Part shown: in pieces, positions 1 through 64,000 of the stretch
Layout: each line of letters opens with the position of its first letter
Numbering within the stretch: the stretch's first letter is position 1
Assembly: GCA_004362315.1 (NCBI GenBank)
Contig: SNWL01000004.1
Span: 1,054,001-1,118,000, forward strand
DNA: 64,000 nucleotides
Reading direction: 5' to 3'
From: Mycobacterium sp. BK086
GTDB taxonomy: Bacteria > Actinomycetota > Actinomycetes > Mycobacteriales > Mycobacteriaceae
Program-made: the position numbers and the translations under genes
Notes under the pieces: model-generated
Told to the model about the DNA's origin: nothing
Databases searched by the model: none
What the model saw: only the letters and a program-made list of their open reading frames with translations

Positions 1-1
1 C

Positions 2-1030
2 GGTATCGAGGCGTTCGACACCAAGCTCGTCGTCTACGCCGATTCGAACGGCGACATCCAGGTGCTCGACGGCTACTGCCGGCACCTGGGCGCCGACCTG
101 GCGATGGGCACCATCAAGGGCGACAACCTCGCCTGTGCGTTCCACGACTGGCGCTGGAACGGCGCGACCGGCCGTTGCGTCGAAATCCCCTATGCCCGAC
201 GGGTTCCCAAGCTGGCGCGCACCCGCAAGTGGCAGACCATCGAGGTCAACGGGCAGCTGCTGGTATGGCACGATCCGGAACGGGGCGAGCCGACACCGGA
301 ACTCACCCCGCCGACGATCGAAGGCTATGACGAGGGCCAGTGGTCCAAGTGGGCGTGGAACTCGATGATCATCGAAGGGGCGAACTGCCGCGAGATCGTC
401 GACAACAACGTCGACATGGCGCACTTCTTCTACATCCACTACGCCTACCCCACCTACTTCAAGAACGTCTTCGAAGGCCACACCGCCAGCCAGTTCATGG
501 AATCCAAAGGCCGCCAAGACTTCACCGAGAATCCCGAAAAACTCTGGGAGGGCACCAAGCTGCGCTCCGAGGCCACCTACTTCGGCCCGTCGTACATGAT
601 CAACTGGCTGCACAACGACCTCGGACCGGATTTCACGGTCGAGTCGGTGCTGATCAATTGCCACTACCCGATCAGCCAGAACTCGTTCATGCTGCAGTTC
701 GGCGTCTCGGTGCAGAACATTCCGGGACTGTCGGAAGAGAAGGCGGCCAAGCTCGCCCGGTCCTATTCGAAGATCTACGAAGTCGGCTTCCTGCAGGACG
801 TCGAGATCTGGAAGCACAAGACGCGGATCGAAAACCCGCTGCTGTGCGAGGAAGACGGTGCGCTCTATCAGTACCGCCGGTGGTACGAGCAGTTCTATGT
901 CGACGTCGCCGATGTCACTCCGGATATGACCAACCGGTTCGAGCTCGAGGTCGACACCACACACGCCTACGACATCTGGCAGCGTGAGGTGGACGAGAAC
1001 CTCCAAAAACGAGCTGCGGCAAGCACTTAG
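2..1030 (+). CDS. kshA: 3-ketosteroid 9alpha-hydroxylase oxygenase subunit (KshA-type), 5' end missing
   Basis: This is the terminal oxygenase of a Rieske non-haem iron system. KshA hydroxylates C9 of 3-ketosteroids, the step that opens ring B in steroid catabolism. The gene enters the window already open; 342 residues are visible and comparison with known KshA suggests about 40 N-terminal residues are missing. Rieske ligands are visible as Cys26-x-His28 and Cys45-x2-His48 (visible numbering). The mononuclear iron site appears as DMAHFFYIH, with a later Asp in FLQDVEIW. Actinobacteria often carry several KshA paralogues with different steroid preferences, so which one this is cannot be told. 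Its TAG overlaps the whiB5 stop tail to tail. Confidence 0.88.
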   Translation, partial: GIEAFDTKLVVYADSNGDIQVLDGYCRHLGADLAMGTIKGDNLACAFHDWRWNGATGRCVEIPYARRVPKLARTRKWQTIEVNGQLLVWHDPERGEPTPELTPPTIEGYDEGQWSKWAWNSMIIEGANCREIVDNNVDMAHFFYIHYAYPTYFKNVFEGHTASQFMESKGRQDFTENPEKLWEGTKLRSEATYFGPSYMINWLHNDLGPDFTVESVLINCHYPISQNSFMLQFGVSVQNIPGLSEEKAAKLARSYSKIYEVGFLQDVEIWKHKTRIENPLLCEEDGALYQYRRWYEQFYVDVADVTPDMTNRFELEVDTTHAYDIWQREVDENLQKRAAAST

Positions 1031-1440
1031 GCCGCAGTCGACCTGGGCCGGCCCAGCGGTAGGTGGACGACGGTTGCCACCTGGGCCGGCAGTTCCTCGC
1101 TGCGGGCCAGCAGCTCCGCGCTCTCGGGTAGCTCACGCGGGTTGAGCCGGCCGTCGGCTATCTGCTGGAGAACATCGTGGGCGTGCGCCAGTTGGTGGCG
1201 CTTGCGGTACTGCCCGCCGGGCAGTTTCACTCCCGCCCACACGCCGTACTCCTCGCCGCCCTCGACCGCGGCCCGAGCGCAGGCGCGCTGCTGGGCCAAC
1301 GGGCACCGGCGCAGGCAGATCGTTCTCGCGCGGGTGGCGGACTGCTCGTAGACGCGGGCCTTGGCCGCGCCGTCACTGGCGTCGTCGTCTGCGTAGCCGA
1401 ACCAGAGATCAGGCTCGAGCGAGCACGGGCGGTGGTTCAT
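1027..1440 (-). CDS. whiB5: WhiB-family iron-sulfur regulator, WhiB5-like
   Basis: WhiB-like proteins bind a 4Fe-4S cluster through four cysteines and act as redox-responsive transcription regulators. This 137-aa protein has Cys6, Cys42, Cys46 and Cys54, and the family turn motif EYGVWAG at about 65-70. The spacing between the second and third cysteines is Cx3C rather than the usual Cx2C, a trait I recall for WhiB5. Gene order with the divergent HTH gene and the NlpC/P60 and EspC-like genes matches M. tuberculosis Rv0022c-Rv0028, which supports whiB5. The start was set at the ATG at 1440 because AAGGAGG lies seven bases upstream; longer open frame upstream is not needed. Confidence 0.85.
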   Translation of the reverse strand: MNHRPCSLEPDLWFGYADDDASDGAAKARVYEQSATRARTICLRRCPLAQQRACARAAVEGGEEYGVWAGVKLPGGQYRKRHQLAHAHDVLQQIADGRLNPRELPESAELLARSEELPAQVATVVHLPLGRPRSTAA

Positions 1441-1472
1441 GGTGCCTCCTTGGCGGGATTCAATGACGAAAG

Positions 1473-1553
1473 CGTATATGCGACGAACCGACATGGCAAG
1501 AGAAACGTAGAAAAAAACGTATACAACAACGATGCTGTGTACGCTCCGTATAT
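1473..1553. promoter_or_regulatory. whiB5/HTH divergent promoter with repeated CGTATA sites
   Basis: CGTATAT occurs at 1473-1479 and 1547-1553 and ACGTATAC at 1517-1524; a weaker ACGTAG lies at 1505. The right copy is 12 bp from the HTH start and the left copy 33 bp from the whiB5 start. They may be -10 elements or binding sites for the HTH protein. The region is AT-rich, including an A-tract at 1510-1517. Confidence 0.45.
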
Positions 1554-1565
1554 GGCTGGGGGCCG

Positions 1566-2309
1566 ATGGTGAGCCGAGAGGCAGCAGGTGCGGCCATCCG
1601 GACATTGCGCGAGGCTCGAGACTGGTCGCTGGCAGATCTGGCCGCGGCCACCGGCGTCAGCATCATGGGTTTGAGCTTTTTGGAGCGCGGCGCCCGCAAA
1701 CCCCACAAAGGCACAGTTCAGAAGGTTGAGAACGGACTCGGTCTGCCGCCGGGAACGTATTCGCGGCTCGTCGTCTCCGACGATCCGGACGCCGAGATCG
1801 CGCAAATCCTGGCCGCCTCGCCCGCCGATTCAGCCCGGCCGCGAGCCACTACGGGGATCGTCGTCAACCGCCACAGCGACGCCGACGTCCTCGAAGCGCA
1901 CGCCGAGGCGCACCTGGATTCGCTCAACTCGTTGATAGCCCGTCTGCCAGCGGAGACGTCAAACGAATATGAAACGTATATTCAATCCGTGATCGAGCAA
2001 TGCGTGAAGGCGGAACTGCTGGCCGCCAACTCGTGGCGCGTGGCGGTCAACGCCGGCGCCCAATCCGCCGAGCGCCTGATGACCCACCTGAAGTCCCTGG
2101 AAACGATCCGGACGGGTCTGCTGGCCCGCATGCCCGGCAGTATCAGCGCCCGCTTCGACCAGGCGTGTACCCGCTCGGACCTTCCAGAACCGGTGATCGC
2201 GACCCTGCTGGGTGTGGGCGTCGAGCAGGTGTGGGATATCCGCAATCGGGGGGCCATCCCACCGGGCGCGCTGCCGAGGGTGCGGGCCTTCGTCGAGGAG
2301 CACTCGTGA
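1566..2309 (+). CDS. XRE-type helix-turn-helix regulator, Rv0023-like
   Basis: A 247-aa cytoplasmic DNA-binding protein. Residues about 5-63 form a Cro/XRE helix-turn-helix (IRTLREARDWSLADLAAATG, then LSFLERGARKP). The remainder is helical, unlike common families, and ends in a second region reading LLGVGVEQVWDIRNRGAIP that resembles another HTH-like segment. By synteny it corresponds to Rv0023. It is divergent from whiB5 and its stop overlaps the next start as GTGA, so it likely heads the operon through 5532. Repeated CGTATA sites in the shared promoter may be its targets or -10 elements. A GTG three bases downstream is an alternative start. Confidence 0.82.
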   Translation: MVSREAAGAAIRTLREARDWSLADLAAATGVSIMGLSFLERGARKPHKGTVQKVENGLGLPPGTYSRLVVSDDPDAEIAQILAASPADSARPRATTGIVVNRHSDADVLEAHAEAHLDSLNSLIARLPAETSNEYETYIQSVIEQCVKAELLAANSWRVAVNAGAQSAERLMTHLKSLETIRTGLLARMPGSISARFDQACTRSDLPEPVIATLLGVGVEQVWDIRNRGAIPPGALPRVRAFVEEHS

Positions 2310-3094
2310 CCGTCGCCGACCTCGACATCCTGAGCCGCGCCCATGCGCTGTTCGCCGTTGGGCGCGAAATACCGCTTATTGAGCCAACTTCCGAGCCACA
2401 GGTGTTGCGTGACGGACTGCCGGTGGCCTACCACCGGGCCGCCGAGCGGCGCGGCGCCGATCTGGGGGCCGCGCGCAGCGTCGATGCCGAACTGTCCGCC
2501 GTCTTGGTTCGCGCACAGCGCGATCACCGCGATGCGCACGAGCAGACCCGCGCGGTGCTGGAGGCCGCCCGCGCCGACGCCGCGTCGACTCCGGACAATC
2601 CGATCGCGCAGCGCGAGCTGATGCGCCGCCGGGCCGCCCGGTTGCGGGCGCAGCACGCACACGTCCTCGCCGCCCGCCGGCGAGCCCGGCGCCGGGCGGC
2701 ACTGATGCGGGCGCTGCGGTATCGGCACCGCCGCCGCCGTCGGTCGCCTGCGCCGAATTCGCGTGCGGCGCTGGCCGTGCGGGCGGCGCTGTCCCGGCTG
2801 GGGCGCCCCTACGTGTGGGGCGCGACCGGACCGGATCGTTTCGACTGCTCAGGCCTGGTGCAGTGGGCCTACGCCCAGGCCGGCGTGCACCTGGATCGCA
2901 CCACCTATGACCAGATCAACGACGGTGTTCCGGTGTCCCGCTCGCAGGTCCGGCCCGGCGATCTGGTGTTCCCGCACGCCGGGCACGTCCAGATGGCGAT
3001 CGGTAACGGCATGGTCGTGGAGGCCCCGCACGCCGGGGCCAATGTGCAGATCAGCCGGATGGGGGAGAACGTCGCCATCCGGCGCCCCGGGTAG
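2306..3094 (+). CDS. NlpC/P60-family peptidase, Rv0024-like
   Basis: A 262-aa protein. Residues about 1-150 are helical, Arg/Ala-rich and resemble the DUF4226 domain of neighbouring proteins. Residues 155-262 form an NlpC/P60 cysteine peptidase domain of the type that cuts gamma-D-Glu-diaminopimelate bonds in peptidoglycan peptides. Catalytic Cys181 is in RFDCSGLVQWAY; His227 follows in PHAGHVQM and His242 in EAPHAG. There is no signal peptide, unlike RipA, so export, if it happens, would need another route; the EspC-like neighbour makes type VII secretion a plausible guess. The GTG start overlaps the upstream stop by four bases, showing translational coupling. Confidence 0.85.
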   Translation: MTVADLDILSRAHALFAVGREIPLIEPTSEPQVLRDGLPVAYHRAAERRGADLGAARSVDAELSAVLVRAQRDHRDAHEQTRAVLEAARADAASTPDNPIAQRELMRRRAARLRAQHAHVLAARRRARRRAALMRALRYRHRRRRRSPAPNSRAALAVRAALSRLGRPYVWGATGPDRFDCSGLVQWAYAQAGVHLDRTTYDQINDGVPVSRSQVRPGDLVFPHAGHVQMAIGNGMVVEAPHAGANVQISRMGENVAIRRPG

Positions 3095-3133
3095 TGAGTT
3101 GTTCAGCGAATTCCCGCTGAGTACCGTCGACGC

Positions 3134-3493
3134 ATGGCAGAGCACGTGGGCGCGGCGGGGGAGGCCCTTGGGGCAGCCCGCACCGTGCTGGCTGCCCGTG
3201 ACCGCGATCTGGCCGATGCCGACGCCGAACTGGCCGAGGTCGTCTCGAGCGCGCACGCCGCCGCGGCGGAGGCGATCCGCAAGCTCGACGCCGTGCACGC
3301 GGAGATCGAATCGGCTGTCGCCCAGCGTGCCGTGACAGCCCCGTCGGAGGGCCGCGAGTTCGCCCGCTTCCTGCTGGCCAAGCAACACGAGATCAGCGAC
3401 ATTCTGACCGCGGCTCGCGCCGATGCCGACGCCAAAGTGGCTGTGCTTCAGCAACTTCAAGACCGCTACCAGGTTCCGTCCACAACGGCGTGA
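3134..3493 (+). CDS. DUF4226-like small helical protein, Rv0025-like
   Basis: A 119-aa protein with no signal peptide or membrane segment. It is almost wholly helical and Ala/Asp/Glu-rich, with heptad-like runs such as RDRDLADADAELAEVV. It resembles the DUF4226 family seen in the M. tuberculosis Rv0025/Rv0026 neighbourhood and corresponds to Rv0025 by position. Function is unknown. Location among an NlpC/P60 protein and an EspC-like protein suggests a role in, or export by, a type VII secretion system, but nothing in the sequence proves it. The ATG start follows a 39-bp gap from the preceding stop. Confidence 0.75.
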   Translation: MAEHVGAAGEALGAARTVLAARDRDLADADAELAEVVSSAHAAAAEAIRKLDAVHAEIESAVAQRAVTAPSEGREFARFLLAKQHEISDILTAARADADAKVAVLQQLQDRYQVPSTTA

Positions 3494-3552
3494 GCGGGTG
3501 AATTGTCACCCTCCAGCAGGCTGGTTACAGTCGCCGGCATGAGAGGGTACCG

Positions 3553-4911
3553 GTGGCAAGCTATCAAGACTTGCTCGACGTCATAGCGCGCGTCGGCGCC
3601 GCTACCGGCGACAACCGGGCCTGGATGGCGGGGCTGTCGGACGCGGATCTGGCCCTGGTCACCAGTCCGGTCAGCGTGATCTCGACGAGTGCAATCGACA
3701 ACGTAGTGGCCAAGATTCGCGCTCAACACAGCCAGGCCTTCGAGCCCACCCCGCCTCCGCCGGTGGGGGAGGGTCGCGCAGCCGAGGCCATCCGGACCGC
3801 GGAAACCTCACTGGCCCTGCAGAATTCGGTGAGCGCACACCTCGACCTGCAGGTCATCACGGCGGTGCTCAACGCACACGCCACCCACACCGCCGGCGCC
3901 GAGGCACTCGACGGCCTGCAGGACGATATTGAGACAGCGGTGGCCACCCGCACCGATCTCGACACCCCGGCGGGTGCCCGTGCGTTCCAGCGCTATCTCA
4001 TCGGCAAGCTGCGCGATATCAAGACGGTGGTGGAAACCGCGGGCCTCGACGACACCTCCAAGGCGTCGCTGGCCGCCGCTCTGGCGTCGCTCTACGGTGG
4101 TGCCGCCGCCGATGACTCCGGGGAGAAGACCCAGGCGCAGGCCGCCCCAGCGGCACCGCCTGCCGCCGACATCCCGGCCGACGTCGGGATCGACCCCTTC
4201 GGCGACGAGCTGCCGCCCGACGATCTCATCCCGCCCGACCCGAGTGCGGGCGGCCAGCCGATGCCCGCACCGATGATCCCGCCGATGGCGGCGATGCCCG
4301 CACCTGCAGGTGGGAGCGCCGGCCCGCTCACGGGGCCGGCGCCGATGCCGACCGCGCTCGACAACCTGCCACCGCCGCGACTACCCGCTGACGACGACCT
4401 GCTCGACGACCCGGCGCTCGATGAGCCGCTCGACGAGGTCCAGGACGAGACGGCGCCCGAAAACGACGACGCGGGGGAGGAAGAGCCCCCCGCGCCGACC
4501 CCGGACGATGCGACCGTCGTGCAACTTCCGAACGGCGAAACCGTGACCGCGCCCAGTCCTCAGCTGGCCGCCGCGATCACCGCGGCCGTCGCGGGCACGC
4601 CTATCCCTGAAGCCTTCCGGCAGCAGGGCATCACGCTTCCGGCGCCCGGCACCGCCGTGCCCCATCCGATCGAATCCGCACGGCTCATCCCCGGCGATAT
4701 CGGGATGCTGACCGATCGGCACGCACTGGCCCTGGGCAACGGGAAGGCCGTGTTCAACAATCAGATCCAGCCCATTGCCAGCGTCACCGGGCCGAGCTTT
4801 CTAGGGTGGGAGCATCCGCCGGAACCGGGCAGCACGACCACATTGCCGAATGCAGACCAACCGACACCGACCCGGCCCGCGATAACGGCCGACCCGCCGA
4901 TAGGAGAGTGA
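3553..4911 (+). CDS. DUF4226 / proline-rich ESX-associated protein, Rv0026-like
   Basis: A 452-aa protein in three parts. Residues about 1-185 are helical and repeat the DUF4226-like pattern (TAETSLALQNSV, RAFQRYLIGKLRDI). Residues about 195-320 are a low-complexity Pro/Ala/Asp/Met linker. The C-terminal 130 residues form a small domain containing VVQLPNGETVTAPSPQLAAA and SARLIPGDIGMLTDRHALAL, which I associate with mycobacteria-specific DUF5631/5632-type domains. It corresponds to Rv0026 by order. The GTG start lies 59 bp after the preceding gene. Function is unknown. The architecture, with a helical head and a Pro-rich linker, resembles other ESX-associated proteins. Confidence 0.78.
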   Translation: MASYQDLLDVIARVGAATGDNRAWMAGLSDADLALVTSPVSVISTSAIDNVVAKIRAQHSQAFEPTPPPPVGEGRAAEAIRTAETSLALQNSVSAHLDLQVITAVLNAHATHTAGAEALDGLQDDIETAVATRTDLDTPAGARAFQRYLIGKLRDIKTVVETAGLDDTSKASLAAALASLYGGAAADDSGEKTQAQAAPAAPPAADIPADVGIDPFGDELPPDDLIPPDPSAGGQPMPAPMIPPMAAMPAPAGGSAGPLTGPAPMPTALDNLPPPRLPADDDLLDDPALDEPLDEVQDETAPENDDAGEEEPPAPTPDDATVVQLPNGETVTAPSPQLAAAITAAVAGTPIPEAFRQQGITLPAPGTAVPHPIESARLIPGDIGMLTDRHALALGNGKAVFNNQIQPIASVTGPSFLGWEHPPEPGSTTTLPNADQPTPTRPAITADPPIGE

Positions 4912-4912
4912 C

Positions 4913-5230
4913 ATGGCCGAGCGCATCCACGTGGTACCCGACGAACTGCGCCGGGCGGCCCGCGACCACCAGGACACCGCCGAGCAACTCGGCACGGTGC
5001 CGTCGGCGCACGCGGACATCCTGGCCAGCCTCGACTCGCTCGGCCCGATCTTCGGTGAGCTGCGTGACGCCGGCCGCGAGCTGCTGGACCAGCGACGAGC
5101 CTGCTACGAACAGCAGGCGGCCGCGCACGCCGAGCTCGCCACGAACCTGCGGCACGCCGCCGACGTATGGGAGCACCAGGACGCTGCGGCTGCCGCCGAG
5201 CTCGGCCGCATCACCGAGGACGGTGCATGA
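4913..5230 (+). CDS. EspC-like type VII secretion target, Rv0027-like
   Basis: A 105-aa helical-hairpin protein of the EspC/DUF2580 type, a family of small ESX-1-associated secreted proteins. It opens RIHVVPDELRRAARDHQDTAEQL and has the long amphipathic helices typical of WXG100-like folds. Near the C terminus DVWEHQDAAAAAELGRI supplies a W/Y-x3-D/E-like secretion tail only loosely. It begins two bases after the DUF4226 gene and overlaps the following gene by four bases (ATGA), so it is cotranslated with it; paired production of partner proteins is typical of these systems. No ESX ATPase or channel gene is present, so any secretion must use a system elsewhere in the genome. Confidence 0.8.
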   Translation: MAERIHVVPDELRRAARDHQDTAEQLGTVPSAHADILASLDSLGPIFGELRDAGRELLDQRRACYEQQAAAHAELATNLRHAADVWEHQDAAAAAELGRITEDGA

Positions 5231-5532
5231 CCACACCGAATCCAGAGTTCGACGCGGTCCATCCCAGCGGGCACATCCTGTTCCGGTCGTGCCGGGGCGG
5301 ATACCTGCACAGCGTGACGCTCGCCGAACCGGCCATGGACGCCGATGCGCAGACGCTGGCGCAAGCGATCCTGCTGACCGCTGAGGTGTCCTATCTGAAG
5401 GCGGTGATGCAGGTGCACGCCGAAATCGTGGCCGCCGGTCATACCCCGTCCGACGACATCGCGGGCAGCCGCGAGCTCACGCTCGCCACCGAGGCGCTGG
5501 CGCAGCATCGGCTGCGGCCCGAGAGCGCCTAA
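5227..5532 (+). CDS. DUF2694-like protein, Rv0028-like
   Basis: A 101-aa protein recognised as Rv0028-like from HPSGHILFRSCRGGYLHSVTL, EPAMDADAQTLAQAILLTAEVSYLKA and VAAGHTPSDDI. The family (DUF2694) is, to my knowledge, restricted to mycobacteria and close relatives, and its function is unknown. There is no signal peptide or membrane segment. The ATG start overlaps the EspC-like gene by four bases, and the pair might form a secreted heterodimer; that is an inference from gene coupling only. It ends the operon that begins at 1566. Confidence 0.78.
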   Translation: MTTPNPEFDAVHPSGHILFRSCRGGYLHSVTLAEPAMDADAQTLAQAILLTAEVSYLKAVMQVHAEIVAAGHTPSDDIAGSRELTLATEALAQHRLRPESA

Positions 5533-5670
5533 CTAGCTGTCTCGCGGAGATTGCGCGTCGGGGGCGATGACCTCCGGTGGCGCAACAGGATTGGTGCCGA
5601 ACAGTTCCCGCGCCCGCACCAGCAGGGCGCGCACCTCGTCGAGCTGCTGCTGAAGCAGCGAGTCACCCAT
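5533..5670 (-). CDS. Possible 45-residue protein of unknown function
   Basis: A short open frame starting ATG at 5670 and ending TAG at 5533. The protein begins MGDSLLQQQLDEVRALLVRA and continues with an amphipathic helix, then a Pro/Ala-rich tail ending SPRDS. The helix-then-tail composition and the fit in a 175-bp gap between two convergent well-supported genes suggest it is real. There is no strong ribosome site upstream of the ATG, and the frame stays open further upstream through a GTG. It sits directly against the end of the DUF2694-like gene. I do not recognise the protein. Confidence 0.42.
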   Translation of the reverse strand: MGDSLLQQQLDEVRALLVRARELFGTNPVAPPEVIAPDAQSPRDS

Positions 5671-5707
5671 GGCCGGTACGTTATCCGCCGTCACCGGTGG
5701 GCACAAT

Positions 5708-6958
5708 TCACCCGGCCCGGGGGATTTCGGCGTTGATGCGGTCGAGCAGCGCGGTGTACCGGCCGGCTTCGCGGTGCTGTCCGGGCTTGCCGCTGCTGAT
5801 CAATCCGACCGACAGCGCGCGCTCCGGGTCCGCCCAGACCGCCACGTTCGTCAGCCCGGTGTGGCCGAATGCGCCCGGCGCGTCGCGGCCGAACGGCCCA
5901 AACCTGGTGGAGCCCAGCATGTAACCCGTGCCCCAGCGGATCGGTGCCAGGCCGGTCGCGATGTCGGGACGCAGCCGCCGGGCCGGTGCCACCGCGGCCC
6001 GCAAGGTCTCCTCCCGCACGACCCGCACTCCGTCGAGTTCCCCACCGCGGCGGAGGATTTCGGCGAACCGGGACAGCTCGTCGGCGGTCGAGATGGTGCT
6101 GGACGAGGGGATGACGCCGGTGAGGAACAGTGGGGTGTTGGAGAACGGGATGATCTGTTGTGGGGTGCCGCCGACGGCGGTCTTGAAGGCCTTCGCCAGC
6201 GGACCCGGCAGCGGCTTGCCGGTCACGTGGCTCGGCGCGACCAGCGGGACATCGTCCTCGGCCACACCGTAATTCGTCCACCGGAATCCCAGCGGGTCCA
6301 GGATCTCGTCAGCCAGGATGTCGCGGATGTTGCGCCCGGTGGCCGCCGAGACGATCTCGCGCACCAGCGGTCCCCAGGTCAGGCCGTGGTAGATGTGCAT
6401 CAACCCGGGTCGGTGGATGGGCTTGAGCTCACCCAGCTTTTCGCGGGCGTAATCACTTTCGTTCATCCGCTTGAGATTCGGGCGCGGGCCCGTCGCAAAC
6501 GGCACCCCGGCGCTGTGGGTGATCACGTGGCGGATGGTGGTGCGGCCCTTACCGTGGCTGGTGTAGTTCGGCAGGTAGTCGCACACCCGGTCGTCGAGGG
6601 AGAAGTGGCCCTGCTCGACGAGCATGTGTACCACCGTCGTGCTGATCGCCTTGGCCGCCGAGTAGACGCAGAACGGGGTCGCGATACTGACCGGCACTTT
6701 CTCGGTGTCGGGCGGATCGTCGGGCCCGTTGCCCCAGCCGTGCCCGATCGCGCGGTTGAGCACCACTTTTCCGTTGTGCCGCAGGCACAGCTGGATGGCC
6801 GGGTGCATGCCCGCGCCGTACCAGTGCCGCACCGACTGCCAGATCTTCTCGGCGGTGGCCGGTGAGAAATCGCTGTGGTCCTCGGTTCCGACATCGGTGA
6901 CGGCGTCGAGGTCGGTCGGAACGGGGATGCGTCCTTCGCGGGCGGGGGCGTAGTTCAC
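5708..6958 (-). CDS. Class C beta-lactamase-fold serine hydrolase/esterase
   Basis: A 416-aa beta-lactamase/EstB-fold serine hydrolase. The nucleophile motif SxxK appears as VYSAAK near residue 100, the Tyr of the second motif is in MHIYHGLTWGPL near 200, and HTGL near the C terminus takes the place of the KTG/HxG box. No signal peptide is seen, so a cytoplasmic esterase or lipase role is more likely than antibiotic resistance. LipE and similar mycobacterial lipases have this fold, but I cannot assign the orthologue. The start overlaps the stop of the upstream nitrobindin gene by four bases. Confidence 0.8.
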   Translation of the reverse strand: MNYAPAREGRIPVPTDLDAVTDVGTEDHSDFSPATAEKIWQSVRHWYGAGMHPAIQLCLRHNGKVVLNRAIGHGWGNGPDDPPDTEKVPVSIATPFCVYSAAKAISTTVVHMLVEQGHFSLDDRVCDYLPNYTSHGKGRTTIRHVITHSAGVPFATGPRPNLKRMNESDYAREKLGELKPIHRPGLMHIYHGLTWGPLVREIVSAATGRNIRDILADEILDPLGFRWTNYGVAEDDVPLVAPSHVTGKPLPGPLAKAFKTAVGGTPQQIIPFSNTPLFLTGVIPSSSTISTADELSRFAEILRRGGELDGVRVVREETLRAAVAPARRLRPDIATGLAPIRWGTGYMLGSTRFGPFGRDAPGAFGHTGLTNVAVWADPERALSVGLISSGKPGQHREAGRYTALLDRINAEIPRAG

Positions 6959-7440
6959 CCGAGCTGCCTGCGCAGTGTCGCGGCCAGATGGTGGGTGAGG
7001 GGTACGCCGACCGCGGCCATCGAGATCCGGTAGGTCAGCTGATCTCCGGCGAGGCGAATCGAACGACTCAGGGCTGTAACGCTTTTCGCTGATCCGGTCA
7101 GCCCGATCGACGTCGAAGCCACGTCGATGGCCAGGCTGTCGCGCTCGACGGCCACCGTGCCCTCGTCGATCTCGGTGACGCCGGTGGGATGGACCACCAC
7201 CAGTTCGATCCGGCCGGGCGAAGGCACCCGGAAGTAGCCGGTTTCGGCGTGCAGGGGACGGCCGTCGTCGCTGGCCTGGGTCCGTTGGGAGTAGGTCAGG
7301 AACGGCTTGCCGACGTGGCCGATCGTGATCTCCTCGCGGTAGCCGAACGAGTCGATCGTGGGGTACTCGCCGGCGCCGGCCCCCACCCAGGTGCCCAGGA
7401 GTGGAGCCAGGACGGCGACGTCGGGATGAAGCTCGGGCAC
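6955..7440 (-). CDS. Nitrobindin-family haem beta-barrel protein
   Basis: A 161-aa FABP-like ten-stranded barrel of the nitrobindin family, which binds ferric haem, reversibly binds NO and isomerises peroxynitrite to nitrate. Diagnostic features are LLGTWVGAGAGEYPTI at 14-29, HVGKPFLTYSQRT and the C-terminal His pair in PLTHHLAATL near 150, one of which should be the proximal haem ligand. It closely resembles Rv2717c of M. tuberculosis. The start codon is GTG. It overlaps the downstream hydrolase gene by four bases, so the two are probably cotranscribed. Confidence 0.88.
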   Translation of the reverse strand: MPELHPDVAVLAPLLGTWVGAGAGEYPTIDSFGYREEITIGHVGKPFLTYSQRTQASDDGRPLHAETGYFRVPSPGRIELVVVHPTGVTEIDEGTVAVERDSLAIDVASTSIGLTGSAKSVTALSRSIRLAGDQLTYRISMAAVGVPLTHHLAATLRRQLG

Positions 7441-7465
7441 TAGCCCAGCGTACGACCCGCGGGGA

Positions 7466-7873
7466 TCAGAGCGGCCCGACGAGCTCGACCCAGTTGCCGT
7501 CCGGGTCGGCGACGAACATCCACCCCATGCCGGGCACCGGGGCGAACTCGGCCAGTTCCTGCGCGATTTCGTAGCCGGCGGCCTTGACCTTCTCGGCGGC
7601 CGTTGTCGTGCTGGCCACCACCACGGTGTAGTAACGGATGCCTGCCGCGGCAGGGCCGCCGCCGGGTGTCGCGGGCGCGGCCGGCGGCTGGTCGAGGGTG
7701 ATCAGCTTGAGCACGTTGTCACCGATCGCGTAGCGCTTCATCGTGCCGCCGGGAAAATCGAGATCGCCGGTATAGGGCAGGCCGAGGAAGTTCTCGTAGA
7801 ACTCGACCATGGCCTCGAGGTTGGTGGTGACCAACCCGACTTCGATGTTCTTGGCGAGTAGATCGATGGCCAT
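7466..7873 (-). CDS. VOC (glyoxalase/dioxygenase-fold) family protein, copy 1
   Basis: A 135-aa vicinal-oxygen-chelate protein with the paired beta-alpha-beta-beta-beta modules of glyoxalase I and extradiol dioxygenases. It opens MAIDLLAKNIEVGLVTTNLEAM and ends DPDGNWVELVGPL, where the Glu is the usual metal ligand. Residues that would complete the metal site are not all obvious, so the reaction is unknown. The ATG at 7873 was chosen because GGAGG lies upstream; the frame continues open beyond it. It is a close tandem paralogue of the next gene upstream and lies 46 bp from it. Confidence 0.82.
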   Translation of the reverse strand: MAIDLLAKNIEVGLVTTNLEAMVEFYENFLGLPYTGDLDFPGGTMKRYAIGDNVLKLITLDQPPAAPATPGGGPAAAGIRYYTVVVASTTTAAEKVKAAGYEIAQELAEFAPVPGMGWMFVADPDGNWVELVGPL

Positions 7874-7919
7874 GGGGCTCCTCCACGCTGAGTTCGGCTG
7901 ACGACCGAAGACTAGTCGG

Positions 7920-8327
7920 TCAGATCGGTCCGGCGAGTTCCACCCAGTTGCCGTCTGGGTCGGCGACGAAGAAGTAGCCGATCCCCGGCATCGCGGCGAA
8001 TTCGACGAGCGGTTCGGTGATCTCATAGCCGGCGGCTTGCACCTGTGCGGCGGCGGCGGTGACGTTCGCGACCACCAGGGACAGATACCGCACCCCCGTC
8101 TGCGCCCGCCCGCCGCCAGGGGTCAGCTGCGCGGGTGGGGGCTGGTCGTAAGTGACCAGCTTGAGGGTGTTGTCTCCGATCAGGTAGCGCTTCATCGTGC
8201 CGCCGGGGAAGTCGAGGTCGAGCTGGAACGGGAGTCCGAGGAACGTCTCGTAGAACTCGACCATCGGTTCCAGGTTGGTGGTGACCAGACCGATTTCGAC
8301 ACTTGGGGCGAGCAGCTCGATGGCCAT
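7920..8327 (-). CDS. VOC (glyoxalase/dioxygenase-fold) family protein, copy 2
   Basis: A 135-aa paralogue of the preceding entry, with the same length and the same landmarks: EVGLVTTNLEPM-type opening, LDFPGGTMKRYLIGDN, and DPDGNWVELAGPI at the end. The shared layout shows a tandem duplication. The start was set at the ATG at 8327 by alignment with copy 1; a TTG nine bases upstream is less likely. VOC proteins act as glyoxalases, epimerases, dioxygenases or resistance proteins, and I cannot choose. Both copies are on the minus strand downstream of the methyltransferase. Confidence 0.82.
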   Translation of the reverse strand: MAIELLAPSVEIGLVTTNLEPMVEFYETFLGLPFQLDLDFPGGTMKRYLIGDNTLKLVTYDQPPPAQLTPGGGRAQTGVRYLSLVVANVTAAAAQVQAAGYEITEPLVEFAAMPGIGYFFVADPDGNWVELAGPI

Positions 8328-8360
8328 GGTGGCCAAGACTATCGGCGCTCGTCGGACCGG

Positions 8361-8996
8361 TTAGGGCTTTGTCCCGATGGTGATCAGGTCCCAGACGCCC
8401 TTGGTCCACAGCGGCCGGTCGACCCGGCGCTGGTCGGTCAGCGTGAACCCGGCGTCGGCGAACAGGGTGCGCATCTCCTGCGGCGACGGGTTGTGCGCGG
8501 CGCTGGATGGCGAGCTGGTCAGCCGTCCGAGCAGCGGAAGCTGCGGCGGGCTGATGGTCGCGACCGCCGCCAGGCCGCCCGGGCGCAGCACCCGGTGGAA
8601 TTCGCGCATCGCCGCCGGCTGGTCGAAGAAATGGAAGGCCGACGTCGAGACGACGGCATCCAGCGCGTCGTCGTCGAAAGGCAGCTGTTCGGCCGGGCCC
8701 TTGCGCCACTGCACCTGCGCTGAGCGCGCCTTGGCCTGCCGCAGCATGCCGTCGGACATGTCGACGCCATAGATTTCGTCGGGTTCCAACTCTTCGGCGA
8801 TACGTGCAGCGAGAATGCCTGTGCCACAGGCGATATCAGCGATCTTGCGGGCACCGTGCGCGCGCAGCTCGTCGATCACCTCGTCCTGGGCGGGGCGGTA
8901 GACCCACTGCTGAAGCCCGGGGTGGTCGTAGAGCGGCGCGGCGATCGTCCAGAACCGCGTCACGAGATCGTTCAGATTGCGACCGTGTGTCGCCAT
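8361..8996 (-). CDS. Class I SAM-dependent methyltransferase
   Basis: A 211-aa methyltransferase of the UbiE/Methyltransf_11 type. The SAM-binding motif I is IADIACGTGILAARIAE near 48-64, followed by the acidic loop IYGVDMS near 75 and the post-motif LPFDDDALDAVVSTSAFHFF near 105-125. The length is normal and no membrane segment is present. The substrate is unknown; relatives act on lipids, quinones and small natural products. The ATG start at 8996 has no strong ribosome site nearby. It is followed downstream on the same strand by the VOC pair. Confidence 0.82.
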   Translation of the reverse strand: MATHGRNLNDLVTRFWTIAAPLYDHPGLQQWVYRPAQDEVIDELRAHGARKIADIACGTGILAARIAEELEPDEIYGVDMSDGMLRQAKARSAQVQWRKGPAEQLPFDDDALDAVVSTSAFHFFDQPAAMREFHRVLRPGGLAAVATISPPQLPLLGRLTSSPSSAAHNPSPQEMRTLFADAGFTLTDQRRVDRPLWTKGVWDLITIGTKP

Positions 8997-9056
8997 GGGC
9001 TGCCCGCTTCCGATTGAACCGACCGATACCGGCCAGTCTAGGAAGCGGCGTTGTGG

Positions 9057-9497
9057 CTACTTCGGGGCCGGGGCGAGCTGCAGGTGGGTGTGCGGTCCGC
9101 GGGCGAGTGCGGCCGTCGCCGAGACGATGTTGCTCTCGGTCTTGAACTGCTCGTCGGGATCGCACACCCGAAGCACTCGGGTAACTTCCGGACCGGGAAC
9201 CAGCACCCAGTCGATTCCGAGTCGTGAGCAGCGCGCAGCGATGGTGTGCAGGGCCGAGTAGCCGTCGGTTCCGAAGAAGCTGAGTCGCGACAGGTCCAGG
9301 ACCAGCTGGTCGTAGCTCGGCAGGAGCTTCTCGACGTAGCTGAGCAGCTCGCCGGAGTTGGCTGCGTCGACCTCGCCGACTGCGGCGATGAGCACGGTCG
9401 TTGCACTGAGCTCTCGGGCTCGGAAGAGCCCCTGATCTGCGCGGTCACGGCCCAGGCGGGTAATCGCCAAGGGCGCCGCGGCGGTGGCAACAGACAT
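9057..9497 (-). CDS. STAS-domain protein, anti-sigma-factor antagonist-like
   Basis: A 146-aa single STAS domain. In the anti-sigma antagonist family this fold binds a partner anti-sigma kinase and is controlled by Ser/Thr phosphorylation. The phosphosite region LDLSRLSFFGTDGYSAL lies at 68-83, where Thr78 is at the position of the usual Ser/Thr. Mycobacterial relatives such as RsfA and RsfB regulate SigF. No sigma factor or RsbW-type kinase lies in this window. The ATG at 9497 is preferred over the GTG at 9500 because GGAGG is four bases from the ATG and only one from the GTG. The upstream 380 bp are non-coding. Confidence 0.8.
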   Translation of the reverse strand: MSVATAAAPLAITRLGRDRADQGLFRARELSATTVLIAAVGEVDAANSGELLSYVEKLLPSYDQLVLDLSRLSFFGTDGYSALHTIAARCSRLGIDWVLVPGPEVTRVLRVCDPDEQFKTESNIVSATAALARGPHTHLQLAPAPK

Positions 9498-9877
9498 CAC
9501 GCCTCCAAATTTGTGTGTTCCGCAATGCTGCCGGGGTGCAAAGCTGAAGCTCGAGTCGAGACTTCGCTGCGAGAGTTCGTTGGCCCTCGCGCATTGGCAT
9601 CTCCGGGCGGCTGTGAACTCAACCTGGTGGAAATGTACTACGGATTTCGTTGCCGAGCCATTAGATGTTTCTAAGACCTATATTCGCACTTCAAACCCGA
9701 TTCATTTGTCCCGGAAATGGGACACGGGCGTGCAGATTTGGCAAATATTTACGGCATGAACAATTGATTCCGTAGGCGAGGCCCTCGCACAGCGTGATGA
9801 CAGTTTTTGAATTGTGTCTACCCATCGCCTGTGACCAGGATTACTCTGGCCATCGGCGAACCGTCGAGGAGGCACAG
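9498..9877. other. Non-coding divergent promoter region, AT-richer than its surroundings
   Basis: This 380-bp gap separates the divergent STAS and amidohydrolase genes. Open frames here lack coding character. The right half (about 9650-9780) is clearly richer in A and T than the rest of the window, as expected for promoters. The one symmetrical element I can support is TGTCCC-N6-GGGACA at 9707-9724, listed separately. A GAGGAGG ribosome site for the amidohydrolase lies at the right edge. No RNA gene was recognised. Confidence 0.6.
9707..9724. promoter_or_regulatory. Inverted repeat TGTCCC-N6-GGGACA
   Basis: A perfect 6-bp inverted repeat with a 6-bp spacer (GGAAAT), 171 bp before the amidohydrolase start and 210 bp before the STAS start. 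Symmetry and the AT-rich setting suggest a dimeric regulator site, but with arms this short chance occurrence is possible. Confidence 0.3.
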
Positions 9878-11638
9878 ATGTATGACCTGACGATCACTGG
9901 TGGCACCGTCGTGGACGGCACCGGCGACAAGCCCTTCCGGGCCGATCTCGGTATCAAGGACGGCAAGGTTGTCGAAGTCCGTCGCCGCGACGGCGACGAC
10001 AGCGGGCTTTCGGGTGAGTCGGCCGAGAGCATCGATGCGACGGGCAAGTTCGTCACTCCCGGTTTCGTGGACATCCACACCCACTACGACGGCCAGATCA
10101 GCTGGGACGGCCTGCTCGAACCGAGCAGCCTGCATGGGGTGACCACCGTGGTCAGCGGCAACTGCGGCGTCGGTTTCGCCCCGGTACAGCCCGGCCGCGA
10201 GCAGTGGCTCATCGAGCTGATGGAGGGTGTCGAGGACATCCCCGGCACGGCCTTGACCGAAGGCATCAAGTGGGGTTGGGAGAGCTTCCCACAGTATCTG
10301 GACGAGGTCGAAAAGCAATCGCTCGCAGTCGATTTCGGAACCCAGATCGCCCACGGTGCCGTTCGCGGATATGCGATGGGGGAGCGCGGCGCCCGCAACG
10401 AGGCCGCTACCGAGGACGACATCAAGGCCATGGCGCGCATCGTCCAGGAGGCCATCGAAGCCGGGGCGCTGGGCTTCTCGACGTCACGGACCGAGGCCCA
10501 CCGGGCGATCGACGGCGAACCGGTCCCGGGCACCTACGCCGCCGAGGATGAACTGTTCGCGCTCGGCCGGGCGATGGCCCGCGGCGGGCAAGCCGTTTTC
10601 GAGGTGGCCCCGGCCGGGACCGCGGGCGAGAGCCTCGACGGCCCGATGCGCGAGCTGGACTGGATGGTCCGGCTGGCGGCCGAGATCGACCGGCCGCTGT
10701 CGTTCGCGATGGTGCAGACGCAGTCCGCTCCGGACCTGTGGAAAAAGCAGCTCGATGTCGCCGGCCATGCCCTCGACGACGGAATCCGTGTGCACCCCCA
10801 ATTCGCGGCCCGCCCATTCGGCATGTTGTTCGGGTTTTCTGGCTACCACGCCTTCACCCACCGGCCGACTTTCCGGAAGTTGAAGGCGCAACTGAATCCG
10901 CAGGAGCTGCTTGCCCGGCTGGCCGATCCAGGTGTGCGGGCCGCGATCCTGGCCGACACCGATCTCCCGCCGCAACCGCTTCCGTTGTTCGACGCGCTCT
11001 ACGCGATGATCCAGCACAGCGCTGACAGCATCTACGCCATCGGCGACCCGCCGGATTACGAACCGACCCCGGACAGGACCGTCGGCGCCATCGCCCGGGC
11101 CCGTGGCGAGGATCCGCTGTCGACGATGTACGACCTGATGCTGGAGTCGAGCGGCACGGCGATGCTGATGATGCCGTTCTTCAACTACGTCGAGGGCAAC
11201 CACGACGCGATCTACGAGATGATGACGCACCGCGCCGCGGTGTCCGGGCTGTCCGACGGCGGCGCGCACTGCGGGCTGATCTGCGACGCGTCGTATCCGA
11301 CGTTCATGCTGACGCACTGGGCCCGTGACCGCCACCGCGGTCCGAAGTTCCCGATCGAATACGTGGTGCGTAAGCAGACCCTCGACACCGCCAGCCTGTT
11401 CGGGCTCACCGACCGGGGAGTGTTGACGGTTGGCAAGAAGGCCGACGTCAATGTCATCGACATGGACGCGCTGACGCTGGGCGTGCCGCTGATGGCGTAC
11501 GACCTGCCGGCCGGCGGCAACCGGTTGATGCAGGGCGCGAGCGGGTACGACGCGACCGTCGTCAGCGGCGTCGTCACCCGCCGCCACGGCGCGGACACCG
11601 GGGCACGGCCGGGCAAAGTACTGCGCGGCGTGCGCTGA
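9878..11638 (+). CDS. N-acyl-D-amino-acid deacylase-like amidohydrolase
   Basis: A 586-aa metal-dependent amidohydrolase of the D-aminoacylase/dihydroorotase superfamily. The N-terminal small beta domain (MYDLTITGGTVVDGTGD) is followed by the TIM-barrel metal motif FVDIHTHYDG with His67 and His69. The conserved late acidic motif is GLSDGGAHCG, and the protein closes with the composite beta domain GVLTVGKKADVNVIDMD. The family hydrolyses N-acylated D-amino acids or related cyclic amides; the substrate here is unknown. The start at 9878 was chosen for GAGGAGG immediately upstream; an open extension to 9794 lacks support. The gene stands alone, 44 bp before the rhomboid gene. Confidence 0.83.
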   Translation: MYDLTITGGTVVDGTGDKPFRADLGIKDGKVVEVRRRDGDDSGLSGESAESIDATGKFVTPGFVDIHTHYDGQISWDGLLEPSSLHGVTTVVSGNCGVGFAPVQPGREQWLIELMEGVEDIPGTALTEGIKWGWESFPQYLDEVEKQSLAVDFGTQIAHGAVRGYAMGERGARNEAATEDDIKAMARIVQEAIEAGALGFSTSRTEAHRAIDGEPVPGTYAAEDELFALGRAMARGGQAVFEVAPAGTAGESLDGPMRELDWMVRLAAEIDRPLSFAMVQTQSAPDLWKKQLDVAGHALDDGIRVHPQFAARPFGMLFGFSGYHAFTHRPTFRKLKAQLNPQELLARLADPGVRAAILADTDLPPQPLPLFDALYAMIQHSADSIYAIGDPPDYEPTPDRTVGAIARARGEDPLSTMYDLMLESSGTAMLMMPFFNYVEGNHDAIYEMMTHRAAVSGLSDGGAHCGLICDASYPTFMLTHWARDRHRGPKFPIEYVVRKQTLDTASLFGLTDRGVLTVGKKADVNVIDMDALTLGVPLMAYDLPAGGNRLMQGASGYDATVVSGVVTRRHGADTGARPGKVLRGVR

Positions 11639-11682
11639 ACGCCGTGCCGCTTGCGCGGCACAGTATCTTCGGTGGCAGGACT

Positions 11683-12549
11683 ATGAGCATTCCCTATACA
11701 CCGCAAACTCCGGCCGGCACGCCGACCTGCTACCGCCATCCCGACCGCCCGACGTACGTCTCGTGCGCTCGATGCCAGCGACCCGTCTGCCCCGAGTGCA
11801 TGCGCAGCGCGGCGGTCGGCCATCAGTGCGTCGACTGCGTGGCCCAGGGCGCGCAGAGCGTGAAGCCGATCCGCACCGGCGCCGGCGGCATCAGCCGGTC
11901 CGGGCAGCCGGTGGTCACCTACGGGCTGATCGCGATCAACGTGGTGATGTACGTGCTGCAGATGATGTCGAAGGATTTCGAGCGCGGGCTCGTGCTGTGG
12001 GCTCCCGGCGTCGCCGGCGGCGAGTACTACCGCCTGGTGACGTCGGCCTTCATGCACTACGGCGTGCTGCATCTGCTGTTCAACATGTGGGCGCTGTACG
12101 TGATCGGACCTCCGCTGGAGGCCTGGCTGGGTCGGCTGCGATTCGGCGCGCTCTACGGGCTCAGCGCGCTGGGCGGGTCGGTGCTGGTGTACCTGCTGGC
12201 CCCGATCGGTGCGGCCACCGCCGGTGCCTCGGGCGCGATCTTCGGCTTGTTCGGGGCGACGTTTGTGTTGGCCAAGCACCTCAGACTCGACATGAAGTGG
12301 TTGATCGCGATCATCGTCATCAACCTGGTCCTGACGTTCAGCATGCCGACGATCAGTTGGCAGGGCCACATCGGCGGCCTGGTCACCGGGGCGGCGATCG
12401 CCGCGCTGTTCGTCTACACGCCGCGCGAACGTCACCGCAATTGGGTGCAGGGTGGGGTCTGTGCTGCCGTGCTCGTGGTGTTCGCCGGGCTGATCTATTG
12501 GCGCACAGCCGAGTTGGTGTCCCAGTACGGGGCGCTCATCACCGGTTAG
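11683..12549 (+). CDS. Rhomboid intramembrane serine protease with N-terminal zinc-binding domain
   Basis: A 288-aa membrane protease similar to Rv0110. Residues about 14-53 hold a B-box-like zinc-binding module rich in Cys and His (CYRHPDRP, CARCQRPVCPEC, CVDC). Six or seven transmembrane helices follow. The catalytic dyad is Ser183 in GASGAIFGLFG and His229 in WQGHIGGL, with the oxyanion Asn134 in HLLFNMW. Rhomboids cleave membrane-spanning segments within the bilayer; natural substrates in mycobacteria are unknown. The ATG at 11683 was chosen because the proline-rich cytosolic head starts there. The TAG overlaps the convergent downstream gene by four bases. Confidence 0.9.
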   Translation: MSIPYTPQTPAGTPTCYRHPDRPTYVSCARCQRPVCPECMRSAAVGHQCVDCVAQGAQSVKPIRTGAGGISRSGQPVVTYGLIAINVVMYVLQMMSKDFERGLVLWAPGVAGGEYYRLVTSAFMHYGVLHLLFNMWALYVIGPPLEAWLGRLRFGALYGLSALGGSVLVYLLAPIGAATAGASGAIFGLFGATFVLAKHLRLDMKWLIAIIVINLVLTFSMPTISWQGHIGGLVTGAAIAALFVYTPRERHRNWVQGGVCAAVLVVFAGLIYWRTAELVSQYGALITG

Positions 12550-13004
12550 AGCCGGGTCAGCCAGAACGGGTAGGTGAACGTCCCGCCGGGCGCTCCGTCA
12601 CAACCTGCGTCGAATGACGATTGCATCGTGCCCGACAGCGTCTTGGCATCCCAGGTGAACACGTCGCGGGTGGGGATGACCGGGCCGTAGTAGATATCGC
12701 CGCAGCGCAGTCCATCGGGATTGTCGACCGTCATCGTGTACTGCCCGTTGTTCAGCGTCGCGATGCCGTACCAGGGATAGGCCTTGGCGATCGGCATCGG
12801 ATTGGCCGAAACACGCACGCACGTCGGGTTGAAAACGATCTCGCCTGGGCACGGGTTGGCGGCCCAGGCCCAGGTGTGGAAGTCGCGCCGGTCCGGGATG
12901 ATGAAGTTGTAGTTGCCCGGCCAGAGCTCAGCCGAAGCGGGCGGAGCCAGTGTCAATGCTGACGCCACTGCCGTGAGCGCAACGCCTATCGCCAACGTCC
13001 GCAC
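12546..13004 (-). CDS. Small secreted protein of unknown function
   Basis: A 152-aa precursor with a clear Sec signal peptide: VRTLAIGVALTAVASALTL then a PPASA-type cleavage site near residue 25. The mature part contains four cysteines likely to form disulfides and is rich in Trp, Tyr and Pro (ELWPGNYNFIIPDRRDFHTW near its start). Similar small secreted proteins of unknown function are common in mycobacteria. The GTG at 13004 was chosen because GAAGGGAG lies upstream and the signal peptide begins there; the frame is open further but poor. It converges on the rhomboid gene with a four-base stop overlap. Confidence 0.75.
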   Translation of the reverse strand: MRTLAIGVALTAVASALTLAPPASAELWPGNYNFIIPDRRDFHTWAWAANPCPGEIVFNPTCVRVSANPMPIAKAYPWYGIATLNNGQYTMTVDNPDGLRCGDIYYGPVIPTRDVFTWDAKTLSGTMQSSFDAGCDGAPGGTFTYPFWLTRL

Positions 13005-13038
13005 GGGGGCTCCCTTCGTCTGTGGTCTGAGTAAAAAT

Positions 13039-13704
13039 CTAAGCGGTGTGGTCACCCGAATCGAGCGGAATCTGCAATGTCGCTGCGCTGACGAGCAGCA
13101 CGTCGAGTGTCCGCGGGCCGTGCACACCTTCGACCCGGTTCAGCTCGATGTCGCTCGTGGCGCTGGGTCCGGAGATGAAGGTCAGCGGGCGACGTGGGTC
13201 CAGGGCGGCGAAGGCCTGCGGGACGGTGTCGACGATCTGGTCGGTGAAGACCACGCAGATGTGGTGGTCGGGGATCAGTGTGAGTGCCCGCCGGCCCTGC
13301 GCGGGCCCAGCATCGAGCACGATCGTTCCGGTGACCGCGATGCCCAGTGCACAGCCGGTGACGACGGCGTCGGCCTGGTCGAGTTCGGTTACCGGCAACG
13401 GGTTTTCGGGGTCGTCGGCGACGGTACGGATTCCCATCACCCACTCGGGTGGCAGGTCGGTCGGGACCGCCACTCGTCCGTCCGGGCCGACGAGCGAGGC
13501 GATGGTGGGGGCGATCGCGCCGACGTCGTCGAGGCGCAACACCTGGGCCCGGTATTCGGCCACCGTCTCGGCGAACCGCTGGGGATCACCGGGCCCGCGT
13601 GCCGGTTGCCGTTCGTAGTCGCGGGGGATCTGGACAGGTTCAGGCGGCGCCGCCGCAAGGGCGCCGCGGATCCGGTCCAGAACGATCCGCCGGGTCTCAG
13701 TCAT
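13039..13704 (-). CDS. lutC: LUD-domain protein LutC, lactate-oxidation complex
   Basis: A 221-aa LUD (lactate utilization) domain protein equivalent to Bacillus LutC and E. coli YkgG. With LutA and LutB it forms a NAD-independent L-lactate dehydrogenase complex. Family landmarks are VTGCALGIAVTGTIVLDAG and HHICVVFTDQIVDTVPQA. It is the last gene of the lutABC operon and its ATG lies inside the end of lutB, an eight-base overlap. No separate promoter is apparent. The assignment is firm at complex level because all three genes are adjacent in order. Confidence 0.87.
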   Translation of the reverse strand: MTETRRIVLDRIRGALAAAPPEPVQIPRDYERQPARGPGDPQRFAETVAEYRAQVLRLDDVGAIAPTIASLVGPDGRVAVPTDLPPEWVMGIRTVADDPENPLPVTELDQADAVVTGCALGIAVTGTIVLDAGPAQGRRALTLIPDHHICVVFTDQIVDTVPQAFAALDPRRPLTFISGPSATSDIELNRVEGVHGPRTLDVLLVSAATLQIPLDSGDHTA

Positions 13705-15154
13705 CGGGACGCCCGCCGCGGGTGCGCGCCCACCACTGCCGAAAAGTCTCCGCGGGCGGGGCGGGGATGTCGCGACTGGTGGTCCACCGGGAGGCAGGCC
13801 AGGGCAGCGCCGTGATCCGCCGGTCGGCGCCGGCCACCAGCCGTCCGGCCGACAGCAGTTTCTCCGCGGCGGCGAATCGTCCAGGCGATGCCATCGCCCA
13901 TGCGGCCGCCCGCATCGCCAGATCCTGTCCGGGCGCCCGATGAGCGTCGACCTCGGCCGCGCGCAGATGCACCAGGATCGACGGGATGTCGATGCGCACC
14001 GGGCACGCGTCGAAGCATGCGCCGCACAGCGACGAGGCATACGGCAGTGAGGCGTTGGGGTCGTCGTGCCCGTGCGTCCCGGTCAGCTGAGGGCTCAGGA
14101 TCGCGCCGATCGGGCCCGGGTAGGTCGAGCCGTAGGCGTGGCCGCCGGTGCGTTCGTACACCGGGCAGACATTGAGGCACGCGCTACAGCGGATGCAGTG
14201 CAGCGCAGCCCGGCCCACCGCGTCGCCGAGCACCGCGGTGCGCCCGTTGTCCAGCAGCACCAGATGAAACGCCTGCGGGCCATCACCGGGGTGCACACCG
14301 GTCCACATCGAGGTGTACGGATTCATCCGCTCGGCCGTCGACGAGCGCGGCAGCAGCTGCATGAACACCTCGAGATCGGTGAACCGCGGCACCACCTTCT
14401 CGATACCCATCACGGTGATCAGCGTCTGCGGCAGGGTCACGCACATCCGGCCGTTGCCCTCGGACTCGACGACGGCCAGGGTGCCGGTCTCGGCGATACC
14501 GAAATTGGCGCCACTGACAGCGACCTTGGCGGAGAGGAACTTTCGGCGCAGGTGTGCCCGCGCCGCCATCGCCAGCACCCGCGGCTCATCGGTCAGCTCG
14601 CCGGCGTCGGGCATCTCGCGTAGGAAGATCTCGCGGATCTCGGCGCGGTTGCGGTGGATGGCGGGCACGAGGATGTGGCTGGGTTTGTCGTGGCCAAGCT
14701 GGACGATCAACTCGGCCAGGTCGGTTTCGATCGCCGCGATGCCCTCGGCCTCGAGGTGCTCGTTGAGCCCGATCTCCTGGGTGGCCATCGACTTGACCTT
14801 CACGACTTCGTCGGCGCCGGTGTCCCGGATCAAGCGGGCCACGATCCGGTTGGCCTCGGTGGCATCCCGCGCCCAGTGCACCACCCCGCCGTGGGCCATC
14901 ACATTGGCTTCCAGCTCTTCGAGCAACTCGGGCAGCCGGGCCATCACATCCTGTTTGAGCGCGCTGCCCGCGGCACGCAGCTCTTCCCAGTCCGCGCATT
15001 CCGCCACCGCCGCAAGACGTTTGGTGCGGATGGTTGCCGTCGCATGCCCGACGTTGCGGCGCATCTGGGTGTTCGCCAGTTCGCGCTTGGCGGCCTGCGG
15101 AAACGGTTGGGTGCCACGGAGATTGCCGATGCCGGGCACGCCGAGGAATACCAT
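13697..15154 (-). CDS. lutB: Iron-sulfur LUD protein LutB, lactate-oxidation complex
   Basis: A 485-aa protein joining a LUD domain (about residues 60-290) to a ferredoxin-like domain. Two 4Fe-4S motifs are visible: CIRCSACLNVCPVY near 345 and CGACFDACPV near 395. The LUD core includes GIAETGTLAVVESEGNGR. It passes electrons in the membrane-associated lactate oxidase. The start is the ATG at 15154, which overlaps the lutA stop by one base (TGATG). A much longer frame upstream only reflects lutA read in another frame. Confidence 0.9.
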   Translation of the reverse strand: MVFLGVPGIGNLRGTQPFPQAAKRELANTQMRRNVGHATATIRTKRLAAVAECADWEELRAAGSALKQDVMARLPELLEELEANVMAHGGVVHWARDATEANRIVARLIRDTGADEVVKVKSMATQEIGLNEHLEAEGIAAIETDLAELIVQLGHDKPSHILVPAIHRNRAEIREIFLREMPDAGELTDEPRVLAMAARAHLRRKFLSAKVAVSGANFGIAETGTLAVVESEGNGRMCVTLPQTLITVMGIEKVVPRFTDLEVFMQLLPRSSTAERMNPYTSMWTGVHPGDGPQAFHLVLLDNGRTAVLGDAVGRAALHCIRCSACLNVCPVYERTGGHAYGSTYPGPIGAILSPQLTGTHGHDDPNASLPYASSLCGACFDACPVRIDIPSILVHLRAAEVDAHRAPGQDLAMRAAAWAMASPGRFAAAEKLLSAGRLVAGADRRITALPWPASRWTTSRDIPAPPAETFRQWWARTRGGRPDD

Positions 15155-15894
15155 CAGCCAGCCTCGGTCGAGGCGAGGATCTCGGCCAGATGCACGGTGC
15201 GCACCGGTGAACGCATCCGGCTGAGGCCGCCGCCGATGTGCATGAGGCACGAACTGTCGCCGGCGGTGCACACTTCGGCCGCCGACGCGATGACCGCCGA
15301 CATCTTGTCGGCCAGCATCGCCGTCGAGGTGTCGGCGTTCTTGATCGCGAAGGTGCCGCCGAAGCCGCAGCAGGTTTCGGCCCCGGGCAACTCCACCAAT
15401 GTCAGGCCCCGCACGTGGCGCAACAAGTGCAGGGGCTTGTCGCCGACGCGCAGCAGACGCAGCGAATGGCAGGTGGGGTGATAGGTGACGCGGTGCGGAT
15501 AGTAGGCACCTACGTCGCTCACCCCGAGCACGTCCACCAGCAGTTCGGACAGCTCGTAAGTGCGCGCCGCCAGTGCCTCGGCGCGGGTGGCGAGCGCGCT
15601 GTCGCCGGCACGGCGGGCCACCATCGCATGTTGGTGCCGCACTGAGCCCACGCACGAGCCCGACGGCGCCACCACCGCATCGCAACCGCTGCCTTCGAAG
15701 ACGTCGACGTGGTGGCGTACGAGATCGGTGGCCTGCCCGAGATAGCCGGTGTTGACGTGCATCTGGCCGCAACAGGTCTGCCCGTCCGGAAAGACCACCT
15801 GATGGCCCAACCGCTCCAGCAGTTCGACGGTCGCGATAGCGGCCGCGGGAAACATCGCGTCGGCCAGACAGGTCGCGAACAGGGCAATACGCAT
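15154..15894 (-). CDS. lutA: CCG-domain protein LutA, lactate-oxidation complex
   Basis: A 246-aa protein with two cysteine-rich CCG domains, as in GlpC and heterodisulfide reductase subunit B. The visible motifs are QTCCGQMHVNTGY near 52 and ETCCGFGGTFAIKN near 180, each with upstream single cysteines (FATCLADAMFP; THPTC-like YHPTCHS). These bind iron-sulfur clusters and relay electrons from lactate. The ATG at 15894 begins RIALFATC, the normal LutA start. It heads the lutABC operon and is divergent from kup across 95 bp. Confidence 0.9.
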   Translation of the reverse strand: MRIALFATCLADAMFPAAAIATVELLERLGHQVVFPDGQTCCGQMHVNTGYLGQATDLVRHHVDVFEGSGCDAVVAPSGSCVGSVRHQHAMVARRAGDSALATRAEALAARTYELSELLVDVLGVSDVGAYYPHRVTYHPTCHSLRLLRVGDKPLHLLRHVRGLTLVELPGAETCCGFGGTFAIKNADTSTAMLADKMSAVIASAAEVCTAGDSSCLMHIGGGLSRMRSPVRTVHLAEILASTEAG

Positions 15895-15989
15895 CCGGTC
15901 TACCGTACGTCCGAACATCGTGCGGGCAGCTACCATTCACTGCACGTCGCCAGGGAACGACGCCGGGCGGACCGACAAGGGGGTGACCG

Positions 15990-17891
15990 GTGAGCACGGC
16001 GACCAAGGCCCGGACCGGGATCATCGTGGGCGCGCTCGGAGTGGTGTTCGGCGATATCGGTACCAGCCCGATCTACACCGTGCAGACACTGTTCAACCCC
16101 GGCGATCCGCACCCCGTGCCGATCAGTCGCGCCAACGTCTACGGGGTGGTGTCGCTGATCTTCTGGTCGGTGATGATCATCGTCACCCTCACCTACGTCA
16201 CGCTGGTCATGCGTGCCGACAACGAAGGTGAGGGCGGCGTCATGGCGCTCATCACCCTCGTGCGCAGGCTCGGCCGCCGGTCCAGCCCGGAGGTCATCAG
16301 CGCGCTGTCGGCACTCGGAATCCTGGGTGCCGCACTGTTTTTCGGGGACAGCATGATCACACCGGCGATCTCGGTGCTCTCCGCGGTGGAAGGCCTGAAA
16401 GTCGTCGATCCGAAGCTCTCGGAATTGGTGGTGCCGATCACCGCGGTCATCATCGTCGGGTTGTTCGCCGTCCAGCGCAGGGGCACCGCCGCGGTCGGGA
16501 AATTCTTCGGCCCGGTGATGATCGTCTGGTTCGTGGTGATCGGCGCCTGCGGGATACGGGGCATCATCGGCCACCCGCGGATCCTGCTGGCGCTGTCCCC
16601 GAGCTATGCGCTGGAGTTCATCTTCAGCCACTTTCACATCGCGTTCTTCGCGCTTGCCGCCGTCGTCCTGTCGGTCACCGGTGCCGAGGCGCTCTACGCG
16701 GATATGGGTCACTTCGGCCGCAAGGCGATCACCGTCGGCTGGCTCGGACTGGTGCTGCCCGCGCTGGTGCTCAACTACCTCGGCCAGGGCGCCCTGCTGC
16801 TCGGTGACCAGAGCGTGGTCAACGCGCCGTTCTTCCTGCTGGTGCCCGATGGTTGGGAGCTGCCGATGGCGATCCTGGCCATGGCGGCGACGGTCATCGC
16901 CTCCCAGGCGGTGATCACCGGGGCGTACTCGGTCGCCTCCCAGGCCGCCCAGCTCGGGTACCTGCCCCGCCTGCGGATTGCGCACACCTCGGCGTCGTCG
17001 ATCGGGCAGATCTACGTGCCGTGGATCAACGGCATGTTGATGGTGGCCGTGCTGATCCTGGTGTTCGCCTTCCGCAGCTCGGCGGCGCTGGGTTATGCCT
17101 ACGGCATGGCGGTCACCGGGACCATCACCATCACCACCCTGTTGTTCCTCTACATCGCGCACACCCGATGGCGGTGGCCGCTGTGGATGGTGATCGTCGG
17201 CGGCGGAGCGCTGCTGACCGTGGACCTGATGTTCCTGGCCGCGAACCTGACCAAGCTCGTTCACGGCGCGTGGTTGCCGCTGTTGATCGGACTGGTGGCC
17301 TTCACGGTGCTGATCACCTGGCAGCGGGGCAGCATCATCGTGTCGGTGGCGAGGGAGCGGGCCGAGGGACCGTTGCAACCGTTCATCACCGAGATCGCCG
17401 AGCACAAGCCGCCGTATGCCCGAGTGCCTGGCACCGCGGTGTTCCTCAACCGGGAGAGCGAGACCGCGCCGCTGTCGATGCGCGCCAATGTCGACTACAA
17501 CCACGTCGTCCACGAGCGGGTGATCATCCTGTCGATCGTGGTGCCGCCACTGCCCCGGGTGCCCGACGAGGAGCGCATCACCGTCGACGATCTCGGCGAC
17601 CCCGACGACGGCATCTATTACGTGGCCGCCCAATTCGGGTACATGGAACGCCCGGACGTGCCGGCTGCGCTGCGGATGGTGGACCCGGAGCTGATCGGCG
17701 GTCCGATCGACTGTGCTGCCTTGTCGTACTTCCTGTCCAAGATCGAGCTGATCCCCGGCGATCAGCCGACGATGGCACCGTGGCGCAAGCGCATCTTCAT
17801 CGCGACGTCGTTCATGGCCGCTGACTCGGTGGGATATTTCGGGCTGCCGGGTGATCAGACGGTACTCATCGGATCGCGGATCCAGGTTTAA
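15990..17891 (+). CDS. kup: Kup/HAK-type low-affinity potassium:proton symporter
   Basis: A 633-aa integral membrane protein of the KUP family, which imports potassium together with protons. About twelve transmembrane helices fill residues 10-440; the family signature GVVFGDIGTSPIYTVQTLF lies at 14-32 and MALITLVRR and FFGDSMITPAISVLSAVEG follow. The C-terminal 190 residues are a cytosolic domain (RVIILSIVVPPLPRVP, FGYMERPDVPAAL). The GTG at 15990 is preceded by AGGGGG. Length and domain order are normal. M. tuberculosis relies on other potassium systems, so this gene points to an environmental mycobacterium. No riboswitch is seen in the short leader. Confidence 0.93.
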   Translation: MSTATKARTGIIVGALGVVFGDIGTSPIYTVQTLFNPGDPHPVPISRANVYGVVSLIFWSVMIIVTLTYVTLVMRADNEGEGGVMALITLVRRLGRRSSPEVISALSALGILGAALFFGDSMITPAISVLSAVEGLKVVDPKLSELVVPITAVIIVGLFAVQRRGTAAVGKFFGPVMIVWFVVIGACGIRGIIGHPRILLALSPSYALEFIFSHFHIAFFALAAVVLSVTGAEALYADMGHFGRKAITVGWLGLVLPALVLNYLGQGALLLGDQSVVNAPFFLLVPDGWELPMAILAMAATVIASQAVITGAYSVASQAAQLGYLPRLRIAHTSASSIGQIYVPWINGMLMVAVLILVFAFRSSAALGYAYGMAVTGTITITTLLFLYIAHTRWRWPLWMVIVGGGALLTVDLMFLAANLTKLVHGAWLPLLIGLVAFTVLITWQRGSIIVSVARERAEGPLQPFITEIAEHKPPYARVPGTAVFLNRESETAPLSMRANVDYNHVVHERVIILSIVVPPLPRVPDEERITVDDLGDPDDGIYYVAAQFGYMERPDVPAALRMVDPELIGGPIDCAALSYFLSKIELIPGDQPTMAPWRKRIFIATSFMAADSVGYFGLPGDQTVLIGSRIQV

Positions 17892-17900
17892 AGTGAGGCG

Positions 17901-19109
17901 ATGACCGACTCCACGACCTGTGCGATAGTCGGCGGCGGCCCCGCCGGCATGGTGCTCGGATTGCTGTTGGCCAGGGCAGGCATCGAGGTCACCGTGTTGG
18001 AGAAGCACGCCGACTTCCTGCGCGACTTCCGCGGTGACACAGTGCATCCCACGACACTGCGGTTGCTCGACGAACTCGGCCTGGGACAGCGGTTCGCCGC
18101 GCTGCCGCAAAGCAAGGTCGACCACGCCGAGATGACTGTCGAGGGCAAGGCACTGACCATGGTGGACTTCCGCCGGCTGCGTCAACCGCATCCATATGTG
18201 GCGATGGTGCCGCAATGGGATCTGCTGAATCTGCTCGCCGAGGCCGGCCAGGCCGAGCCGACGTACACGCTGCGGATGTGCCACGAGGTCACCGGCCTGC
18301 TGCGCAGCGGCGCTCGGACGACCGGGGTCACCTACACCTCGCCAGACGGGGACGGCGAGCTGCGCGCCGACCTGACGGTGGCCTGCGACGGGCGCACCTC
18401 GATCGTGCGGCAGAGCGCAGGACTGACGGCGCGGGAGTTCCCGGTGCCGTTCGACGTGTGGTGGTTCCGGCTCCCACGAGACGCCGGCGGGCAGTACACC
18501 CTGATCCCGCGGATCGGCGCGGGGCGGTTGCTGATCATGATTCCTCGGGAGGGCTATTTCCAGATCGCCTACCTGATTCCGAAGGGGGTCGACCAGCAGC
18601 TGCGAGACCGCGGGCTCGATGCGCTGAAAGCCGAACTCGCCGAGCTGATTCCGGAGGCTGACACCGGCAGTCTCACCTCGTTCGACGATGTGAAGTTCCT
18701 CGATGTGAAGCTGAACCGGCTCAAGCGCTGGCACTCCGACGGGCTGCTGTGCATCGGCGACGCCGCGCACGCCATGTCGCCGGTCGGCGGGGTGGGTATC
18801 AACGTCGCCGTGCAGGACGCGGTCGGCGCAGCGACGTTGTTGGCCGGGCCGTTGCGGCGCGGGGCCGTCACCGATCGGGAACTCGCTGCGGTGCGCAAGC
18901 GCAGACTGCCGCCGGCAGCGATCACCCAAGCGGTTCAGCGAGTACTGCACCGCCAACTGGTGGAACCGATCCTGCGCGGCGAGGTCGCCGATCCGCCCGC
19001 GATTGCGACGGCATTAATCAAGCGACTGCCGGCACTGTCGGTGGTCCCGGCCTACCTCGTCGGCGTCGGCGTCCGCCCTGAGCATGCGCCGGATTTCGCG
19101 CGCCGCTAG
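17901..19109 (+). CDS. FAD-dependent aromatic/polyketide-type monooxygenase
   Basis: A 402-aa flavoprotein of the PHBH/FAD_binding_3 class. The Rossmann motif GGGPAG lies near residues 11-16, the DG motif is ACDGRTSIVRQSAGL near 170, and the ribityl-binding GD motif is LLCIGDAAHAMSPVGGVGINVAVQDA near 290. Enzymes of this class hydroxylate aromatic rings with NAD(P)H and oxygen, though some act as oxidoreductases on other substrates. The substrate is unknown. The start lies nine bases after the kup stop, so cotranscription with kup is possible though functionally unexplained. Confidence 0.83.
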   Translation: MTDSTTCAIVGGGPAGMVLGLLLARAGIEVTVLEKHADFLRDFRGDTVHPTTLRLLDELGLGQRFAALPQSKVDHAEMTVEGKALTMVDFRRLRQPHPYVAMVPQWDLLNLLAEAGQAEPTYTLRMCHEVTGLLRSGARTTGVTYTSPDGDGELRADLTVACDGRTSIVRQSAGLTAREFPVPFDVWWFRLPRDAGGQYTLIPRIGAGRLLIMIPREGYFQIAYLIPKGVDQQLRDRGLDALKAELAELIPEADTGSLTSFDDVKFLDVKLNRLKRWHSDGLLCIGDAAHAMSPVGGVGINVAVQDAVGAATLLAGPLRRGAVTDRELAAVRKRRLPPAAITQAVQRVLHRQLVEPILRGEVADPPAIATALIKRLPALSVVPAYLVGVGVRPEHAPDFARR

Positions 19110-19172
19110 CACAGATTTCGTCGAGGAGGGGCGCCACCCTTTTCGGTGGGCTTCGACTACGGTCAGCGCGCT

Positions 19173-20060
19173 ATGGGGCACAACGTATTCCGGCGGTCCA
19201 TCAACGGCGTGGTGGCACTGGCCGCTGTCGGAGCGCTCGCGTGGGGTCCGGTACGGGCATTGATCGACGACCAGATCGCGCCAGCCACACCGCGGATCGT
19301 TTCGGCCGATGTCGTACCGACGGCCAACTATGCCCAGCTGCTCGCCGGCGCCGCGGTGGAGACCGTCGAAGCTAGCGTTCATGCGCTGACTGTCGAGGTG
19401 CCCGAGCTGTGGCGCACGGTGCAGGACGACTGGATCGACGAGCGGCTGACCGGACGCAATTACGGGCGCGTCGCCGAGTTGTTTCTGCTCCCTGCAGTGC
19501 CGTTCGTGTCGGGTCCGTTCACCCAGGCGCTGGCCGGTGCGCTGACCGAGCAATTCCCTGACTACGCCGACGAAATCGGGCAGCTGTTCGAGGCTGTCCA
19601 GTACGCGGCCATCAGAGTGGTGGGACCGCTGCTGAGTGCGTTCGCCGGAGCCGGTGAGGCCCACGCCGGGATCTTTCGCCCGATGACCACGTGGGATATC
19701 CCCGGCTTCGTCGTCGCGGTGGTGAAGGCGCCCATCTATGTCATCGACGGGCTGCTGAACGGCGGTTACGGTGACCTCGGCCCGCTACTGGGGGAGGGCT
19801 TCGACGGCGCGGGCACCGTGATCGCGCCGCCGGGCCTCTTCACGCCGTGGGGTGCAAAGGTCACGCCACGCAATATCGACGGACCCCTGCCTGCCGCGGA
19901 GCCCGCGGCCAAGGCGGTAGACCGGACGCCGGCCAGGGCCGGTTTCGGCGCACGAAATAAGCAGGACGCCAAGCGGTCTGCCGCACCCGCGTCCAAGACG
20001 GCGAAGGCCGGCGCTGCCAGCGAACGCAAGGCGGGCAACGGCCGCAGCGCCCGCCGCTAG
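19173..20060 (+). CDS. Exported or membrane-anchored mycobacterial protein of unknown function
   Basis: A 295-aa protein. A hydrophobic segment near the N terminus (VVALAAVGALAWGPVRALI) looks like an uncleaved signal or anchor. The middle contains further hydrophobic stretches around AELFLLPAVPFVSGPF and VVAVVKAPIYVIDGLL. The last 60 residues are a low-complexity basic tail rich in Ala, Lys, Arg and Ser. I do not recognise the family beyond similarity to PE/PPE-neighbour secreted proteins. The ATG at 19173 gives a good signal-like start; a GTG at 19146 adds nine residues and has GAGGAGG about 17 bases upstream, so the start is uncertain. Confidence 0.65.
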   Translation: MGHNVFRRSINGVVALAAVGALAWGPVRALIDDQIAPATPRIVSADVVPTANYAQLLAGAAVETVEASVHALTVEVPELWRTVQDDWIDERLTGRNYGRVAELFLLPAVPFVSGPFTQALAGALTEQFPDYADEIGQLFEAVQYAAIRVVGPLLSAFAGAGEAHAGIFRPMTTWDIPGFVVAVVKAPIYVIDGLLNGGYGDLGPLLGEGFDGAGTVIAPPGLFTPWGAKVTPRNIDGPLPAAEPAAKAVDRTPARAGFGARNKQDAKRSAAPASKTAKAGAASERKAGNGRSARR

Positions 20061-20070
20061 GTGATTCCGC

Positions 20071-20146
20071 CGAGTGTGCGCTCACGGCGGCGAGTGTGCG
20101 CTCAGGGCGGAAAAATCGGCATAACCTCGCCCTGGACGCACACTCG
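20071..20146. terminator. Tandem plus inverted repeat, likely bidirectional terminator
   Basis: Two adjacent 20-bp copies at 20071-20090 and 20091-20110 both begin CGAGTGTGCGCTCA and differ at one base. A third copy lies inverted at 20128-20146 and pairs with 20091-20109 in 17 of 19 positions around an 18-base A-rich loop. The element sits between two convergent genes, ending 28 bp before the minus-strand stop. A strong GC hairpin without a U tract is common for mycobacterial terminators. Confidence 0.6.
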
Positions 20147-20174
20147 AATCCCTCAGTGCACAGTCGACGGGAAA

Positions 20175-21227
20175 CTAGAGCCGCTCCTCCAGCAGGTCGA
20201 CCGCACCGAGATCTTCGATCGCGGTCGTCGTGAGAATCATTGCCGCACGCGCGATCTCGATCGGCTGCCACTGCGAACCCATCGCGGCAGTGGATACCGC
20301 GGCGATCCAGGAGTACACCGAGAACAGCCGGTACTGATCGGCGGCCGTGCGCTCGTCGAGGCCGACTCCGCGTTCGGCGAGCCCTGATCGATAGCGTGCC
20401 ACGAGCGCGTCCTGCTCGGCCCGGCGAGCTGAAGTCGACAGCGAATTGCACAGGAAGTACGCGACATCCCGCATGCCGGGACCGCGGCCGACCACCGCCC
20501 AGTCGTAGAAGCCGGTGCGTTCGCCGTCGACGAACAGATTGCCGCTGTGGGTGTCGCCGTGGATCAGCGTCAGCTCGCCCCCGCCGAACAGTCCGACGAT
20601 GTCACCGGAGCGCTCGATGTAGAGCTGCGCCAGCCGCCGGAAGGCCGGTCCCATCTCCTCGCCGAACTGGTCGAGTGCCAACCGGATGAAATGTGTGCGC
20701 CGGGCCGCGGTCTTGGGATCGTCGGGCTTGCGCCGCATCCCTTCAGGTGTTGCCAGCCAAGGGATTTCGCGTCCCCGGTAGGTGGCGTGCAGTACGGCCA
20801 GCTCGGTCATGGCCGACCGCGCGACATCGAGCATGCCGTCGTCGCCGAGAGTAGGGAACCGGCAGCCGGCAGCTTCAAGGTCCTCGAGCACCATCACGAA
20901 CGAACCGCCGGTTTCGTACGCGGAATGCCACACTCGCGGAATCCGCACCGGCAGTTCGCTTCCGAGGTTCGCGTACAGACGTGCTTCCGCGACACCCAGG
21001 CCGACCTGGCGCAGGAAGGTCTGCTGCTCGGGGGTGAAGGGCTGCAATTTGACGAACAGTGTCGGTGGCAGGGCGTCGCTGTGGATCCGAACCCGGGCGC
21101 GGCCTGTGGTGCCGGAATGGGCATCGAGCACCTCGACCGCGGTCACCGTTTCGCCGAGGGCCTGACTGAACCAGGACGGGGTCAGGTCGTCGACGGCGGC
21201 GGGGATGTTCAGGGCACCGGTGCTCAT
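20175..21227 (-). CDS. Aminoglycoside-phosphotransferase-like kinase (EcKinase/APH family), copy 1
   Basis: A 350-aa protein with the APH/choline-kinase fold. The catalytic loop LIHGDTHSGNLFVDG (HxDxxxxN pattern) lies near 230 and the metal Asp is in FYDWAVVGRGPGMRDVAY near 250. In mycobacteria and proteobacteria such kinases are often linked to acyl-CoA, steroid or terpenoid catabolism and are thought to phosphorylate hydroxylated small molecules; antibiotic resistance is not implied. The ATG at 21227 is preferred over an extended frame. It follows the TetR gene by 44 bp, and a long perfect inverted repeat lies between them. Confidence 0.8.
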   Translation of the reverse strand: MSTGALNIPAAVDDLTPSWFSQALGETVTAVEVLDAHSGTTGRARVRIHSDALPPTLFVKLQPFTPEQQTFLRQVGLGVAEARLYANLGSELPVRIPRVWHSAYETGGSFVMVLEDLEAAGCRFPTLGDDGMLDVARSAMTELAVLHATYRGREIPWLATPEGMRRKPDDPKTAARRTHFIRLALDQFGEEMGPAFRRLAQLYIERSGDIVGLFGGGELTLIHGDTHSGNLFVDGERTGFYDWAVVGRGPGMRDVAYFLCNSLSTSARRAEQDALVARYRSGLAERGVGLDERTAADQYRLFSVYSWIAAVSTAAMGSQWQPIEIARAAMILTTTAIEDLGAVDLLEERL

Positions 21228-21251
21228 CGGGAGAAAGTTAGCGCATCGGAC

Positions 21252-21287
21252 ACAGATCGGACAATGCCCGACTATTGTCCGATCTGT
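21252..21287. promoter_or_regulatory. Perfect 14-bp inverted repeat between TetR and kinase genes
   Basis: The arms are ACAGATCGGACAAT (21252-21265) and ATTGTCCGATCTGT (21274-21287) around the 8-bp spacer GCCCGACT. The element covers the last codons of the TetR gene and lies 24-60 bp before the kinase start codon. It can act as an operator for the upstream TetR protein or as a hairpin attenuator. There is no U tract after it in the minus direction, which favours the operator reading. Confidence 0.6.
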
Positions 21288-21895
21288 GGCACGAGGGCGC
21301 GGAGCAGGTACTGCTCGACGAATCGCCGTTTGGCGTCCGCGGGCCGGTGCCGCCAAGCCGGTGCGACCAGGAACAACGCCGTCGTATGCAGCCAGCGAGC
21401 GGTCTCGCGGGTATCGAGATCGGTGTGCAGCTGCCCGTCGCCCTGCCACCGCTCGAACAGCGGACCGTAGTGCCGCAGGATCACATCCACGATCTGCTCC
21501 GAGCCGATCTCGAGAGCTGTCGTCAGGGCCGTGCTCTCGCCGGACATCAACGCCTCGTTCAGCGGATCACCGACCACCGACTGGACCGGAGCGAGCACCA
21601 ACTCTTGAATCGACGCGGTGGCGTCTTCGGGGCGCTGCAGCGCACCGACGTGGTCGGATAGCGCAGTGTCGATCCGCTGCAGGAGCAGCGCCAGCAGAAG
21701 GTCGTCGCGCGACGCGAAGTAGCGGTAAACCGTGGAGCGGACCACCCCGGCCTCTTCAGCGACCTCGGCCATCCGGATCTGGGTGTTGCCACGACGCACG
21801 ATGCAGCGACTCGCCGACTCGAGGAGGCGATGCCGCGCCTCGGCGTCGTCGAGCAGCGCCCGGTCGTCGCCCCACCGACGAGTCATTGTCCCCAT
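21272..21895 (-). CDS. TetR-family repressor
   Basis: A 207-aa regulator with a TetR N-terminal domain at about 22-68: LLESASRCIVRRGNTQIRMAEVAEEAG, then the recognition helix in STVYRYFASRDDLLLALL. The C-terminal ligand-binding region is not conserved. Two ATG codons, at 21895 and 21886, can start it. It is divergent from the AttH-like gene by 39 bp and upstream of a kinase on the same strand, so it probably controls both. A perfect 14-bp inverted repeat overlaps its 3' end and may be a target site. Confidence 0.85.
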   Translation of the reverse strand: MGTMTRRWGDDRALLDDAEARHRLLESASRCIVRRGNTQIRMAEVAEEAGVVRSTVYRYFASRDDLLLALLLQRIDTALSDHVGALQRPEDATASIQELVLAPVQSVVGDPLNEALMSGESTALTTALEIGSEQIVDVILRHYGPLFERWQGDGQLHTDLDTRETARWLHTTALFLVAPAWRHRPADAKRRFVEQYLLRALVPQIGQ

Positions 21896-21934
21896 CCGGC
21901 AGATGGTACGGCCCGGCGCAAGGAAGGTAAATCA

Positions 21935-23095
21935 GTGTCAATCAAGGACATCGGCCCGCTCTTGGGAGCCGACGAGGGACTCAATCACCAGATCGTCGAC
22001 ACCTTTGCGACGCTGTCGCAGGCCGACCTGGCCTGGACCGAGAAGATCTGGGCGTCGATCGCTCGCACCGACGGTTCGCTGCAACTGGACTTCGGGCTCG
22101 GCAAGTATCAGAACCGGGGAATCATCGACGGCTTCGCCGGGATCTCCCGTGAACGTGAGCAGTGGACAGTGCGGGGCAGTCGCGAATTGCGCTCCGCACC
22201 AGAGGCACTCAGCGTCGGCCCGATCCAGATGGAGATCGTCGAGCCGTTGCGCCAGATGCGGTTCCGGCTCGAACCCAACGACGTGCAACCGATCTCCTTC
22301 GACGTGGTGCTCTCCGGTGTGACACCGCCGTTCTTCGAGGAGCGCAACCTGGTGCGCAACCGGAACACCGGCCGTGTCGACGTCGACGTGATCCGCTACC
22401 ACCAGGGCGGGTGGGCGACGGGCACCGTCACCGTCGACGGGGTGACCCATGAGATGCGGCCCGACGAATGGTTCGGTATGCGGGACCACTCCTGGGGCGT
22501 ACGACAGGCCATCGGTTCCCCGCCCGACGACCTGATCCCGGCACCGAAGCCGCCCGTCGGCGTGCGGGGCGGGATGAAATGGTCGCCGGCCTTCTTTCAA
22601 CGCCCCGACGGAACCTACTACGAGACGGCGATTTTCATCGTCGAAGGGCCGTGGGAGTACAGCTCGGCCTATCTCAACGACGCCGACGGCACCCAGGCCC
22701 GGGTGCGTAGCGTGACTCCGAAAATCCACTACGACAACAGGACTCGCTTCGTCAAAGGTGGCGAATTGCTGATGACCATGGAATCCGGCGAGGAACGCGT
22801 CATCGAGGTCGAGGCGCTCGGCGAGTCGGGCTTCTTCCTGAAGACCGGCGGATACGGCCCGTGGAAGGACCACAAGCACGGGTCGTGGAAGGGGCCGCTG
22901 CACCTTGACGGCGAATACCTCGCCGACTGCTGGTCCGATGAAAACCTGCGCGCGCTCGGCCAATTCCGGGATACCCCGATTCGGGTCCGCGACGGTGACG
23001 CCGTCGGCTACGGAATCATGGAGAGCCTCATCGGCGGGGTGTGGCCCGAGCTGGGTCTGACCGCGGAATCCGATCACAAGGTGTCCTACAACTGA
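21935..23095 (+). CDS. AttH/CrtC-like lipocalin-fold protein of unknown function
   Basis: A 386-aa soluble protein. The motif WFGMRDHSWGVRQAIGSPPDD near 185 and the many alternating beta-strand segments resemble the double-lipocalin AttH/carotenoid 1,2-hydratase (CrtC) and tocopherol-cyclase-like superfamily. Members bind or hydrate hydrophobic isoprenoid-like compounds, but the activity here is unknown. The GTG at 21935 is preceded by AAGGAAGG seven bases upstream. Its stop overlaps the start of the downstream kinase gene by one base, so the two are translationally coupled. It is divergent from a TetR regulator. Confidence 0.65.
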   Translation: MSIKDIGPLLGADEGLNHQIVDTFATLSQADLAWTEKIWASIARTDGSLQLDFGLGKYQNRGIIDGFAGISREREQWTVRGSRELRSAPEALSVGPIQMEIVEPLRQMRFRLEPNDVQPISFDVVLSGVTPPFFEERNLVRNRNTGRVDVDVIRYHQGGWATGTVTVDGVTHEMRPDEWFGMRDHSWGVRQAIGSPPDDLIPAPKPPVGVRGGMKWSPAFFQRPDGTYYETAIFIVEGPWEYSSAYLNDADGTQARVRSVTPKIHYDNRTRFVKGGELLMTMESGEERVIEVEALGESGFFLKTGGYGPWKDHKHGSWKGPLHLDGEYLADCWSDENLRALGQFRDTPIRVRDGDAVGYGIMESLIGGVWPELGLTAESDHKVSYN

Positions 23096-24126
23096 TGACC
23101 GAAATCCCGGAGCTGGCGCAGCGTCTCACCTCGTGGCTGCGCAAACAGATTGCCGACGACGTTCGGGTGGAGGGACTCGACCGGGTCGACTTCGGCCATT
23201 CGGCCGAGATGCTGACGTTCACGATCGTGGCGGCCGAGCGCACCGACGTGGTGCTGCGGCTACGCCCCCGCCCGCCGGCGCTGCTGGAACCCTACGATCT
23301 GCCGCGCCAGTTCCGGATTCTCTCCGCGTTGAGCGACACCGCCGTTCGCGCCCCAAAGGTGTTGTGGCTGGAGGACTCCGGCGACGTGCTGGGCCGGCCT
23401 TTTCTGGTCATGGAGCGGGTGGCAGGCGATGTCTACGAGATGCAGGCACCCGAGGGTGCCGGCGACGCCGGGATCCGGCGGATGTGCGAAGGCATGGCCG
23501 AGCAGCTCGCCGCCGTGCACACCGTCGATCTGACGGCCACCGGACTGGACTGGCTGGGCGATGGTCGCGATCACCTCGACCGCGAGATCGCGCACTGGGC
23601 CGACGAGATGCGCCGGGTGCAGCGCGGTCCGCTGCCCGCGCTGGAACGCCTGCTCGCGGAGCTACGGGTCAGCACGCCCGAGCGGTATCCGGCTGTCACT
23701 CTCGTGCACGGCGATGCGAAGCCCGGCAACTTCGCATTCGTCGGCGACGAGGTCAGCGCGGTATTCGACTGGGAACTGACCGGCACCGGGGACCCGCTGA
23801 CCGACCTCGGCTGGATGGAACTGCTGTGGATGCAGCCGGTCGGGATCACCAGCCACCCCGCGGCGATCGGCTTCGACGAGTTCCTGGCGCACTACCAGGC
23901 GGCCAGCGGCATCACCCCGCGCAACCGGCCGTGGTACCGGGCGCTGAACGCCTTCAAGATGGCGGTGATCTGCCTGATCGGCTCGATGCTCTACGACAGC
24001 GGGGACAGCGACGACGAGCGGTTCTTGTTGAACGCGCACGGCATCTCACTGCTGACGCAGCTCGGGTTGGCCGAGCTCGGGGTGGCGGAGAAGCTCGACG
24101 ACGGACCAGTCCTGCCGTCCCGCTAG
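23095..24126 (+). CDS. Aminoglycoside-phosphotransferase-like kinase, copy 2
   Basis: A 343-aa APH-fold kinase of the type often fused or adjacent to acyl-CoA dehydrogenases (ACAD10-like). The catalytic loop is LVHGDAKPGNFAF near 205 and the metal Asp is in VFDWELTGTGDPLTDLGW near 225. The glycine loop region is HSAEMLTFTI near 40. It probably phosphorylates a hydroxy acid or hydroxyacyl-CoA-like compound. The ATG overlaps the upstream TGA by one base (TGATG). Its TAG converges on the SDR gene within the palindrome CTAG, a four-base overlap. Confidence 0.82.
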   Translation: MTEIPELAQRLTSWLRKQIADDVRVEGLDRVDFGHSAEMLTFTIVAAERTDVVLRLRPRPPALLEPYDLPRQFRILSALSDTAVRAPKVLWLEDSGDVLGRPFLVMERVAGDVYEMQAPEGAGDAGIRRMCEGMAEQLAAVHTVDLTATGLDWLGDGRDHLDREIAHWADEMRRVQRGPLPALERLLAELRVSTPERYPAVTLVHGDAKPGNFAFVGDEVSAVFDWELTGTGDPLTDLGWMELLWMQPVGITSHPAAIGFDEFLAHYQAASGITPRNRPWYRALNAFKMAVICLIGSMLYDSGDSDDERFLLNAHGISLLTQLGLAELGVAEKLDDGPVLPSR

Positions 24127-24875
24127 CCGCCGAGCATGACCAGCCCGCCGTCCACGGCGAGCAGCTGGCCGGTGATGAAGTGGGAGCCCTCCCCGGCCAG
24201 GAAGACCAGCACCGGGGCGAGGTCGCGGTCGGGATCGCCGAGCGCCCCGCCCAGCGGGATGGTGGCCTTGATCTGCTGATCGATGAACGGCGCCGCCTCG
24301 GGCCCGAGGAATTCGCGCAACCGGTCCGCGCCGCGGGTCTGCATCGCGGGCGCCAGCGCGTTCACCGTCACGTTGTCCGACGCCCACGCCTTGGCCGCCG
24401 ACCGGGTCCAGGCCTGCACCGCACCCTTGGTCGCGGCGTAGACCGCGGAGATCGGACTGCCCATCACCGCCTCGGCGGAGCCGAAGTTGATGATCCGGCC
24501 ACCCGTCGTGCGCATCGCCGCGTGCGCGGCCTGGTTGGTCAGGATCGTCGCCTTGATGTTGGTGGCCAGTAGGAAGTCGATCTCGTCGGCGCTGATGCTT
24601 CCCGGGACGCCCTGCTGCCAGAGCCCGGCGGCGTTGACCAGCACGTCCACCCCGCCCATGGCCGCCACCGCGGTGTCGAACAGCGCGTCGACGGACGCCG
24701 CGTCCCGCGCGTCGCACTGCACCCAGGTGGCATCCGACTCACCGGTCGGCTCGGTCTGGTGATAGGTCGCAACGACCTGCGCGCCGGCGTCGGACAGTGC
24801 CCGCACCGCCGCCGCGCCCAGGCCGCTGGCCGCTCCGGTGACCACTGCGCGGCGTCCTTGCAGAGGGTGGCTCAT
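24123..24875 (-). CDS. Short-chain dehydrogenase/reductase (classical SDR)
   Basis: A 250-aa SDR. The cofactor motif TGAASGLG is at about 13-20, NAAG near 90 stabilises the central sheet, and the active-site Ser and YAATK lie near 140 and 155. The C terminus has the family motif TGQLLAVDGG. The NAD or NADP preference and the substrate are unknown. The ATG at 24875 begins just before the first beta strand; twelve further residues upstream are not required. A perfect 12-bp palindrome lies 40-51 bp before the start, and the gene stands alone downstream of the LLM enzyme. Confidence 0.85.
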   Translation of the reverse strand: MSHPLQGRRAVVTGAASGLGAAAVRALSDAGAQVVATYHQTEPTGESDATWVQCDARDAASVDALFDTAVAAMGGVDVLVNAAGLWQQGVPGSISADEIDFLLATNIKATILTNQAAHAAMRTTGGRIINFGSAEAVMGSPISAVYAATKGAVQAWTRSAAKAWASDNVTVNALAPAMQTRGADRLREFLGPEAAPFIDQQIKATIPLGGALGDPDRDLAPVLVFLAGEGSHFITGQLLAVDGGLVMLGG

Positions 24876-24914
24876 GACGGTCACGCTAGGACGCGCTATC
24901 AGCAGTGTCAACCG

Positions 24915-24926
24915 TCGAATATTCGA
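24915..24926. promoter_or_regulatory. Perfect palindrome TCGAATATTCGA before an SDR gene
   Basis: A 12-bp perfect palindrome, AT-rich at the centre, lies 40-51 bp upstream of the SDR start codon and 24 bp after the LLM gene stop. Its position fits an operator overlapping the SDR promoter. No further copy was noticed in this window. Confidence 0.4.
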
Positions 24927-24949
24927 AAAGCTTTGTGCGCGAGTGGGGC

Positions 24950-25885
24950 TCAGAGCTGGGGGAGCACCTCGCCGGCCAGCAGTTCCAGCGTTGTGTCGGA
25001 GGCGCGGTCGTGGGTGAACAGCACCACCTGGCCGAAGCCCATCTCGCGCAGCTGACCGAGCCGGTCGACGATCGCCTGCGGGGTGCCGATGAGCCCGCCG
25101 TCGTGCAGCCCGAAACCCTCTCCGCCGAACCGCTTTTCGGCGAGCCGGGTGACATCCACCAGCGTGGCATCGTCGGGGGCGATGGCCATCACGGCCTCCA
25201 CCGACATCACGATCGTGGCCGGATCACGCCCGATGTCCTCGCACAGCGAGCGCAGAACAGCCACCTTGTGTTCCATCTCACCGAGGGCATAGGTGGGCAC
25301 GTTCCACACGTCGGCGTAGCGGGCCACCAGCGGCAGGGTGTACTTCTCGCCGACACCGCCGACCACGATGGGCGGCCGCGGCTGCCGTGCGGGTCCGGGT
25401 TTGATGGGCATATCCCGAACCGTGTAATGCGTTCCGGCGAAGTCGATCCGCTGCTCGGCGAACGCCTGGGTGAGGATCTCCAGCGTTTCCCGCAGCCGCC
25501 CGGAGCGCTCGGCGAACGATCCCCACTCCAGCCCCAGCCGGGTGTGTTCATCCTCGATCGAGCCGCTGCCGATGCCCAGTTCCAGCCGGCCGCCGCAAAT
25601 CTGATCCAGTGTGGTCGCCATCTTGGCCAGCACGGCGGGGTGCCGGAATTGGTTGCACAGCACCATATGTCCGACCCGCAGCCGTTCGGTTCGGCTCAGC
25701 AGCGCGGTAGCGAGCGTCCACGCCTCAAGCGAGTCGATACCGGGGACACCGGGGCCGTACATGTGGTCATAGAGCCATAGTGAACCGATGCCGAGCTCCT
25801 CGCAGCGCTGCGCGCGATGGAGCACCTCGTCGAAGGTGAAGCCCATCTGCGGGACGTAGATCCCGACGTCGAGCGGAAGGGTCAC
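24950..25885 (-). CDS. LLM-class F420- or FMN-dependent oxidoreductase
   Basis: A 311-aa TIM-barrel luciferase-like protein. Typical segments are VGIYVPQMGFTFDEVL at the start, RLRVGHMVLCNQFRHPAVLAKMATTLD near 70-95, GGRLELGIGSG near 100 and PPIVVGGVGEKY near 170. Mycobacterial members mostly use F420, transferring hydride to or from alcohols, ketones or enones. The substrate is unknown. The gene overlaps the preceding TetR gene by four bases (ATGA), so it is likely the regulated target of that TetR. Confidence 0.82.
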   Translation of the reverse strand: MTLPLDVGIYVPQMGFTFDEVLHRAQRCEELGIGSLWLYDHMYGPGVPGIDSLEAWTLATALLSRTERLRVGHMVLCNQFRHPAVLAKMATTLDQICGGRLELGIGSGSIEDEHTRLGLEWGSFAERSGRLRETLEILTQAFAEQRIDFAGTHYTVRDMPIKPGPARQPRPPIVVGGVGEKYTLPLVARYADVWNVPTYALGEMEHKVAVLRSLCEDIGRDPATIVMSVEAVMAIAPDDATLVDVTRLAEKRFGGEGFGLHDGGLIGTPQAIVDRLGQLREMGFGQVVLFTHDRASDTTLELLAGEVLPQL

Positions 25886-26430
25886 TGTTTGATGCCGACG
25901 GCGTGGCGCAACTGGGCCAGGAACTGCTCGGCGTCGTCACTGCGAACCACGTAGTGCGAGACCGCGATACGAATCGCGGTGGCCGCTTTGATCTCGGCGT
26001 TCGGGCCGGTCAACAACCGCTCCAGCCGGGATCGCATGAGCGGCAGAATGCGGGACAGTTGGGCGACGACCACCTCGGGCTCGATGTCGATGAGCCGCAC
26101 CCCGGAGTAGGTCTGCTGGTAGGACACGATGAACTGCAGCGCCGCGTCGAGCTTGTCGGTTCCGCGCAGCCCCGCCGTGGCGCGGCTGATCCCGGTGTCG
26201 AACATCTCGCGCTCGTAGGCGCCGAACGCGTCCAGCAAGTCGGTCTTGGAGGCGAACCAGCGGTAGAGCGTGGGCCGGGAGACGCCGGCCTGCAGCGCCA
26301 CCTCGGACAGGCTGAGCTTGGTCTGGCCGTTACGGGCCATCACTTCGGCGGTGGCGTTGAGGATGCGGCGCCGCGAGGAGGACTCGTCCTCGTCGGGTAT
26401 CGCGGTGCTACCTGCCGGCGCCTGGCTCAC
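25882..26430 (-). CDS. TetR-family regulator
   Basis: A 182-aa TetR protein. The helix-turn-helix spans about 20-66 (RRILNATAEVMARNGQTKLS, then QAGVSRPTLYRWFASKTDLL). The GTG at 26430 is the start. It is divergent from a P450-ferredoxin operon across 104 bp and cotranscribed with an LLM oxidoreductase, so it likely controls both directions. The divergent region holds two copies of GTGTCACG exactly 60 bp apart and a TACAGG direct repeat, which could be operator parts. Confidence 0.83.
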   Translation of the reverse strand: MSQAPAGSTAIPDEDESSSRRRILNATAEVMARNGQTKLSLSEVALQAGVSRPTLYRWFASKTDLLDAFGAYEREMFDTGISRATAGLRGTDKLDAALQFIVSYQQTYSGVRLIDIEPEVVVAQLSRILPLMRSRLERLLTGPNAEIKAATAIRIAVSHYVVRSDDAEQFLAQLRHAVGIKQ

Positions 26431-26458
26431 GTGTACAGGATTACAGGTCGAAGCCTAT

Positions 26459-26526
26459 GTGTCACGTCCGTTCGCACATCCGAGACTCAAAACACTGTCT
26501 TTACAAATTCTAGGCAAAGTGTCACG
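26459..26526. promoter_or_regulatory. Divergent promoter region with paired GTGTCACG sites
   Basis: The octamer GTGTCACG occurs at 26459-26466 and again at 26519-26526 inside the 104-bp region between TetR and P450 genes. The intervening DNA includes an AT-rich stretch around TTTACAAATTC. TACAGG is also repeated at 26434 and 26442. These may be TetR contact sites; the evidence is positional only. Confidence 0.3.
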
Positions 26527-26534
26527 CTGGGCAC

Positions 26535-27776
26535 GTGTCCGGGGACCAGCGTGAGTACAGCCCTCACGACATCACGTCGCGTCGATTCTGGGGCCAGCCC
26601 TTTGACGTCCGCGACCAGACCTTCGCCGCGTTGCGAGCTACCGACGGCCTCACCTGGCACGAGCCGTTTCCCTCGCTGTTTCCGATGGAAGAGCCGGGTT
26701 ATTGGGCGCTGACCCGCCGGGCCGACATCGTCCACGCCAGCCTGCATCCGGAGCTGTTCAGCTCGGCCGAAGGCATCGCGCTGGACCCGATGCCTGCGGA
26801 CATCCAGCGAATCGCGACGTTCTTCCTGATGATGGACCCGCCGCAGCACACGCGGTATCGCAGGCTGATCAGCTCGGCGTTCACCCCGCGTCACGTCGCC
26901 CAGATCGACGAGCAGGTCCGCAAGAACGCCGCCACCGTGGTCGACGAACTCGTCGGTGCCGGGGAGGTGGACTTCGTCGCCGCCTGCTCCGCGCGGCTGC
27001 CGATGATGACGATCTCCGAGATGCTCGGTGTGCCGAACTCCGACCGCGAGGCCGTGGCCAAGGCCGCCGAGAAGCTGTTCAGCATGAGCGACGACGAGTA
27101 CTCCACGATCGAGGAGCGGGCCGAGGCGACGGTCAACGAGATGTTCCTGCTCGCCGGCACCGGCGTCGAACTCGCCAAGTTCCGCCGCCGCCACCCGGGC
27201 GACGATCTGATGACAAGCATCGTCAACGCCGAGATCGACGGGCACACCCTGACCGACGAGGAGATCGGGGCGTTCCTGATCCTGCTCGCGTCGGCCGGTA
27301 ACGACACCACCAAACAGACGACGTCGCACGCCATGCTGGCGCTGGCAGCCAATCCCGACCAGAGGGCATGGCTGATGGCCGACTTCGACGCCAGGATCGG
27401 CCCGGCGGTCGAGGAATTCATTAGATGGGCCACACCGGTGCTGCAATTCGCCCGGATCGTCACCCAGGACACCGAACTCGCGGGCCAGCAGCTCAAGGCC
27501 GGCGACAAAGTCGGGCTGTTCTACTGCTCGGCCAACCGGGACGACGAGGCCTTCGAGGCGCCCGGTGAGTTCAACGTGGCGCGTTCGCCGAACCCGCACC
27601 TGGGATTCGGCGGCGGCGGTCCGCACTTCTGCCTCGGCAACCAGCTTGCGCGTACCGAAATCCGGAATCTGTTCCGCGAGTTGCTTTTCCGAGTAGACGT
27701 CGAGTTGGGTGAGCCCGATTATCTCCTTAGTAGTTTCGTTCACGGGATCAAGCGGATCCCGGCGTTCGTCCGGTGA
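26535..27776 (+). CDS. Cytochrome P450, first of operon
   Basis: A 413-aa soluble bacterial P450. The I-helix oxygen-binding motif is LLASAGNDTTKQT near 255, the ExxR pair is EEFIR near 295, and the haem-binding loop is FGGGGPHFCLGNQLAR with Cys366. Such enzymes hydroxylate hydrophobic substrates using ferredoxin electrons. Substrate specificity and CYP family are not assignable by eye. The gene is followed immediately by a ferredoxin, whose possible GTG start overlaps the P450 stop. It is divergent from a TetR. The start is GTG and no good ribosome site is seen. Confidence 0.9.
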   Translation: MSGDQREYSPHDITSRRFWGQPFDVRDQTFAALRATDGLTWHEPFPSLFPMEEPGYWALTRRADIVHASLHPELFSSAEGIALDPMPADIQRIATFFLMMDPPQHTRYRRLISSAFTPRHVAQIDEQVRKNAATVVDELVGAGEVDFVAACSARLPMMTISEMLGVPNSDREAVAKAAEKLFSMSDDEYSTIEERAEATVNEMFLLAGTGVELAKFRRRHPGDDLMTSIVNAEIDGHTLTDEEIGAFLILLASAGNDTTKQTTSHAMLALAANPDQRAWLMADFDARIGPAVEEFIRWATPVLQFARIVTQDTELAGQQLKAGDKVGLFYCSANRDDEAFEAPGEFNVARSPNPHLGFGGGGPHFCLGNQLARTEIRNLFRELLFRVDVELGEPDYLLSSFVHGIKRIPAFVR

Positions 27777-27790
27777 GTGTGGAGCAGTTC

Positions 27791-27985
27791 ATGCGCGTTG
27801 AAGTGGATCTCGGCAAATGCACCGGGCACGGTATCTGCGAGACCATTGCCGAGGATGTGTTCGAAGTCAACGACGACGGCAGCGTCCGCATCCACGGTGA
27901 CGAGCGTCCGGAATCCGACCGGGCCCGGATGCAGCAGGCGGTCACCCAATGTCCGGCCGCGGCCTTGAGCCTGGTCGAGGACTGA
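27791..27985 (+). CDS. 3Fe-4S ferredoxin, P450 redox partner
   Basis: A 64-aa ferredoxin of the P450-associated mycobacterial type. Cysteines are in KCTGHGIC and VTQCPAAAL; the second position of the usual four-cysteine motif is a Gly-His rather than Cys, giving a 3Fe-4S cluster. It should deliver electrons from a ferredoxin reductase to the adjacent P450s. The ATG at 27791 has GTGGAG upstream and gives the usual length; a GTG at 27773 overlapping the P450 stop would add six residues. It lies between two P450 genes in one operon. Confidence 0.88.
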   Translation: MRVEVDLGKCTGHGICETIAEDVFEVNDDGSVRIHGDERPESDRARMQQAVTQCPAAALSLVED

Positions 27986-27988
27986 TCG

Positions 27989-28693
27989 GTGAAGAAGTTC
28001 TTCAGCCATACCCTGCTGTATCTGCACGAGACGATCGCGCTGGGCGCGGAGCGCAGTGATCGGTTCACCGAGCAGTTCACCAGCGTCTACCAGCCGATGA
28101 TGGAATCACTTGGAGCGCGGTTGTTCTCGATCTGGGAGACCACTCCCTACAACGGCCACTGGCCGCAGGTGACGATCATCTGGGAGATCGACGCTTTCGC
28201 CGACTACGCCAGGATCGGCAAGGCGCAGGCACCCGGCGGCAGCCACCGCGAGGCGTTCTCCGTCTGGACGGACTACCTCGCCGGCGTCGGCGCCTCGGGG
28301 GAGGGCCGGATCATGTACGCCGGTCGCAGCAACCGCACGCTCGCCGAGCTGAAGGACGCGAAGTTCGGTGCCGGACTGGTGATCCAGGAGATCATGGAGA
28401 CCAAGCCGGGCCGTCAGGACGACTACATCCGTGAGTTGGAGCGCCTGTACGTCCCGTGGTCGGAGTCGACGGGCAAGCGCTGGCTCGGATCATTCATCAC
28501 GACCTTCCGCTTCAACGAGGTCATCCACTACTGGGCGCTCGACGGCGACTGGGATTGCTTCGAGAACCATTACCCGTCGTGGAAGGACAGCCCCCCGGCC
28601 GAGATCGTCACCTGGATGAGCGTCGCCCCCGCACTGCGGGACGGGTGGGAGGACTCCATCCTGCAGGCCCTACCTCCGTCGCCGCTCCGATAA
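27989..28693 (+). CDS. NIPSNAP-like dimeric alpha/beta-barrel protein
   Basis: A 234-aa soluble protein made of two similar halves, each with the ferredoxin-like pattern of NIPSNAP/Dabb proteins: LLYLHETIALGAERSDRFTE with WPQVTIIWEIDAF in the first and VIQEIMETKPGRQDDYIREL with FNEVIHYWALDGDWD in the second. Such proteins often appear in P450 and hydrocarbon catabolic operons; the reaction is not known. It begins with GTG three bases after the ferredoxin stop and ends by sharing one base with the next P450 start (TAATG). Confidence 0.72.
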   Translation: MKKFFSHTLLYLHETIALGAERSDRFTEQFTSVYQPMMESLGARLFSIWETTPYNGHWPQVTIIWEIDAFADYARIGKAQAPGGSHREAFSVWTDYLAGVGASGEGRIMYAGRSNRTLAELKDAKFGAGLVIQEIMETKPGRQDDYIRELERLYVPWSESTGKRWLGSFITTFRFNEVIHYWALDGDWDCFENHYPSWKDSPPAEIVTWMSVAPALRDGWEDSILQALPPSPLR

Positions 28694-29916
28694 TGACTGT
28701 GCTGCAGGACTTCTCATACAGTCCCTTTGATCCGGCTGTGATGGCGGATCCCCGGCCGTTCTACCGGACGCTGCGTGACCACCACCCGGTGTACTACGTC
28801 GACGAGCTCGACACCTATGCACTCTCGCGGTTCGACGACGTCTGGCAGGTGCTGGCGATCAACGACGGCACGTTCGTCGCGTCGGAGGGAACGTTGCCCG
28901 CGGCCGCGGTGCTGAGCAGCCGCAACGACGGGCCGGTCGCCGATCCGCCGTTGCACCCGTTGCCGTTTCACGCCAACTTTGACGCCCCGCTCTACGACGA
29001 CGTTCGGCGTTGCACGGCGGGCCAGTTCCGGCCGAAGTCGGTCAGCGGGTGGCAGGACCGTATCCGGGAGCTGGCCAACGAACGTCTCGACGAGCTACTG
29101 CCGCGCGGCAGCTTCGACCTCACCCAGGACTACGGGGGCATCGTCGCCGCATCGGTGGTGTGCGAACTCGTCGGTCTGTCAACCGATTCGGCCGCCGATG
29201 TGCTCGCCACGGTGAACGCGGGCAGCCTGGCCGAACCCGGCAGCGGGGTCGAGGTGGCCAACGCCCGACCGGGCTACCTGGAATACCTGATCCCGATCGT
29301 CGAACAGGTCCGGGCCGGCACCTTTGGCGGGCCACTCCCCATCGTGGAGAACCTCCTGGCCTACCGGTTGCCGGACGGGTCCGCCTTGAGTGACAGCGAG
29401 GTCGCCGTCCAGATGCTGGGCGTGTTCATCGGCGGGACCGAGACCGTACCGAAGATCGTCGCGCACGGTCTGTGGGAGCTGCTTCGGAATCCTGACCAGC
29501 TCGCGGTGGTGCGCGCTGATCCGGCCGCCAATGTGCCGGTGGCCCGCGAGGAGATCATCCGCTACTGCGCACCTGCGCAGTGGTTCGCCCGAACCGTGCG
29601 CAAGCCCTTCACGATTCACGACACCACAATTCAGCCGGGCCAGCGGATCATCACCCTACTGGCCTCGGCCAATCGCGACGAGCGGGAGTTCGCCGACCCT
29701 GAGACCTTCCTCTGGAACCGGCCGATCGAGAGATCGCTGGCCTTTGGCCGTGGACAGCATTTCTGCCTGGGTTACCACATGGCACGGCTGGAAATCGCTG
29801 TGCTGATTCAGGAATGGCTGCGCCGTGTGCCCGACTATCACATCGTCGACGACGAAGCACGCCGGCCACCGTCGAGCTTCCAGTGGGGCTGGAACAACAT
29901 TCCGGTGCAGGTGTAG
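28693..29916 (+). CDS. Cytochrome P450, last of operon
   Basis: A 407-aa P450. The I-helix motif reads MLGVFIGGTETVPK, the ExxR pair is EEIIR near 290, and the haem loop is FGRGQHFCLGYHMAR with Cys358. The active-site acid-alcohol pair of the I helix is Glu-Thr (GGTET), an accepted variant of Asp-Thr. It should share the ferredoxin of the operon. Its ATG overlaps the upstream TAA by one base, and it ends one base before the convergent P450 gene. The substrate is unknown, and pairing of two P450s suggests two successive hydroxylations. Confidence 0.88.
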   Translation: MTVLQDFSYSPFDPAVMADPRPFYRTLRDHHPVYYVDELDTYALSRFDDVWQVLAINDGTFVASEGTLPAAAVLSSRNDGPVADPPLHPLPFHANFDAPLYDDVRRCTAGQFRPKSVSGWQDRIRELANERLDELLPRGSFDLTQDYGGIVAASVVCELVGLSTDSAADVLATVNAGSLAEPGSGVEVANARPGYLEYLIPIVEQVRAGTFGGPLPIVENLLAYRLPDGSALSDSEVAVQMLGVFIGGTETVPKIVAHGLWELLRNPDQLAVVRADPAANVPVAREEIIRYCAPAQWFARTVRKPFTIHDTTIQPGQRIITLLASANRDEREFADPETFLWNRPIERSLAFGRGQHFCLGYHMARLEIAVLIQEWLRRVPDYHIVDDEARRPPSSFQWGWNNIPVQV

Positions 29917-29917
29917 C

Positions 29918-31111
29918 TCAGCCGACGGTCGCGGGCATGGACTCCCAGCCGCGCACGGTCGACGTCGGGCTCAGCTCGGCATCGGTGAGGTCGACGTCCC
30001 ATTCCGGGAAGCGGTCGAGGATCTCGTCGAGCGCGATGCGCCCCTCCAGCCGCGCAAGGGCGTTACCAAGGCAGAAGTGGGTGCCCACACCGAAACCCAA
30101 GTGCTGGTGCGGTGTTCGGTGCACGTTGAATGATTCACTGTCCGGCCCGAACGTCCGCGGGTCGCGATTGGCGGCACCGACCAGCAGCATCATCGGGCTG
30201 CCGGCGGGCACGGTCTGCCCGTGGTAGTCGACGTCGCGCGTCACGTAGCGGCTGATGTGTGGCGCGGGCGGCTCCCAGCGCACCAGCTCCTCCACGGCCG
30301 CGGGCAGCAGCGAGCGGTCCTCGACGAGGTCGCGGCGCTGATCGGGATGCTCAGCCAAAACCTTTCCCGCCCAGCCGATCAGCCGCGTCGTCGTCTCGGC
30401 ACCCGCCGTCGCGATGACCTGGAGATACAACAGCAGCTCGTCACGACGCAGGCGCCGGACGGTGCCGGTCTCATCGGCGAACTCGGCGGTCAGCAGGTCG
30501 GTCATGATGTCGTCGGACGGATGCTCAGTGCGCCAGTCAATGAACTCCGCGAACACCTCGCCGGTGGCGATCGTCCCGTTCGGGTTCTCGGTCATCGGCT
30601 TGCCGCGCTCGGTCCGCAGGGTCGAATCACCATGGTCGACGACATGTTGCTGTTCGGCCTCCGGGATTCCCAGCAGCATCCCGATCACCTGCATCGGCAT
30701 CTGCGCGCCGAGATCCTTGACGAAGTCGAACCGACCCGTGCCGATCAGCGGGTCCAGGCAGCGCGCGGTGAACTCGCGGATGCGGGGTTCCAGCTCCGCC
30801 ACCTTGCGGGGGGTGAAGATCCGGGACAACAGCTTTCGGTGGATATTGTGGATCGGCGGGTCCTCGAAGATCAGCGTGCCGGACGGAATCTCCATGCCGG
30901 ACTTGATGATCTCCAGGATCGCGCCCCGGGCGGAGCTGAACGTCTCGTGATCGTGCAGCGCGCCGTCGACGTCGGTGTACCGGCTCAGCGCATAGAACTC
31001 GTGCTCGGGGTTGTAGTAAAGCGGAGTGGTCTCCCGGATCCTGGCGAACGTCGGGTAGGGGTCGGCGTTCAGTGCGATGTCGTAAGGGTCGTAGGCGAGG
31101 GTGTCGGTCAT
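29918..31111 (-). CDS. Cytochrome P450, paired with an alpha/beta hydrolase
   Basis: A 397-aa P450. The I-helix motif is VIATAGAETTTRL, ExxR is EELVR, and the haem loop is FGVGTHFCLGNALARLEG with Cys347. Length is normal. The ATG at 31111 overlaps the stop of the upstream hydrolase by four bases (ATGA), so the two form a translationally coupled operon. The pair is read divergently from the TetR/CAR operon, and the TAAATAAA-N4-TTGATTTA palindrome lies in the shared promoter. It probably belongs to the same regulon. Substrate unknown. Confidence 0.88.
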   Translation of the reverse strand: MTDTLAYDPYDIALNADPYPTFARIRETTPLYYNPEHEFYALSRYTDVDGALHDHETFSSARGAILEIIKSGMEIPSGTLIFEDPPIHNIHRKLLSRIFTPRKVAELEPRIREFTARCLDPLIGTGRFDFVKDLGAQMPMQVIGMLLGIPEAEQQHVVDHGDSTLRTERGKPMTENPNGTIATGEVFAEFIDWRTEHPSDDIMTDLLTAEFADETGTVRRLRRDELLLYLQVIATAGAETTTRLIGWAGKVLAEHPDQRRDLVEDRSLLPAAVEELVRWEPPAPHISRYVTRDVDYHGQTVPAGSPMMLLVGAANRDPRTFGPDSESFNVHRTPHQHLGFGVGTHFCLGNALARLEGRIALDEILDRFPEWDVDLTDAELSPTSTVRGWESMPATVG

Positions 31112-32016
31112 GTGCGGTGCCTTCCGAGGAACTCGAGAATGTCGGGCGCTGCCTGCACCCAGGTGTCGAACAGGTTGAACCGCTTGGACTTTCCCTGGGC
31201 CATCGCCTCCGATGCCCGCTCCCAGGCATCCTCGGGCCAGGGTGGATCGATCAGTTCGGACCCCTTGATCAGGCACTGAACTTCCAGGGAGGTCCGTTTT
31301 GGGTGGTTGAGGTCGTTCTCGCCGCCCCGGATGATCAGGGTCGGAACGGCGAGGTCGGTGAAGAGGGTGTCGTCGACGCCGGGGATGGTCTGGCCGGGTT
31401 TGGTGACGAACGCATTGAGCCAGCGCAACATGATGTTCAGGAATTCGTCGTCGGTGAATGCCAGCAGGCGATCACGGTTGGCCGGGTTGGCCTCGATGCA
31501 CTCCCGCCAGTCCTTGACGCCGAGCACCCCGTCCATGCCCCTGCCGCGCACGGCAAGAATGCTGGGCATCGCATAGACGTGGCCGAGCACAAACGTGCCG
31601 AAGAGTCCGCCCACGATGTTCCACAGCACCAGCCGCGTCACCTGCTGCGGAAAGAGGATGGCGGTCAGCATGGAATCGCGGGCGCCGCCGGAGCCGCCGG
31701 CGAGAATGCACGGGCCGATGCCCAGCGCGGTGATCAGCTCACTGAGGATGATTGCCCGCATGTGCGACTCGGACTCGCCGAACAACTGGATGTCACTCTT
31801 CCCGCAGTTCGGCCGGTCCCACAGCAGGACCCGATAACCACCCGCGGCCAGCGCTTCGGCCAGCGGACGCAGGTCGGGGATGTCTTTGCTGAACCGGCCG
31901 CCGGGTGTGAGCACGATGAAATCGCCTGTCGAACCGACGATTTCGTAGACGACGTTGCCGCCGCACACCTCGATGGTGTGCTCAGCCGACGGGTCGAGCT
32001 GAGGTGAAGTGGTCAT
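31108..32016 (-). CDS. Alpha/beta-hydrolase
   Basis: A 302-aa alpha/beta-hydrolase. The nucleophile elbow is LAGGSGGARDS near 110 (G-x-S-x-G). The loop DRPNCGKSDI near 70 is the usual oxyanion and cap entrance, and a late Asp in IIRGGENDLNH probably completes the triad with a later His not clearly visible. Relatives hydrolyse esters, lactones or C-C bonds. The ATG at 32016 was chosen; a GTG at 32034 is possible, neither with a strong ribosome site. It is the first gene of a hydrolase-P450 pair divergent from TetR/CAR. Confidence 0.8.
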   Translation of the reverse strand: MTTSPQLDPSAEHTIEVCGGNVVYEIVGSTGDFIVLTPGGRFSKDIPDLRPLAEALAAGGYRVLLWDRPNCGKSDIQLFGESESHMRAIILSELITALGIGPCILAGGSGGARDSMLTAILFPQQVTRLVLWNIVGGLFGTFVLGHVYAMPSILAVRGRGMDGVLGVKDWRECIEANPANRDRLLAFTDDEFLNIMLRWLNAFVTKPGQTIPGVDDTLFTDLAVPTLIIRGGENDLNHPKRTSLEVQCLIKGSELIDPPWPEDAWERASEAMAQGKSKRFNLFDTWVQAAPDILEFLGRHRT

Positions 32017-32061
32017 CGGTTGCGATGGTGACACAACCGGCGGTGCGGAGCGCCCGGTATC

Positions 32062-32081
32062 TAAATAAATTCCTTGATTTA
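32062..32081. promoter_or_regulatory. AT-rich palindrome, probable TetR operator, left copy
   Basis: The element reads TAAATAAA-N4-TTGATTTA, an 8-bp inverted repeat with one mismatch and a 4-bp spacer (TTCC). It lies between the divergent hydrolase (start 32016) and TetR (start 32110) genes and is followed by a -35-like TTGACC at 32084. A near-identical copy occurs inverted at 47987-48006, matching in 19 of 21 bases over AAATAAATTNNTTGATTTACT. A shared site in a high-GC genome strongly suggests a common regulator. Confidence 0.72.
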
Positions 32082-32109
32082 CTTTGACCTGTGGTGTTCA
32101 CTTACAACG

Positions 32110-32805
32110 GTGAGCCCAGCCAAAGACCAGCGCACCGACCGATCGTCTGTCACCCGGGACGCGCTGCTGGTGGCCGCTGAGCGGCTTTTCGCCGAGCATG
32201 GCATGCACGCGGTCTCGAACCGCCAGATCAGCGAGGCCGCCGGGCAGGGCAACAACGCCGCGGCCTGCTACCACTTCGGATCACGGGCCGATCTCCTGCG
32301 TGCGATCGAGGCCAGGCACCGCATCGCCATCGACGAGATCCGGCAACGCAAGCTGGACGAGATCACCGAGACCAAAGAACTGCGGGACTGGATCGGTGTC
32401 TTGGTCTACCCCTTCACCGAGCATCTCGAGGCACTCGGAACTCCCACGTCGTACGCGCGTTTCGCGGCGCAGGCGATGGCCGACCCCACCTACCGGGATC
32501 TGGTGGTCGCCGGTGCGTTGACCTCCGAGCTCATGCTGAAGACGGTCCGGGGGATCAACCGATGCCTGCCGGAGCGGCCGAAGCGGGTGCGTCTCGGTCG
32601 CTGGATGATGGCGTCCAATCTCCTGATGCACACCTGTGCCGAGATCGAGGGTGAGCTGGCGATCGGCAAGCCGTCGGTGAGCTCGAACTGGTCGGTGGTC
32701 GCCGAGGAGCTGATCACCGCGCTCGTCGGATTGTGGGAGGCGCCGCCCGCCCGGATCGCCAATGCAGGGTCGAGTCGCGACGCGGATTCCTCCATTTCCG
32801 TCTGA
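32110..32805 (+). CDS. TetR-family regulator of the CAR cluster
   Basis: A 231-aa TetR protein. The helix-turn-helix spans about 12-58 (RDALLVAAERLFAEHGMHAVSN, then QISEAAGQGNNAAACYHFGS). The GTG at 32110 is preferred to an open TTG at 32074, because an N-terminal extension is unusual and would overlap the operator. The palindrome at 32062-32081 lies 28-47 bp before the start and probably mediates autoregulation. It is 12 bp upstream of the CAR gene and so cotranscribed with it. Ligand unknown, but the C-terminal region is unlike KstR. Confidence 0.86.
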   Translation: MSPAKDQRTDRSSVTRDALLVAAERLFAEHGMHAVSNRQISEAAGQGNNAAACYHFGSRADLLRAIEARHRIAIDEIRQRKLDEITETKELRDWIGVLVYPFTEHLEALGTPTSYARFAAQAMADPTYRDLVVAGALTSELMLKTVRGINRCLPERPKRVRLGRWMMASNLLMHTCAEIEGELAIGKPSVSSNWSVVAEELITALVGLWEAPPARIANAGSSRDADSSISV

Positions 32806-32817
32806 GGGTGTGAAGCC

Positions 32818-35800
32818 ATGGCTTTTGTCGGCCGCAGTGATGTCAAAGACCCTGGTGCGCAACAGGAGCAGTGGGATCGGATAGCCCGCAGACGCGGACG
32901 TCTCTACGCTGAGGACACCCAGTTTGCCGCTGCCACGCCGGACGACGACGTCGCCGCTGCTGCACGACAGCCGGGTCTGCGAATCGCTCAGGTGATGGCC
33001 ACCGTCATGGAGGGCTACGCCGACCGGCCCGCCCTCGGTGCCCGTGCCAGGGATCTGACCACCGACCCGGCCACCGGACAGACAGAAGTCCATTTTCTCC
33101 CGGAGTTCGTCACCACCAGCTACCGCCAGCTGTGGGACCGGGTACGCGTGGTGGCTGCGGACTGGCACCATCACCCCGAACATCCCCTAATGACAGGCGA
33201 TTTCGTCTGCGTGCTCGGGTTCGCCAGCGTCGACTACGCGGTGATCGAACTCGCCTGTATCCACCTGGGCGCGGTCGTGGTTCCGCTGCAGACCAGTGCA
33301 CCTGCGACCCAGCATGCGCCGATCCTCACCGAAACCGGACCGCGGATTCTGTTGGCCAGCATCGAATCCCTGGACACCGCGGTCGAAGCGCTGCTCCTGG
33401 GCGCTGCCCCGCAGCGGTTGATCGTCTTCGATTACGAGCCGCGCGACGACACCCACCGGGCTCGCTTCGACGGTGCCGTTCAGCGGCTGGCCGACGCGGA
33501 CAGTCCCTTGGTGATCGAGGTGCTCGACGGGATCGCCGACTCGGCGGTGGATCTGCCCGCCGCTCCTTTGCATGTCGCGGCCGACGGCGAGGATCCGCTG
33601 GCCTGGGTGTTCTACACCTCGGGCACGACGGGCACACCCAAGGGCGCGATGCTCACCGAAAGCCTGTGCATCGGTTCGTGGTTGGCGCAATCGGATCAAC
33701 CGGTGATAACCCTCAGCTACATGCCGATGAGCCACCTCATCGGCTACGGATACGTGCTGATGACCCTGGCCAATGGCGGGACGAGCTACTTCGCTGCCAG
33801 TAGTGATCTCTCGACACTGTTCGACGACCTGGCGGCCGCTCGGCCGACGACGCTCAGCCTGGTGCCACGGGTGTGCGAGATGTTCTATCACCACTATCTC
33901 GGTGAGCTCGACAAGGCGGCGATCGCCGGCGCCGATGAGCAGGAAGCGGGCGAGCGGCTACGCGAGGACTTGCGGGAGCGCGTGCTCGGCGGGCGAGTGC
34001 TGGCCTGTGGCTGCGGCTCGGCCGCGCTGTCACCGGAGATCAAGGACTTCATGGAGTCGGTGCTCGACCAGCACCTGATGATCGGCTACTCCTCGACCGA
34101 GATCGCCGGTGGCATGCTGCTGGCCGACGAGCATGTGCTGCGCCCGCCGGTCATCGACTACAAGCTCGACGACGTCCCCGAACTCGGCTACTTCAACACC
34201 GACAAGCCTTATCCGCGAGGCGAATTGCTGGTGAAGTCGCAGCGGTTCATGGCGGGGTACTACAAGCGGCCCGACCTGACCGCGACCATGTACGACGCTC
34301 AGGGCTACTACCGGACCGGCGACATCATGGCCGAGGTGGCGCCCGACCGGCTGCGGTTCGTGGACCGCCGCAACAACGTCATCAAACTGTCCCAGGGCGA
34401 GTTCGTCGCGGTGGCCCGGCTCGAAGCGCTGTACACCAAGAGTCCGCTGATCCGGCAGATCTACCTCTACGGCACCAGCGAACGCGCCTTCCTGCTCGGC
34501 ATCGTGGTGCCGACCGATCCGTCCTCGTCAGCCTCCGCGATCGCCGAGTCCCTGCTGGAGATCGCGCACGAGAATCAGCTCAACAGCTACGAGATCCCGC
34601 GGGACTTACTCGTCGAGACCGAGCCCTTCAGCCTGGCGAACGGACTGCTCTCCGGAGTTGGAAAGTTCCTGCGCCCCAACCTCAAAGAACGCTACGGGCC
34701 GCGACTGGAAGAGCGCTACGCAGAGCTGGCCGACAACCAGGCCCGGCAGCTGCGGGCACTGCGGGCCGAGGGTACGGCCCTGCCGATCGACGAGGTCGTC
34801 GCACGCGCGGTCCAGGCTACGTTGGGGCTGTCGGCCGACAACATCGACCCGACCGCCCGATTCATCGACCTCGGCGGCGATTCCTTGTCGGCCCTGACGA
34901 TCTCCCGGTTGCTGGCCGATATCGTCGGCGCCGAGGTACCCGTCGGCGTGGTGACCGATCCCACCGGCAGCCTTGCCTCGGTGGCTGCATTCATCGAGCG
35001 ACAACGCAACTCCGCCTCGAAGATGACGTTCGGTTCGGTACACGGTGCGGGCGCTCGCGAGATCAGGGCCGCCGACCTGGCGCTGGATAAGTTCATCGAT
35101 ACCGAGATCCTGCAGGCCGCAACCACGTTGCCGCGTCCCGCCGAGGAGATCCGGTCGGTGCTGGTGACCGGTGTGACCGGATTCCTCGGTCGCTTCCTGG
35201 GCCTGGAGTGGCTGGAGCGGATGGCCGCCGTCGACGGCAGGGTGACTTATCTGGCCCGCGGCGCAGATGCCGCGGGTGCCCGCGCCCGCATCGAAGCCGC
35301 GTTGGAATCGGATCCGGCGTTGCTCCAGCGCTTCCGCGACCTGGCCGACGGCCACCTGGAGATCATCGCCTGCGATATCGGCGAGCCGGGCTGGGGACTG
35401 GACGACGCGACCTGGGCCAGGCTGGGCGAGTCGGTCGACCTGATCGTGCACCCCGCTGCGCACGTCAACCATGTGCTGCCCTATGACCAGCTGTTCGCCC
35501 CCAACGTGGCAGGCACCGCCGAGCTGATCAGGCTGGCGCTGACCACGAAACTCAAGACCATTCACTACATCTCGACGATGGGTGTCACCGCCGTCACGGA
35601 TCACATCGTCGGCGAGGAGCGCGACATCCGCCTCGAGGTGCCGGTGGTGTCGCTGTCCGCGGGCTACGCCAACGGATACGGCGTCAGCAAGTGGGCCAGC
35701 GAGGTACTGCTGCGGGGGGCTCACGACCTGTGCGCTCTGCCGGTCGCGGTGTTCCGGCCGGGCATGATCCTGGCCGACAGCCGCTACGACGGCCAGCTGA

Positions 35801-36312
35801 ACGTGCCGGACATCTTCACCCGCCTGCTGTTCAGCGTCATCGCCACCGGTGTCGCCCCGGCGTCGTTCTATCTCGGGGACGCGAGCCGGGCGCATTACGA
35901 GGGGCTCCCGGTCGACTTCCTGGCCGGTGCGATCGCCGAGGTGGGTCTGCGCGGCGGTGACGCCTTCGCGACGTACAACACCACCAATCCGCACGACGAC
36001 GGGGTGTCCCTGGACAGTTTCGTCGACTGGATCGCCGACAGCGGGTTCCCGGTCCAACGCATCGACGACTACGCCGAATGGCTGGCCCGGTTCGAGACCG
36101 CGATGCAGGCATTGCCCGAACGCGCGAAACAGCAGTCGGTGCTCACCGTGCTCGACGTCTACCGCCATCCCGGAGCGGCGGTGCCCGGCTCCCTTGTCCC
36201 GGCCGCGCGGTTCCGCGCCGCGGTCGAATCTGCGGGCCGCGAGATCCCTGGTATATCCCGCGAACTCATCGCCAAGTACGTCGACGACATGAGACTTCTG
36301 GACATGCTCTAG
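32818..36312 (+). CDS. car: Carboxylic acid reductase (adenylation-carrier-reductase)
   Basis: A 1164-aa three-domain enzyme that reduces carboxylic acids to aldehydes with ATP and NADPH. The adenylation domain (about 1-640) carries FYTSGTTGTPKGAML near 264 and YRTGDIMAE near 500. The carrier domain has DLGGDSLSAL near 684-693, where Ser689 takes phosphopantetheine. The reductase domain (about 745-1164) begins at TGVTGFLGRF near 783 and has YGVSKWASE, the SDR active-site Tyr-x3-Lys, near 955. Length and domain order match Nocardia and mycobacterial CARs such as FadD9. A phosphopantetheinyl transferase is not in this window. It lies inside the TetR-led operon with amidohydrolase and M24 genes. 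Confidence 0.93.
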   Translation: MAFVGRSDVKDPGAQQEQWDRIARRRGRLYAEDTQFAAATPDDDVAAAARQPGLRIAQVMATVMEGYADRPALGARARDLTTDPATGQTEVHFLPEFVTTSYRQLWDRVRVVAADWHHHPEHPLMTGDFVCVLGFASVDYAVIELACIHLGAVVVPLQTSAPATQHAPILTETGPRILLASIESLDTAVEALLLGAAPQRLIVFDYEPRDDTHRARFDGAVQRLADADSPLVIEVLDGIADSAVDLPAAPLHVAADGEDPLAWVFYTSGTTGTPKGAMLTESLCIGSWLAQSDQPVITLSYMPMSHLIGYGYVLMTLANGGTSYFAASSDLSTLFDDLAAARPTTLSLVPRVCEMFYHHYLGELDKAAIAGADEQEAGERLREDLRERVLGGRVLACGCGSAALSPEIKDFMESVLDQHLMIGYSSTEIAGGMLLADEHVLRPPVIDYKLDDVPELGYFNTDKPYPRGELLVKSQRFMAGYYKRPDLTATMYDAQGYYRTGDIMAEVAPDRLRFVDRRNNVIKLSQGEFVAVARLEALYTKSPLIRQIYLYGTSERAFLLGIVVPTDPSSSASAIAESLLEIAHENQLNSYEIPRDLLVETEPFSLANGLLSGVGKFLRPNLKERYGPRLEERYAELADNQARQLRALRAEGTALPIDEVVARAVQATLGLSADNIDPTARFIDLGGDSLSALTISRLLADIVGAEVPVGVVTDPTGSLASVAAFIERQRNSASKMTFGSVHGAGAREIRAADLALDKFIDTEILQAATTLPRPAEEIRSVLVTGVTGFLGRFLGLEWLERMAAVDGRVTYLARGADAAGARARIEAALESDPALLQRFRDLADGHLEIIACDIGEPGWGLDDATWARLGESVDLIVHPAAHVNHVLPYDQLFAPNVAGTAELIRLALTTKLKTIHYISTMGVTAVTDHIVGEERDIRLEVPVVSLSAGYANGYGVSKWASEVLLRGAHDLCALPVAVFRPGMILADSRYDGQLNVPDIFTRLLFSVIATGVAPASFYLGDASRAHYEGLPVDFLAGAIAEVGLRGGDAFATYNTTNPHDDGVSLDSFVDWIADSGFPVQRIDDYAEWLARFETAMQALPERAKQQSVLTVLDVYRHPGAAVPGSLVPAARFRAAVESAGREIPGISRELIAKYVDDMRLLDML

Positions 36313-36341
36313 CCCCCACATCAGCCAGTGAAGGGACATCG

Positions 36342-37523
36342 ATGTCACTACCGACCAAGCTGCAGTACCCCCCGACTGGATTCGGTGCGCCGAAGGACCG
36401 CCGCGGCCACGCCCGCGCCAGCCGTGAGCAGATCGGGCTGCCGCCCGGTACCGAGATCTTCTCGGCCGACAATCACCTGTCGGTGGCGTCGGACATCTTC
36501 TACGAGAAGTTCCCGGACCACCTCAAGGACGAGGCGCCCAGGATCTGGTACGAGGACGGCGCCTACATGGTCGGCGTCAAGGGGCAGTCGTTCGTCGTCG
36601 GCGATTTCAGTGCGGTCCTGATGCAGTACGACGATCTGCCTGGTGCGGCCACCGGGGCGGCTGCTATCGACACCCGGATCCAGGAGCTCGCCGACGATGG
36701 TGTGGACAAGGAGCTGGCGTTTCCGAATGCTGTGCTGGCCCTCTTTCACTACCCGGACAAGGCGTTGCGCGAGCGGATCTTTCGGATCTACAACGAGTAC
36801 GTCGCCGATATCCAGGCACGCTCCAACGGGCACTTCTACGGCGTCGGGCTGATCAACTGGTGGGAGCCGGCCGGCGCCAAACGCACCTTGGACGAACTGA
36901 AGTCGCTGGGCCTCAAGACATTCCTGATGCCACTGTATCCGGGGTTCGATGACGACGGCGTGGTGATCGACTACGGCTCCACCGCGATGATGCCGGTGTG
37001 GGACGTCATCGAAGAGGCCGGCCTACCGGTCACTCATCACATCGGCGAGACGCCCCCGAAGAGCCCGTGCGAGTTCGGCAGTGTCGCGGTGGCGATGATG
37101 ATCAACATCGATTCGTTCCGGGACATGTTCGCGCGCTATATCTTCTCCGGCATCCTCGATCGTCACCCGGGCCTGAAGGTCGGCTGGTTCGAGGGCGGTA
37201 TCGCCTGGGTTCCGTCCGCGCTCCAGGACGGGGAGCACGTACTGGCGTCCTACCGGCACATGCTGGACCAACCGCCGCGCCATGACATCCGCTACTACTG
37301 GGACACCCACATGTCCGCCTCGTTCATGGTCGACCCGCTCGGCCTGAGCCTGATCGACCAGATCGGCGTGGACAAGGTGATGTGGTCCAGCGACTATCCG
37401 CACAACGAGAGCACTTTCGGCTATTCCGAACAGTCGCTGTCGGCGGTGGTGGCCGCGCTGGGGCCGGAGAACGCCGCCAAGGTCGTGAGCGGAAACATCA
37501 AGAACTTCCTGGGAGTGTCATGA
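36342..37523 (+). CDS. Amidohydrolase-2-type TIM-barrel metal hydrolase/decarboxylase
   Basis: A 393-aa metal-dependent amidohydrolase of the ACMSD/gamma-resorcylate decarboxylase group. Landmarks are EIFSADNHLS near 38, INWWEPAGAKRTLDELKSLG near 165, the metal His in THHIGETPP near 230, and the late Asp in MWSSDYPHNES near 350. This family hydrolyses C-N, C-C or decarboxylates and is common in hydrocarbon and steroid catabolic clusters. The ATG start has GAAGGGA upstream and lies 29 bp after the CAR stop. Its TGA overlaps the following M24 gene by four bases. Confidence 0.82.
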   Translation: MSLPTKLQYPPTGFGAPKDRRGHARASREQIGLPPGTEIFSADNHLSVASDIFYEKFPDHLKDEAPRIWYEDGAYMVGVKGQSFVVGDFSAVLMQYDDLPGAATGAAAIDTRIQELADDGVDKELAFPNAVLALFHYPDKALRERIFRIYNEYVADIQARSNGHFYGVGLINWWEPAGAKRTLDELKSLGLKTFLMPLYPGFDDDGVVIDYGSTAMMPVWDVIEEAGLPVTHHIGETPPKSPCEFGSVAVAMMINIDSFRDMFARYIFSGILDRHPGLKVGWFEGGIAWVPSALQDGEHVLASYRHMLDQPPRHDIRYYWDTHMSASFMVDPLGLSLIDQIGVDKVMWSSDYPHNESTFGYSEQSLSAVVAALGPENAAKVVSGNIKNFLGVS

Positions 37524-38728
37524 CGGGCTTTGTGATCCCCGACGAGCCCGACCGCGCCCGGATGTACCGCGAGGTCGGCGCGCGGATCCGGACAGCCATG
37601 GCGGACAGCGGTGTTGACGCGCTGATCCTGCTCATGAACGGCCACGTCAGCTACGCGACCGGGGCCAGCTGGCCGCTACTCGACGCGGGGCTGTCCCACA
37701 TCGAACGTCCGGTCGCGATCGTGCTGGCCGACGATGAACACCCGCACGTGTTCCTCCCGTTCCGGGAGGGTGCCTCCGCCGAGTTCCAGGTGCCCGCCGA
37801 CCACCGGCACCGCGCCGCCTACCTCGAATTCGAGGACGGGGTCGAACGATTCGTCGACCTGGCCGAGGGATTGATCCGGCCGGGCGCCGTCGTGGCTGTG
37901 GACGAATTGACCGGGGCCATGCGGCAATCCGGCAGCAGACTGTTCGCCGACACGTCGATCGACGCCGCCGCGGTACTGGCCGGCGCGCAGCTGGTGAAGA
38001 CACCCGACGAGATGGCATGCATCCGCCGCGCCTGCCGGATCACCGAAGAAGCGGTGGTCGATGTGCAGAAAGCCCTGGCCCCGGGTGTGCGTCAGCTCGA
38101 CCTGTCCGCCGAATTCGTCCGGCGGGCATTCGAATTGGGGGCCACCTCCAACATGCTGGAGGCGATCTGGCAGGTCATGCCAATGACCCGGGCAGAGGGT
38201 GTGTGGACCACGCACGGCGATCTTGCGCTCCCATTGCTGCCGACCGAACGGGCCCTCGAACTCGGCGACGTGCTGTGGACGGACGTCAGCATCACCTACG
38301 GCGGCTACTGTTCTGACTTCGGTCGCACGTGGATTGTCGGTGACCAGCCCACCAGCGAACAGCAGGACCAGTACCGGCAGTGGCGGCACATCCTGGACGC
38401 GGTGCTGTCGGTCACCAAGGCCGGCGCGACGTCGGGCGACCTGGCTCGCGCGGCGATCGCCGCCAACGGCGGCAGCAAGCCCTGGCTGCCGCACTTCTAT
38501 CTCGGCCACGGCATCGGCACCTATCCTGCCGAAACACCCATGATCGGAACCGATCTCGGGGAGGAGTTCGACGACAACTTCGTCTTCCCCGAGGGAATGA
38601 TCCTGGTGCTCGAACCGGTGGTCTACACCGATGGAACCGGTGGTTATCGCAGTGAGGAGATCGTCATCATCACCAAGGACGGCTATCAGTCGTTGACCGA
38701 CTACCCCTACACCCCCTATGGCGACTGA
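37520..38728 (+). CDS. M24-family (creatinase/aminopeptidase P-fold) metallohydrolase
   Basis: A 402-aa pita-bread-fold protein of the M24B type: N-terminal creatinase_N domain about 1-160, catalytic domain about 165-400. All five metal-ligand positions are present: Asp in LWTDVSI, Asp in YCSDFGRTW, His in GHGIGTYPAET, Glu in LVLEPVVY and Glu in YRSEEIVIIT. An Xaa-Pro peptidase-like, lactam- or amide-cleaving activity is possible; the natural substrate is unknown. ATGA overlap links it to the amidohydrolase upstream, and an 11-base overlap links it to the degenerate paralogue downstream. Confidence 0.85.
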   Translation: MTGFVIPDEPDRARMYREVGARIRTAMADSGVDALILLMNGHVSYATGASWPLLDAGLSHIERPVAIVLADDEHPHVFLPFREGASAEFQVPADHRHRAAYLEFEDGVERFVDLAEGLIRPGAVVAVDELTGAMRQSGSRLFADTSIDAAAVLAGAQLVKTPDEMACIRRACRITEEAVVDVQKALAPGVRQLDLSAEFVRRAFELGATSNMLEAIWQVMPMTRAEGVWTTHGDLALPLLPTERALELGDVLWTDVSITYGGYCSDFGRTWIVGDQPTSEQQDQYRQWRHILDAVLSVTKAGATSGDLARAAIAANGGSKPWLPHFYLGHGIGTYPAETPMIGTDLGEEFDDNFVFPEGMILVLEPVVYTDGTGGYRSEEIVIITKDGYQSLTDYPYTPYGD

Positions 38729-39836
38729 GACGCTGCCCGACGATCGGGCACTACGCATCGGGCGTCGCGAGAAGGTGTTGGCCCAGATGGCGATCCACGA
38801 CCTTGACCTGCTGGTGCTGGGCCGGCAGGCCAACGTCCGCTATGTCAGTGGCACACCGCAGCTGTGGGTCGCCGGCACACGGCCCTTTGGCCCCATCTGT
38901 GTGCTGGAACGCGCCACCGGCGAGATCCACCTGAACAGCACCTGGGACGAGGGCGTGCCCGACGAGATCGGCCGAGATCGGCTCTATGGCCTGACCTGGA
39001 GTCCGTACACCCTGACCGAGGTGATCAAGGGCCTCGAGGCGTCGCCGAAGGCCCGTCGGGTCGGAACCGACGCGCTATCACCGACATTCGCTCAGCTGCT
39101 GCCGCAAGCCTTCCCGAACGCTGAACTCGTCGACGGGGAGCCCGCGATGCGGGCGGCCCGCCGAATCAAGACGGCCGAGGAGATCGTCGCACTGCGCAGG
39201 GCCGTCGATGTCGCGGGCACCGCTCTGGCAGCCGCACTGCGCGAGCTGGCCCCGGGCAGTCGCGAACCCGCGTTGGTGGGTGCCTTGATGGAAGCCATGA
39301 CCATGGTCGGGGTCAGCACCCCGGCCACCCAGAACGGCGCGTGGGTGACGTCGAGGGAACATCCGTGGCGCCGGGCCACCGCTGACGGAAGCATCCGGTC
39401 CGGCGACCTGGTGGCCTTCGCGGCCGGCGCGCTCGCCGATGGCTATGTCGGCGAGATCGGCCGCACGGCGGTCGCCGGTGACGAACCGGCCGGTGCCGCC
39501 GCGCTGTTCGGGCGCTCGAAAGCCTTGACGGAGAGGCTGTTCGCGGCGTGTCGGCCCGGCGCGGCAGCCACCGATCTGCTCGACGTCTACGAACGCGCGG
39601 GGGAGGCGCTGCCGCCGATGCCGGTCGCCCACGGGCTGGGCATGGGCTTCGATTCGCCCGTCGTCTCCGCTGACCTGGCGCGATCGGTCGCCGGCGCAAC
39701 GCTGGACGCCGGCATGGTTCTGTCAGTCACCGGGTATGTGTGGCAGGAAGGTCTCGGGTCGGTGTTCACCCGTGACGCCGTGCACATCACCGAGGACGGT
39801 CCGGTGGTGCTGACGTCAGTGCACGGCGGCCAATAG
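38718..39836 (+). CDS. Degenerate M24-family paralogue, probably non-catalytic
   Basis: A 372-aa M24 paralogue that keeps the two-domain fold but has lost most metal ligands. The expected Asp of the DxG-type strand is Ala (LVAFAAG), the SDxxRT Asp is Glu (VGEIGRT), the LEP Glu is Ser (MVLSVTG), and the last Glu is Asp (VFTRDAV). Only His in AHGLGMGFDSP remains. This suggests a non-catalytic partner subunit of the preceding enzyme, or a creatinase-like metal-free hydrolase. It starts 11 bases inside the upstream gene. It ends overlapping the convergent kinase-like gene by 21 bases. Confidence 0.8.
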   Translation: MATETLPDDRALRIGRREKVLAQMAIHDLDLLVLGRQANVRYVSGTPQLWVAGTRPFGPICVLERATGEIHLNSTWDEGVPDEIGRDRLYGLTWSPYTLTEVIKGLEASPKARRVGTDALSPTFAQLLPQAFPNAELVDGEPAMRAARRIKTAEEIVALRRAVDVAGTALAAALRELAPGSREPALVGALMEAMTMVGVSTPATQNGAWVTSREHPWRRATADGSIRSGDLVAFAAGALADGYVGEIGRTAVAGDEPAGAAALFGRSKALTERLFAACRPGAAATDLLDVYERAGEALPPMPVAHGLGMGFDSPVVSADLARSVAGATLDAGMVLSVTGYVWQEGLGSVFTRDAVHITEDGPVVLTSVHGGQ

Positions 39837-41090
39837 CGTTCCGGCATCGCGGGTCTGCCAGAGGTTGAGCACATTGGTCAGCATCTGCAGGGGTGCGCGT
39901 AGCACCTCGTCGTGCTTGATCGCCGGGTCGAACCGCGTCATCGTCGTGGCTTCCTCGCCCAGGCGGGCGCGGATCAGCCCGGGCACGTCGAGCAGCCAGG
40001 TCGCACCCATGATCGCCGCGTACCGCACGACCTGAGCAGCCAGCGCTTCAGGCACGATCGGCGGGCCGCCGGCAGCGTGGTACTCCTTCGCGAACAGGGA
40101 CACCAGATCGTCGAAATGCGCATCCCACATGCTGGTTTCGGCCGCCGACAGGGCACCCCATAGCGCCATCGCGACGTTCAGCTGGCTGACACAGCCCCAG
40201 TCGAGCAGACCGCACCGGAGGCTGCCGTCGGCGTCGCGCCAGAACCAGGCGTTGTCGACGTTCGCGTTCCAATGGCACAGCGCGATATGGTCGGCGCTCG
40301 CGGCCAGATGCGACCACAGCGCCCGCTCGCCGGCGAGGATGAGCGGGATCTGGCTGGCGAGATCCGAAAGAAACTGTGGCTCGCGGACATTGGCTGGCAG
40401 CAGGTCAGGGTGGGTTTCGGCGAACCCGGTGAGCCGTTTCAGCTGACGCGCGAGTCTGGCTTCGTTCAGCGGTGGGCGTTCGCCGACGGTGGCCGCCTGC
40501 AAGTCGACCGGGAACCGGTCACCCACATCGTCTGCGGCTCCGCTGCGATGCCAGCCGGCCAGCTGACCGAGGGCTCTCACCACGGCGTCGTAATGTTCTT
40601 TCGGGCAGGGCATCTCGTAGTCCAAGCACTTGTGGTGCTGGGGTTCGACGCCATCGGCGCCGAATGGGATCCGCTCGGTGATCAGGATCCCGGTGCCCGA
40701 GGCGGCGTGGTAGTCCGCGAACACGGTGGTGGGCACCGTGATCGGAAACCCCGGACGCCGGGCGAGCTCGGCAAAGCGCACCTCGGGCTGCATCTGGGTG
40801 CGGCCGACGTCGCGCAGTGGGTCGTCGAGGTCGCGGGAGAACTTCGCGAACAGTGTTGTGGGCAAGTGCGGTTGAGGCCAGGTGTACTCGACGGACAGCA
40901 GCGCCTTGCGACCAGTGCTCCCGCCGCCGATCTCGGTGCATTCGGTGACGCGGGTGACGGTGTTGCCGGGCGAGAGGCTCCCGTAGGCATGCAATGCCGT
41001 CGTCAGGAATCGGCTGCCCGCCGCCGACAATGCCGCGGGATGCATCGGTAACTCGACGGCGGTGTCGTCGCCGGTTATCGCAGTGGTCAC
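39816..41090 (-). CDS. APH-fold kinase-like protein with altered catalytic loop
   Basis: A 424-aa aminoglycoside-phosphotransferase-like protein. The catalytic loop, HGDxxxxN in active members, here reads LCHWNANVDNAWFW: the catalytic Asp is replaced by Asn, while the following Asn is kept. The metal Asp is present in GLLDWGCVSQ. It may be a pseudokinase or bind rather than phosphorylate its ligand. The start is GTG. It is last in the minus-strand operon, five bases after the SDR gene, and its 3' end overlaps the convergent M24 paralogue by 21 bases. Confidence 0.78.
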   Translation of the reverse strand: MTTAITGDDTAVELPMHPAALSAAGSRFLTTALHAYGSLSPGNTVTRVTECTEIGGGSTGRKALLSVEYTWPQPHLPTTLFAKFSRDLDDPLRDVGRTQMQPEVRFAELARRPGFPITVPTTVFADYHAASGTGILITERIPFGADGVEPQHHKCLDYEMPCPKEHYDAVVRALGQLAGWHRSGAADDVGDRFPVDLQAATVGERPPLNEARLARQLKRLTGFAETHPDLLPANVREPQFLSDLASQIPLILAGERALWSHLAASADHIALCHWNANVDNAWFWRDADGSLRCGLLDWGCVSQLNVAMALWGALSAAETSMWDAHFDDLVSLFAKEYHAAGGPPIVPEALAAQVVRYAAIMGATWLLDVPGLIRARLGEEATTMTRFDPAIKHDEVLRAPLQMLTNVLNLWQTRDAGTLLAAVH

Positions 41091-41095
41091 CGCGG

Positions 41096-41860
41096 CTACC
41101 AGGTCTGCTCGGCCGCGCGCACGAGGATCTGATTCACGGCGACCCGGCGGTCACGAGTGACCATGTAGCGCACCGCATCCGCGATGTCCTCAGGCCGGAG
41201 CTTCGTCATGCCCGCGGTGCGTTCATCCAGGGCGGCCCTGGCCGGCGCCGGGAGGTGGTCACCGATCTCGGTGTCGACGGTGCCGGGTCCGACTATGCCG
41301 ACCCGCACCCGCTTGTCGATGAGCTCTTGACGCAGACCCTCGCTGAACGCGTTGACACCGAACTTCGTCAATGAGTAGACGGCCGTGCCGGGGCGGGCAA
41401 CCCAGCCGGCGGTCGAACTGATCGTGACGACGTCGGCGACAGCACGGGGCGAGTCGGCGGCCGCGGACACCAGGTGTGGCAGGGCGGCGCGAGTGGTGTA
41501 GAGGACGCCTTGGATGTTGACCGACACAAGGTCATCCCAATCCGACAGCGGTGCGTCGACGGCGGCGCCCATCCGCATCAGCCCCGCGTTGTTGACCAAG
41601 GTGTCGAGGCGGCCCCACTCGGCAACGGTCGTGTCGATCGCCCGCTGCACCTGATCGGCGAGTGTCACGTCGGCGGTGACCACAAGGGCCTGTCCGCCGG
41701 ACTGTTCGATGGCGACCCGGAGGTGCTCGAGGCGTTCCGCGCGGCGCGCCAGCAGAGCGACCTTGGCGCCGTCGGCGGACAGGGCGCGCGCGGTCGCCTC
41801 GCCGATGCCGCTGCTCGCACCGGTCACCAGCGCGACGGTCCCCGCCAAGGTGCCGGTCAT
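41096..41860 (-). CDS. Short-chain dehydrogenase/reductase
   Basis: A 254-aa classical SDR. The cofactor motif is TGASSGIG near 13-20, NNAG lies near 90, and the active site is TISSTAGW with Ser near 146 and YSLTK near 162. The sequence has RRAERLEHL after strand 2, with Arg favouring NADP. Probable role: oxidising or reducing an alcohol or ketone in the pathway. It begins inside the last four bases of the upstream CoA-transferase gene, giving translational coupling, and is followed at five bases by the kinase-like gene. Confidence 0.86.
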   Translation of the reverse strand: MTGTLAGTVALVTGASSGIGEATARALSADGAKVALLARRAERLEHLRVAIEQSGGQALVVTADVTLADQVQRAIDTTVAEWGRLDTLVNNAGLMRMGAAVDAPLSDWDDLVSVNIQGVLYTTRAALPHLVSAAADSPRAVADVVTISSTAGWVARPGTAVYSLTKFGVNAFSEGLRQELIDKRVRVGIVGPGTVDTEIGDHLPAPARAALDERTAGMTKLRPEDIADAVRYMVTRDRRVAVNQILVRAAEQTW

Positions 41861-44205
41861 GTAGTGGACGCCGATCGGTGGCCGGCGCCGAGGATGTCTG
41901 TCAGCACATAGTCATTGTCCTCGCCGAGATCGGGTGCGCCCCGTTCGACGGTGACCGGCGCCCGAGACAGCAGCCAGGACGCCCCGAGGATGGGCCGCTG
42001 GCCCTCTCGATGGTCGGAGACGAAGCGGAAGGTTCCGCGTTCCCATAGGAGCGCGTCTTCGATGACCTCCACGGCGGACGCGCTCTTGGTGGCGGGCACC
42101 CCGACGGCGCGCAGCCGTCGGGCCAGAGCCGCGGCGTCGTGAGGTGCGGTGAGCGCGGTGATCGCCGCGTCCAGTGAGTCGATGTTGGCCTGTCGGTCGG
42201 CGGCGGTGGCGTAGCGGGTGTCGGCGAGCAGGTCGGGGGCGCCGAGTTCGGCACAAAGACAACGCCATTCGTCGTCCGCACCGATGGCGATGCTGATCCA
42301 CTGGTCGCCGCAGGGGTAGCAGCCGTGGGGCGCGAAGTCGGGATGCCGATTGCCGTCCGGTAGCAGCTGCACACCGGTCATGGAGTATTCGGCGAGCCGG
42401 TCGCCGACCATCGACGAGAGCACTTCCACCGCGGAGATGTCGACGAACTGGCCCTGGCCCGTGCGCTCGCGGTGCAGCAGTGCGGCGATCGCCCCGACCG
42501 CGGCGGCGGCTCCCACCGTGGAATCCCCGTAACGCATGTTCGCACCCAATGGCGGGCCGCCCTCGTAGCCGACGAGTGACGCCAGCCCGGCCAGCGACGA
42601 GAACGACGGGGCGTAGCCCGTCTGATAGCCGAGTGGGCCGTCGTTGCCCCACATCTTGATCGACACCGAGATGATGTCGGGTTTGACAGCCGCCAGATCG
42701 GCGTAGCCGAGGCCCTGACGTTCCATCGCGCCCGGCCGCAGATTGTTGAGCACGATATCGCTGTCGGCCACCAGATCGCGCAGCGCCGCCATGCCCTGCG
42801 TCGTTTTGATATCCAGGTCGACACTGAGGATCTCGGGATTGATGCTCAGGAAATAGGGCGCGTGGTTGATATCGGTTCCACCGTAAGCCCGCATCTCTTC
42901 GGGCAGTGCCGAGCACTCCACCTTGATCACCTCGGCGCCCAGCAGCGCCAACAACTTGCCGGTGTAGGGACCAGCCCAGACTTTGGTGAGTTCGACGACC
43001 CGGACACCCTCCAGCGGGCCGCCGCGTCGCCGTGCCGGTTTCTTGAGTTGAGGGGCTCGGACGGTGGGACGGTCCCGCGGTGCCGAGAGGCTGCCGACGA
43101 CCTCCTCGGTGTGCTGTCCGAGGGTTGGTGCCGGAGTGCGGATTTCAGCCGGGGACGTGGTCAGCGAATAGGGTGCTCCCGGGTAGGCGGCGGTACCTAG
43201 CACGGGGTGGGTGACGTCGGTGAAGAACCGGCGATGGCGGTACTGCGGCGAGCACAGCAGATCGTCGGCGCCGTTGACGGGAACCAGGGCGACGCCCAGC
43301 CGTTGCGCGGCCTCGGCCGTGGCCTCGCGTGGCCGGTCGGAAATCCAGGCAGCGAAGTGTTCTTTGAATGCGGCGACCTTCTCCGGGGTGACGGAGAATT
43401 CCAGCCAGTCGTCATCGAAGGCGTCGAGCCAGTCGGCATGGTCGAGCAGCTCTTCGAGCGCGAGCCAGTGGCCGCGGCTGGTCATGTAGAGGTAGACGAA
43501 ACCGTCTGCGCAGGCGAACATCGACGCGGGCCCCTGCTGGTCGAAGTCGTCGCGGGTGTTCTCCGGCGACACCTCCCCGGTGATGAACCGGCCAAGGATG
43601 CAGTCGGCGCGGGCCACCATGACCGCGTGCTGGGAGATATCGATGAATTCGCCGTCACCGGTGTGCATCTGGCGAAAGAGTGCCGCCATGACGCACAGCG
43701 CGGCGTCCAGGCCGGCCTCGTAGTCGGGGGAGTAGCGGCCAGGACCCTTCAGCGGTGGCAGGGCCGGATCGGGGTGACTCGGTGTGTGGTGGCCCCAGCC
43801 GCCGGCCTGGAAGATGTTGATGCTCTTGCTGTTCTGTAACTCTGGGGGAGCGCTCGCCCCGAACGGCGTGATCGAGCAGAACACCAGGCCACGACGGTTC
43901 GGCGGTTCTACTGGATGGTGATCGTCGATCACGGCATCCGCGCTTGCGATCAGGTCCTGAACCGCGGGACTGTGCGCGTCGAGGGCGACCGAGCGCTTGT
44001 TGGTGTTCAGGTACGCGAACAGTCCGCTGCGTTCGGGATCGGATGCGATGTCCAGCAGGGGAGCCATGGCCCGGGTGGGACTACCCCGCCCGGGCCGCTC
44101 CACCTTGACGACGTCAGCGCCGAGGTCGGCCAGTAGCTTGCCGCAGTACTCGCCGGCCACCCCTTCAGCCAGTTCGACGATCCGGAACCCGTTCAGCGTC
44201 GCCAT
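41857..44205 (-). CDS. Double-domain class III (CaiB/BaiF) CoA-transferase
   Basis: A 782-aa protein made of two complete CaiB/BaiF units in tandem, at about 1-370 and 400-782. Each half has the N-terminal RVVELxxxxAGPYxGKLLALLGAEVIKVE-like signature (halves read RIVELAEGVAGEYCGKLL and RVVELTKVWAGPYTGKLL). Candidate catalytic Asp residues lie in RYSPDYEAGLDAAL and RYGDSTVGAAAA. Normally two identical chains interlock as a dimer, so the fusion would form one interlocked unit. Role: moving CoA between acyl groups. It lies 12 bp after the crotonase gene and overlaps the SDR gene by four bases. Confidence 0.86.
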   Translation of the reverse strand: MATLNGFRIVELAEGVAGEYCGKLLADLGADVVKVERPGRGSPTRAMAPLLDIASDPERSGLFAYLNTNKRSVALDAHSPAVQDLIASADAVIDDHHPVEPPNRRGLVFCSITPFGASAPPELQNSKSINIFQAGGWGHHTPSHPDPALPPLKGPGRYSPDYEAGLDAALCVMAALFRQMHTGDGEFIDISQHAVMVARADCILGRFITGEVSPENTRDDFDQQGPASMFACADGFVYLYMTSRGHWLALEELLDHADWLDAFDDDWLEFSVTPEKVAAFKEHFAAWISDRPREATAEAAQRLGVALVPVNGADDLLCSPQYRHRRFFTDVTHPVLGTAAYPGAPYSLTTSPAEIRTPAPTLGQHTEEVVGSLSAPRDRPTVRAPQLKKPARRRGGPLEGVRVVELTKVWAGPYTGKLLALLGAEVIKVECSALPEEMRAYGGTDINHAPYFLSINPEILSVDLDIKTTQGMAALRDLVADSDIVLNNLRPGAMERQGLGYADLAAVKPDIISVSIKMWGNDGPLGYQTGYAPSFSSLAGLASLVGYEGGPPLGANMRYGDSTVGAAAAVGAIAALLHRERTGQGQFVDISAVEVLSSMVGDRLAEYSMTGVQLLPDGNRHPDFAPHGCYPCGDQWISIAIGADDEWRCLCAELGAPDLLADTRYATAADRQANIDSLDAAITALTAPHDAAALARRLRAVGVPATKSASAVEVIEDALLWERGTFRFVSDHREGQRPILGASWLLSRAPVTVERGAPDLGEDNDYVLTDILGAGHRSASTT

Positions 44206-44217
44206 GTTACGGCTCGG

Positions 44218-45186
44218 TCAGGGCTTCTTACGTCCGGAGTGGCTCAGGCGCCATTCGGGCGGGAAGTTGAGGTCGTTGTCCTTGACGACGTTGTTCAGGC
44301 CCTTCTCGAACGTACCCTCGGTCAGGTCGGGGTAGTTGGGGCGATCGTTGGTCATCATCGGCAACATGCCCTCGACCACACCGGTCAGCAGGCTGCCGAA
44401 GTACTCACCCTTGTGCTGCTTGTAGAGCTCGAGGAACGTCTTCTGCACCACGACGGTATCGGTGGGACGAGACTTCGAACACGCCATCGCGTACTTCAGC
44501 GTCTCGGCTTCGAGATCCTCGCGTGGCACCACACTGTTGACGAAGCCGCAGTCGTACATCTCTTTCGCGCTGAACGGCCTTCCGGTGAACAACATTTCGG
44601 AAAACTTGCGCAGGCCCATGGTCTCGGCCCACCACCACAGCCGGGGTCCCCAACCGACGTAGCGGAACGCGGGGTGCCCGAACAACGCGTCGTCGGAGGA
44701 CACCACCAGGTCCGCATCGCCGGCCTGATAGAAGTGCCAGCCGTAGCAGTAGCCCTTGGCCTCCACGATCGTGACCTTCTTGCACTCCTGCAGCGGCCGG
44801 TTTCCGGCGCGAGCCTTGGCGTAGTGATCGGTCAGGGTGTAGAGGTAGCGGTAGGAATCCCCCGGCGGGTACTTCACGCTCTCATCGTTGATCGAAAGCT
44901 CATGCAGCAGAGGAACTCCCGGATTCTCCAACATCTCGCGCTGTTCGGGCAGGTCGCCGCCGCTACCGAAGTCGTTGCCTTCGCCGCGGATCACCACGAC
45001 CTTGACGTCGTCGTCGACATTGCACTTATGGATCATGTCGGCGAAGTTCTGCCGCATGCCCATGGTGGTGGAGTTCAGTTCATCGGGCCGGTTGAACGTG
45101 ATGTAGGCGATCCGATTCTCGATGTCCTTCTCGAACTTGATGAAGGGTTCGGCTTCCTTCTTCATCTCTTCGTAGTCGTGGTTCAT
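44218..45186 (-). CDS. Crotonase-superfamily protein lacking the two usual catalytic glutamates
   Basis: A 322-aa crotonase-fold protein. The N-terminal strand IAYITFNRPDELNSTT and oxyanion-hole region GEGNDFGSGGDL fit the family. In typical enoyl-CoA hydratases the two acidic residues lie in a GGGxEL-type segment and in FGxPE; here they read GYCYGWHFYQAGD and FGHPAFRYVGWGP, so both Glu are absent. Crotonases with different residues include ring-cleaving beta-diketone hydrolases and CoA hydrolases. The ATG at 45186 was chosen because the longer frame is unsupported; AGGAG lies about ten bases upstream. It sits 12 bp before the CaiB gene. Confidence 0.83.
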   Translation of the reverse strand: MNHDYEEMKKEAEPFIKFEKDIENRIAYITFNRPDELNSTTMGMRQNFADMIHKCNVDDDVKVVVIRGEGNDFGSGGDLPEQREMLENPGVPLLHELSINDESVKYPPGDSYRYLYTLTDHYAKARAGNRPLQECKKVTIVEAKGYCYGWHFYQAGDADLVVSSDDALFGHPAFRYVGWGPRLWWWAETMGLRKFSEMLFTGRPFSAKEMYDCGFVNSVVPREDLEAETLKYAMACSKSRPTDTVVVQKTFLELYKQHKGEYFGSLLTGVVEGMLPMMTNDRPNYPDLTEGTFEKGLNNVVKDNDLNFPPEWRLSHSGRKKP

Positions 45187-45281
45187 CGTGATTGCGCTCC
45201 TGTCGTGACGGTGATCATGTGAGCATGCTGGTTGTAACATAACGAGATTCGGGCGAAGCCAAGAACAAATCGGTCCACGAT
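45187..45281. promoter_or_regulatory. Inter-gene segment in the minus operon, possible internal promoter
   Basis: This 95-bp segment between the unknown protein and the crotonase gene is the only gap longer than 12 bp inside the minus-strand operon. On the minus strand it contains TTATGTTACAACC, which could hold a -10 element. No copy of the 20-bp palindrome lies here. The evidence is only the gap size and a local rise in A/T. Confidence 0.3.
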
Positions 45282-45794
45282 CTACCCCTCGCTCGCCGTC
45301 GTGAGGATGTGCTGCCGCCGGGGTGCCTGCCGCATTCGACCGGTTCTCCACTGGCAGAGAAGTTCTGAGGTGATGGCGACCGATTCGAGGCCCGCCGCCG
45401 TCCGCGCCTGGTCGAGGAAGAACCGGGTGGCTCGGCTCACGGGGATCTCCACACCCCGCGCATTCGGTCGCCCGGCGTCCCAGGCCAGAACCTCGATCGA
45501 CGGATTGTCGATGGCCTTGTCGACCCAGCGCTTGATGGCGTCGTCGGTGCGATACAGACTGTCCGACACCAGCACCGAGCGCAGTAACGTGTCCGCCGCC
45601 GGGTCCGGTGACAGCCCCTCGGCGCGCGTGGCTCCGAGAATACGCAAGGAGAGCTCGCACTCAGCGTCGTCGTGCACCGCGAAAACCCGCACGTCCCAAC
45701 CGGTCAGCGATCGATCGCAGATCAGCCCGCCCGCATGCTCGACCGCATCGGCAACGGTCTCGGACACGAGGTCCATGCGGAACCGGGTCAGCAT
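45282..45794 (-). CDS. Protein of unknown function in the P450-crotonase operon
   Basis: A 170-aa protein with no signal peptide or membrane segment. It contains [25 protein letters not shown] and [22 protein letters not shown] and has the mixed alpha/beta look of a soluble regulator or binding protein, but I do not recognise a family. The ATG at 45794 lies seven bases inside the upstream SDR gene, which argues for translational coupling and against a spurious frame. A downstream ATG six codons later is an alternative start. Confidence 0.68.
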
Positions 45795-46741
45795 GCGGGC
45801 TCGACGGCCGGAAAGGTGACCTTACTCAGGGCTTCCGACTGCTGCCACAAGCGGCCGCACTCGTCCACGTCCAGTGTCAGTGGTGGAAGCTTCGCGAATG
45901 TGACACCGCCGCCCGCGGTCTCGTAGAGCCCGCGAGGTCCGTAGTACGTCGCCCCCGCAGCATCCGGCGACACCGCGGCATACAGCGTCGGCTTGATGCC
46001 CTCGTCGACGTCGAGCCACATGAACGGCAACAGCTTCCAGGTCAGCTGGGTGAGCCGGCTACTCAAAGTCGGCTTGTCCAGGCCGTAGGACGCCCCGCTG
46101 AGCAGATTGGTCTTGCTCAGCCCGGGATGTGCGCCGTTGGAGGTGATGCCCCACCCGCCTGCCCGGCTGCGCCGGTCGAGCTCGAAGGCGAACATCAGCT
46201 GCGCCAGCTTGGCGACTCCGTAGGAGTACATCGCCTTGTATTCGCGCTCGGCGTTGACGTCGTCGAAGCGGATATTGCGTTGAGTGGCCGCGATGCTGCT
46301 GACGGTCACAACCCGTCCGCCGCGCAGCAGCGGCAGCAGCCGTCCGGTCAGCGCGAAGTGCCCCAGATGATTTGCGCCGAACTGTAGCTCGAACCCGTCA
46401 CCGGTTTCCTGACGAGTCGGCGGGGTCATCACCCCGGCGTTGGCGATCAGGATGTCGACCGGTCGGCCGTCGCCCAGAAGCCCGTCGGCGAACGTTTCGA
46501 CACTCGCCAGTGAGGCCAGGTCGACGATCTTGACATCCACCTTTGCCGCCGGGTTCGACTGCCGGATCTGCGCTGCCGCGGCCTCGCCCTTAGAGGCGCT
46601 GCGCACCGCCATCACGACATCGGCACCGGCAGCCGAAAGACGCTTGGCCAGGCCGAAACCCAGGCCGCTGTTGGCGCCGGTGACGACGATGTGCTTGCCG
46701 GACAGATCCGGCACGGTCAGCGTCAGGTCCGGGCGGTTCAC
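45788..46741 (-). CDS. SDR-family oxidoreductase, retinol-dehydrogenase-like
   Basis: A 317-aa extended-length SDR of the retinol dehydrogenase/WWOX-like group. The cofactor motif is TGANSGLG near 21-28, NAGV near 100, and the active site is SSIAATQRN with [10 protein letters not shown] near 170 (Tyr-x3-Lys). The group often oxidises lipid-like alcohols. The start is a GTG overlapping the P450 stop as GTGA, so it is coupled to the P450: hydroxylation followed by alcohol oxidation is a natural pairing. It overlaps the following gene by seven bases. Confidence 0.85.
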
Positions 46742-47958
46742 CAGGTCACCGGAAGTTCGTGCATGCCGTAGGACAGCGCATCGTGCTTGAACGGCAACTC
46801 GTTGACCGGCCCGACCTGCTGCAGTGTGGGAATGCGCTTGAACAGGGTGGGCAGCACGATCTGCAGTTCCATCCGGGCCAGCTGGCCGCCGACGCAGGAA
46901 TGGCGGCCGTACCCGAGCGCGACGTTGGGGCCGTCCTCACGATCGAGCTTCAACCGGTCGGGGTTCGGGAACTGACGGGGGTCCCAGTTGGCCGGGGCGA
47001 CGTCCAGGATGATGCCTTCGCCGGCGCGGATGACTTCGCCGCCCACCTCGATGTCCTCGGTGGCGATGCGGCGCTGGCCGGTCTGGATGATGCTGCAGTA
47101 CCGCAGCAGCTCCTCGACGGCGGTGGCGATGACCTTGGGATCGTCGGTGTCGCGCAGCATGGCCAGCTGGTCGGGATTGTCCAGCAGCGCCGCGATGCTG
47201 ACGGCGATCTGGCCGGCGGTGGTCTCGTGTCCGGCGATCAGCACCCCGGTGGCCAGCTGGGCTGCCTCTTTCAGCGAGATTTCCTCGTCCTTCACCCGCT
47301 CGGCGAGGTCGGAGACCAGGTCTTCGGCGGGGTCGTCCATTTTCTTCTCGAGCAGCGACTTGAGGTATCGGGCAAGGGCGCCAGCACCTTTCGCGGCATC
47401 TTCGGCCGAGGCATTGCGGGCCATACCCATGTTGGACTGCTCTTGGAAGAAGTCGGCGTCCTCGTAGGGCACGCCGAGAAGGTGGCTGATCACCAACGAT
47501 GGAACCGGCAGGGCGAGCGCGCTGACCAGATCGGCGGGCTGCGGCCCGGCCAGGATCGCGTCGATGTGCTCGTCGACGATCTTCTGCACCGCGGCCCGCA
47601 AGGCCTCGACCCGCCGGAACGTGAACGGCTTGGACAGCATGCGCCGGTAGAAGGTGTGCTCCTCGGCATCGGAGGTGAACACCGATCGGGGCCGCCGGTG
47701 GACCGTCGACTTCATGCCTTCGTTCCAGTGCGGGTAACCCTCCTTGCGGTCGTCGACGCTGGCTCGGCCGTCGGCGAACAACGCGCGGATCGCCTCGTAC
47801 CCGGTGATCAGCCACGGTGTGCTGCCATCCCAGATCCGGACGCGGGCCATTTGCGCGGATTCGTTGACGCCCAACGACTCTGGCGGTGGTGCGAACGGCT
47901 TCCCCGCGGCGCGACTCATCGGGAAATCGGGCACAGCCGACGCATCAACCGCAGTCAC
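46738..47958 (-). CDS. Cytochrome P450 at head of the minus-strand operon
   Basis: A 406-aa P450. The I-helix motif is [13 protein letters not shown], ExxR is EELLR, and the haem loop is [15 protein letters not shown] with Cys355. The usual Phe at the start of the haem loop is Leu here. It resembles CYP105-type enzymes in layout. The GTG at 47958 was chosen by the conserved N-terminal Pro-rich part. The 20-bp palindrome at 47987-48006 lies 29-48 bp upstream, and the SDR gene is coupled downstream. No ferredoxin is adjacent; the ferredoxin at 27791 could serve. Confidence 0.88.
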
Positions 47959-47986
47959 AGGTCTCAGTGAACAGCACCGGGCGCAG

Positions 47987-48006
47987 TAAATCAATCAATT
48001 TATTTG
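47987..48006. promoter_or_regulatory. AT-rich palindrome, probable TetR operator, right copy
   Basis: The element reads TAAATCAA-N4-TTTATTTG on the plus strand (spacer TCAA). Its reverse complement matches the palindrome at 32062-32081 in 17 of 20 bases and 19 of 21 when shifted one base. It lies 29-48 bp before the P450 start and 25 bp after the molybdopterin oxidoreductase stop. Position and near identity suggest it is bound by the TetR encoded at 32110. Confidence 0.7.
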
Positions 48007-48030
48007 ATTGCCCGCTGGGCGGGCGGCGGC

Positions 48031-50280
48031 TCAGCCTGCCGTGACGAGGTCGGCCTGCACCGCCTCGATGCGCGCCGGGACGTGCTTGTGCCACGGCGTC
48101 CCGGCATAGGGATCACGCCAGTCGGTGGAGGTCAGCGCGTTCGGCGCGATACCGGGGATGCGGGTCTGCCCATCGGCGTCGACGAAGTCCAGGCCGAAAC
48201 CATTGGGCAGGGAGGCATGGCCGGGCAGCATGGTCTCGCTGACCTCGACGACGGTCTCGGCGCTGCCCGCGGCGGTGGTGACCCGGGCGCGGGCGCCGTC
48301 GACCAGTCCGAGTGCTTCGGCATCTTCGACACTGACCCGCAACGCACCGTCGGCATCGCGCTTGCGCCAGGACGGGTCACGCAGGATGTCGTTGGCGGTG
48401 AACGCGCGCCGCTCGCCGGCGGACAACACGATCGGGAACTCCGGGCTGGTCAGCTCTCGAGTCTCACTGGCCAGCGCCCGAATGTCGTCGAGCATCTCCG
48501 GAATCACCAGCTTGATCTTGTGATCTGCGTGGGACATCAGCGCCCAGTCGTCGGCATACTCGTGCTCGCTGAACGTCACGCCGGACTTGCTGGCCAGAAT
48601 CGTGTCGAAGAGGGCGTTGCCGTCGGCGTGACCGGCCCGGCGCACCGCGTCCGGGTAGGCGACGAATGCCTTCTGGGCCAGACCCCACAGCGCGGCCGCG
48701 CCTCTGAGCCGGTCGGGTAGCGTCGGGCCGAGCGTCTCGTAGAGCACGTGTGGCAGCACTTTTCCCAGCGCCGGATTGGCGGCGAGTTCGGTGAAGAACG
48801 CGCCCGTGTAGGCCTCCAGCCCCTGCTGGGCTGCCTCGCGCAGCGGCCGGAGGTCGTCATCGCTGATCACTCCGAGCGCGCGTACCAGTCGTGCCCAGAT
48901 CTCGGGCTCGGGCAGGGTGCCGGGCGTCGGCTCGAACAGTGGGTGGCGCAGATGGAACTCGTTGCGCGGGAACTCGAAATTGAAGAAGGTGGCCTCGGGC
49001 TTTTCGAACTGGCTGGCAGCGGGCAGGACGTAGTGGGCCAGCCGCGCGGTCTCCGTCATCGCCACGTCGATCACGACCAGCAGCTCCAGCGACTCGAAGG
49101 CGGCCCGGCAATTCTTGGAGTCGGCGATGGAGTGGGCGGGGTTGGCGCTCTCGACGAGCATGGCCCGGAACCGGTCGGGATGATCGGTCAGGATCTCTTG
49201 GGGCACCACGTTGGACGGCACCAGGCCGGCGATGATCGGCGCGCCGGTCACCGGCGAGCGCCCGACACCGCTGAGGCTGAAGAGCGGCGCGAACGACGAA
49301 TGCAGATGTTGCCCACCGCGTTTGGCGAAGCTGCCGGTCAGGATCCACAGCAGCTTGTTGAGGTAGGAGCACAGTGTGCTGTTGGGGGCCTGCTGCACGC
49401 CGAGGTCTTCGAAGACGGCGACGGAATCGGCAGCCGCCATGCGGCGTGCGGCGGCCCGTAACAACTCTTCGTCGACACCGCTGCGCTGCGCGTACTCACC
49501 GACCGGGATCGTCCGCAGCACCTCACGAACCTCGTCGGTCCCCTCGACGTGCTCGGCGAGAAACGCCTCGTTGCAAAGGTTTTCCTGCACCAGCACCCCG
49601 GCCAGCGCCGCCAGGCACCAGGCGTCGGTACCCGGCTTCACCCGCAGGTGGAAGTCTGCCATCTTGGCGGTGTCGGTGACCACCGGGTCGATGACGACCA
49701 TCGAGCGGGCGGGATCCTTGGCGATGTCGTTGAGCACCGTGCGGGCCCGCGGGAAGCTCTGCGACATCCAGGGGTTCTTGCCGACGAACACCGACACCTC
49801 GGCGTGCTCGAACTCGCCGCGGGTGTGACCGCCGTAGAGCTGCATGTCGACCCAGTTCTCGCCGGTCTTCTCCTGCGCCAACGCATTCGACCGGTAGCGC
49901 GAGCCGAGCAGCTTGAGGAACGAACCGCTGTAGGCGCCGCCGAGGTGGTTACCCTGACCGCCGCCGCCGTAATAGAAGATCTTCTGCCCGCCGTAGGTGT
50001 CGGCGATCCGCTGGAAGCCCGCCGCGATCTCGGAAATGGCGGTATCCCAATCGATTTCCTCGTAGCTGCCGTCGGCCCGGCGGCGCATCGGCGACGTCAG
50101 TCGGGCGCGGTTGTTCTGATAGTGGTCCAGACGAAGCGCCTTGTTGCAGGTATAGCCCTGCGAGGCGGGGTTGTCCTTATCGCCGCGGATGCGGGCCAGC
50201 GTCTGGCCCTCGGTCTGCACCACGATGCCGCAGTTGCACTCACAGAGGATGCAGGCGGTGGGCTGCCAGTCAGCAGACAT
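48031..50280 (-). CDS. Molybdopterin-dependent oxidoreductase with N-terminal 4Fe-4S site
   Basis: A 749-aa enzyme of the DMSO-reductase/formate dehydrogenase-like group. The N-terminal cluster motif is Cys10-x2-Cys13-x3-Cys17-x27-Cys45 with an extra Cys15. The molybdopterin-binding core follows (GQKIFYYGGGGQGNHLGG near 105; LFSLSGVGRSPVTG near 355), and the C-terminal MoCo dinucleotide-binding barrel is near 620-740. No Tat signal or partner subunits are seen, so it is cytoplasmic and single-subunit here. The ATG is preceded by AAGGAAG. It is upstream of the P450 operon, separated by the palindromic site. Confidence 0.87.
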   Translation of the reverse strand: MSADWQPTACILCECNCGIVVQTEGQTLARIRGDKDNPASQGYTCNKALRLDHYQNNRARLTSPMRRRADGSYEEIDWDTAISEIAAGFQRIADTYGGQKIFYYGGGGQGNHLGGAYSGSFLKLLGSRYRSNALAQEKTGENWVDMQLYGGHTRGEFEHAEVSVFVGKNPWMSQSFPRARTVLNDIAKDPARSMVVIDPVVTDTAKMADFHLRVKPGTDAWCLAALAGVLVQENLCNEAFLAEHVEGTDEVREVLRTIPVGEYAQRSGVDEELLRAAARRMAAADSVAVFEDLGVQQAPNSTLCSYLNKLLWILTGSFAKRGGQHLHSSFAPLFSLSGVGRSPVTGAPIIAGLVPSNVVPQEILTDHPDRFRAMLVESANPAHSIADSKNCRAAFESLELLVVIDVAMTETARLAHYVLPAASQFEKPEATFFNFEFPRNEFHLRHPLFEPTPGTLPEPEIWARLVRALGVISDDDLRPLREAAQQGLEAYTGAFFTELAANPALGKVLPHVLYETLGPTLPDRLRGAAALWGLAQKAFVAYPDAVRRAGHADGNALFDTILASKSGVTFSEHEYADDWALMSHADHKIKLVIPEMLDDIRALASETRELTSPEFPIVLSAGERRAFTANDILRDPSWRKRDADGALRVSVEDAEALGLVDGARARVTTAAGSAETVVEVSETMLPGHASLPNGFGLDFVDADGQTRIPGIAPNALTSTDWRDPYAGTPWHKHVPARIEAVQADLVTAG

Positions 50281-50294
50281 CTGGACTTCCTTTC

Positions 50295-50861
50295 CTATGT
50301 GCCGCACTCGGCTTCGAGCAGATCGCGCATGAGTCGGTGAACGGCGTCGAGCGGCTTGACGTCGCGGGCCGCGCGGGCCAGCACGATGGCGCCCTCCAGC
50401 GCCGCGGTCACGGACACCGCCAGATCCTCGGCGCGGTCCTTGGCGATGCCATCGGCCATCAGTCGCGCGGCGATGAGCCCGTTCCAGCGGGTGAATGCCT
50501 CGGCGGCCCGCTCGATCGCCGGGTTCTCCTTATCGGGTTCGCCGGATTCGATGGCGACGGCCAGCACCGGGCAGCCGGCGCGATAGTCGGTCTCGATCAG
50601 GTTCTTGCGATAGAAGCGGGTCAGCCCGTCGAGCATCTCGACGCTGTTGGTCGCCTTGGCCAACCGGGCCGCGACGAAGTCCGCGACGTAGTCGACGGCC
50701 TCGCACACCAACTGGGTGCGACCGCCGGGGAAGTAGTGATAGGCCGAGCCGCGCGGTGCGCCGCTATGCGCCAGGACGTCCGCGATGGCCGTCGACTGCG
50801 CTCCGCGTTCGCGGATCAACAGCGCGGCTGAGGCGACCATCCGGTCGCGCGGGCTCGTCAT
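50295..50861 (-). CDS. TetR-family repressor, likely autoregulated
   Basis: A 188-aa TetR protein. The helix-turn-helix spans about 5-50 (RMVASAALLIRERGAQSTAIA, then HSGAPRGSAYHYFPGGR). Its C-terminal region resembles LmrA/YxaF-like TetR_C_33 regulators. The ATG at 50861 lies only three bases after a perfect palindrome, so the protein would block its own start region. The gene is divergent from the thioesterase-like gene at 50941 and lies upstream of the molybdopterin oxidoreductase with a 14-bp gap, so it may control all three. Confidence 0.86.
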   Translation of the reverse strand: MTSPRDRMVASAALLIRERGAQSTAIADVLAHSGAPRGSAYHYFPGGRTQLVCEAVDYVADFVAARLAKATNSVEMLDGLTRFYRKNLIETDYRAGCPVLAVAIESGEPDKENPAIERAAEAFTRWNGLIAARLMADGIAKDRAEDLAVSVTAALEGAIVLARAARDVKPLDAVHRLMRDLLEAECGT

Positions 50862-50864
50862 GAC

Positions 50865-50884
50865 TATGTATGCAACCATACATA
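50865..50884. promoter_or_regulatory. Perfect 8-bp inverted repeat, probable TetR operator
   Basis: The site is TATGTATG-N4-CATACATA with spacer CAAC. It lies three bases before the TetR start codon and 57-76 bp before the divergent thioesterase start. AT-rich perfect dyads of this size are typical TetR operators, and the position predicts autoregulation and joint control of both directions. Confidence 0.72.
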
Positions 50885-50940
50885 ATCGCCAGGCGCCAGG
50901 GTGCATGCGCTCGAGTCTGCGCAGCGGTACCGTCGCGCGG

Positions 50941-51726
50941 ATGTCGTACTTCAGCAGGGTGTCCGAGCGTTCCTTTCGGGCCAGCGAGCACGCCGGCGGC
51001 GCGTGGAACCTCGCCGAACAGCACATCGCTCCGTCATTCGGCCTGCTCGCGCATGCGATCGAGACCGACCGGGACGGCCGGGGCCAAGCCGATTTGGTGA
51101 TCGGACGGCTGAGTTACGACATCCTGGGCCCGGTGCCGGTCGATGTCGTCGAGGACGTCGAGGTTCGGGTGCTTCGGCCGGGGCGCACGATCGAGCTCGT
51201 CGAAGCGACGCTGACTTACCAGGGTCGAGCGGTCGTCCTGGTGCGAGCGTGGCTGATGAAGCAGTACGACACGTCGGCCGTGCGCGGCAGCGGCCTGCCT
51301 CCGATCCCGCCGGTCGAGGACATGCCGGAGTGGAATCCGAGTTCGGTGTGGCCCGGCGGATTCATCGCGTCGGCGGAGGTGCGGCGTGCTCAGCTCGAGC
51401 CGGGACGGGCGGCCTATTGGGTGCGTACCGGAGTGCCGCTGCTCGACGGCGAGCCGGTCAGCTCACTGGCTCGGGTCGCCGGGCTGCTGGACATCGCCAA
51501 CGGTATGGCGGTCCTCGTGGATCCGCGCGAGGTGGCGTTCCCGAATCTGGATCTCACCGCGCACTTCTTCGCCGAGCCGAGCGGTGAGTGGGTTGGCTTC
51601 GATACCGCAGTGTCGATCGGACCGAGTGGAATCGGATTGACGCACAGCATCATTCACGATGAAACCGGCCCGATCGGCGCGGTTTCCCAGAGTCTGACCG
51701 TCCGCCCGGGCGCCGGCATAGGCTGA
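50941..51726 (+). CDS. Acyl-CoA thioesterase-like double hotdog protein
   Basis: A 261-aa protein with the double-hotdog fold of TesB-like or 4HBT_3 thioesterases: first half includes WNLAEQHIAPSFGLLAHAIE and LVIGRLSYDILGPVPVDVVEDVEVRVLRPGR, and the second half includes VSSLARVAGLLDIANGM and NLDLTAHFFAEPSGEWVGFD. It would hydrolyse acyl-CoA. The catalytic residues are not obvious. The ATG at 50941 was chosen because the longer frame enters the operator. It is divergent from the TetR gene and probably regulated by it. Confidence 0.78.
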   Translation: MSYFSRVSERSFRASEHAGGAWNLAEQHIAPSFGLLAHAIETDRDGRGQADLVIGRLSYDILGPVPVDVVEDVEVRVLRPGRTIELVEATLTYQGRAVVLVRAWLMKQYDTSAVRGSGLPPIPPVEDMPEWNPSSVWPGGFIASAEVRRAQLEPGRAAYWVRTGVPLLDGEPVSSLARVAGLLDIANGMAVLVDPREVAFPNLDLTAHFFAEPSGEWVGFDTAVSIGPSGIGLTHSIIHDETGPIGAVSQSLTVRPGAGIG

Positions 51727-51734
51727 GCGCAGAG

Positions 51735-52118
51735 TCAGACCGCGGCGAAGTTGACCGTGGCGGTGGCACCCACTTCGTTGTCGTTGCCGCGGTGGATGTC
51801 CACCTGGACCACCACCGAGCGCTTGCCCGTCCGCAGGATCTTGGCCACCGCGCGCGCCGGGCCGACCTTGATCGGCCGCAGGTAGCGGATGAACAGGTCG
51901 GTGGTGGCGATGCCGAATCCGAACGGGGTCGCGACCGACGCCAGCTGCCCGGCGGCCACGTCGGCCATGGTGGCGATCAGCCCGCCCTGCAGGCCGCCCG
52001 CGGTGTTGGTGGTGCGTTCGTCCACCGGCATCTCCATGACGACGGTGTCTTCTGTCGACTCCACGACCTGCAGGCCGAGCTGGTCGAACAGTTCCCGAAG
52101 CGAGCGCGGTGCGGTCAT
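51735..52118 (-). CDS. PaaI-family hotdog thioesterase
   Basis: A 127-aa single hotdog-fold protein of the PaaI/4HBT type, which hydrolyses acyl-CoA esters, often aromatic ones. Landmarks are NTAGGLQGGLIATMADVAAGQLAS near 38-60 and TTDLFIRYLRPIKVGPARAVAKILRTGKRSVVVQVDI. The length is normal. It converges on the double-hotdog gene with eight bases between them and is followed downstream by nothing on the same strand for that gap, so it may be transcribed from fusA2's direction as the second gene. The start is the ATG at 52118. Confidence 0.82.
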   Translation of the reverse strand: MTAPRSLRELFDQLGLQVVESTEDTVVMEMPVDERTTNTAGGLQGGLIATMADVAAGQLASVATPFGFGIATTDLFIRYLRPIKVGPARAVAKILRTGKRSVVVQVDIHRGNDNEVGATATVNFAAV

Positions 52119-52146
52119 GAGAATGACGTTACCGCGCGATCTCCGA

Positions 52147-54270
52147 CTAACCGGCCGGTACCTTCGCCGCGGCGGCTTCCGGCATCACTTCGTAGCGGGC
52201 GAAGGACCGGGTGAACGTCGCGGCGCCGTGGGTCAGGCTGCGCAGATCGATGACGTAGCGGGTCAGCTCGACCTGCGGCACCTCGGCTCGGATCACCGTG
52301 TGACTCTCCCGCGCCTGCTCGGTACCCAGCACCCGGCCGCGTCGCCCGGACAGATCGCCCATCACCGCGCCGACGAGCTCGTCGGGCACCACGATGGTGA
52401 CCTCGTCGACCGGCTCGAGCAGATGGGTGTCGGCGGCGGCTTCCCGCAGCGCGAGCGCACCGGCCATCTGGAAAGCCATGTCGGACGAATCGACGCTGTG
52501 CGCCTTACCGTCGACCAGGGTGACCCGGATGTCGACGACGGGATAACCGGCGTGCACGCCCTTCTCCATCTGGGCGCGCACCCCCTTCTCGACGCTGGGG
52601 ATGAACTGCCGCGGCACCGCGCCGCCGACGACCTTGTCGACGAACTCGAAGCCCGAACCGCCCGGCAGCGGCTCCACCTCGATATCGCACACCGCGTACT
52701 GGCCGTGGCCGCCGGATTGTTTGACGTGACGGCCGTGCCCCTTGGCCGGACCGGTAATGGTCTCGCGCAACGGGATTCGTACCTCGACGGTGTCGACGTT
52801 GACGCCGTAGCGGTTGGCCAGCGCGTCGAGCGCGACGCCGGAGTGCGCTTCGCCCATGCACCACAGCACGATCTGGTGGGTCTCCGGATTCTGTTCGATG
52901 CGCAACGTCGGATCTTCGGCGGCCAGGCGCTGCAATCCGACCGACAGCTTGTCCTCGTCGGTCTTGGCGCGGGCCTGGATCGCGACGGGCAGCAACGGCT
53001 CAGGCATGGTCCACGGCTTGAGCAGCAGTGGATCGGCCTTGTCCGACAACGTATCTCCGGTCTCGGCGTGGCTCAGCTTACCGATCGCGCAGATGTCGCC
53101 CGCCACCACCTGGCTGGCCGGCCGCTGCTGTTTGCCCAGCGGGAACGACAGCGTGCCGATGCGCTCGTCCTCGTCGTGGTCGGCGTGGGTGTTCGCGTCG
53201 AAAAAGGCCGAAAAATGGCCCGACACATGAACTGTCGTGTCGGGCCTGATGGTGCCGGAGAACACCCGGACCAGGCTGACCCTGCCGACGTACGGGTCCG
53301 ACGTCGTCTTGACCACCTCGGCCAGCAGCGGTCCGTCCGGATCGCAGGACAATCCCGCGCGGGCCACCCCATGCGGGTTGTAGACCTCGGGCAGAACGTG
53401 TTCGGGCGGGGACGGGAAGCCGCGGGTCGCGACCTCCAGCAGTTCGTACGTACCGACGCCGGTGGTGCTGCAGACGGGGATCACCGGGAAGAACGAACCG
53501 CGCGCGACGGCCTTCTCCAAATCGTCGATCAGGACCGCCTCGTAGATCACCTCGCCGCCGAGGTAGCGCTCCATCAGCGACTCGTCCTCGGACTCCTCGA
53601 TGATGCCTTCGATCAGAGTGCCGCGGTGCTCCTCGATCTGGGCGGTGTAGGTGTTGTCGGGCGGATGGACGGTGCGGCTGCCGTCGCGGTAGTCGTACTG
53701 GCTGCCCGACAACAATCCGACCAGGCCGCTATCGGTCGGCAGGTAGAGCGGCAAGACCTTCTCGCCGAATGCCTCCTGTGCGGCGGCCAGAGCGGTGCCG
53801 TAGCTGGCGCGCGCGTGGTCGAGTTTGGTGATGGCGACGGCGCGCGGCATGCCGACGTCGTCGCATTCGTGCCACAGGGCCCGGGTCGCTTCGTCGATCC
53901 CCTCATTGGCGGCGATCACGAACAGTGCGCATTCGGCCGCCCGCAGCCCGGCGCGCAGTTCGCCGACGAAGTCGGCGTATCCGGGGGTGTCGATCAGGTT
54001 GACCTTGATGCCGTCGTGCGGGATGGGCGCCAGCGCGAGTCCGACCGACCGTTGTTGGCGGATGGCGGCGTCGTCGAAGTCGCACACCGTGGTGCCGTCG
54101 ACCACCGACCCGGGTCGGGACAGCACACCGGACGCCACGAGCAGTCCTTCGACGAGCGTTGTCTTGCCCGCACCCGATGGACCGACGAGCACGACATTGC
54201 GGACTGCGGCCGGACTGTCCGCGGCGGGAGCCGAGCGGGCGGCCTGGGAAGTGTTCGTCTTGTCAGCCAT
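52147..54270 (-). CDS. fusA2: Elongation factor G-like GTPase, FusA2-like
   Basis: A 707-aa EF-G paralogue like M. tuberculosis FusA2 (Rv0120c). The P-loop GPSGAGKTT is near 29-37, the switch Asp is in NLIDTPGYADF near 90, and the guanine motif reads TKLDH where canonical EF-G has NKxD. It retains domain IV and V segments (GHGQYAVCDIEVEPLP, MGDLSGRRGRVLG). FusA2 does not replace FusA and its role is unclear. Start at 54270 has AGGAGG upstream; a longer frame to 54318 is unneeded. It is not next to ribosomal genes, as expected for this paralogue. Confidence 0.88.
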   Translation of the reverse strand: MADKTNTSQAARSAPAADSPAAVRNVVLVGPSGAGKTTLVEGLLVASGVLSRPGSVVDGTTVCDFDDAAIRQQRSVGLALAPIPHDGIKVNLIDTPGYADFVGELRAGLRAAECALFVIAANEGIDEATRALWHECDDVGMPRAVAITKLDHARASYGTALAAAQEAFGEKVLPLYLPTDSGLVGLLSGSQYDYRDGSRTVHPPDNTYTAQIEEHRGTLIEGIIEESEDESLMERYLGGEVIYEAVLIDDLEKAVARGSFFPVIPVCSTTGVGTYELLEVATRGFPSPPEHVLPEVYNPHGVARAGLSCDPDGPLLAEVVKTTSDPYVGRVSLVRVFSGTIRPDTTVHVSGHFSAFFDANTHADHDEDERIGTLSFPLGKQQRPASQVVAGDICAIGKLSHAETGDTLSDKADPLLLKPWTMPEPLLPVAIQARAKTDEDKLSVGLQRLAAEDPTLRIEQNPETHQIVLWCMGEAHSGVALDALANRYGVNVDTVEVRIPLRETITGPAKGHGRHVKQSGGHGQYAVCDIEVEPLPGGSGFEFVDKVVGGAVPRQFIPSVEKGVRAQMEKGVHAGYPVVDIRVTLVDGKAHSVDSSDMAFQMAGALALREAAADTHLLEPVDEVTIVVPDELVGAVMGDLSGRRGRVLGTEQARESHTVIRAEVPQVELTRYVIDLRSLTHGAATFTRSFARYEVMPEAAAAKVPAG

Positions 54271-54334
54271 GACGTCTCCTCCTGTGCATCCACCATTCAC
54301 CCGTGGGCGGGGTGACACAAGGGATCAGCGGAAT

Positions 54335-55810
54335 TCAGGAGACGGGCGCCGACATCCGGGTGGGCTCGAGCCGGCCGCGCAAAACCTCGGAGGCACACTC
54401 GGCCCACTGGGCGCGCTCCTCGGGATCGGCCTTCAGCAGCGCGACATCCGAGCACAGCGCGCGTCCGGCGAAGTCCTTGGCCCGATCGGCCAGTCGCGCA
54501 GCCTCGTTGACCGCGTCGCCGATCACGGTGTACTCGTAGCGGTGTTTGGCGCCGATGTTGCCCGCGAACACCGGCCCGGCGGAGACCCCAATTCCGAAGT
54601 CCACCACTGGAAGCCCGCGCAGCGCGACCGTGAGTGCGCGGGCCGTCGCCAGCGCATCGGCGGCGGAGTCGGGGTTGGGCAATGGCGCACCGAAGACCGC
54701 CAGCACCGCATCACCCTGGAACTTGTTGATCAGTCCGCGCCGCTCGTCGACGGCGTCGACCACGATCTGGAAGAAGTGGTTGAGCACCTCGGCCACCTCT
54801 GCCGGCGAACGGCTTTGGGCCAGCTGGGTCGAGCCGACGAGATCGACGAACAGGACGGCCGCCTCACGGACCTCCCCGGTCAGTGCGCCTGCGTCGCTGA
54901 CCGCGCGGATGGCCACGTCCGTCCCGACGTGCCTGCCGAACAGATCCCGCAGCCGGTCCCGTTCGGCCAGGCCGGCGACCATTCGGTTGAATCCGCTTTG
55001 CAGTCGCCCGATTTCGGAGCGCTCGTAGACATCGACCCGGGTGGTCATCTGGCCACGCTCGACCTCGGCCATCGCGCCGACGAGATCGTGCACCGGATCG
55101 GAGATCGACACCGCGACGATCGCCATCCCCCGCAGCCCGACGAAGATCGAGATCACCGCGAGAACGATCACCGGGATCTCCAGTGACGCCGACTTCTGGA
55201 TGATCCAGCCGTTGGATCGCATGACGACCACGACGGCGAGGCCGATGATCGGCAGCGCGCTGCTCATCATCCACATCAGCAGCAGCCGCGGGAGAACCCC
55301 GGGTGCGTTGTCGCGCCCGGTGAGTCGGGTCGCCGCGGCGATGATCGGGCGCATCGGTCGCTGGATGAACAGCAGCGCCGCACCGGTCGAGGTGGTGACC
55401 CCGAGTAACAGCGTCATCCCGATCAGCCACGCCGCCGACGCGCCGCCATCGAGATTGAGCAGGAGCAGCACGGCGGCGCTGGTGGCCCAGATCGCTGCCA
55501 GCACAGCGGACTGGTTGCGCAGGAAGCGCTCGACGAACAGCCGGTCCTTGTCGTCGGGCGGCGTGCCGTCGGTGAACCAGCGCAGCTTGCGGTCGACGAC
55601 CAGCACGGCGTAGACGATGACGCCGGCGATGCCGAACACCGACAGGATGCCGGCGGCGATCAGGGTGTCGGCCTGGAACACCGTGTCGACGGAGTCGACC
55701 AGATCCTTGCGCAGCGGCATGACCAGCGCGAGCAATTCGACCCCGGCCAGAATCTGGGCCAGGACGAGGGCGGAGGCGTAGCGGACCTTCCATCTGCTCG
55801 CCGTCGTCAT
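54335..55810 (-). CDS. Membrane-bound class III adenylyl cyclase with HAMP linker
   Basis: A 491-aa protein with six transmembrane helices (about 10-240), a HAMP linker near 245-300, and a C-terminal catalytic domain. Metal Asp is in AVLFVDLVGSTQLA near 318, the substrate Lys region in NKFQGDAVLAVFG near 363 with the second metal Asp, and the adenine/transition-state residues in YEYTVIGDAVNEAARL near 425. This matches the Rv1318c-Rv1320c/Rv3645 type. Signals sensed are probably membrane or lipid states. The ATG is 97 bp from the divergent LLM gene. Confidence 0.89.
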   Translation of the reverse strand: MTTASRWKVRYASALVLAQILAGVELLALVMPLRKDLVDSVDTVFQADTLIAAGILSVFGIAGVIVYAVLVVDRKLRWFTDGTPPDDKDRLFVERFLRNQSAVLAAIWATSAAVLLLLNLDGGASAAWLIGMTLLLGVTTSTGAALLFIQRPMRPIIAAATRLTGRDNAPGVLPRLLLMWMMSSALPIIGLAVVVVMRSNGWIIQKSASLEIPVIVLAVISIFVGLRGMAIVAVSISDPVHDLVGAMAEVERGQMTTRVDVYERSEIGRLQSGFNRMVAGLAERDRLRDLFGRHVGTDVAIRAVSDAGALTGEVREAAVLFVDLVGSTQLAQSRSPAEVAEVLNHFFQIVVDAVDERRGLINKFQGDAVLAVFGAPLPNPDSAADALATARALTVALRGLPVVDFGIGVSAGPVFAGNIGAKHRYEYTVIGDAVNEAARLADRAKDFAGRALCSDVALLKADPEERAQWAECASEVLRGRLEPTRMSAPVS

Positions 55811-55907
55811 AGGCCCAAACGCTACTGGGACGACCTTGCAGAATCACGCTCTCCGAAATCGAGAGTTGTACTTTCGCCACGGTGGCGGCCTGCGTAACAT
55901 CCGCCCA

Positions 55908-56753
55908 ATGAAGTTCGGGATACCGCTGGGTGGCGTTCACCCCGGCCTGTGGCGTGATCTGACCGTGCGGGCCGAGGAACTCGGATACGAGTCGGTCTGG
56001 TTGCCCGAGCACCTGGTGCTGCCGGCCAATATGTCGGGCAGTCCGCACCACGGCGACAGCCATCCGCCCATCCCGTCGCAGACCCCGATGTACGACGCGA
56101 TCGCCTACCTCTCGTATCTGGCCGGGCAGACCAGCACGATCCGGATGGGCACCTACGTCTACAATATCGGGCTGCGGCATCCGTTCGTCAGCGCGCGCGC
56201 CGCCACCACGCTGGACATCGTCTCGGGCGGCCGGTTCGACTTCGGGATCGGCGCGAGCTGGCTTCGCGAGGAGTGGGACGCCGCCGGGCTGGACTTCAGC
56301 ACTCGCGGTGCCCGTGTCGACGAGGCACTCGAAGTCTGCCGGGCGCTGTGGACCGAGCCGACCATCGAACACCACGGTCGCTTCTTCGATTTCGACGCCG
56401 TCGCCTTCGAGCCCAAGCCCGTTCAGGCCGGCGGCCCGCCGATCCACGTCGGTGGTGACGGCCTTCCGGCGTTGCGGCGGGTGGCGCGCTATGGCTCGGG
56501 CTGGATTCCGATGAACCACACCCTGGACCAGATCCCCGGCTCCGTGCAGAAGCTGTCGGCGCTGTGGTCCGAGCACGGCCGCGACGGTAGGCCGGAGGTC
56601 ACCACCTCGGCACCGGCCGATTCCCCCGAGGACGTCGCGCGGGCCGCCGAGGCGGGCATCGACCAGATGATCGTCATGCCGTGGCGCCGCACCCGCGAAG
56701 CTCTCGACGGCATCGCGCGCTTCGCCGACGCCATCGTTTCGCGGGCAGGCTAG
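55908..56753 (+). CDS. LLM-class F420-dependent oxidoreductase
   Basis: A 281-aa luciferase-like TIM barrel. Landmarks are MKFGIPLGGVHPGLWRDL at the start, YESVWLPEHLVLP near 26, IRMGTYVYNIGLRHPFVSARAATTLDIVSGGRFDFGIGASW near 85-125 and PPIHVGGDGLPALRRVARYGSGW. Such enzymes use F420 or FMN with an unidentified substrate. The ATG at 55908 was chosen because the barrel's first strand starts there. A plus-strand SDR follows after four bases, suggesting an operon of two hydride-transfer enzymes. Confidence 0.82.
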   Translation: MKFGIPLGGVHPGLWRDLTVRAEELGYESVWLPEHLVLPANMSGSPHHGDSHPPIPSQTPMYDAIAYLSYLAGQTSTIRMGTYVYNIGLRHPFVSARAATTLDIVSGGRFDFGIGASWLREEWDAAGLDFSTRGARVDEALEVCRALWTEPTIEHHGRFFDFDAVAFEPKPVQAGGPPIHVGGDGLPALRRVARYGSGWIPMNHTLDQIPGSVQKLSALWSEHGRDGRPEVTTSAPADSPEDVARAAEAGIDQMIVMPWRRTREALDGIARFADAIVSRAG

Positions 56754-56757
56754 CGCG

Positions 56758-57561
56758 GTGACGATCGCACCGTCGGACATCCTGCTGACCGACCGGGTCG
56801 CTGTCGTCACCGGCGGCGGGACCGGGATCGGGCGTGGAATCGCCTCCGGGCTAGCGCAATTCGGGGCCAAGGTGGCGATCTGGGAACGCGACGCGGACAC
56901 GTGCGCTGCCACCGCCGCGGAACTGGGGGTGCTCGGGATCGTCGCCGACGTCCGAGACGGCGAGCAGGTCGACGCCGCGCTGGAACGTACTCGCGTCGAG
57001 CTCGGTGGAGTCGACATCCTGGTCAACAACGCCGGCGGGGTGTTCTCCTCGCCGCTGCTCGACACCACCGAAAACGGCTGGGATGCCTTGTACAAGGCCA
57101 ACCTTCGCCACGTGCTGCTGTGCACGCAGCGGGTCGCCCGGCAGCTGGTCGCCGATGGGCGCGGTGGCAGTGTCATTTCGCTGACGTCCATCGAGGGGGT
57201 GCGCGCCGCACCCGGTTACGCGGCGTACTCCGCGGCCAAGGCCGGGGTGATCAACTACACCCGCACCGCCGCGTTTGAATTGGCGCCGCACAACATCCGG
57301 GTCAACGCGATCGCCCCCGACATCACGATCACCGAGGGTCTGCTGGCGCTGTCCCCGGACGGGATCCGCCCTGAGCTCAGTCAGGCGGTCCCGCTGGGCC
57401 GTCTCGGCGATGTCGACGAAATCGCCTCGACCGCAGTCTTTCTCGCCTCCGATATGTCCCGCTACATCACGGGGCAGACGCTGCACGTCGACGGCGGAAC
57501 GCAGGCCGCCAGCGGTTGGTATCACGTACCGGAGGGCGAGCCCCGGTTCGGGCCGACCTAA
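56758..57561 (+). CDS. Short-chain dehydrogenase/reductase
   Basis: A 267-aa classical SDR. The cofactor motif is TGGGTGIG near 19-26, NNAGG near 95, and the active site is SLTSIEGV with YSAAK near 165. The C-terminal substrate loop has AIAPDITITEGL, and VDGGTQAASGWYHVPEG forms the tail. The GTG at 56758 follows the LLM stop by four bases, indicating a two-gene operon. Its stop overlaps the convergent SDR gene by four bases. Substrate unknown. Confidence 0.86.
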   Translation: MTIAPSDILLTDRVAVVTGGGTGIGRGIASGLAQFGAKVAIWERDADTCAATAAELGVLGIVADVRDGEQVDAALERTRVELGGVDILVNNAGGVFSSPLLDTTENGWDALYKANLRHVLLCTQRVARQLVADGRGGSVISLTSIEGVRAAPGYAAYSAAKAGVINYTRTAAFELAPHNIRVNAIAPDITITEGLLALSPDGIRPELSQAVPLGRLGDVDEIASTAVFLASDMSRYITGQTLHVDGGTQAASGWYHVPEGEPRFGPT

Positions 57562-58352
57562 GGCAGGATGGCGTCGACGTAGCCGCCGTCGACGCGCAGC
57601 GCCCCACCGGTCGTGGCCGACGCCAGCGGCGAGCTGAGGTACACCACCATGTTCGCGATCTCCTCGGGCTCGATGAGCCGCTGCAGGAGCGATTGCGGCC
57701 GGTGTTCGACCATGAACTGCCGCTGCGCCTGCTCCCACGGAACGTCCTTGTCGACGAGCTGGTAGACGAAGTCCTCGACGCCTTCGGTGTGGGTCGGCCC
57801 GGCGATGACGGAGTTGACGGTCACCCCGGAGCCGGCGGCGGCCTTGGCGAAGCCGCGGCTCACCGCGAGCAACGCTGTCTTGGACATGCCGTAGTGGATC
57901 ATCTCCACCGGCGTCGCCACCGCAGAGTCGCTGGCAATGTTGAGGATTCGGCCCCAGGACCGCTCGGTCATGCCGGGCAGGTAGATGCGTGTCAGCCGCG
58001 CCGCCGACAGCACGTTCACCTCGAAGAACCGGCGCCATTGTTCGTCGTCGATCTCCAGGGCGGGCACGGCTTCGAAGATCCCGAGGTTGTTCACCAGGAT
58101 GTCGACAGTCGGCAGCTGCGCCTGCAGGGTCGCCACCCCGTCATCGGTGGTGACGTCGGCGGGTACCGCGATCAGGTCGGCGCCATCGACGGCTGCGGTC
58201 AGCGTGTCCATCGCTCGCTGGACGGAGGCCTCGGAGCGCCCGTTGATCGCGACCCGCGCTCCCGAACTCGCCAGCCCCCTGGCGATCGCGAGCCCGATGC
58301 CCTGAGTCGAACCGGTGACCAACGCCGTCTTTCCGCTGAGGTTGATGTGCAT
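57558..58352 (-). CDS. Short-chain dehydrogenase/reductase
   Basis: A 264-aa classical SDR. The cofactor motif is TGSTQGIG near 13-20, NNLG lies near 90, and the active site is NIASDSAVA with YGMSK near 155. The C-terminal part includes GGALRVDGGYVDA. The gene is divergent from the mycofactocin-linked SDR across 73 bp and converges on another SDR, so three SDRs lie in a row. The ATG at 58352 was chosen because it begins the first strand; the longer frame reads through promoter DNA. Confidence 0.85.
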   Translation of the reverse strand: MHINLSGKTALVTGSTQGIGLAIARGLASSGARVAINGRSEASVQRAMDTLTAAVDGADLIAVPADVTTDDGVATLQAQLPTVDILVNNLGIFEAVPALEIDDEQWRRFFEVNVLSAARLTRIYLPGMTERSWGRILNIASDSAVATPVEMIHYGMSKTALLAVSRGFAKAAAGSGVTVNSVIAGPTHTEGVEDFVYQLVDKDVPWEQAQRQFMVEHRPQSLLQRLIEPEEIANMVVYLSSPLASATTGGALRVDGGYVDAILP

Positions 58353-58425
58353 ACCGTGCACAAGCGATATCGGCGGTTGTCTCATTCCTGACCATCCACA
58401 AAGCAGGCGAACGTATGGTGAGCCC

Positions 58426-59250
58426 GTGACAAACGATCGCCCGCTGGAGGGCAAAGTTGCGTACGTGACAGGCGGGGCTCGGGGTCAGGGCCGCGCACAT
58501 TGTGTTCGCCTGGCCCAGGCCGGTGCCGACATCGTGACCATCGACGCCTGCGGGCCGGTGGGCAAGCACATCGGCTACGAGCCCTCGACGCCCGAAGACC
58601 TGGCCGATACCGTCCGCCTGGTTGAGGACGAGGGCGTCAAGATCAGCGCCGAACGCGTCGACGTGCGGGACCATGACGGGCAGAAGCGGGTAATCGCCAG
58701 TGCCATCGAGCAATTCGGGCGCCTCGACGTCGTCGTCGCCAACGCCGGGGTGATGAGCTGGGGCCGGGCCTGGGAGATCCCTTCCGAGATGTGGCAGGAG
58801 ATCATCGACATCAACCTGACCGGGTTCTTCAACACCGTGCAGGCCTGCGTCCCGGCGATGATCGAAGCCGGCAACGGCGGGTCGATCATCGCGATCAGTT
58901 CTTCGGCGGGGATCAAAGCCGTTCCCGGCGCGGGGCACTACTGCGCCAGCAAGTTCGGCGTTGTGGGACTGGCGAATTCGCTGGCGCTGGAGCTCGGCGA
59001 ATTCGGGATCCGGGTCAACTCGGTGCACACCTACGGGGTTGACACAGCGCTGGGCAACGACCTGTCGATGTACTCGATGTTCGAGAAGCATCCGCACTAC
59101 GTCTACAGCTTCTCGCCGGGCGCGCTGCCCACCGAGTCGCTGATCGCGCCGAATCAGGTCAGCGAGGTCGTGCTGTTCCTCGCCAGCGACGCCTCGGCGC
59201 TGTTGACGGCCGCACAGATCCCTGCCGACAAGGGCTACATGAAGGTCTAG
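58426..59250 (+). CDS. Mycofactocin-coupled SDR oxidoreductase
   Basis: A 274-aa SDR of the mycofactocin-associated type, recognised by TGGARGQGRAHCVRLAQAGADIVTIDAC near 15-42 and an insertion after the second strand (VGKHIGYEPSTPEDLADTVRLVED) that holds the nicotinamide cofactor non-exchangeably in this family. NAG near 108, IAISSSAG, and YCASK near 175 give the active site. These dehydrogenases pass electrons to the redox peptide mycofactocin, and hence depend on the mft cluster elsewhere. The GTG at 58426 is likely. Its TAG overlaps the convergent acyl-CoA synthetase by four bases in CTAG. Confidence 0.87.
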   Translation: MTNDRPLEGKVAYVTGGARGQGRAHCVRLAQAGADIVTIDACGPVGKHIGYEPSTPEDLADTVRLVEDEGVKISAERVDVRDHDGQKRVIASAIEQFGRLDVVVANAGVMSWGRAWEIPSEMWQEIIDINLTGFFNTVQACVPAMIEAGNGGSIIAISSSAGIKAVPGAGHYCASKFGVVGLANSLALELGEFGIRVNSVHTYGVDTALGNDLSMYSMFEKHPHYVYSFSPGALPTESLIAPNQVSEVVLFLASDASALLTAAQIPADKGYMKV

Positions 59251-60914
59251 CCTTGTGCGCCAAGGCTTTCGACGGCCAGCTCCTTGGCCCAGCGGTAGTC
59301 GGCCTTGCCCGCCGGTGAGCGCAGCACCTTCTCGGTCCGGATGAACGCCTTCGGCAGCTTGTACTGCGCGATGTGCGCACGGCAGGCCTCGGCAAGCTCG
59401 TCGTCGGTGGCGCTCTGCCCCTCGGCGAACTGCACGATGGCCACCACCTCGCTGCCCCACCGCTCGGAGGGCCGCCCGGCCACGACCACGTCGTAGACCG
59501 CCGGGTGGCTGGCGACCGCGCGCTCCACCTCTTCGGCGAAGATCTTCTCCCCGCCGGAGTTGATGGTGACCGAATCGCGGCCGAGCAGCTCGATCTGGCC
59601 GTCGTCCAGGAACCGGGCCCGGTCACCGGGCACCGACCAGCGGACACCGTTGATGGTTGGGAACGTGCGAGCCGACTTCTCGGCATCGCCCAGGTAACCC
59701 AGCGGCACATACGCCCGCCGCGCCAGCCAGCCTTCGCCGTCGCCGGCTTCGAGCACCGTGCTGAAATCGGCGGAGATGATCGCGGTGTCGTGCTGAGGCG
59801 TGAAGGTGGCCGCCTTCTGCTCGACGCCCTTGGCCGCCATCGTCGTCATCTGCATACCGGTCTCCGACGCGCCGACGGCGTCGAGCACCATCAGGTTGGG
59901 CAGCGCGGCCAGCAGCCGCTCCCGCACCGTCGGCGACAGCGGTGCCCCGCCGTTGGTGATCGTCACCAGACCGGACAGGTCGTACTTGCCGGTCTCGATC
60001 TCGTCCAGCAACGGCCGGGCGATCGCGTCGCCCACCACCGGAATGCTCAGTACCCGTTCATGTTCGGCGAGCTTCATCACCGCGGGGGCATTGAGGCGGT
60101 CGACGTCGTCGGGCAGCACCATCCAGCCGCCGGTGCTGAACATGTTGAACGCGGCCCACTGCGCCGCGCCGTGCATCAGCGGCGGGATCATCAGGATCGA
60201 CCGGAAGCCGGCATTGGTGCGGGCCTGCTCGGCGAGCTCGTCGTAGCTCGCGAGCGAGGTGTCGGATCCGAACGGCCGCCCACCCATGGCCGACATGAAG
60301 ATGTCGTGCTGACGCCACAGCACGCCCTTGGGCATGCCGGTGGTGCCTCCGGTGTAGAGGATGTAGAGATCGTCGCCGCTCGGGTCGGGCATCCCGCCGG
60401 CCGGGGCGGGGGTCGTGACAATCGACTCGTAATCGACCGCGCCCGGCAGCAGTTCATTGCCGGAGGCGTCGGCGACCTGGATCAGCACCTTGAGCTCGGG
60501 CAGCCGGTCGCGGATCGAGGCGACGTGCGGGGCGAACTCGGCGCCGTAGACCAGCGCCTTGGCCTTCGAGTCGGTCAGCAGGTAGAGGAGTTCTTCCTCG
60601 ACATAGCGGTAGTTCACGTTGAACGGCGCCACGCGGGCCCGATAGCCGGCGACCATCGCTTCCAGGTACTCGTTGCCGTTGCGCAGGTACAGGCCAAGGT
60701 GGTCCTGGCCGGACTGGTGCGGGGCGAGCTGGTCACGTTCGGTGTGGCAGCCGAGTCCCTGAGCGACGAGATAGTGCGCGACACCGTCGATCCGGGCGTC
60801 CATCTGCGCATACGTCCAGCGATGATCCCGCCAGATGAGCGCCTCGCGATCCGGCAGGGTCTGGGCGACGGTACGGAACACCGACGAAAGGTCGAAGCTG
60901 ACGTCGCTGCTCAT
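59247..60914 (-). CDS. Acyl-CoA synthetase (FadD type) under a KstR-like box
   Basis: A 555-aa AMP-forming acyl-CoA ligase. The ATP-binding motif is ILYTGGTTGMPKGVLW near 185, VGASETG lies near 345, and the adenylate/catalytic end has GWLARRAYVPLGYLGD, SVPGDRARFLDDGQIELLGR, INSGGEKIF and the lysine motif SPAGKADYRWAK near 535. The N terminus includes an unusual insert GCHTERDQLAPHQSGQ. A perfect TAGAAC-GC-GTTCTA dyad lies 26-39 bp upstream of the ATG, matching the KstR consensus, so a steroid-side-chain or ring-propionate substrate is suggested. The exact FadD number cannot be assigned. Confidence 0.86.
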   Translation of the reverse strand: MSSDVSFDLSSVFRTVAQTLPDREALIWRDHRWTYAQMDARIDGVAHYLVAQGLGCHTERDQLAPHQSGQDHLGLYLRNGNEYLEAMVAGYRARVAPFNVNYRYVEEELLYLLTDSKAKALVYGAEFAPHVASIRDRLPELKVLIQVADASGNELLPGAVDYESIVTTPAPAGGMPDPSGDDLYILYTGGTTGMPKGVLWRQHDIFMSAMGGRPFGSDTSLASYDELAEQARTNAGFRSILMIPPLMHGAAQWAAFNMFSTGGWMVLPDDVDRLNAPAVMKLAEHERVLSIPVVGDAIARPLLDEIETGKYDLSGLVTITNGGAPLSPTVRERLLAALPNLMVLDAVGASETGMQMTTMAAKGVEQKAATFTPQHDTAIISADFSTVLEAGDGEGWLARRAYVPLGYLGDAEKSARTFPTINGVRWSVPGDRARFLDDGQIELLGRDSVTINSGGEKIFAEEVERAVASHPAVYDVVVAGRPSERWGSEVVAIVQFAEGQSATDDELAEACRAHIAQYKLPKAFIRTEKVLRSPAGKADYRWAKELAVESLGAQG

Positions 60915-60937
60915 TGGCGCTCCTCTGCGTGGCCTGA

Positions 60938-60955
60938 ACTAGAACGCGTTCTAGT
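60938..60955. promoter_or_regulatory. KstR-type operator, perfect 18-bp palindrome
   Basis: The site is ACTAGAACGCGTTCTAGT, perfectly symmetrical over 18 bp. Its core at 60940-60953 fits the KstR consensus TnnAACnnGTTnnA exactly. It lies 24-41 bp before the acyl-CoA synthetase start codon, in the 77-bp gap after the MFS gene. KstR is the repressor of cholesterol catabolism in mycobacteria, released by steroid CoA intermediates. Confidence 0.82.
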
Positions 60956-60991
60956 CTGCCACGGCGCCACACGCCGGCTCGCTGCGGAACT

Positions 60992-62557
60992 TCACCCAGC
61001 GGGACCGCGCCGGACGAACACCGCCAACGCCGCACCCACGGCCGCCGCGCCCGCGCCGACCCACATCGAGAGCTGCAGGCCGGCCATGAACGCCTCGTGG
61101 CTGCCGCCGGCGATCGCGGCGCTCAGCTGTGGCGGGGCGCCGGGGATCGAGGGGGCCAATCCCTTGGACACCAGTTCCTTTGCCGGAGAGAGTTTTTCGG
61201 CGATCGGCTCGGGCGTGCCTGCTGCGGTCAGCTTGTCGACGAGGGTCGAGCCGACCTTGCTGGACAGCACCGAGCCCAGGATCGTGGTGCCCAGCACGGC
61301 GCCGAGTTGCACCGACGTGCTCTGCACTCCGCCGGCCACCCCGGCGTCGTCGACCGGGGCATTGCCGACGATGGCTTCCGAGCTCGCGGTCAGCACCAGG
61401 CCGACGCCGGCCCCCAGCAGGGCGAAGGCCGGCCACATCGCGCCGTACCCGGAATCGGCCTGCAACTGGCTCAGCAGGGCCAGGCCGCCCGCCACACCGA
61501 GCAGGCCGGAAACCATGGCCGGTCGTGGGCCGAACCGTTCGGTGATGACACCCGACAACGGGGCCATGACCATCATCGCCGCGGACAGCGGCAGGGTCCG
61601 GACACCGGTCTCCACCGGGCTCCAGCCCTGCAGGTTCTGCAGGTAGAGCGTCATGAAGAACAGCGCGCCGAAGAGTGCGAAGAAGTTGATGGTGACCACC
61701 GCGGCGCCGATCGACAACGACGGGTTGGCAAACAGCCGCAGCGGCAGCATGGGGTCGCTGGTATGGCGCTCCACGATCACAAAGGCGCCCATCAGCACGA
61801 CGCCACCGATCAGGAAGGCCACCGTCCGCGGGTCGAGCCAGCCCCATTCGGGGGCCTTGATCAACCCGTACACCAGAAGGAACAGGCTGCCGGACAGGGT
61901 CAGGATGCCTGCCACGTCGAGGCGTCCCTGCTCGTCGCTGCGACTCTCGACGATCGCGGCGGCACCGATGATCACGGCGACCACCGCGATCGGCACGTTG
62001 ATGTAGAAGACCGACTCCCAGCTGAGGTGTTCGACCAGGACGCCGCCCAGAACAGGACCGGCGGCGACCGACACCCCGGTCGCGGCACCCCAGATGCCGA
62101 TCGCGGCATTGAGCTTGTGCGGCGGGAACGCCTGACGAATGATCGCCAGCGTGCTGGGCATCAGCAGCGCGCCGAACACGCCCTGCAGCGCGCGCATGGT
62201 GATCACGCCGGCGACCGAGCCGATGAGGCCGATGCCGACCGAGGTGACCGCGAACCCGACCACGCCCACCAGGAAGACCAGGCGCCGGCCGAACATGTCG
62301 CCGAGTTTGCCGCCGAAGATCAGCAGCGACGCCAAGCTAAGTAGATAGGCATCGGTAATCCACTGCAGATCCGACAGTGACGCATTGAGATCGGTGGCGA
62401 TGCGCGGGTTGGCGATGGCGACGACGGATGCGTCGAGGCCGACCATGATGACGCCGACCGACACGGCGGCGAGAATCCACCACGGATTCCCTCGCAGGCC
62501 CTGTTTCGGCCGCGCGTGACGCGCGGGCGCGGGGCGCTGAACTGTGGTGATGGCCAC
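60992..62557 (-). CDS. DHA2-family (EmrB/QacA-type) 14-TM MFS exporter
   Basis: A 521-aa drug:proton antiporter with about fourteen hydrophobic segments. Motif A is GKLGDMFGRR near 83-92 and motif C is GAATGVSVAAGPVLGGVLV near 155-175; motif D1-like LDASVVAIANPRIATDL lies near 42-58. It exports hydrophobic or cationic compounds. The GTG start has AAAGGAG upstream. It is divergent from a TetR gene and the intervening region has two operator-like palindromes, the classic arrangement for an inducible efflux pump. The acyl-CoA synthetase downstream has its own KstR-like box. Confidence 0.9.
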   Translation of the reverse strand: MAITTVQRPAPARHARPKQGLRGNPWWILAAVSVGVIMVGLDASVVAIANPRIATDLNASLSDLQWITDAYLLSLASLLIFGGKLGDMFGRRLVFLVGVVGFAVTSVGIGLIGSVAGVITMRALQGVFGALLMPSTLAIIRQAFPPHKLNAAIGIWGAATGVSVAAGPVLGGVLVEHLSWESVFYINVPIAVVAVIIGAAAIVESRSDEQGRLDVAGILTLSGSLFLLVYGLIKAPEWGWLDPRTVAFLIGGVVLMGAFVIVERHTSDPMLPLRLFANPSLSIGAAVVTINFFALFGALFFMTLYLQNLQGWSPVETGVRTLPLSAAMMVMAPLSGVITERFGPRPAMVSGLLGVAGGLALLSQLQADSGYGAMWPAFALLGAGVGLVLTASSEAIVGNAPVDDAGVAGGVQSTSVQLGAVLGTTILGSVLSSKVGSTLVDKLTAAGTPEPIAEKLSPAKELVSKGLAPSIPGAPPQLSAAIAGGSHEAFMAGLQLSMWVGAGAAAVGAALAVFVRRGPAG

Positions 62558-62575
62558 GGTTCGACTCCTTTCGTT

Positions 62576-62597
62576 AAGTGGAGGATTTCCACCACTT
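62576..62597. promoter_or_regulatory. TetR operator-like inverted repeat, copy 1
   Basis: Half-sites AAGTGGAGG and CCACCACTT with a 4-bp spacer form a 9-bp inverted repeat with one mismatch. It lies 18 bp upstream of the MFS start, overlapping the ribosome-proximal promoter, and its left arm repeats in copy 2 at 62619. Confidence 0.65.
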
Positions 62598-62618
62598 CTT
62601 GCTCACAACCCTAGCTGC

Positions 62619-62640
62619 AAATGGTGGTCAGCCTCCACTT
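62619..62640. promoter_or_regulatory. TetR operator-like inverted repeat, copy 2
   Basis: Half-sites AAATGGTGG and CCTCCACTT with a 4-bp spacer (TCAG) resemble copy 1; the pair shares the consensus AARTGGWGG-N4-CCWCCACTT. The centres are 43 bp apart. Copy 2 ends 16 bp before the TetR start, so one copy serves each divergent gene. Confidence 0.65.
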
Positions 62641-62656
62641 CGGGGAGTACTCTGGG

Positions 62657-63352
62657 GTGGTGATTCCTGGCGCACAACGGGGTGTCGAGCGATCCAGGCC
62701 ACTACGGGCTGACGCCGAACGCAACCGCGAACGGATCGTGACCGCGGCCGCTCGGCTGTTTGCTGAGCAGGGCTTGTCCGTCCCGCTCGAAGATGTGGCT
62801 CGCGCCGCGGGCGTGGGTGTGGCGACCCTCTACCGGCGCTTCCCGACCCGCACCGACCTGGCCATCGCGGCCTTCGAACGCAACATGTCCTCCTACGAGG
62901 AGGCGGTCGAGAAGGCACTGAACAATCCACAGCCCTGGGAGGGCTTCCAGAACCTCGTCTACGAGGTGTGCGCGCTGCAGGCCTCCGACCCCGGCCTGCG
63001 GGCCCTGCTCACCACCGCGTTCCCGGCCAGTTCCGTGATCGAACAGCGCGCCACCGAGGCCATCGCCAAGCTCGGCCAGGTCATCGCGCGCGCACAGCAG
63101 GAGGGGACGCTGCGGCCGGACATCGGCGTCGGCGACATCGTGGTGATGTTGCTGGCCGATGCCGGCGTGCTCGAGGCAACCCGGGAACACGCGCCAGAGG
63201 CGTGGCGCAGATTCGCCGCGCTGATGGTCGACTCGTTCCGGATCGGGCCTCATCGACCGCTGCCACCACCGACCCCCGCTGAAGAGCTCCGAAGTTCGAT
63301 CGCCATGCTGACGGGTGACACATTGAGGATCGAATCCCTCGCCGACGACTGA
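62657..63352 (+). CDS. TetR-family repressor of the divergent MFS exporter
   Basis: A 231-aa TetR protein. The helix-turn-helix spans about 20-65 (RERIVTAAARLFAEQGLSVPLE, then AAGVGVATLYRRFPTRTDLA). The C terminus resembles SbtR-like repressors. Of two adjacent GTG codons, 62657 is preferred as GGGAG lies nine bases upstream; an open extension to 62621 would cross copy 2 of the operator. Its divergent position and twin palindromes indicate control of the MFS gene and itself. An LLM oxidoreductase follows by 13 bp and may be cotranscribed. Confidence 0.86.
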   Translation: MVIPGAQRGVERSRPLRADAERNRERIVTAAARLFAEQGLSVPLEDVARAAGVGVATLYRRFPTRTDLAIAAFERNMSSYEEAVEKALNNPQPWEGFQNLVYEVCALQASDPGLRALLTTAFPASSVIEQRATEAIAKLGQVIARAQQEGTLRPDIGVGDIVVMLLADAGVLEATREHAPEAWRRFAALMVDSFRIGPHRPLPPPTPAEELRSSIAMLTGDTLRIESLADD

Positions 63353-63365
63353 GCAGGAGTGGCCC

Positions 63366-64000
63366 GTGACTGATCGCCCGACGATCGACTTTCCGTCCCG
63401 AATCGGCGTGTGGTGGGCCAGCGAGAGTTGGTCGATGCCCGCTGCGGTCGAGGTCGCCCAGGAGATCGAAGAGCTCGGCTACGGGTCGCTGTTCATCCCC
63501 GAGGTCGGGCTCAAGGACGCGATGGTGCAGTCGGCGATCTTCTTGGCCGGCACCAAGCGTCTGGTTCTGGGAACCGGGATCGCGAACATCCACGCCCGGC
63601 TGGCGATGATCGCCGAAGGCGGTGGCCGCAGCATCACCGCGGCCTACCCGGGCCGGTTCATCCTCGGCCTCGGGGTCAGCCACGGCCCGCTGGTGGAGAA
63701 CATGATGGGCGGTACCTACGAGAAGCCACTGGCCACCATGCGGGGTTACCTCGAGCGGATGGCTGCGCTGCCGGATTTCGTCGAGCCCGGCTCGGGCCGG
63801 CCCACCCGCCTGCTGGCCGCGCTCGGCCCCAAGATGATCGAACTGTCGGGCACGCACGCCGACGGCGCGCATCCCTACCTCGTGTTGCCCGAGCAGACCG
63901 CCACCACCCGGGAGATCCTGGGGCCGGACAAGTGGATCGTGTCCGAGCAGGCCATCGTCGTCGGTGAGAGCGCCGAGGAGCAGCTGCGCCGGGCGCACCT
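63366..64000 (+). CDS. LLM-class oxidoreductase, truncated by window end
   Basis: The gene starts with GTG at 63366, with CAGGAG seven bases upstream, and stays open to the end of the window; 211 codons are seen. The product begins VTDRPTIDFPSRIGVWWASE and continues with a luciferase-like barrel (LVLGTGIANIHARLAM, AAYPGRFILGLGVSHG). It belongs to the TIGR03620-type F420-dependent LLM group, typical of mycobacteria. The full protein is normally about 290 aa, so about 80 residues are missing. It follows the TetR gene closely. Confidence 0.8.
   Translation, partial: MTDRPTIDFPSRIGVWWASESWSMPAAVEVAQEIEELGYGSLFIPEVGLKDAMVQSAIFLAGTKRLVLGTGIANIHARLAMIAEGGGRSITAAYPGRFILGLGVSHGPLVENMMGGTYEKPLATMRGYLERMAALPDFVEPGSGRPTRLLAALGPKMIELSGTHADGAHPYLVLPEQTATTREILGPDKWIVSEQAIVVGESAEEQLRRAH

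Follow-up and report, generated by a model that had tools for sequence, protein, structure and literature searches.

KstR and KstR2 are autoregulated TetR-family regulators of catabolic regulons in mycobacteria. Their regulons share with the locus described here a TetR regulator and a palindrome that lies both at its own promoter and at a CoA-dependent degradation operon. The locus differs from them in its enzyme set and in having only three exact sites in the genome, and its operator looks different from the KstR and KstR2 consensus. KstR, KstR2 and BkaR have been described as palindrome binders (PMC4482099), and the strings AAATCAA, TTGATTT and TTGACTT do not occur in the main text of that article.

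Some of the predicted enzymes also have described relatives. The metal ligands of the amidohydrolase-fold oxygenases AibH2 and PtmU3 have been given (PMC7782822); residues that align with the PtmU3 metal site, including its extra Glu313, are invariant in the family of the protein found here, which differs from both enzymes in being accompanied by an M24 pair, a crotonase and a CaiB protein. CYP105Q4 of Mycobacterium marinum, whose spin state was not shifted by an extensive range of substrates (PMC6237146), is the best solved match of one P450 of the locus over its full length. The first-pass annotation had called the block unfamiliar, and the openly available literature, searched by titles and abstract openings, likewise contained no description of the cluster or its operator. 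What we report is probably a novel regulon, familiar in type, joined to an undescribed enzyme module.

Gene content of the locus

The window is a stretch of 64,000 nucleotides from Mycobacterium sp. BK086, and all coordinates below are window positions unless a contig is given. The gene order originally proposed was recovered in full. The plus-strand operon consists of tetR (32110..32805; TetR_N PF00440, 39.5 bits, cutoff 24), a carboxylic acid reductase of 1164 aa (CAR; 32818..36312; NF041592, 1617.6 bits, cutoff 1300), an amidohydrolase-fold protein (36345..37523; PF04909, 83.5 bits, cutoff 26.4) and two M24 proteins (PF00557), M24a (37520..38728) and M24b (38718..39836). It meets the minus-strand operon at 39816-39836. 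The latter begins with a cytochrome P450 (P450c; 46738..47958, GTG start at 47958), followed by the short-chain dehydrogenase SDR2 (45788..46741; PRK05854 subfamily, NF004513, 440.8 bits, cutoff 282), a small ORF (45282..45794), a crotonase-family protein (44218..45240; start uncertain, ATG at 45240, 45186 or 45165), a double-domain type III CoA-transferase of the CaiB/BaiF family (41857..44205; PF02515, 539.9 bits in two stretches), a second short-chain dehydrogenase assigned by family match (SDR1; 41096..41860) and a kinase-fold protein, unkH (39816..41090). The small ORF, first listed as an unknown protein, keeps its place in the order but is of doubtful status, having no family match and matching the relative G177 in only 77/170 residues (60%). 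Divergent from tetR on the minus strand are an alpha/beta hydrolase assigned by family match (31108..32016, start taken at ATG 32016) and a second cytochrome P450 (P450b; 29918..31111), whose nearest solved chains are CYP130.

Two near-identical sites and their promoters

Two dyads, at 32062-32081 and 47987-48006, lie exactly where they were first described and share 19/21 bases when one is reverse-complemented. A scan of the window places AAATAAATTNNTTGATTTACT without mismatch at 32063-32083 on the plus strand and at 47985-48005 on the minus strand; when up to three mismatches are allowed these remain the 2 matches in the window, compared with 0 in 100 dinucleotide shuffles. The putative left operator (32062..32083, plus strand) comprises the dyad TAAATAAATTCCTTGATTTA plus CT, and its right half contains the -35 box TTGATT at 32074. 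In the putative right operator (47985..48006, minus strand), TTGATT begins at 47994 in the minus-strand reading. Both promoters read TTGATT-17-TTCACT-7-GTG, with the dyad overlapping the -35 box in each. The putative -10 element TTCACT, which departs from the textbook mycobacterial TANNNT, lies at 32097..32102 (plus strand), 17 nt past TTGATT and 7 nt before the TetR GTG (32110), and at 47966..47971 (minus strand), 7 nt upstream of the P450c GTG. This identical geometry, together with the presence of the right site in G177 and G215 too, supports the earlier proposal that both outer promoters are targets, and it suggests a single promoter design with two uses within the window. TTCACT occurs at matching spacing in 51/52 cluster I loci, the right-promoter element recurs in L076 and L068, and the tetR mRNA is probably leaderless. 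The left dyad was also thought to serve the divergent hydrolase/P450 pair. Its position fits such a role, but no convincing mirrored promoter for hydrolase/P450b could be seen by eye in the left-site alignment.

In alignment, the left dyad is invariant between our genome and four relatives while its flanks vary. The right dyad is likewise invariant in our genome, G177 and G215 although nearby intergenic bases vary, an observation that bears on whether the right site matters for control at all. It could be an irrelevant promoter copy, carried along in a rearrangement by which P450c-SDR2 left its place after tetR and came to head the other operon; P450c does follow tetR directly in many relatives, often with SDR2, the right promoter equals the left in hexamers and spacing, and the layout occurs in few relatives. 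Against this stand the fixation of the right site and the one-mismatch site that the minimal loci of G112, G029 and G221 keep ahead of their crotonase gene, so that we regard a mere passenger copy as quite improbable and a functional second operator as the better reading.

Genome-wide, the relaxed dyad AAATNAANNNNTTNATTT has only 3 exact sites in 6,929,846 bases, namely the two at the window promoters and one 133 kb leftward (C2:952844), which is also located at a promoter. In G215, G239 and G177 there are only two exact sites per genome. With up to two mismatches, 14 sites are found genome-wide compared with 6 for the reversed control, and such loose matches therefore carry little weight by themselves.

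Pairing of the dyad with TetR across relatives

We compared the best 80 of 143 relatives, a set that overlaps partly with the genus genomes used for other counts and in which, for 10/80 loci, the stretch examined contains nothing that matches tetR. Where one of these best 80 does contain tetR, the dyad lies immediately 5′ of it in 69/70 cases, differing from the relaxed form at no more than one base; the second tetR of L109 is likewise preceded by a dyad, no site was found at the tetR-bearing L186, and the reversed-pattern control gave 0 in all 80. The dyad also precedes tetR in 37/37 of the top-scoring tetR loci drawn from genus genomes (one per genome), where the reversed control was never better than 4 mismatches. 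Across 98 genus genomes, 30 have an exact dyad and none has an exact match to the reversed pattern. When these 98 are tabulated by possession of the site and of a TetR with 60% identity or more, 26 genomes have both, 4 the site only, 4 the TetR only and 64 neither (Fisher p = 1.6e-15, from counts taken by hand); because the genomes share kinship this p is too strong. Of the four site-bearing genomes lacking a TetR of 60% identity, G266 and G223 have no TetR match at E<=1e-45.

The 30 genomes hold 38 exact sites, 27 of which adjoin a tetR homologue (22/29 loci examined, our own left site and the second sites of G069, G215, G246 and G177, these placed by coordinates), while 3 are of the right type (our genome, G215 and G177), 6 lie elsewhere and the second sites of G249 and G239 were left unclassified. 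Five exact sites in other genomes (L062, L066, L074, L081 and L082) have no block gene in their vicinity. Those of L066 and L074 each precede a similar limonene-epoxide-hydrolase-like gene, and that of L062 is pure A/T with no block gene near.

Both dyads are AT islands in GC-rich DNA directly 5′ of genes, and they could in principle be AT-rich promoter or nucleoid-protein sequence (e.g., Lsr2-like binding) whose symmetry arose by chance, a view to which the all-A/T site of L062, away from block genes, lends something. A reversed pattern of equal composition nevertheless has 0 exact matches in the 98 genomes, and dyad sequence and distance to tetR are almost fixed genus-wide, which makes chance symmetry extremely improbable.

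Which regulator reads the dyads is a separate matter, since the paralogous tetRs on contigs C7 and C8 of our genome (55% and 49% identical) each have at their own promoter a variant of the dyad, alike in design and with 1 mismatch on C7 and 2 on C8. The dyads might thus be read mainly by one of these paralogues, or by several TetRs jointly, as a cross-wired multi-locus regulon with no dedicated local switch. The DNA-binding helix, QGNNAA.(C/G)YHFG, differs little among the paralogues, and C8 also encodes a protein homologous (70%) to the divergent hydrolase. Within the genus, however, the half-site follows the cluster of the regulator, TTGATTT accompanying the TetRs of cluster I and TTGACTT those of cluster II. 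Distinct sites of cluster I have T at base 16 in 51/51 cases, and rows of cluster II have C there in 17/18; the one exception duplicates L163, a locus that belongs to cluster I. This pairing is not an independent test because close genomes share history. In the C7 cluster a second site lies between a P450b homologue and an SDR, with one mismatch to the AAR form and two to AAATNAA; it and the C8 site are informative only by position because of the 14 sites compared with 6 in the control at up to two mismatches. We consider the cross-wired arrangement unlikely. The earlier assignment of the dyads to the TetR at 32110 is strongly supported by the comparison (69/70 among the best 80 of 143 relatives and 37/37 among genus genomes), and this TetR very probably controls the two facing enzyme sets through the two near-identical sites.

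A rule that the dyad precedes tetR in other genera was rejected: 9 of 16 TetR loci from other genera (L025-L040) show no site within 2 mismatches. Ten neighbor proteins from six of the other-genera TetR loci include no block families except oxidoreductases.

Conservation of the layout

The TetR/dyad pair is widespread in the genus, but the two-site layout is confined to close relatives. In 8/8 other testable loci (L130, L131, L139, L151, L154, L158, L170 and L171; P450b and crotonase codirectional, at least 500 nt upstream of P450b, and P450b assumed to be the operon head), no site within 3 mismatches occurs in the 500 nt upstream of the P450b/crotonase operon, and dyad control of the crotonase/CaiB operon in all relatives was therefore rejected. 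Because these loci are siteless, the two-site, two-operon layout is not general, and dyad control of the P450b/crotonase half appears to be a local feature. Sites with 0-1 mismatch in addition to the tetR one were seen only in L109 and L111 when the 80 loci (best 80 of 143 relatives) were scanned whole. A general second site in cluster II was also discarded, 18 loci having none within 3 mismatches (only 234 nt were scanned in L121); this count leaves out L163, where one tetR was split into two overlapping matches.

Gene content varies as well. In G112, G029 and G221, the search recovered no block genes other than tetR and crotonase, which sit between conserved neighbors, and a one-mismatch site stays at each. 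The CAR first noted in the block is present there but is optional among relatives and falls outside the core, occurring in 15/80 loci (best 80 of 143 relatives, some loci incomplete) and being absent from G177. Three genomes of another family of the class share the core itself (oxygenase candidate, M24a, M24b, crotonase and double CaiB), in the same order, and have neither the TetR nor the dyad. Within the genus, many relatives have the TetR/dyad pair next to this undescribed set of enzymes, which is rich in oxygenases.

Predicted enzyme functions

The nearest solved structures to the amidohydrolase-fold protein are PtmU3 (2e-27) and DitZ (1.8e-20). Residues D42, H44, H231/H232, E283, D350, H353 and E355 are kept in 59/59 homologs, positions that were set via the PtmU3 alignment. 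The protein originally labeled an amidohydrolase thus retains the metal ligands of PtmU3/AibH2-type oxygenases and is probably a dinuclear metal oxygenase. No AibH1-type or Rieske partner was found among the block genes scanned.

The annotation of two M24 proteins holds in part. At the pentad positions, which we take from the M24 motifs, M24a has the complete metal set D, D, H, E, E in 80/80, but in M24b the metal site is gone: other residues replace the first Asp and the first Glu in 79/79, with the His retained in 78/79, making it a probable non-metal partner. Similarly, the kinase-like protein unkH, which matches no Pfam family above its cutoff, does have the APH/choline-kinase phosphotransferase fold but lacks the catalytic Asp. 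The HxD motif, whose catalytic position we presume from the H-x-D-x4-N pattern, reads HxN in 42/42, which sets unkH apart from proteins of that fold, including the 25-hydroxy steroid kinase 9fsg. In the double CaiB, the C-terminal half is nearest to benzylsuccinate CoA-transferase subunit B and the N-terminal half contains the stretch that best matches subunit A, forming one fused chain where the described enzyme (9fn0) has subunits A and B. The CAR carries adenylation, carrier and reductase domains in a single chain. P450c matches CYP105Q4 (8swl) with 586 bits over 393 residues, a bit score rather than a percent identity.

Discussion

We consider it likely that an autorepressing TetR acting on both dyads and an oxygenase-rich degradation module jointly explain the locus. 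The TetR at 32110, presumably dimeric, would bind the dyad TAAATnAAnnnnTTnATTTA. The left copy covers the -35 box of the tetR promoter, which would drive tetR, CAR, the oxygenase, M24a and M24b, and the right copy covers that of a like promoter, which would drive P450c, SDR2, crotonase, CaiB, SDR1 and the kinase-fold protein. While TetR occupies the two sites, RNA polymerase would be kept from both promoters; an inducer, for which the substrate or an oxidized or CoA intermediate is the likeliest candidate, would free the repressor and both operons would come on together.

As for the chemistry, the P450s and SDRs may oxidize an alicyclic or aliphatic substrate, perhaps one resembling a terpenoid, as far as the acid, which the CaiB protein would turn into a CoA ester. 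The PtmU3-like dinuclear-metal enzyme could then hydroxylate this ester, with the crotonase and M24a, and M24b as non-metal partner, cleaving or hydrolyzing the product. The general order of hydroxylation, oxidation, activation and cleavage is one that we infer. The CAR counts against a purely oxidative route because it catalyzes reduction. A more far-reaching suggestion, which we make tentatively, is that the core represents an undescribed degradation pathway in which a CoA ester is hydroxylated by the dinuclear-metal oxygenase and a non-proteolytic cleavage is carried out by the M24 pair, of which only one member carries metal, and that the dedicated TetR and operator, the orphan CYP105Q-type P450s and, in some of them, the kinase-fold protein without catalytic Asp were added in mycobacteria.

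The finding provides a TetR-operator pair that is conserved in many mycobacteria and open to a single gel-shift test. On sequence evidence, it also sets a CYP105Q-type P450 within what looks like a defined operon and regulon, and it brings a further candidate to the small group of oxygenases with an amidohydrolase fold. In two conserved proteins, M24b and the one with the kinase fold, catalytic residues have been replaced in a fixed manner. Finally, the inducer of the TetR would indicate the substrate of the entire module.

The TetR and its proposed operator

A pattern scan of the window found the two palindromes where the first-pass annotation had placed them, with exact matches to AAATAAATTNNTTGATTTACT at 32063-32083 (+) and 47985-48005 (-); at up to three mismatches, neither the rest of the 64 kb nor any of 100 shuffles yielded a match. 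The genome-wide scan proposed in that annotation, run with a less strict (relaxed) form of the dyad, AAATNAANNNNTTNATTT, returned three exact sites in 6,929,846 bases, two of them the window dyads. The third (C2:952844-952861, equal to L043:8845-8862) lies outside the window, about 133 kb left of the pair, between a DUF7064/7065 gene and an alpha/beta hydrolase gene. It is a candidate extra target of the regulon, and has no exact counterpart in close relatives. Beyond the hydrolase gene lie PhoX and then a luciferase-like gene. One mismatch adds a single site, C7:214638 on another contig, and two mismatches add ten; a reversed control pattern of the same composition has six sites in all at up to two mismatches.

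Paralogues of tetR begin right after the C7 one-mismatch site (55% identical) and after a two-mismatch site on contig C8 (49%). The C8 paralogue (L042:9684-10292) is the third TetR of this kind and has a degenerate dyad; some 4 kb away, at 14380-15258, is a 70% homologue of the window's divergent hydrolase. In each of the 37 best-scoring tetR loci, drawn from this genome and others in the genus, the closest-matching dyad up to 300 nt from tetR had zero or one mismatch to the relaxed form, and the reversed pattern always had at least four. Among mycobacterial loci retrieved with M24a (best 80 of 143), 70/80 carry tetR on the M24a strand, 69 of these 70 with a dyad just upstream (the exception is L186); the second tetR of L109 is also preceded by one, and the reversed control matched in none of the 80. 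The exact dyad occurs in 30 of 98 genus genomes (38 sites), the reversed pattern in none. Exact site and TetR of at least 60% identity coincide in 26 genomes, with four having the site only, four the TetR only and 64 neither (Fisher p = 1.6e-15, counts by hand), a value that overstates the association because the genomes are related and not independent. The genomes with the site only are G266, G223, G249 and G052, and in the last two the site adjoins a more distantly related tetR. Among those with the TetR only, three (G112, G029 and G221) carry a site with one mismatch and the fourth, G226, carries the AAGT form. The link fades beyond the genus, where 9/16 loci (L025-L040) have no site at up to two mismatches. 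The annotation's claim that the window TetR controls the block, predicted here to act through the dyads, is well supported by this comparative evidence (37/37 and 69/70 loci).

Promoter design

Both window copies read TTGATT, 17 nt, TTCACT, 7 nt, GTG. On the left (+), TTGATT is at 32074 and the TetR GTG at 32110; on the right (-), they are at 47994 and 47958, the latter start lengthening the P450 by 13 codons. TTCACT stands at exactly the window spacing in 51/52 loci of cluster I (window-type block and TetR), and in 17 loci of cluster II (a paralogous block with its own TetR) that position holds TTCACT in 8 and TTGACT in 9. The distance of 6-7 nt from hexamer to start codon, common to the window copies and to the consensus of cluster I, suggests leaderless messages. 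The right half of the dyad overlaps the -35 box, so bound TetR should block polymerase at both window promoters. Despite differing neighbouring bases, the right dyad is unchanged in this genome, G177 and G215, and the left in this genome and four relatives.

Distribution of the proposed two-operator layout

As for conservation of the block in other mycobacteria, tetR with its dyad is widespread and the two-site layout is restricted to the window's relatives. The window gene order is common to loci L108, L110 and L111 (the last without CAR and P450b), and that of L109 is similar. The right-hand site was found in this genome, G177 (also as L111, the same contig judging by length) and G215. In G239, two exact sites lie 16.75 kb apart. 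Many other loci have P450c directly after tetR, often with SDR2, and CAR occurs in 15 of the 80 (best 80 of 143). Where a crotonase-CaiB-SDR1-unkH operon converges from the opposite side, none of eight testable loci has the site. Given so few loci with the layout and 0/8 elsewhere with a site, the double operator is, on this sequence comparison, a feature of the window's relatives. In the stretches examined of G112, G029 and G221, tetR and crotonase are the only block genes between conserved neighbours, and a one-mismatch site persists at each.

Several single loci deserve mention. Ahead of the block in Mycobacterium sp. OTB74 (L109:1-5205) lie three dyads and an additional tetR in the opposite orientation, an arrangement that may represent an intermediate step in the rearrangement. 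The tetR of L163 (8880-9493) matched as two overlapping pieces, which suggests a frameshift or diverged stretch. Two other genomes (L066, L074) have an exact dyad in front of a limonene-epoxide-hydrolase/SnoaL-like gene that adjoins an M42 peptidase, and this gene is possibly a regulon member in those species.

Around the window block, three P450 genes lie inside 4.6 kb (26535-31111), and those at 26535 and 28456, with a small ORF (27989) between, are conserved as neighbours of the block in G112, G029 and G177. The same genomes keep a molybdopterin oxidoreductase, a second TetR and a two-domain acyl-CoA thioesterase (48031-51726) adjoining it. At 121.5 bits, the APH-family phosphotransferase at 23041-24126 is above its Pfam cutoff, in contrast to the Asn-bearing protein at 39816-41090.

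Conserved core and catabolic reading

Three genomes from another family of the class repeat the core order (oxygenase, M24a, M24b, crotonase, double CaiB), with identities of 46-57% for the first four proteins and 28-30% for CaiB, and have P450 relatives close by. G022, from another genus of the same family, has this order too, at 59-69% (CaiB 30%). In these four core stretches, searches for the dyad at up to two mismatches and for TetR at 1e-12 found neither. M24a at E<=1e-75 occurs in 32/394 genomes of the class, mostly of the window's own genus; counting both clusters, M24a at E<=1e-60 is present in 74/98 genus genomes. In cluster II a separate TetR and dyad accompany this core; the cluster occurs in many of the 80 loci and on C7 (L041, C7:205000-224999), where the genes are P450, SDR, TetR, P450, oxygenase, M24a, M24b, crotonase and a distant double CaiB and two dyads are present, one fitting the AAR form exactly and the other with a single mismatch.

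The catabolic reading of the first-pass annotation remains plausible, with several of its parts renamed. The nearest relatives of one enzyme are PtmU3 and DitZ, the latter presumably linked to terpenoids, as its name implies, and this gives a weak hint that the block, plausibly a catabolic module, may act on a terpenoid substrate.
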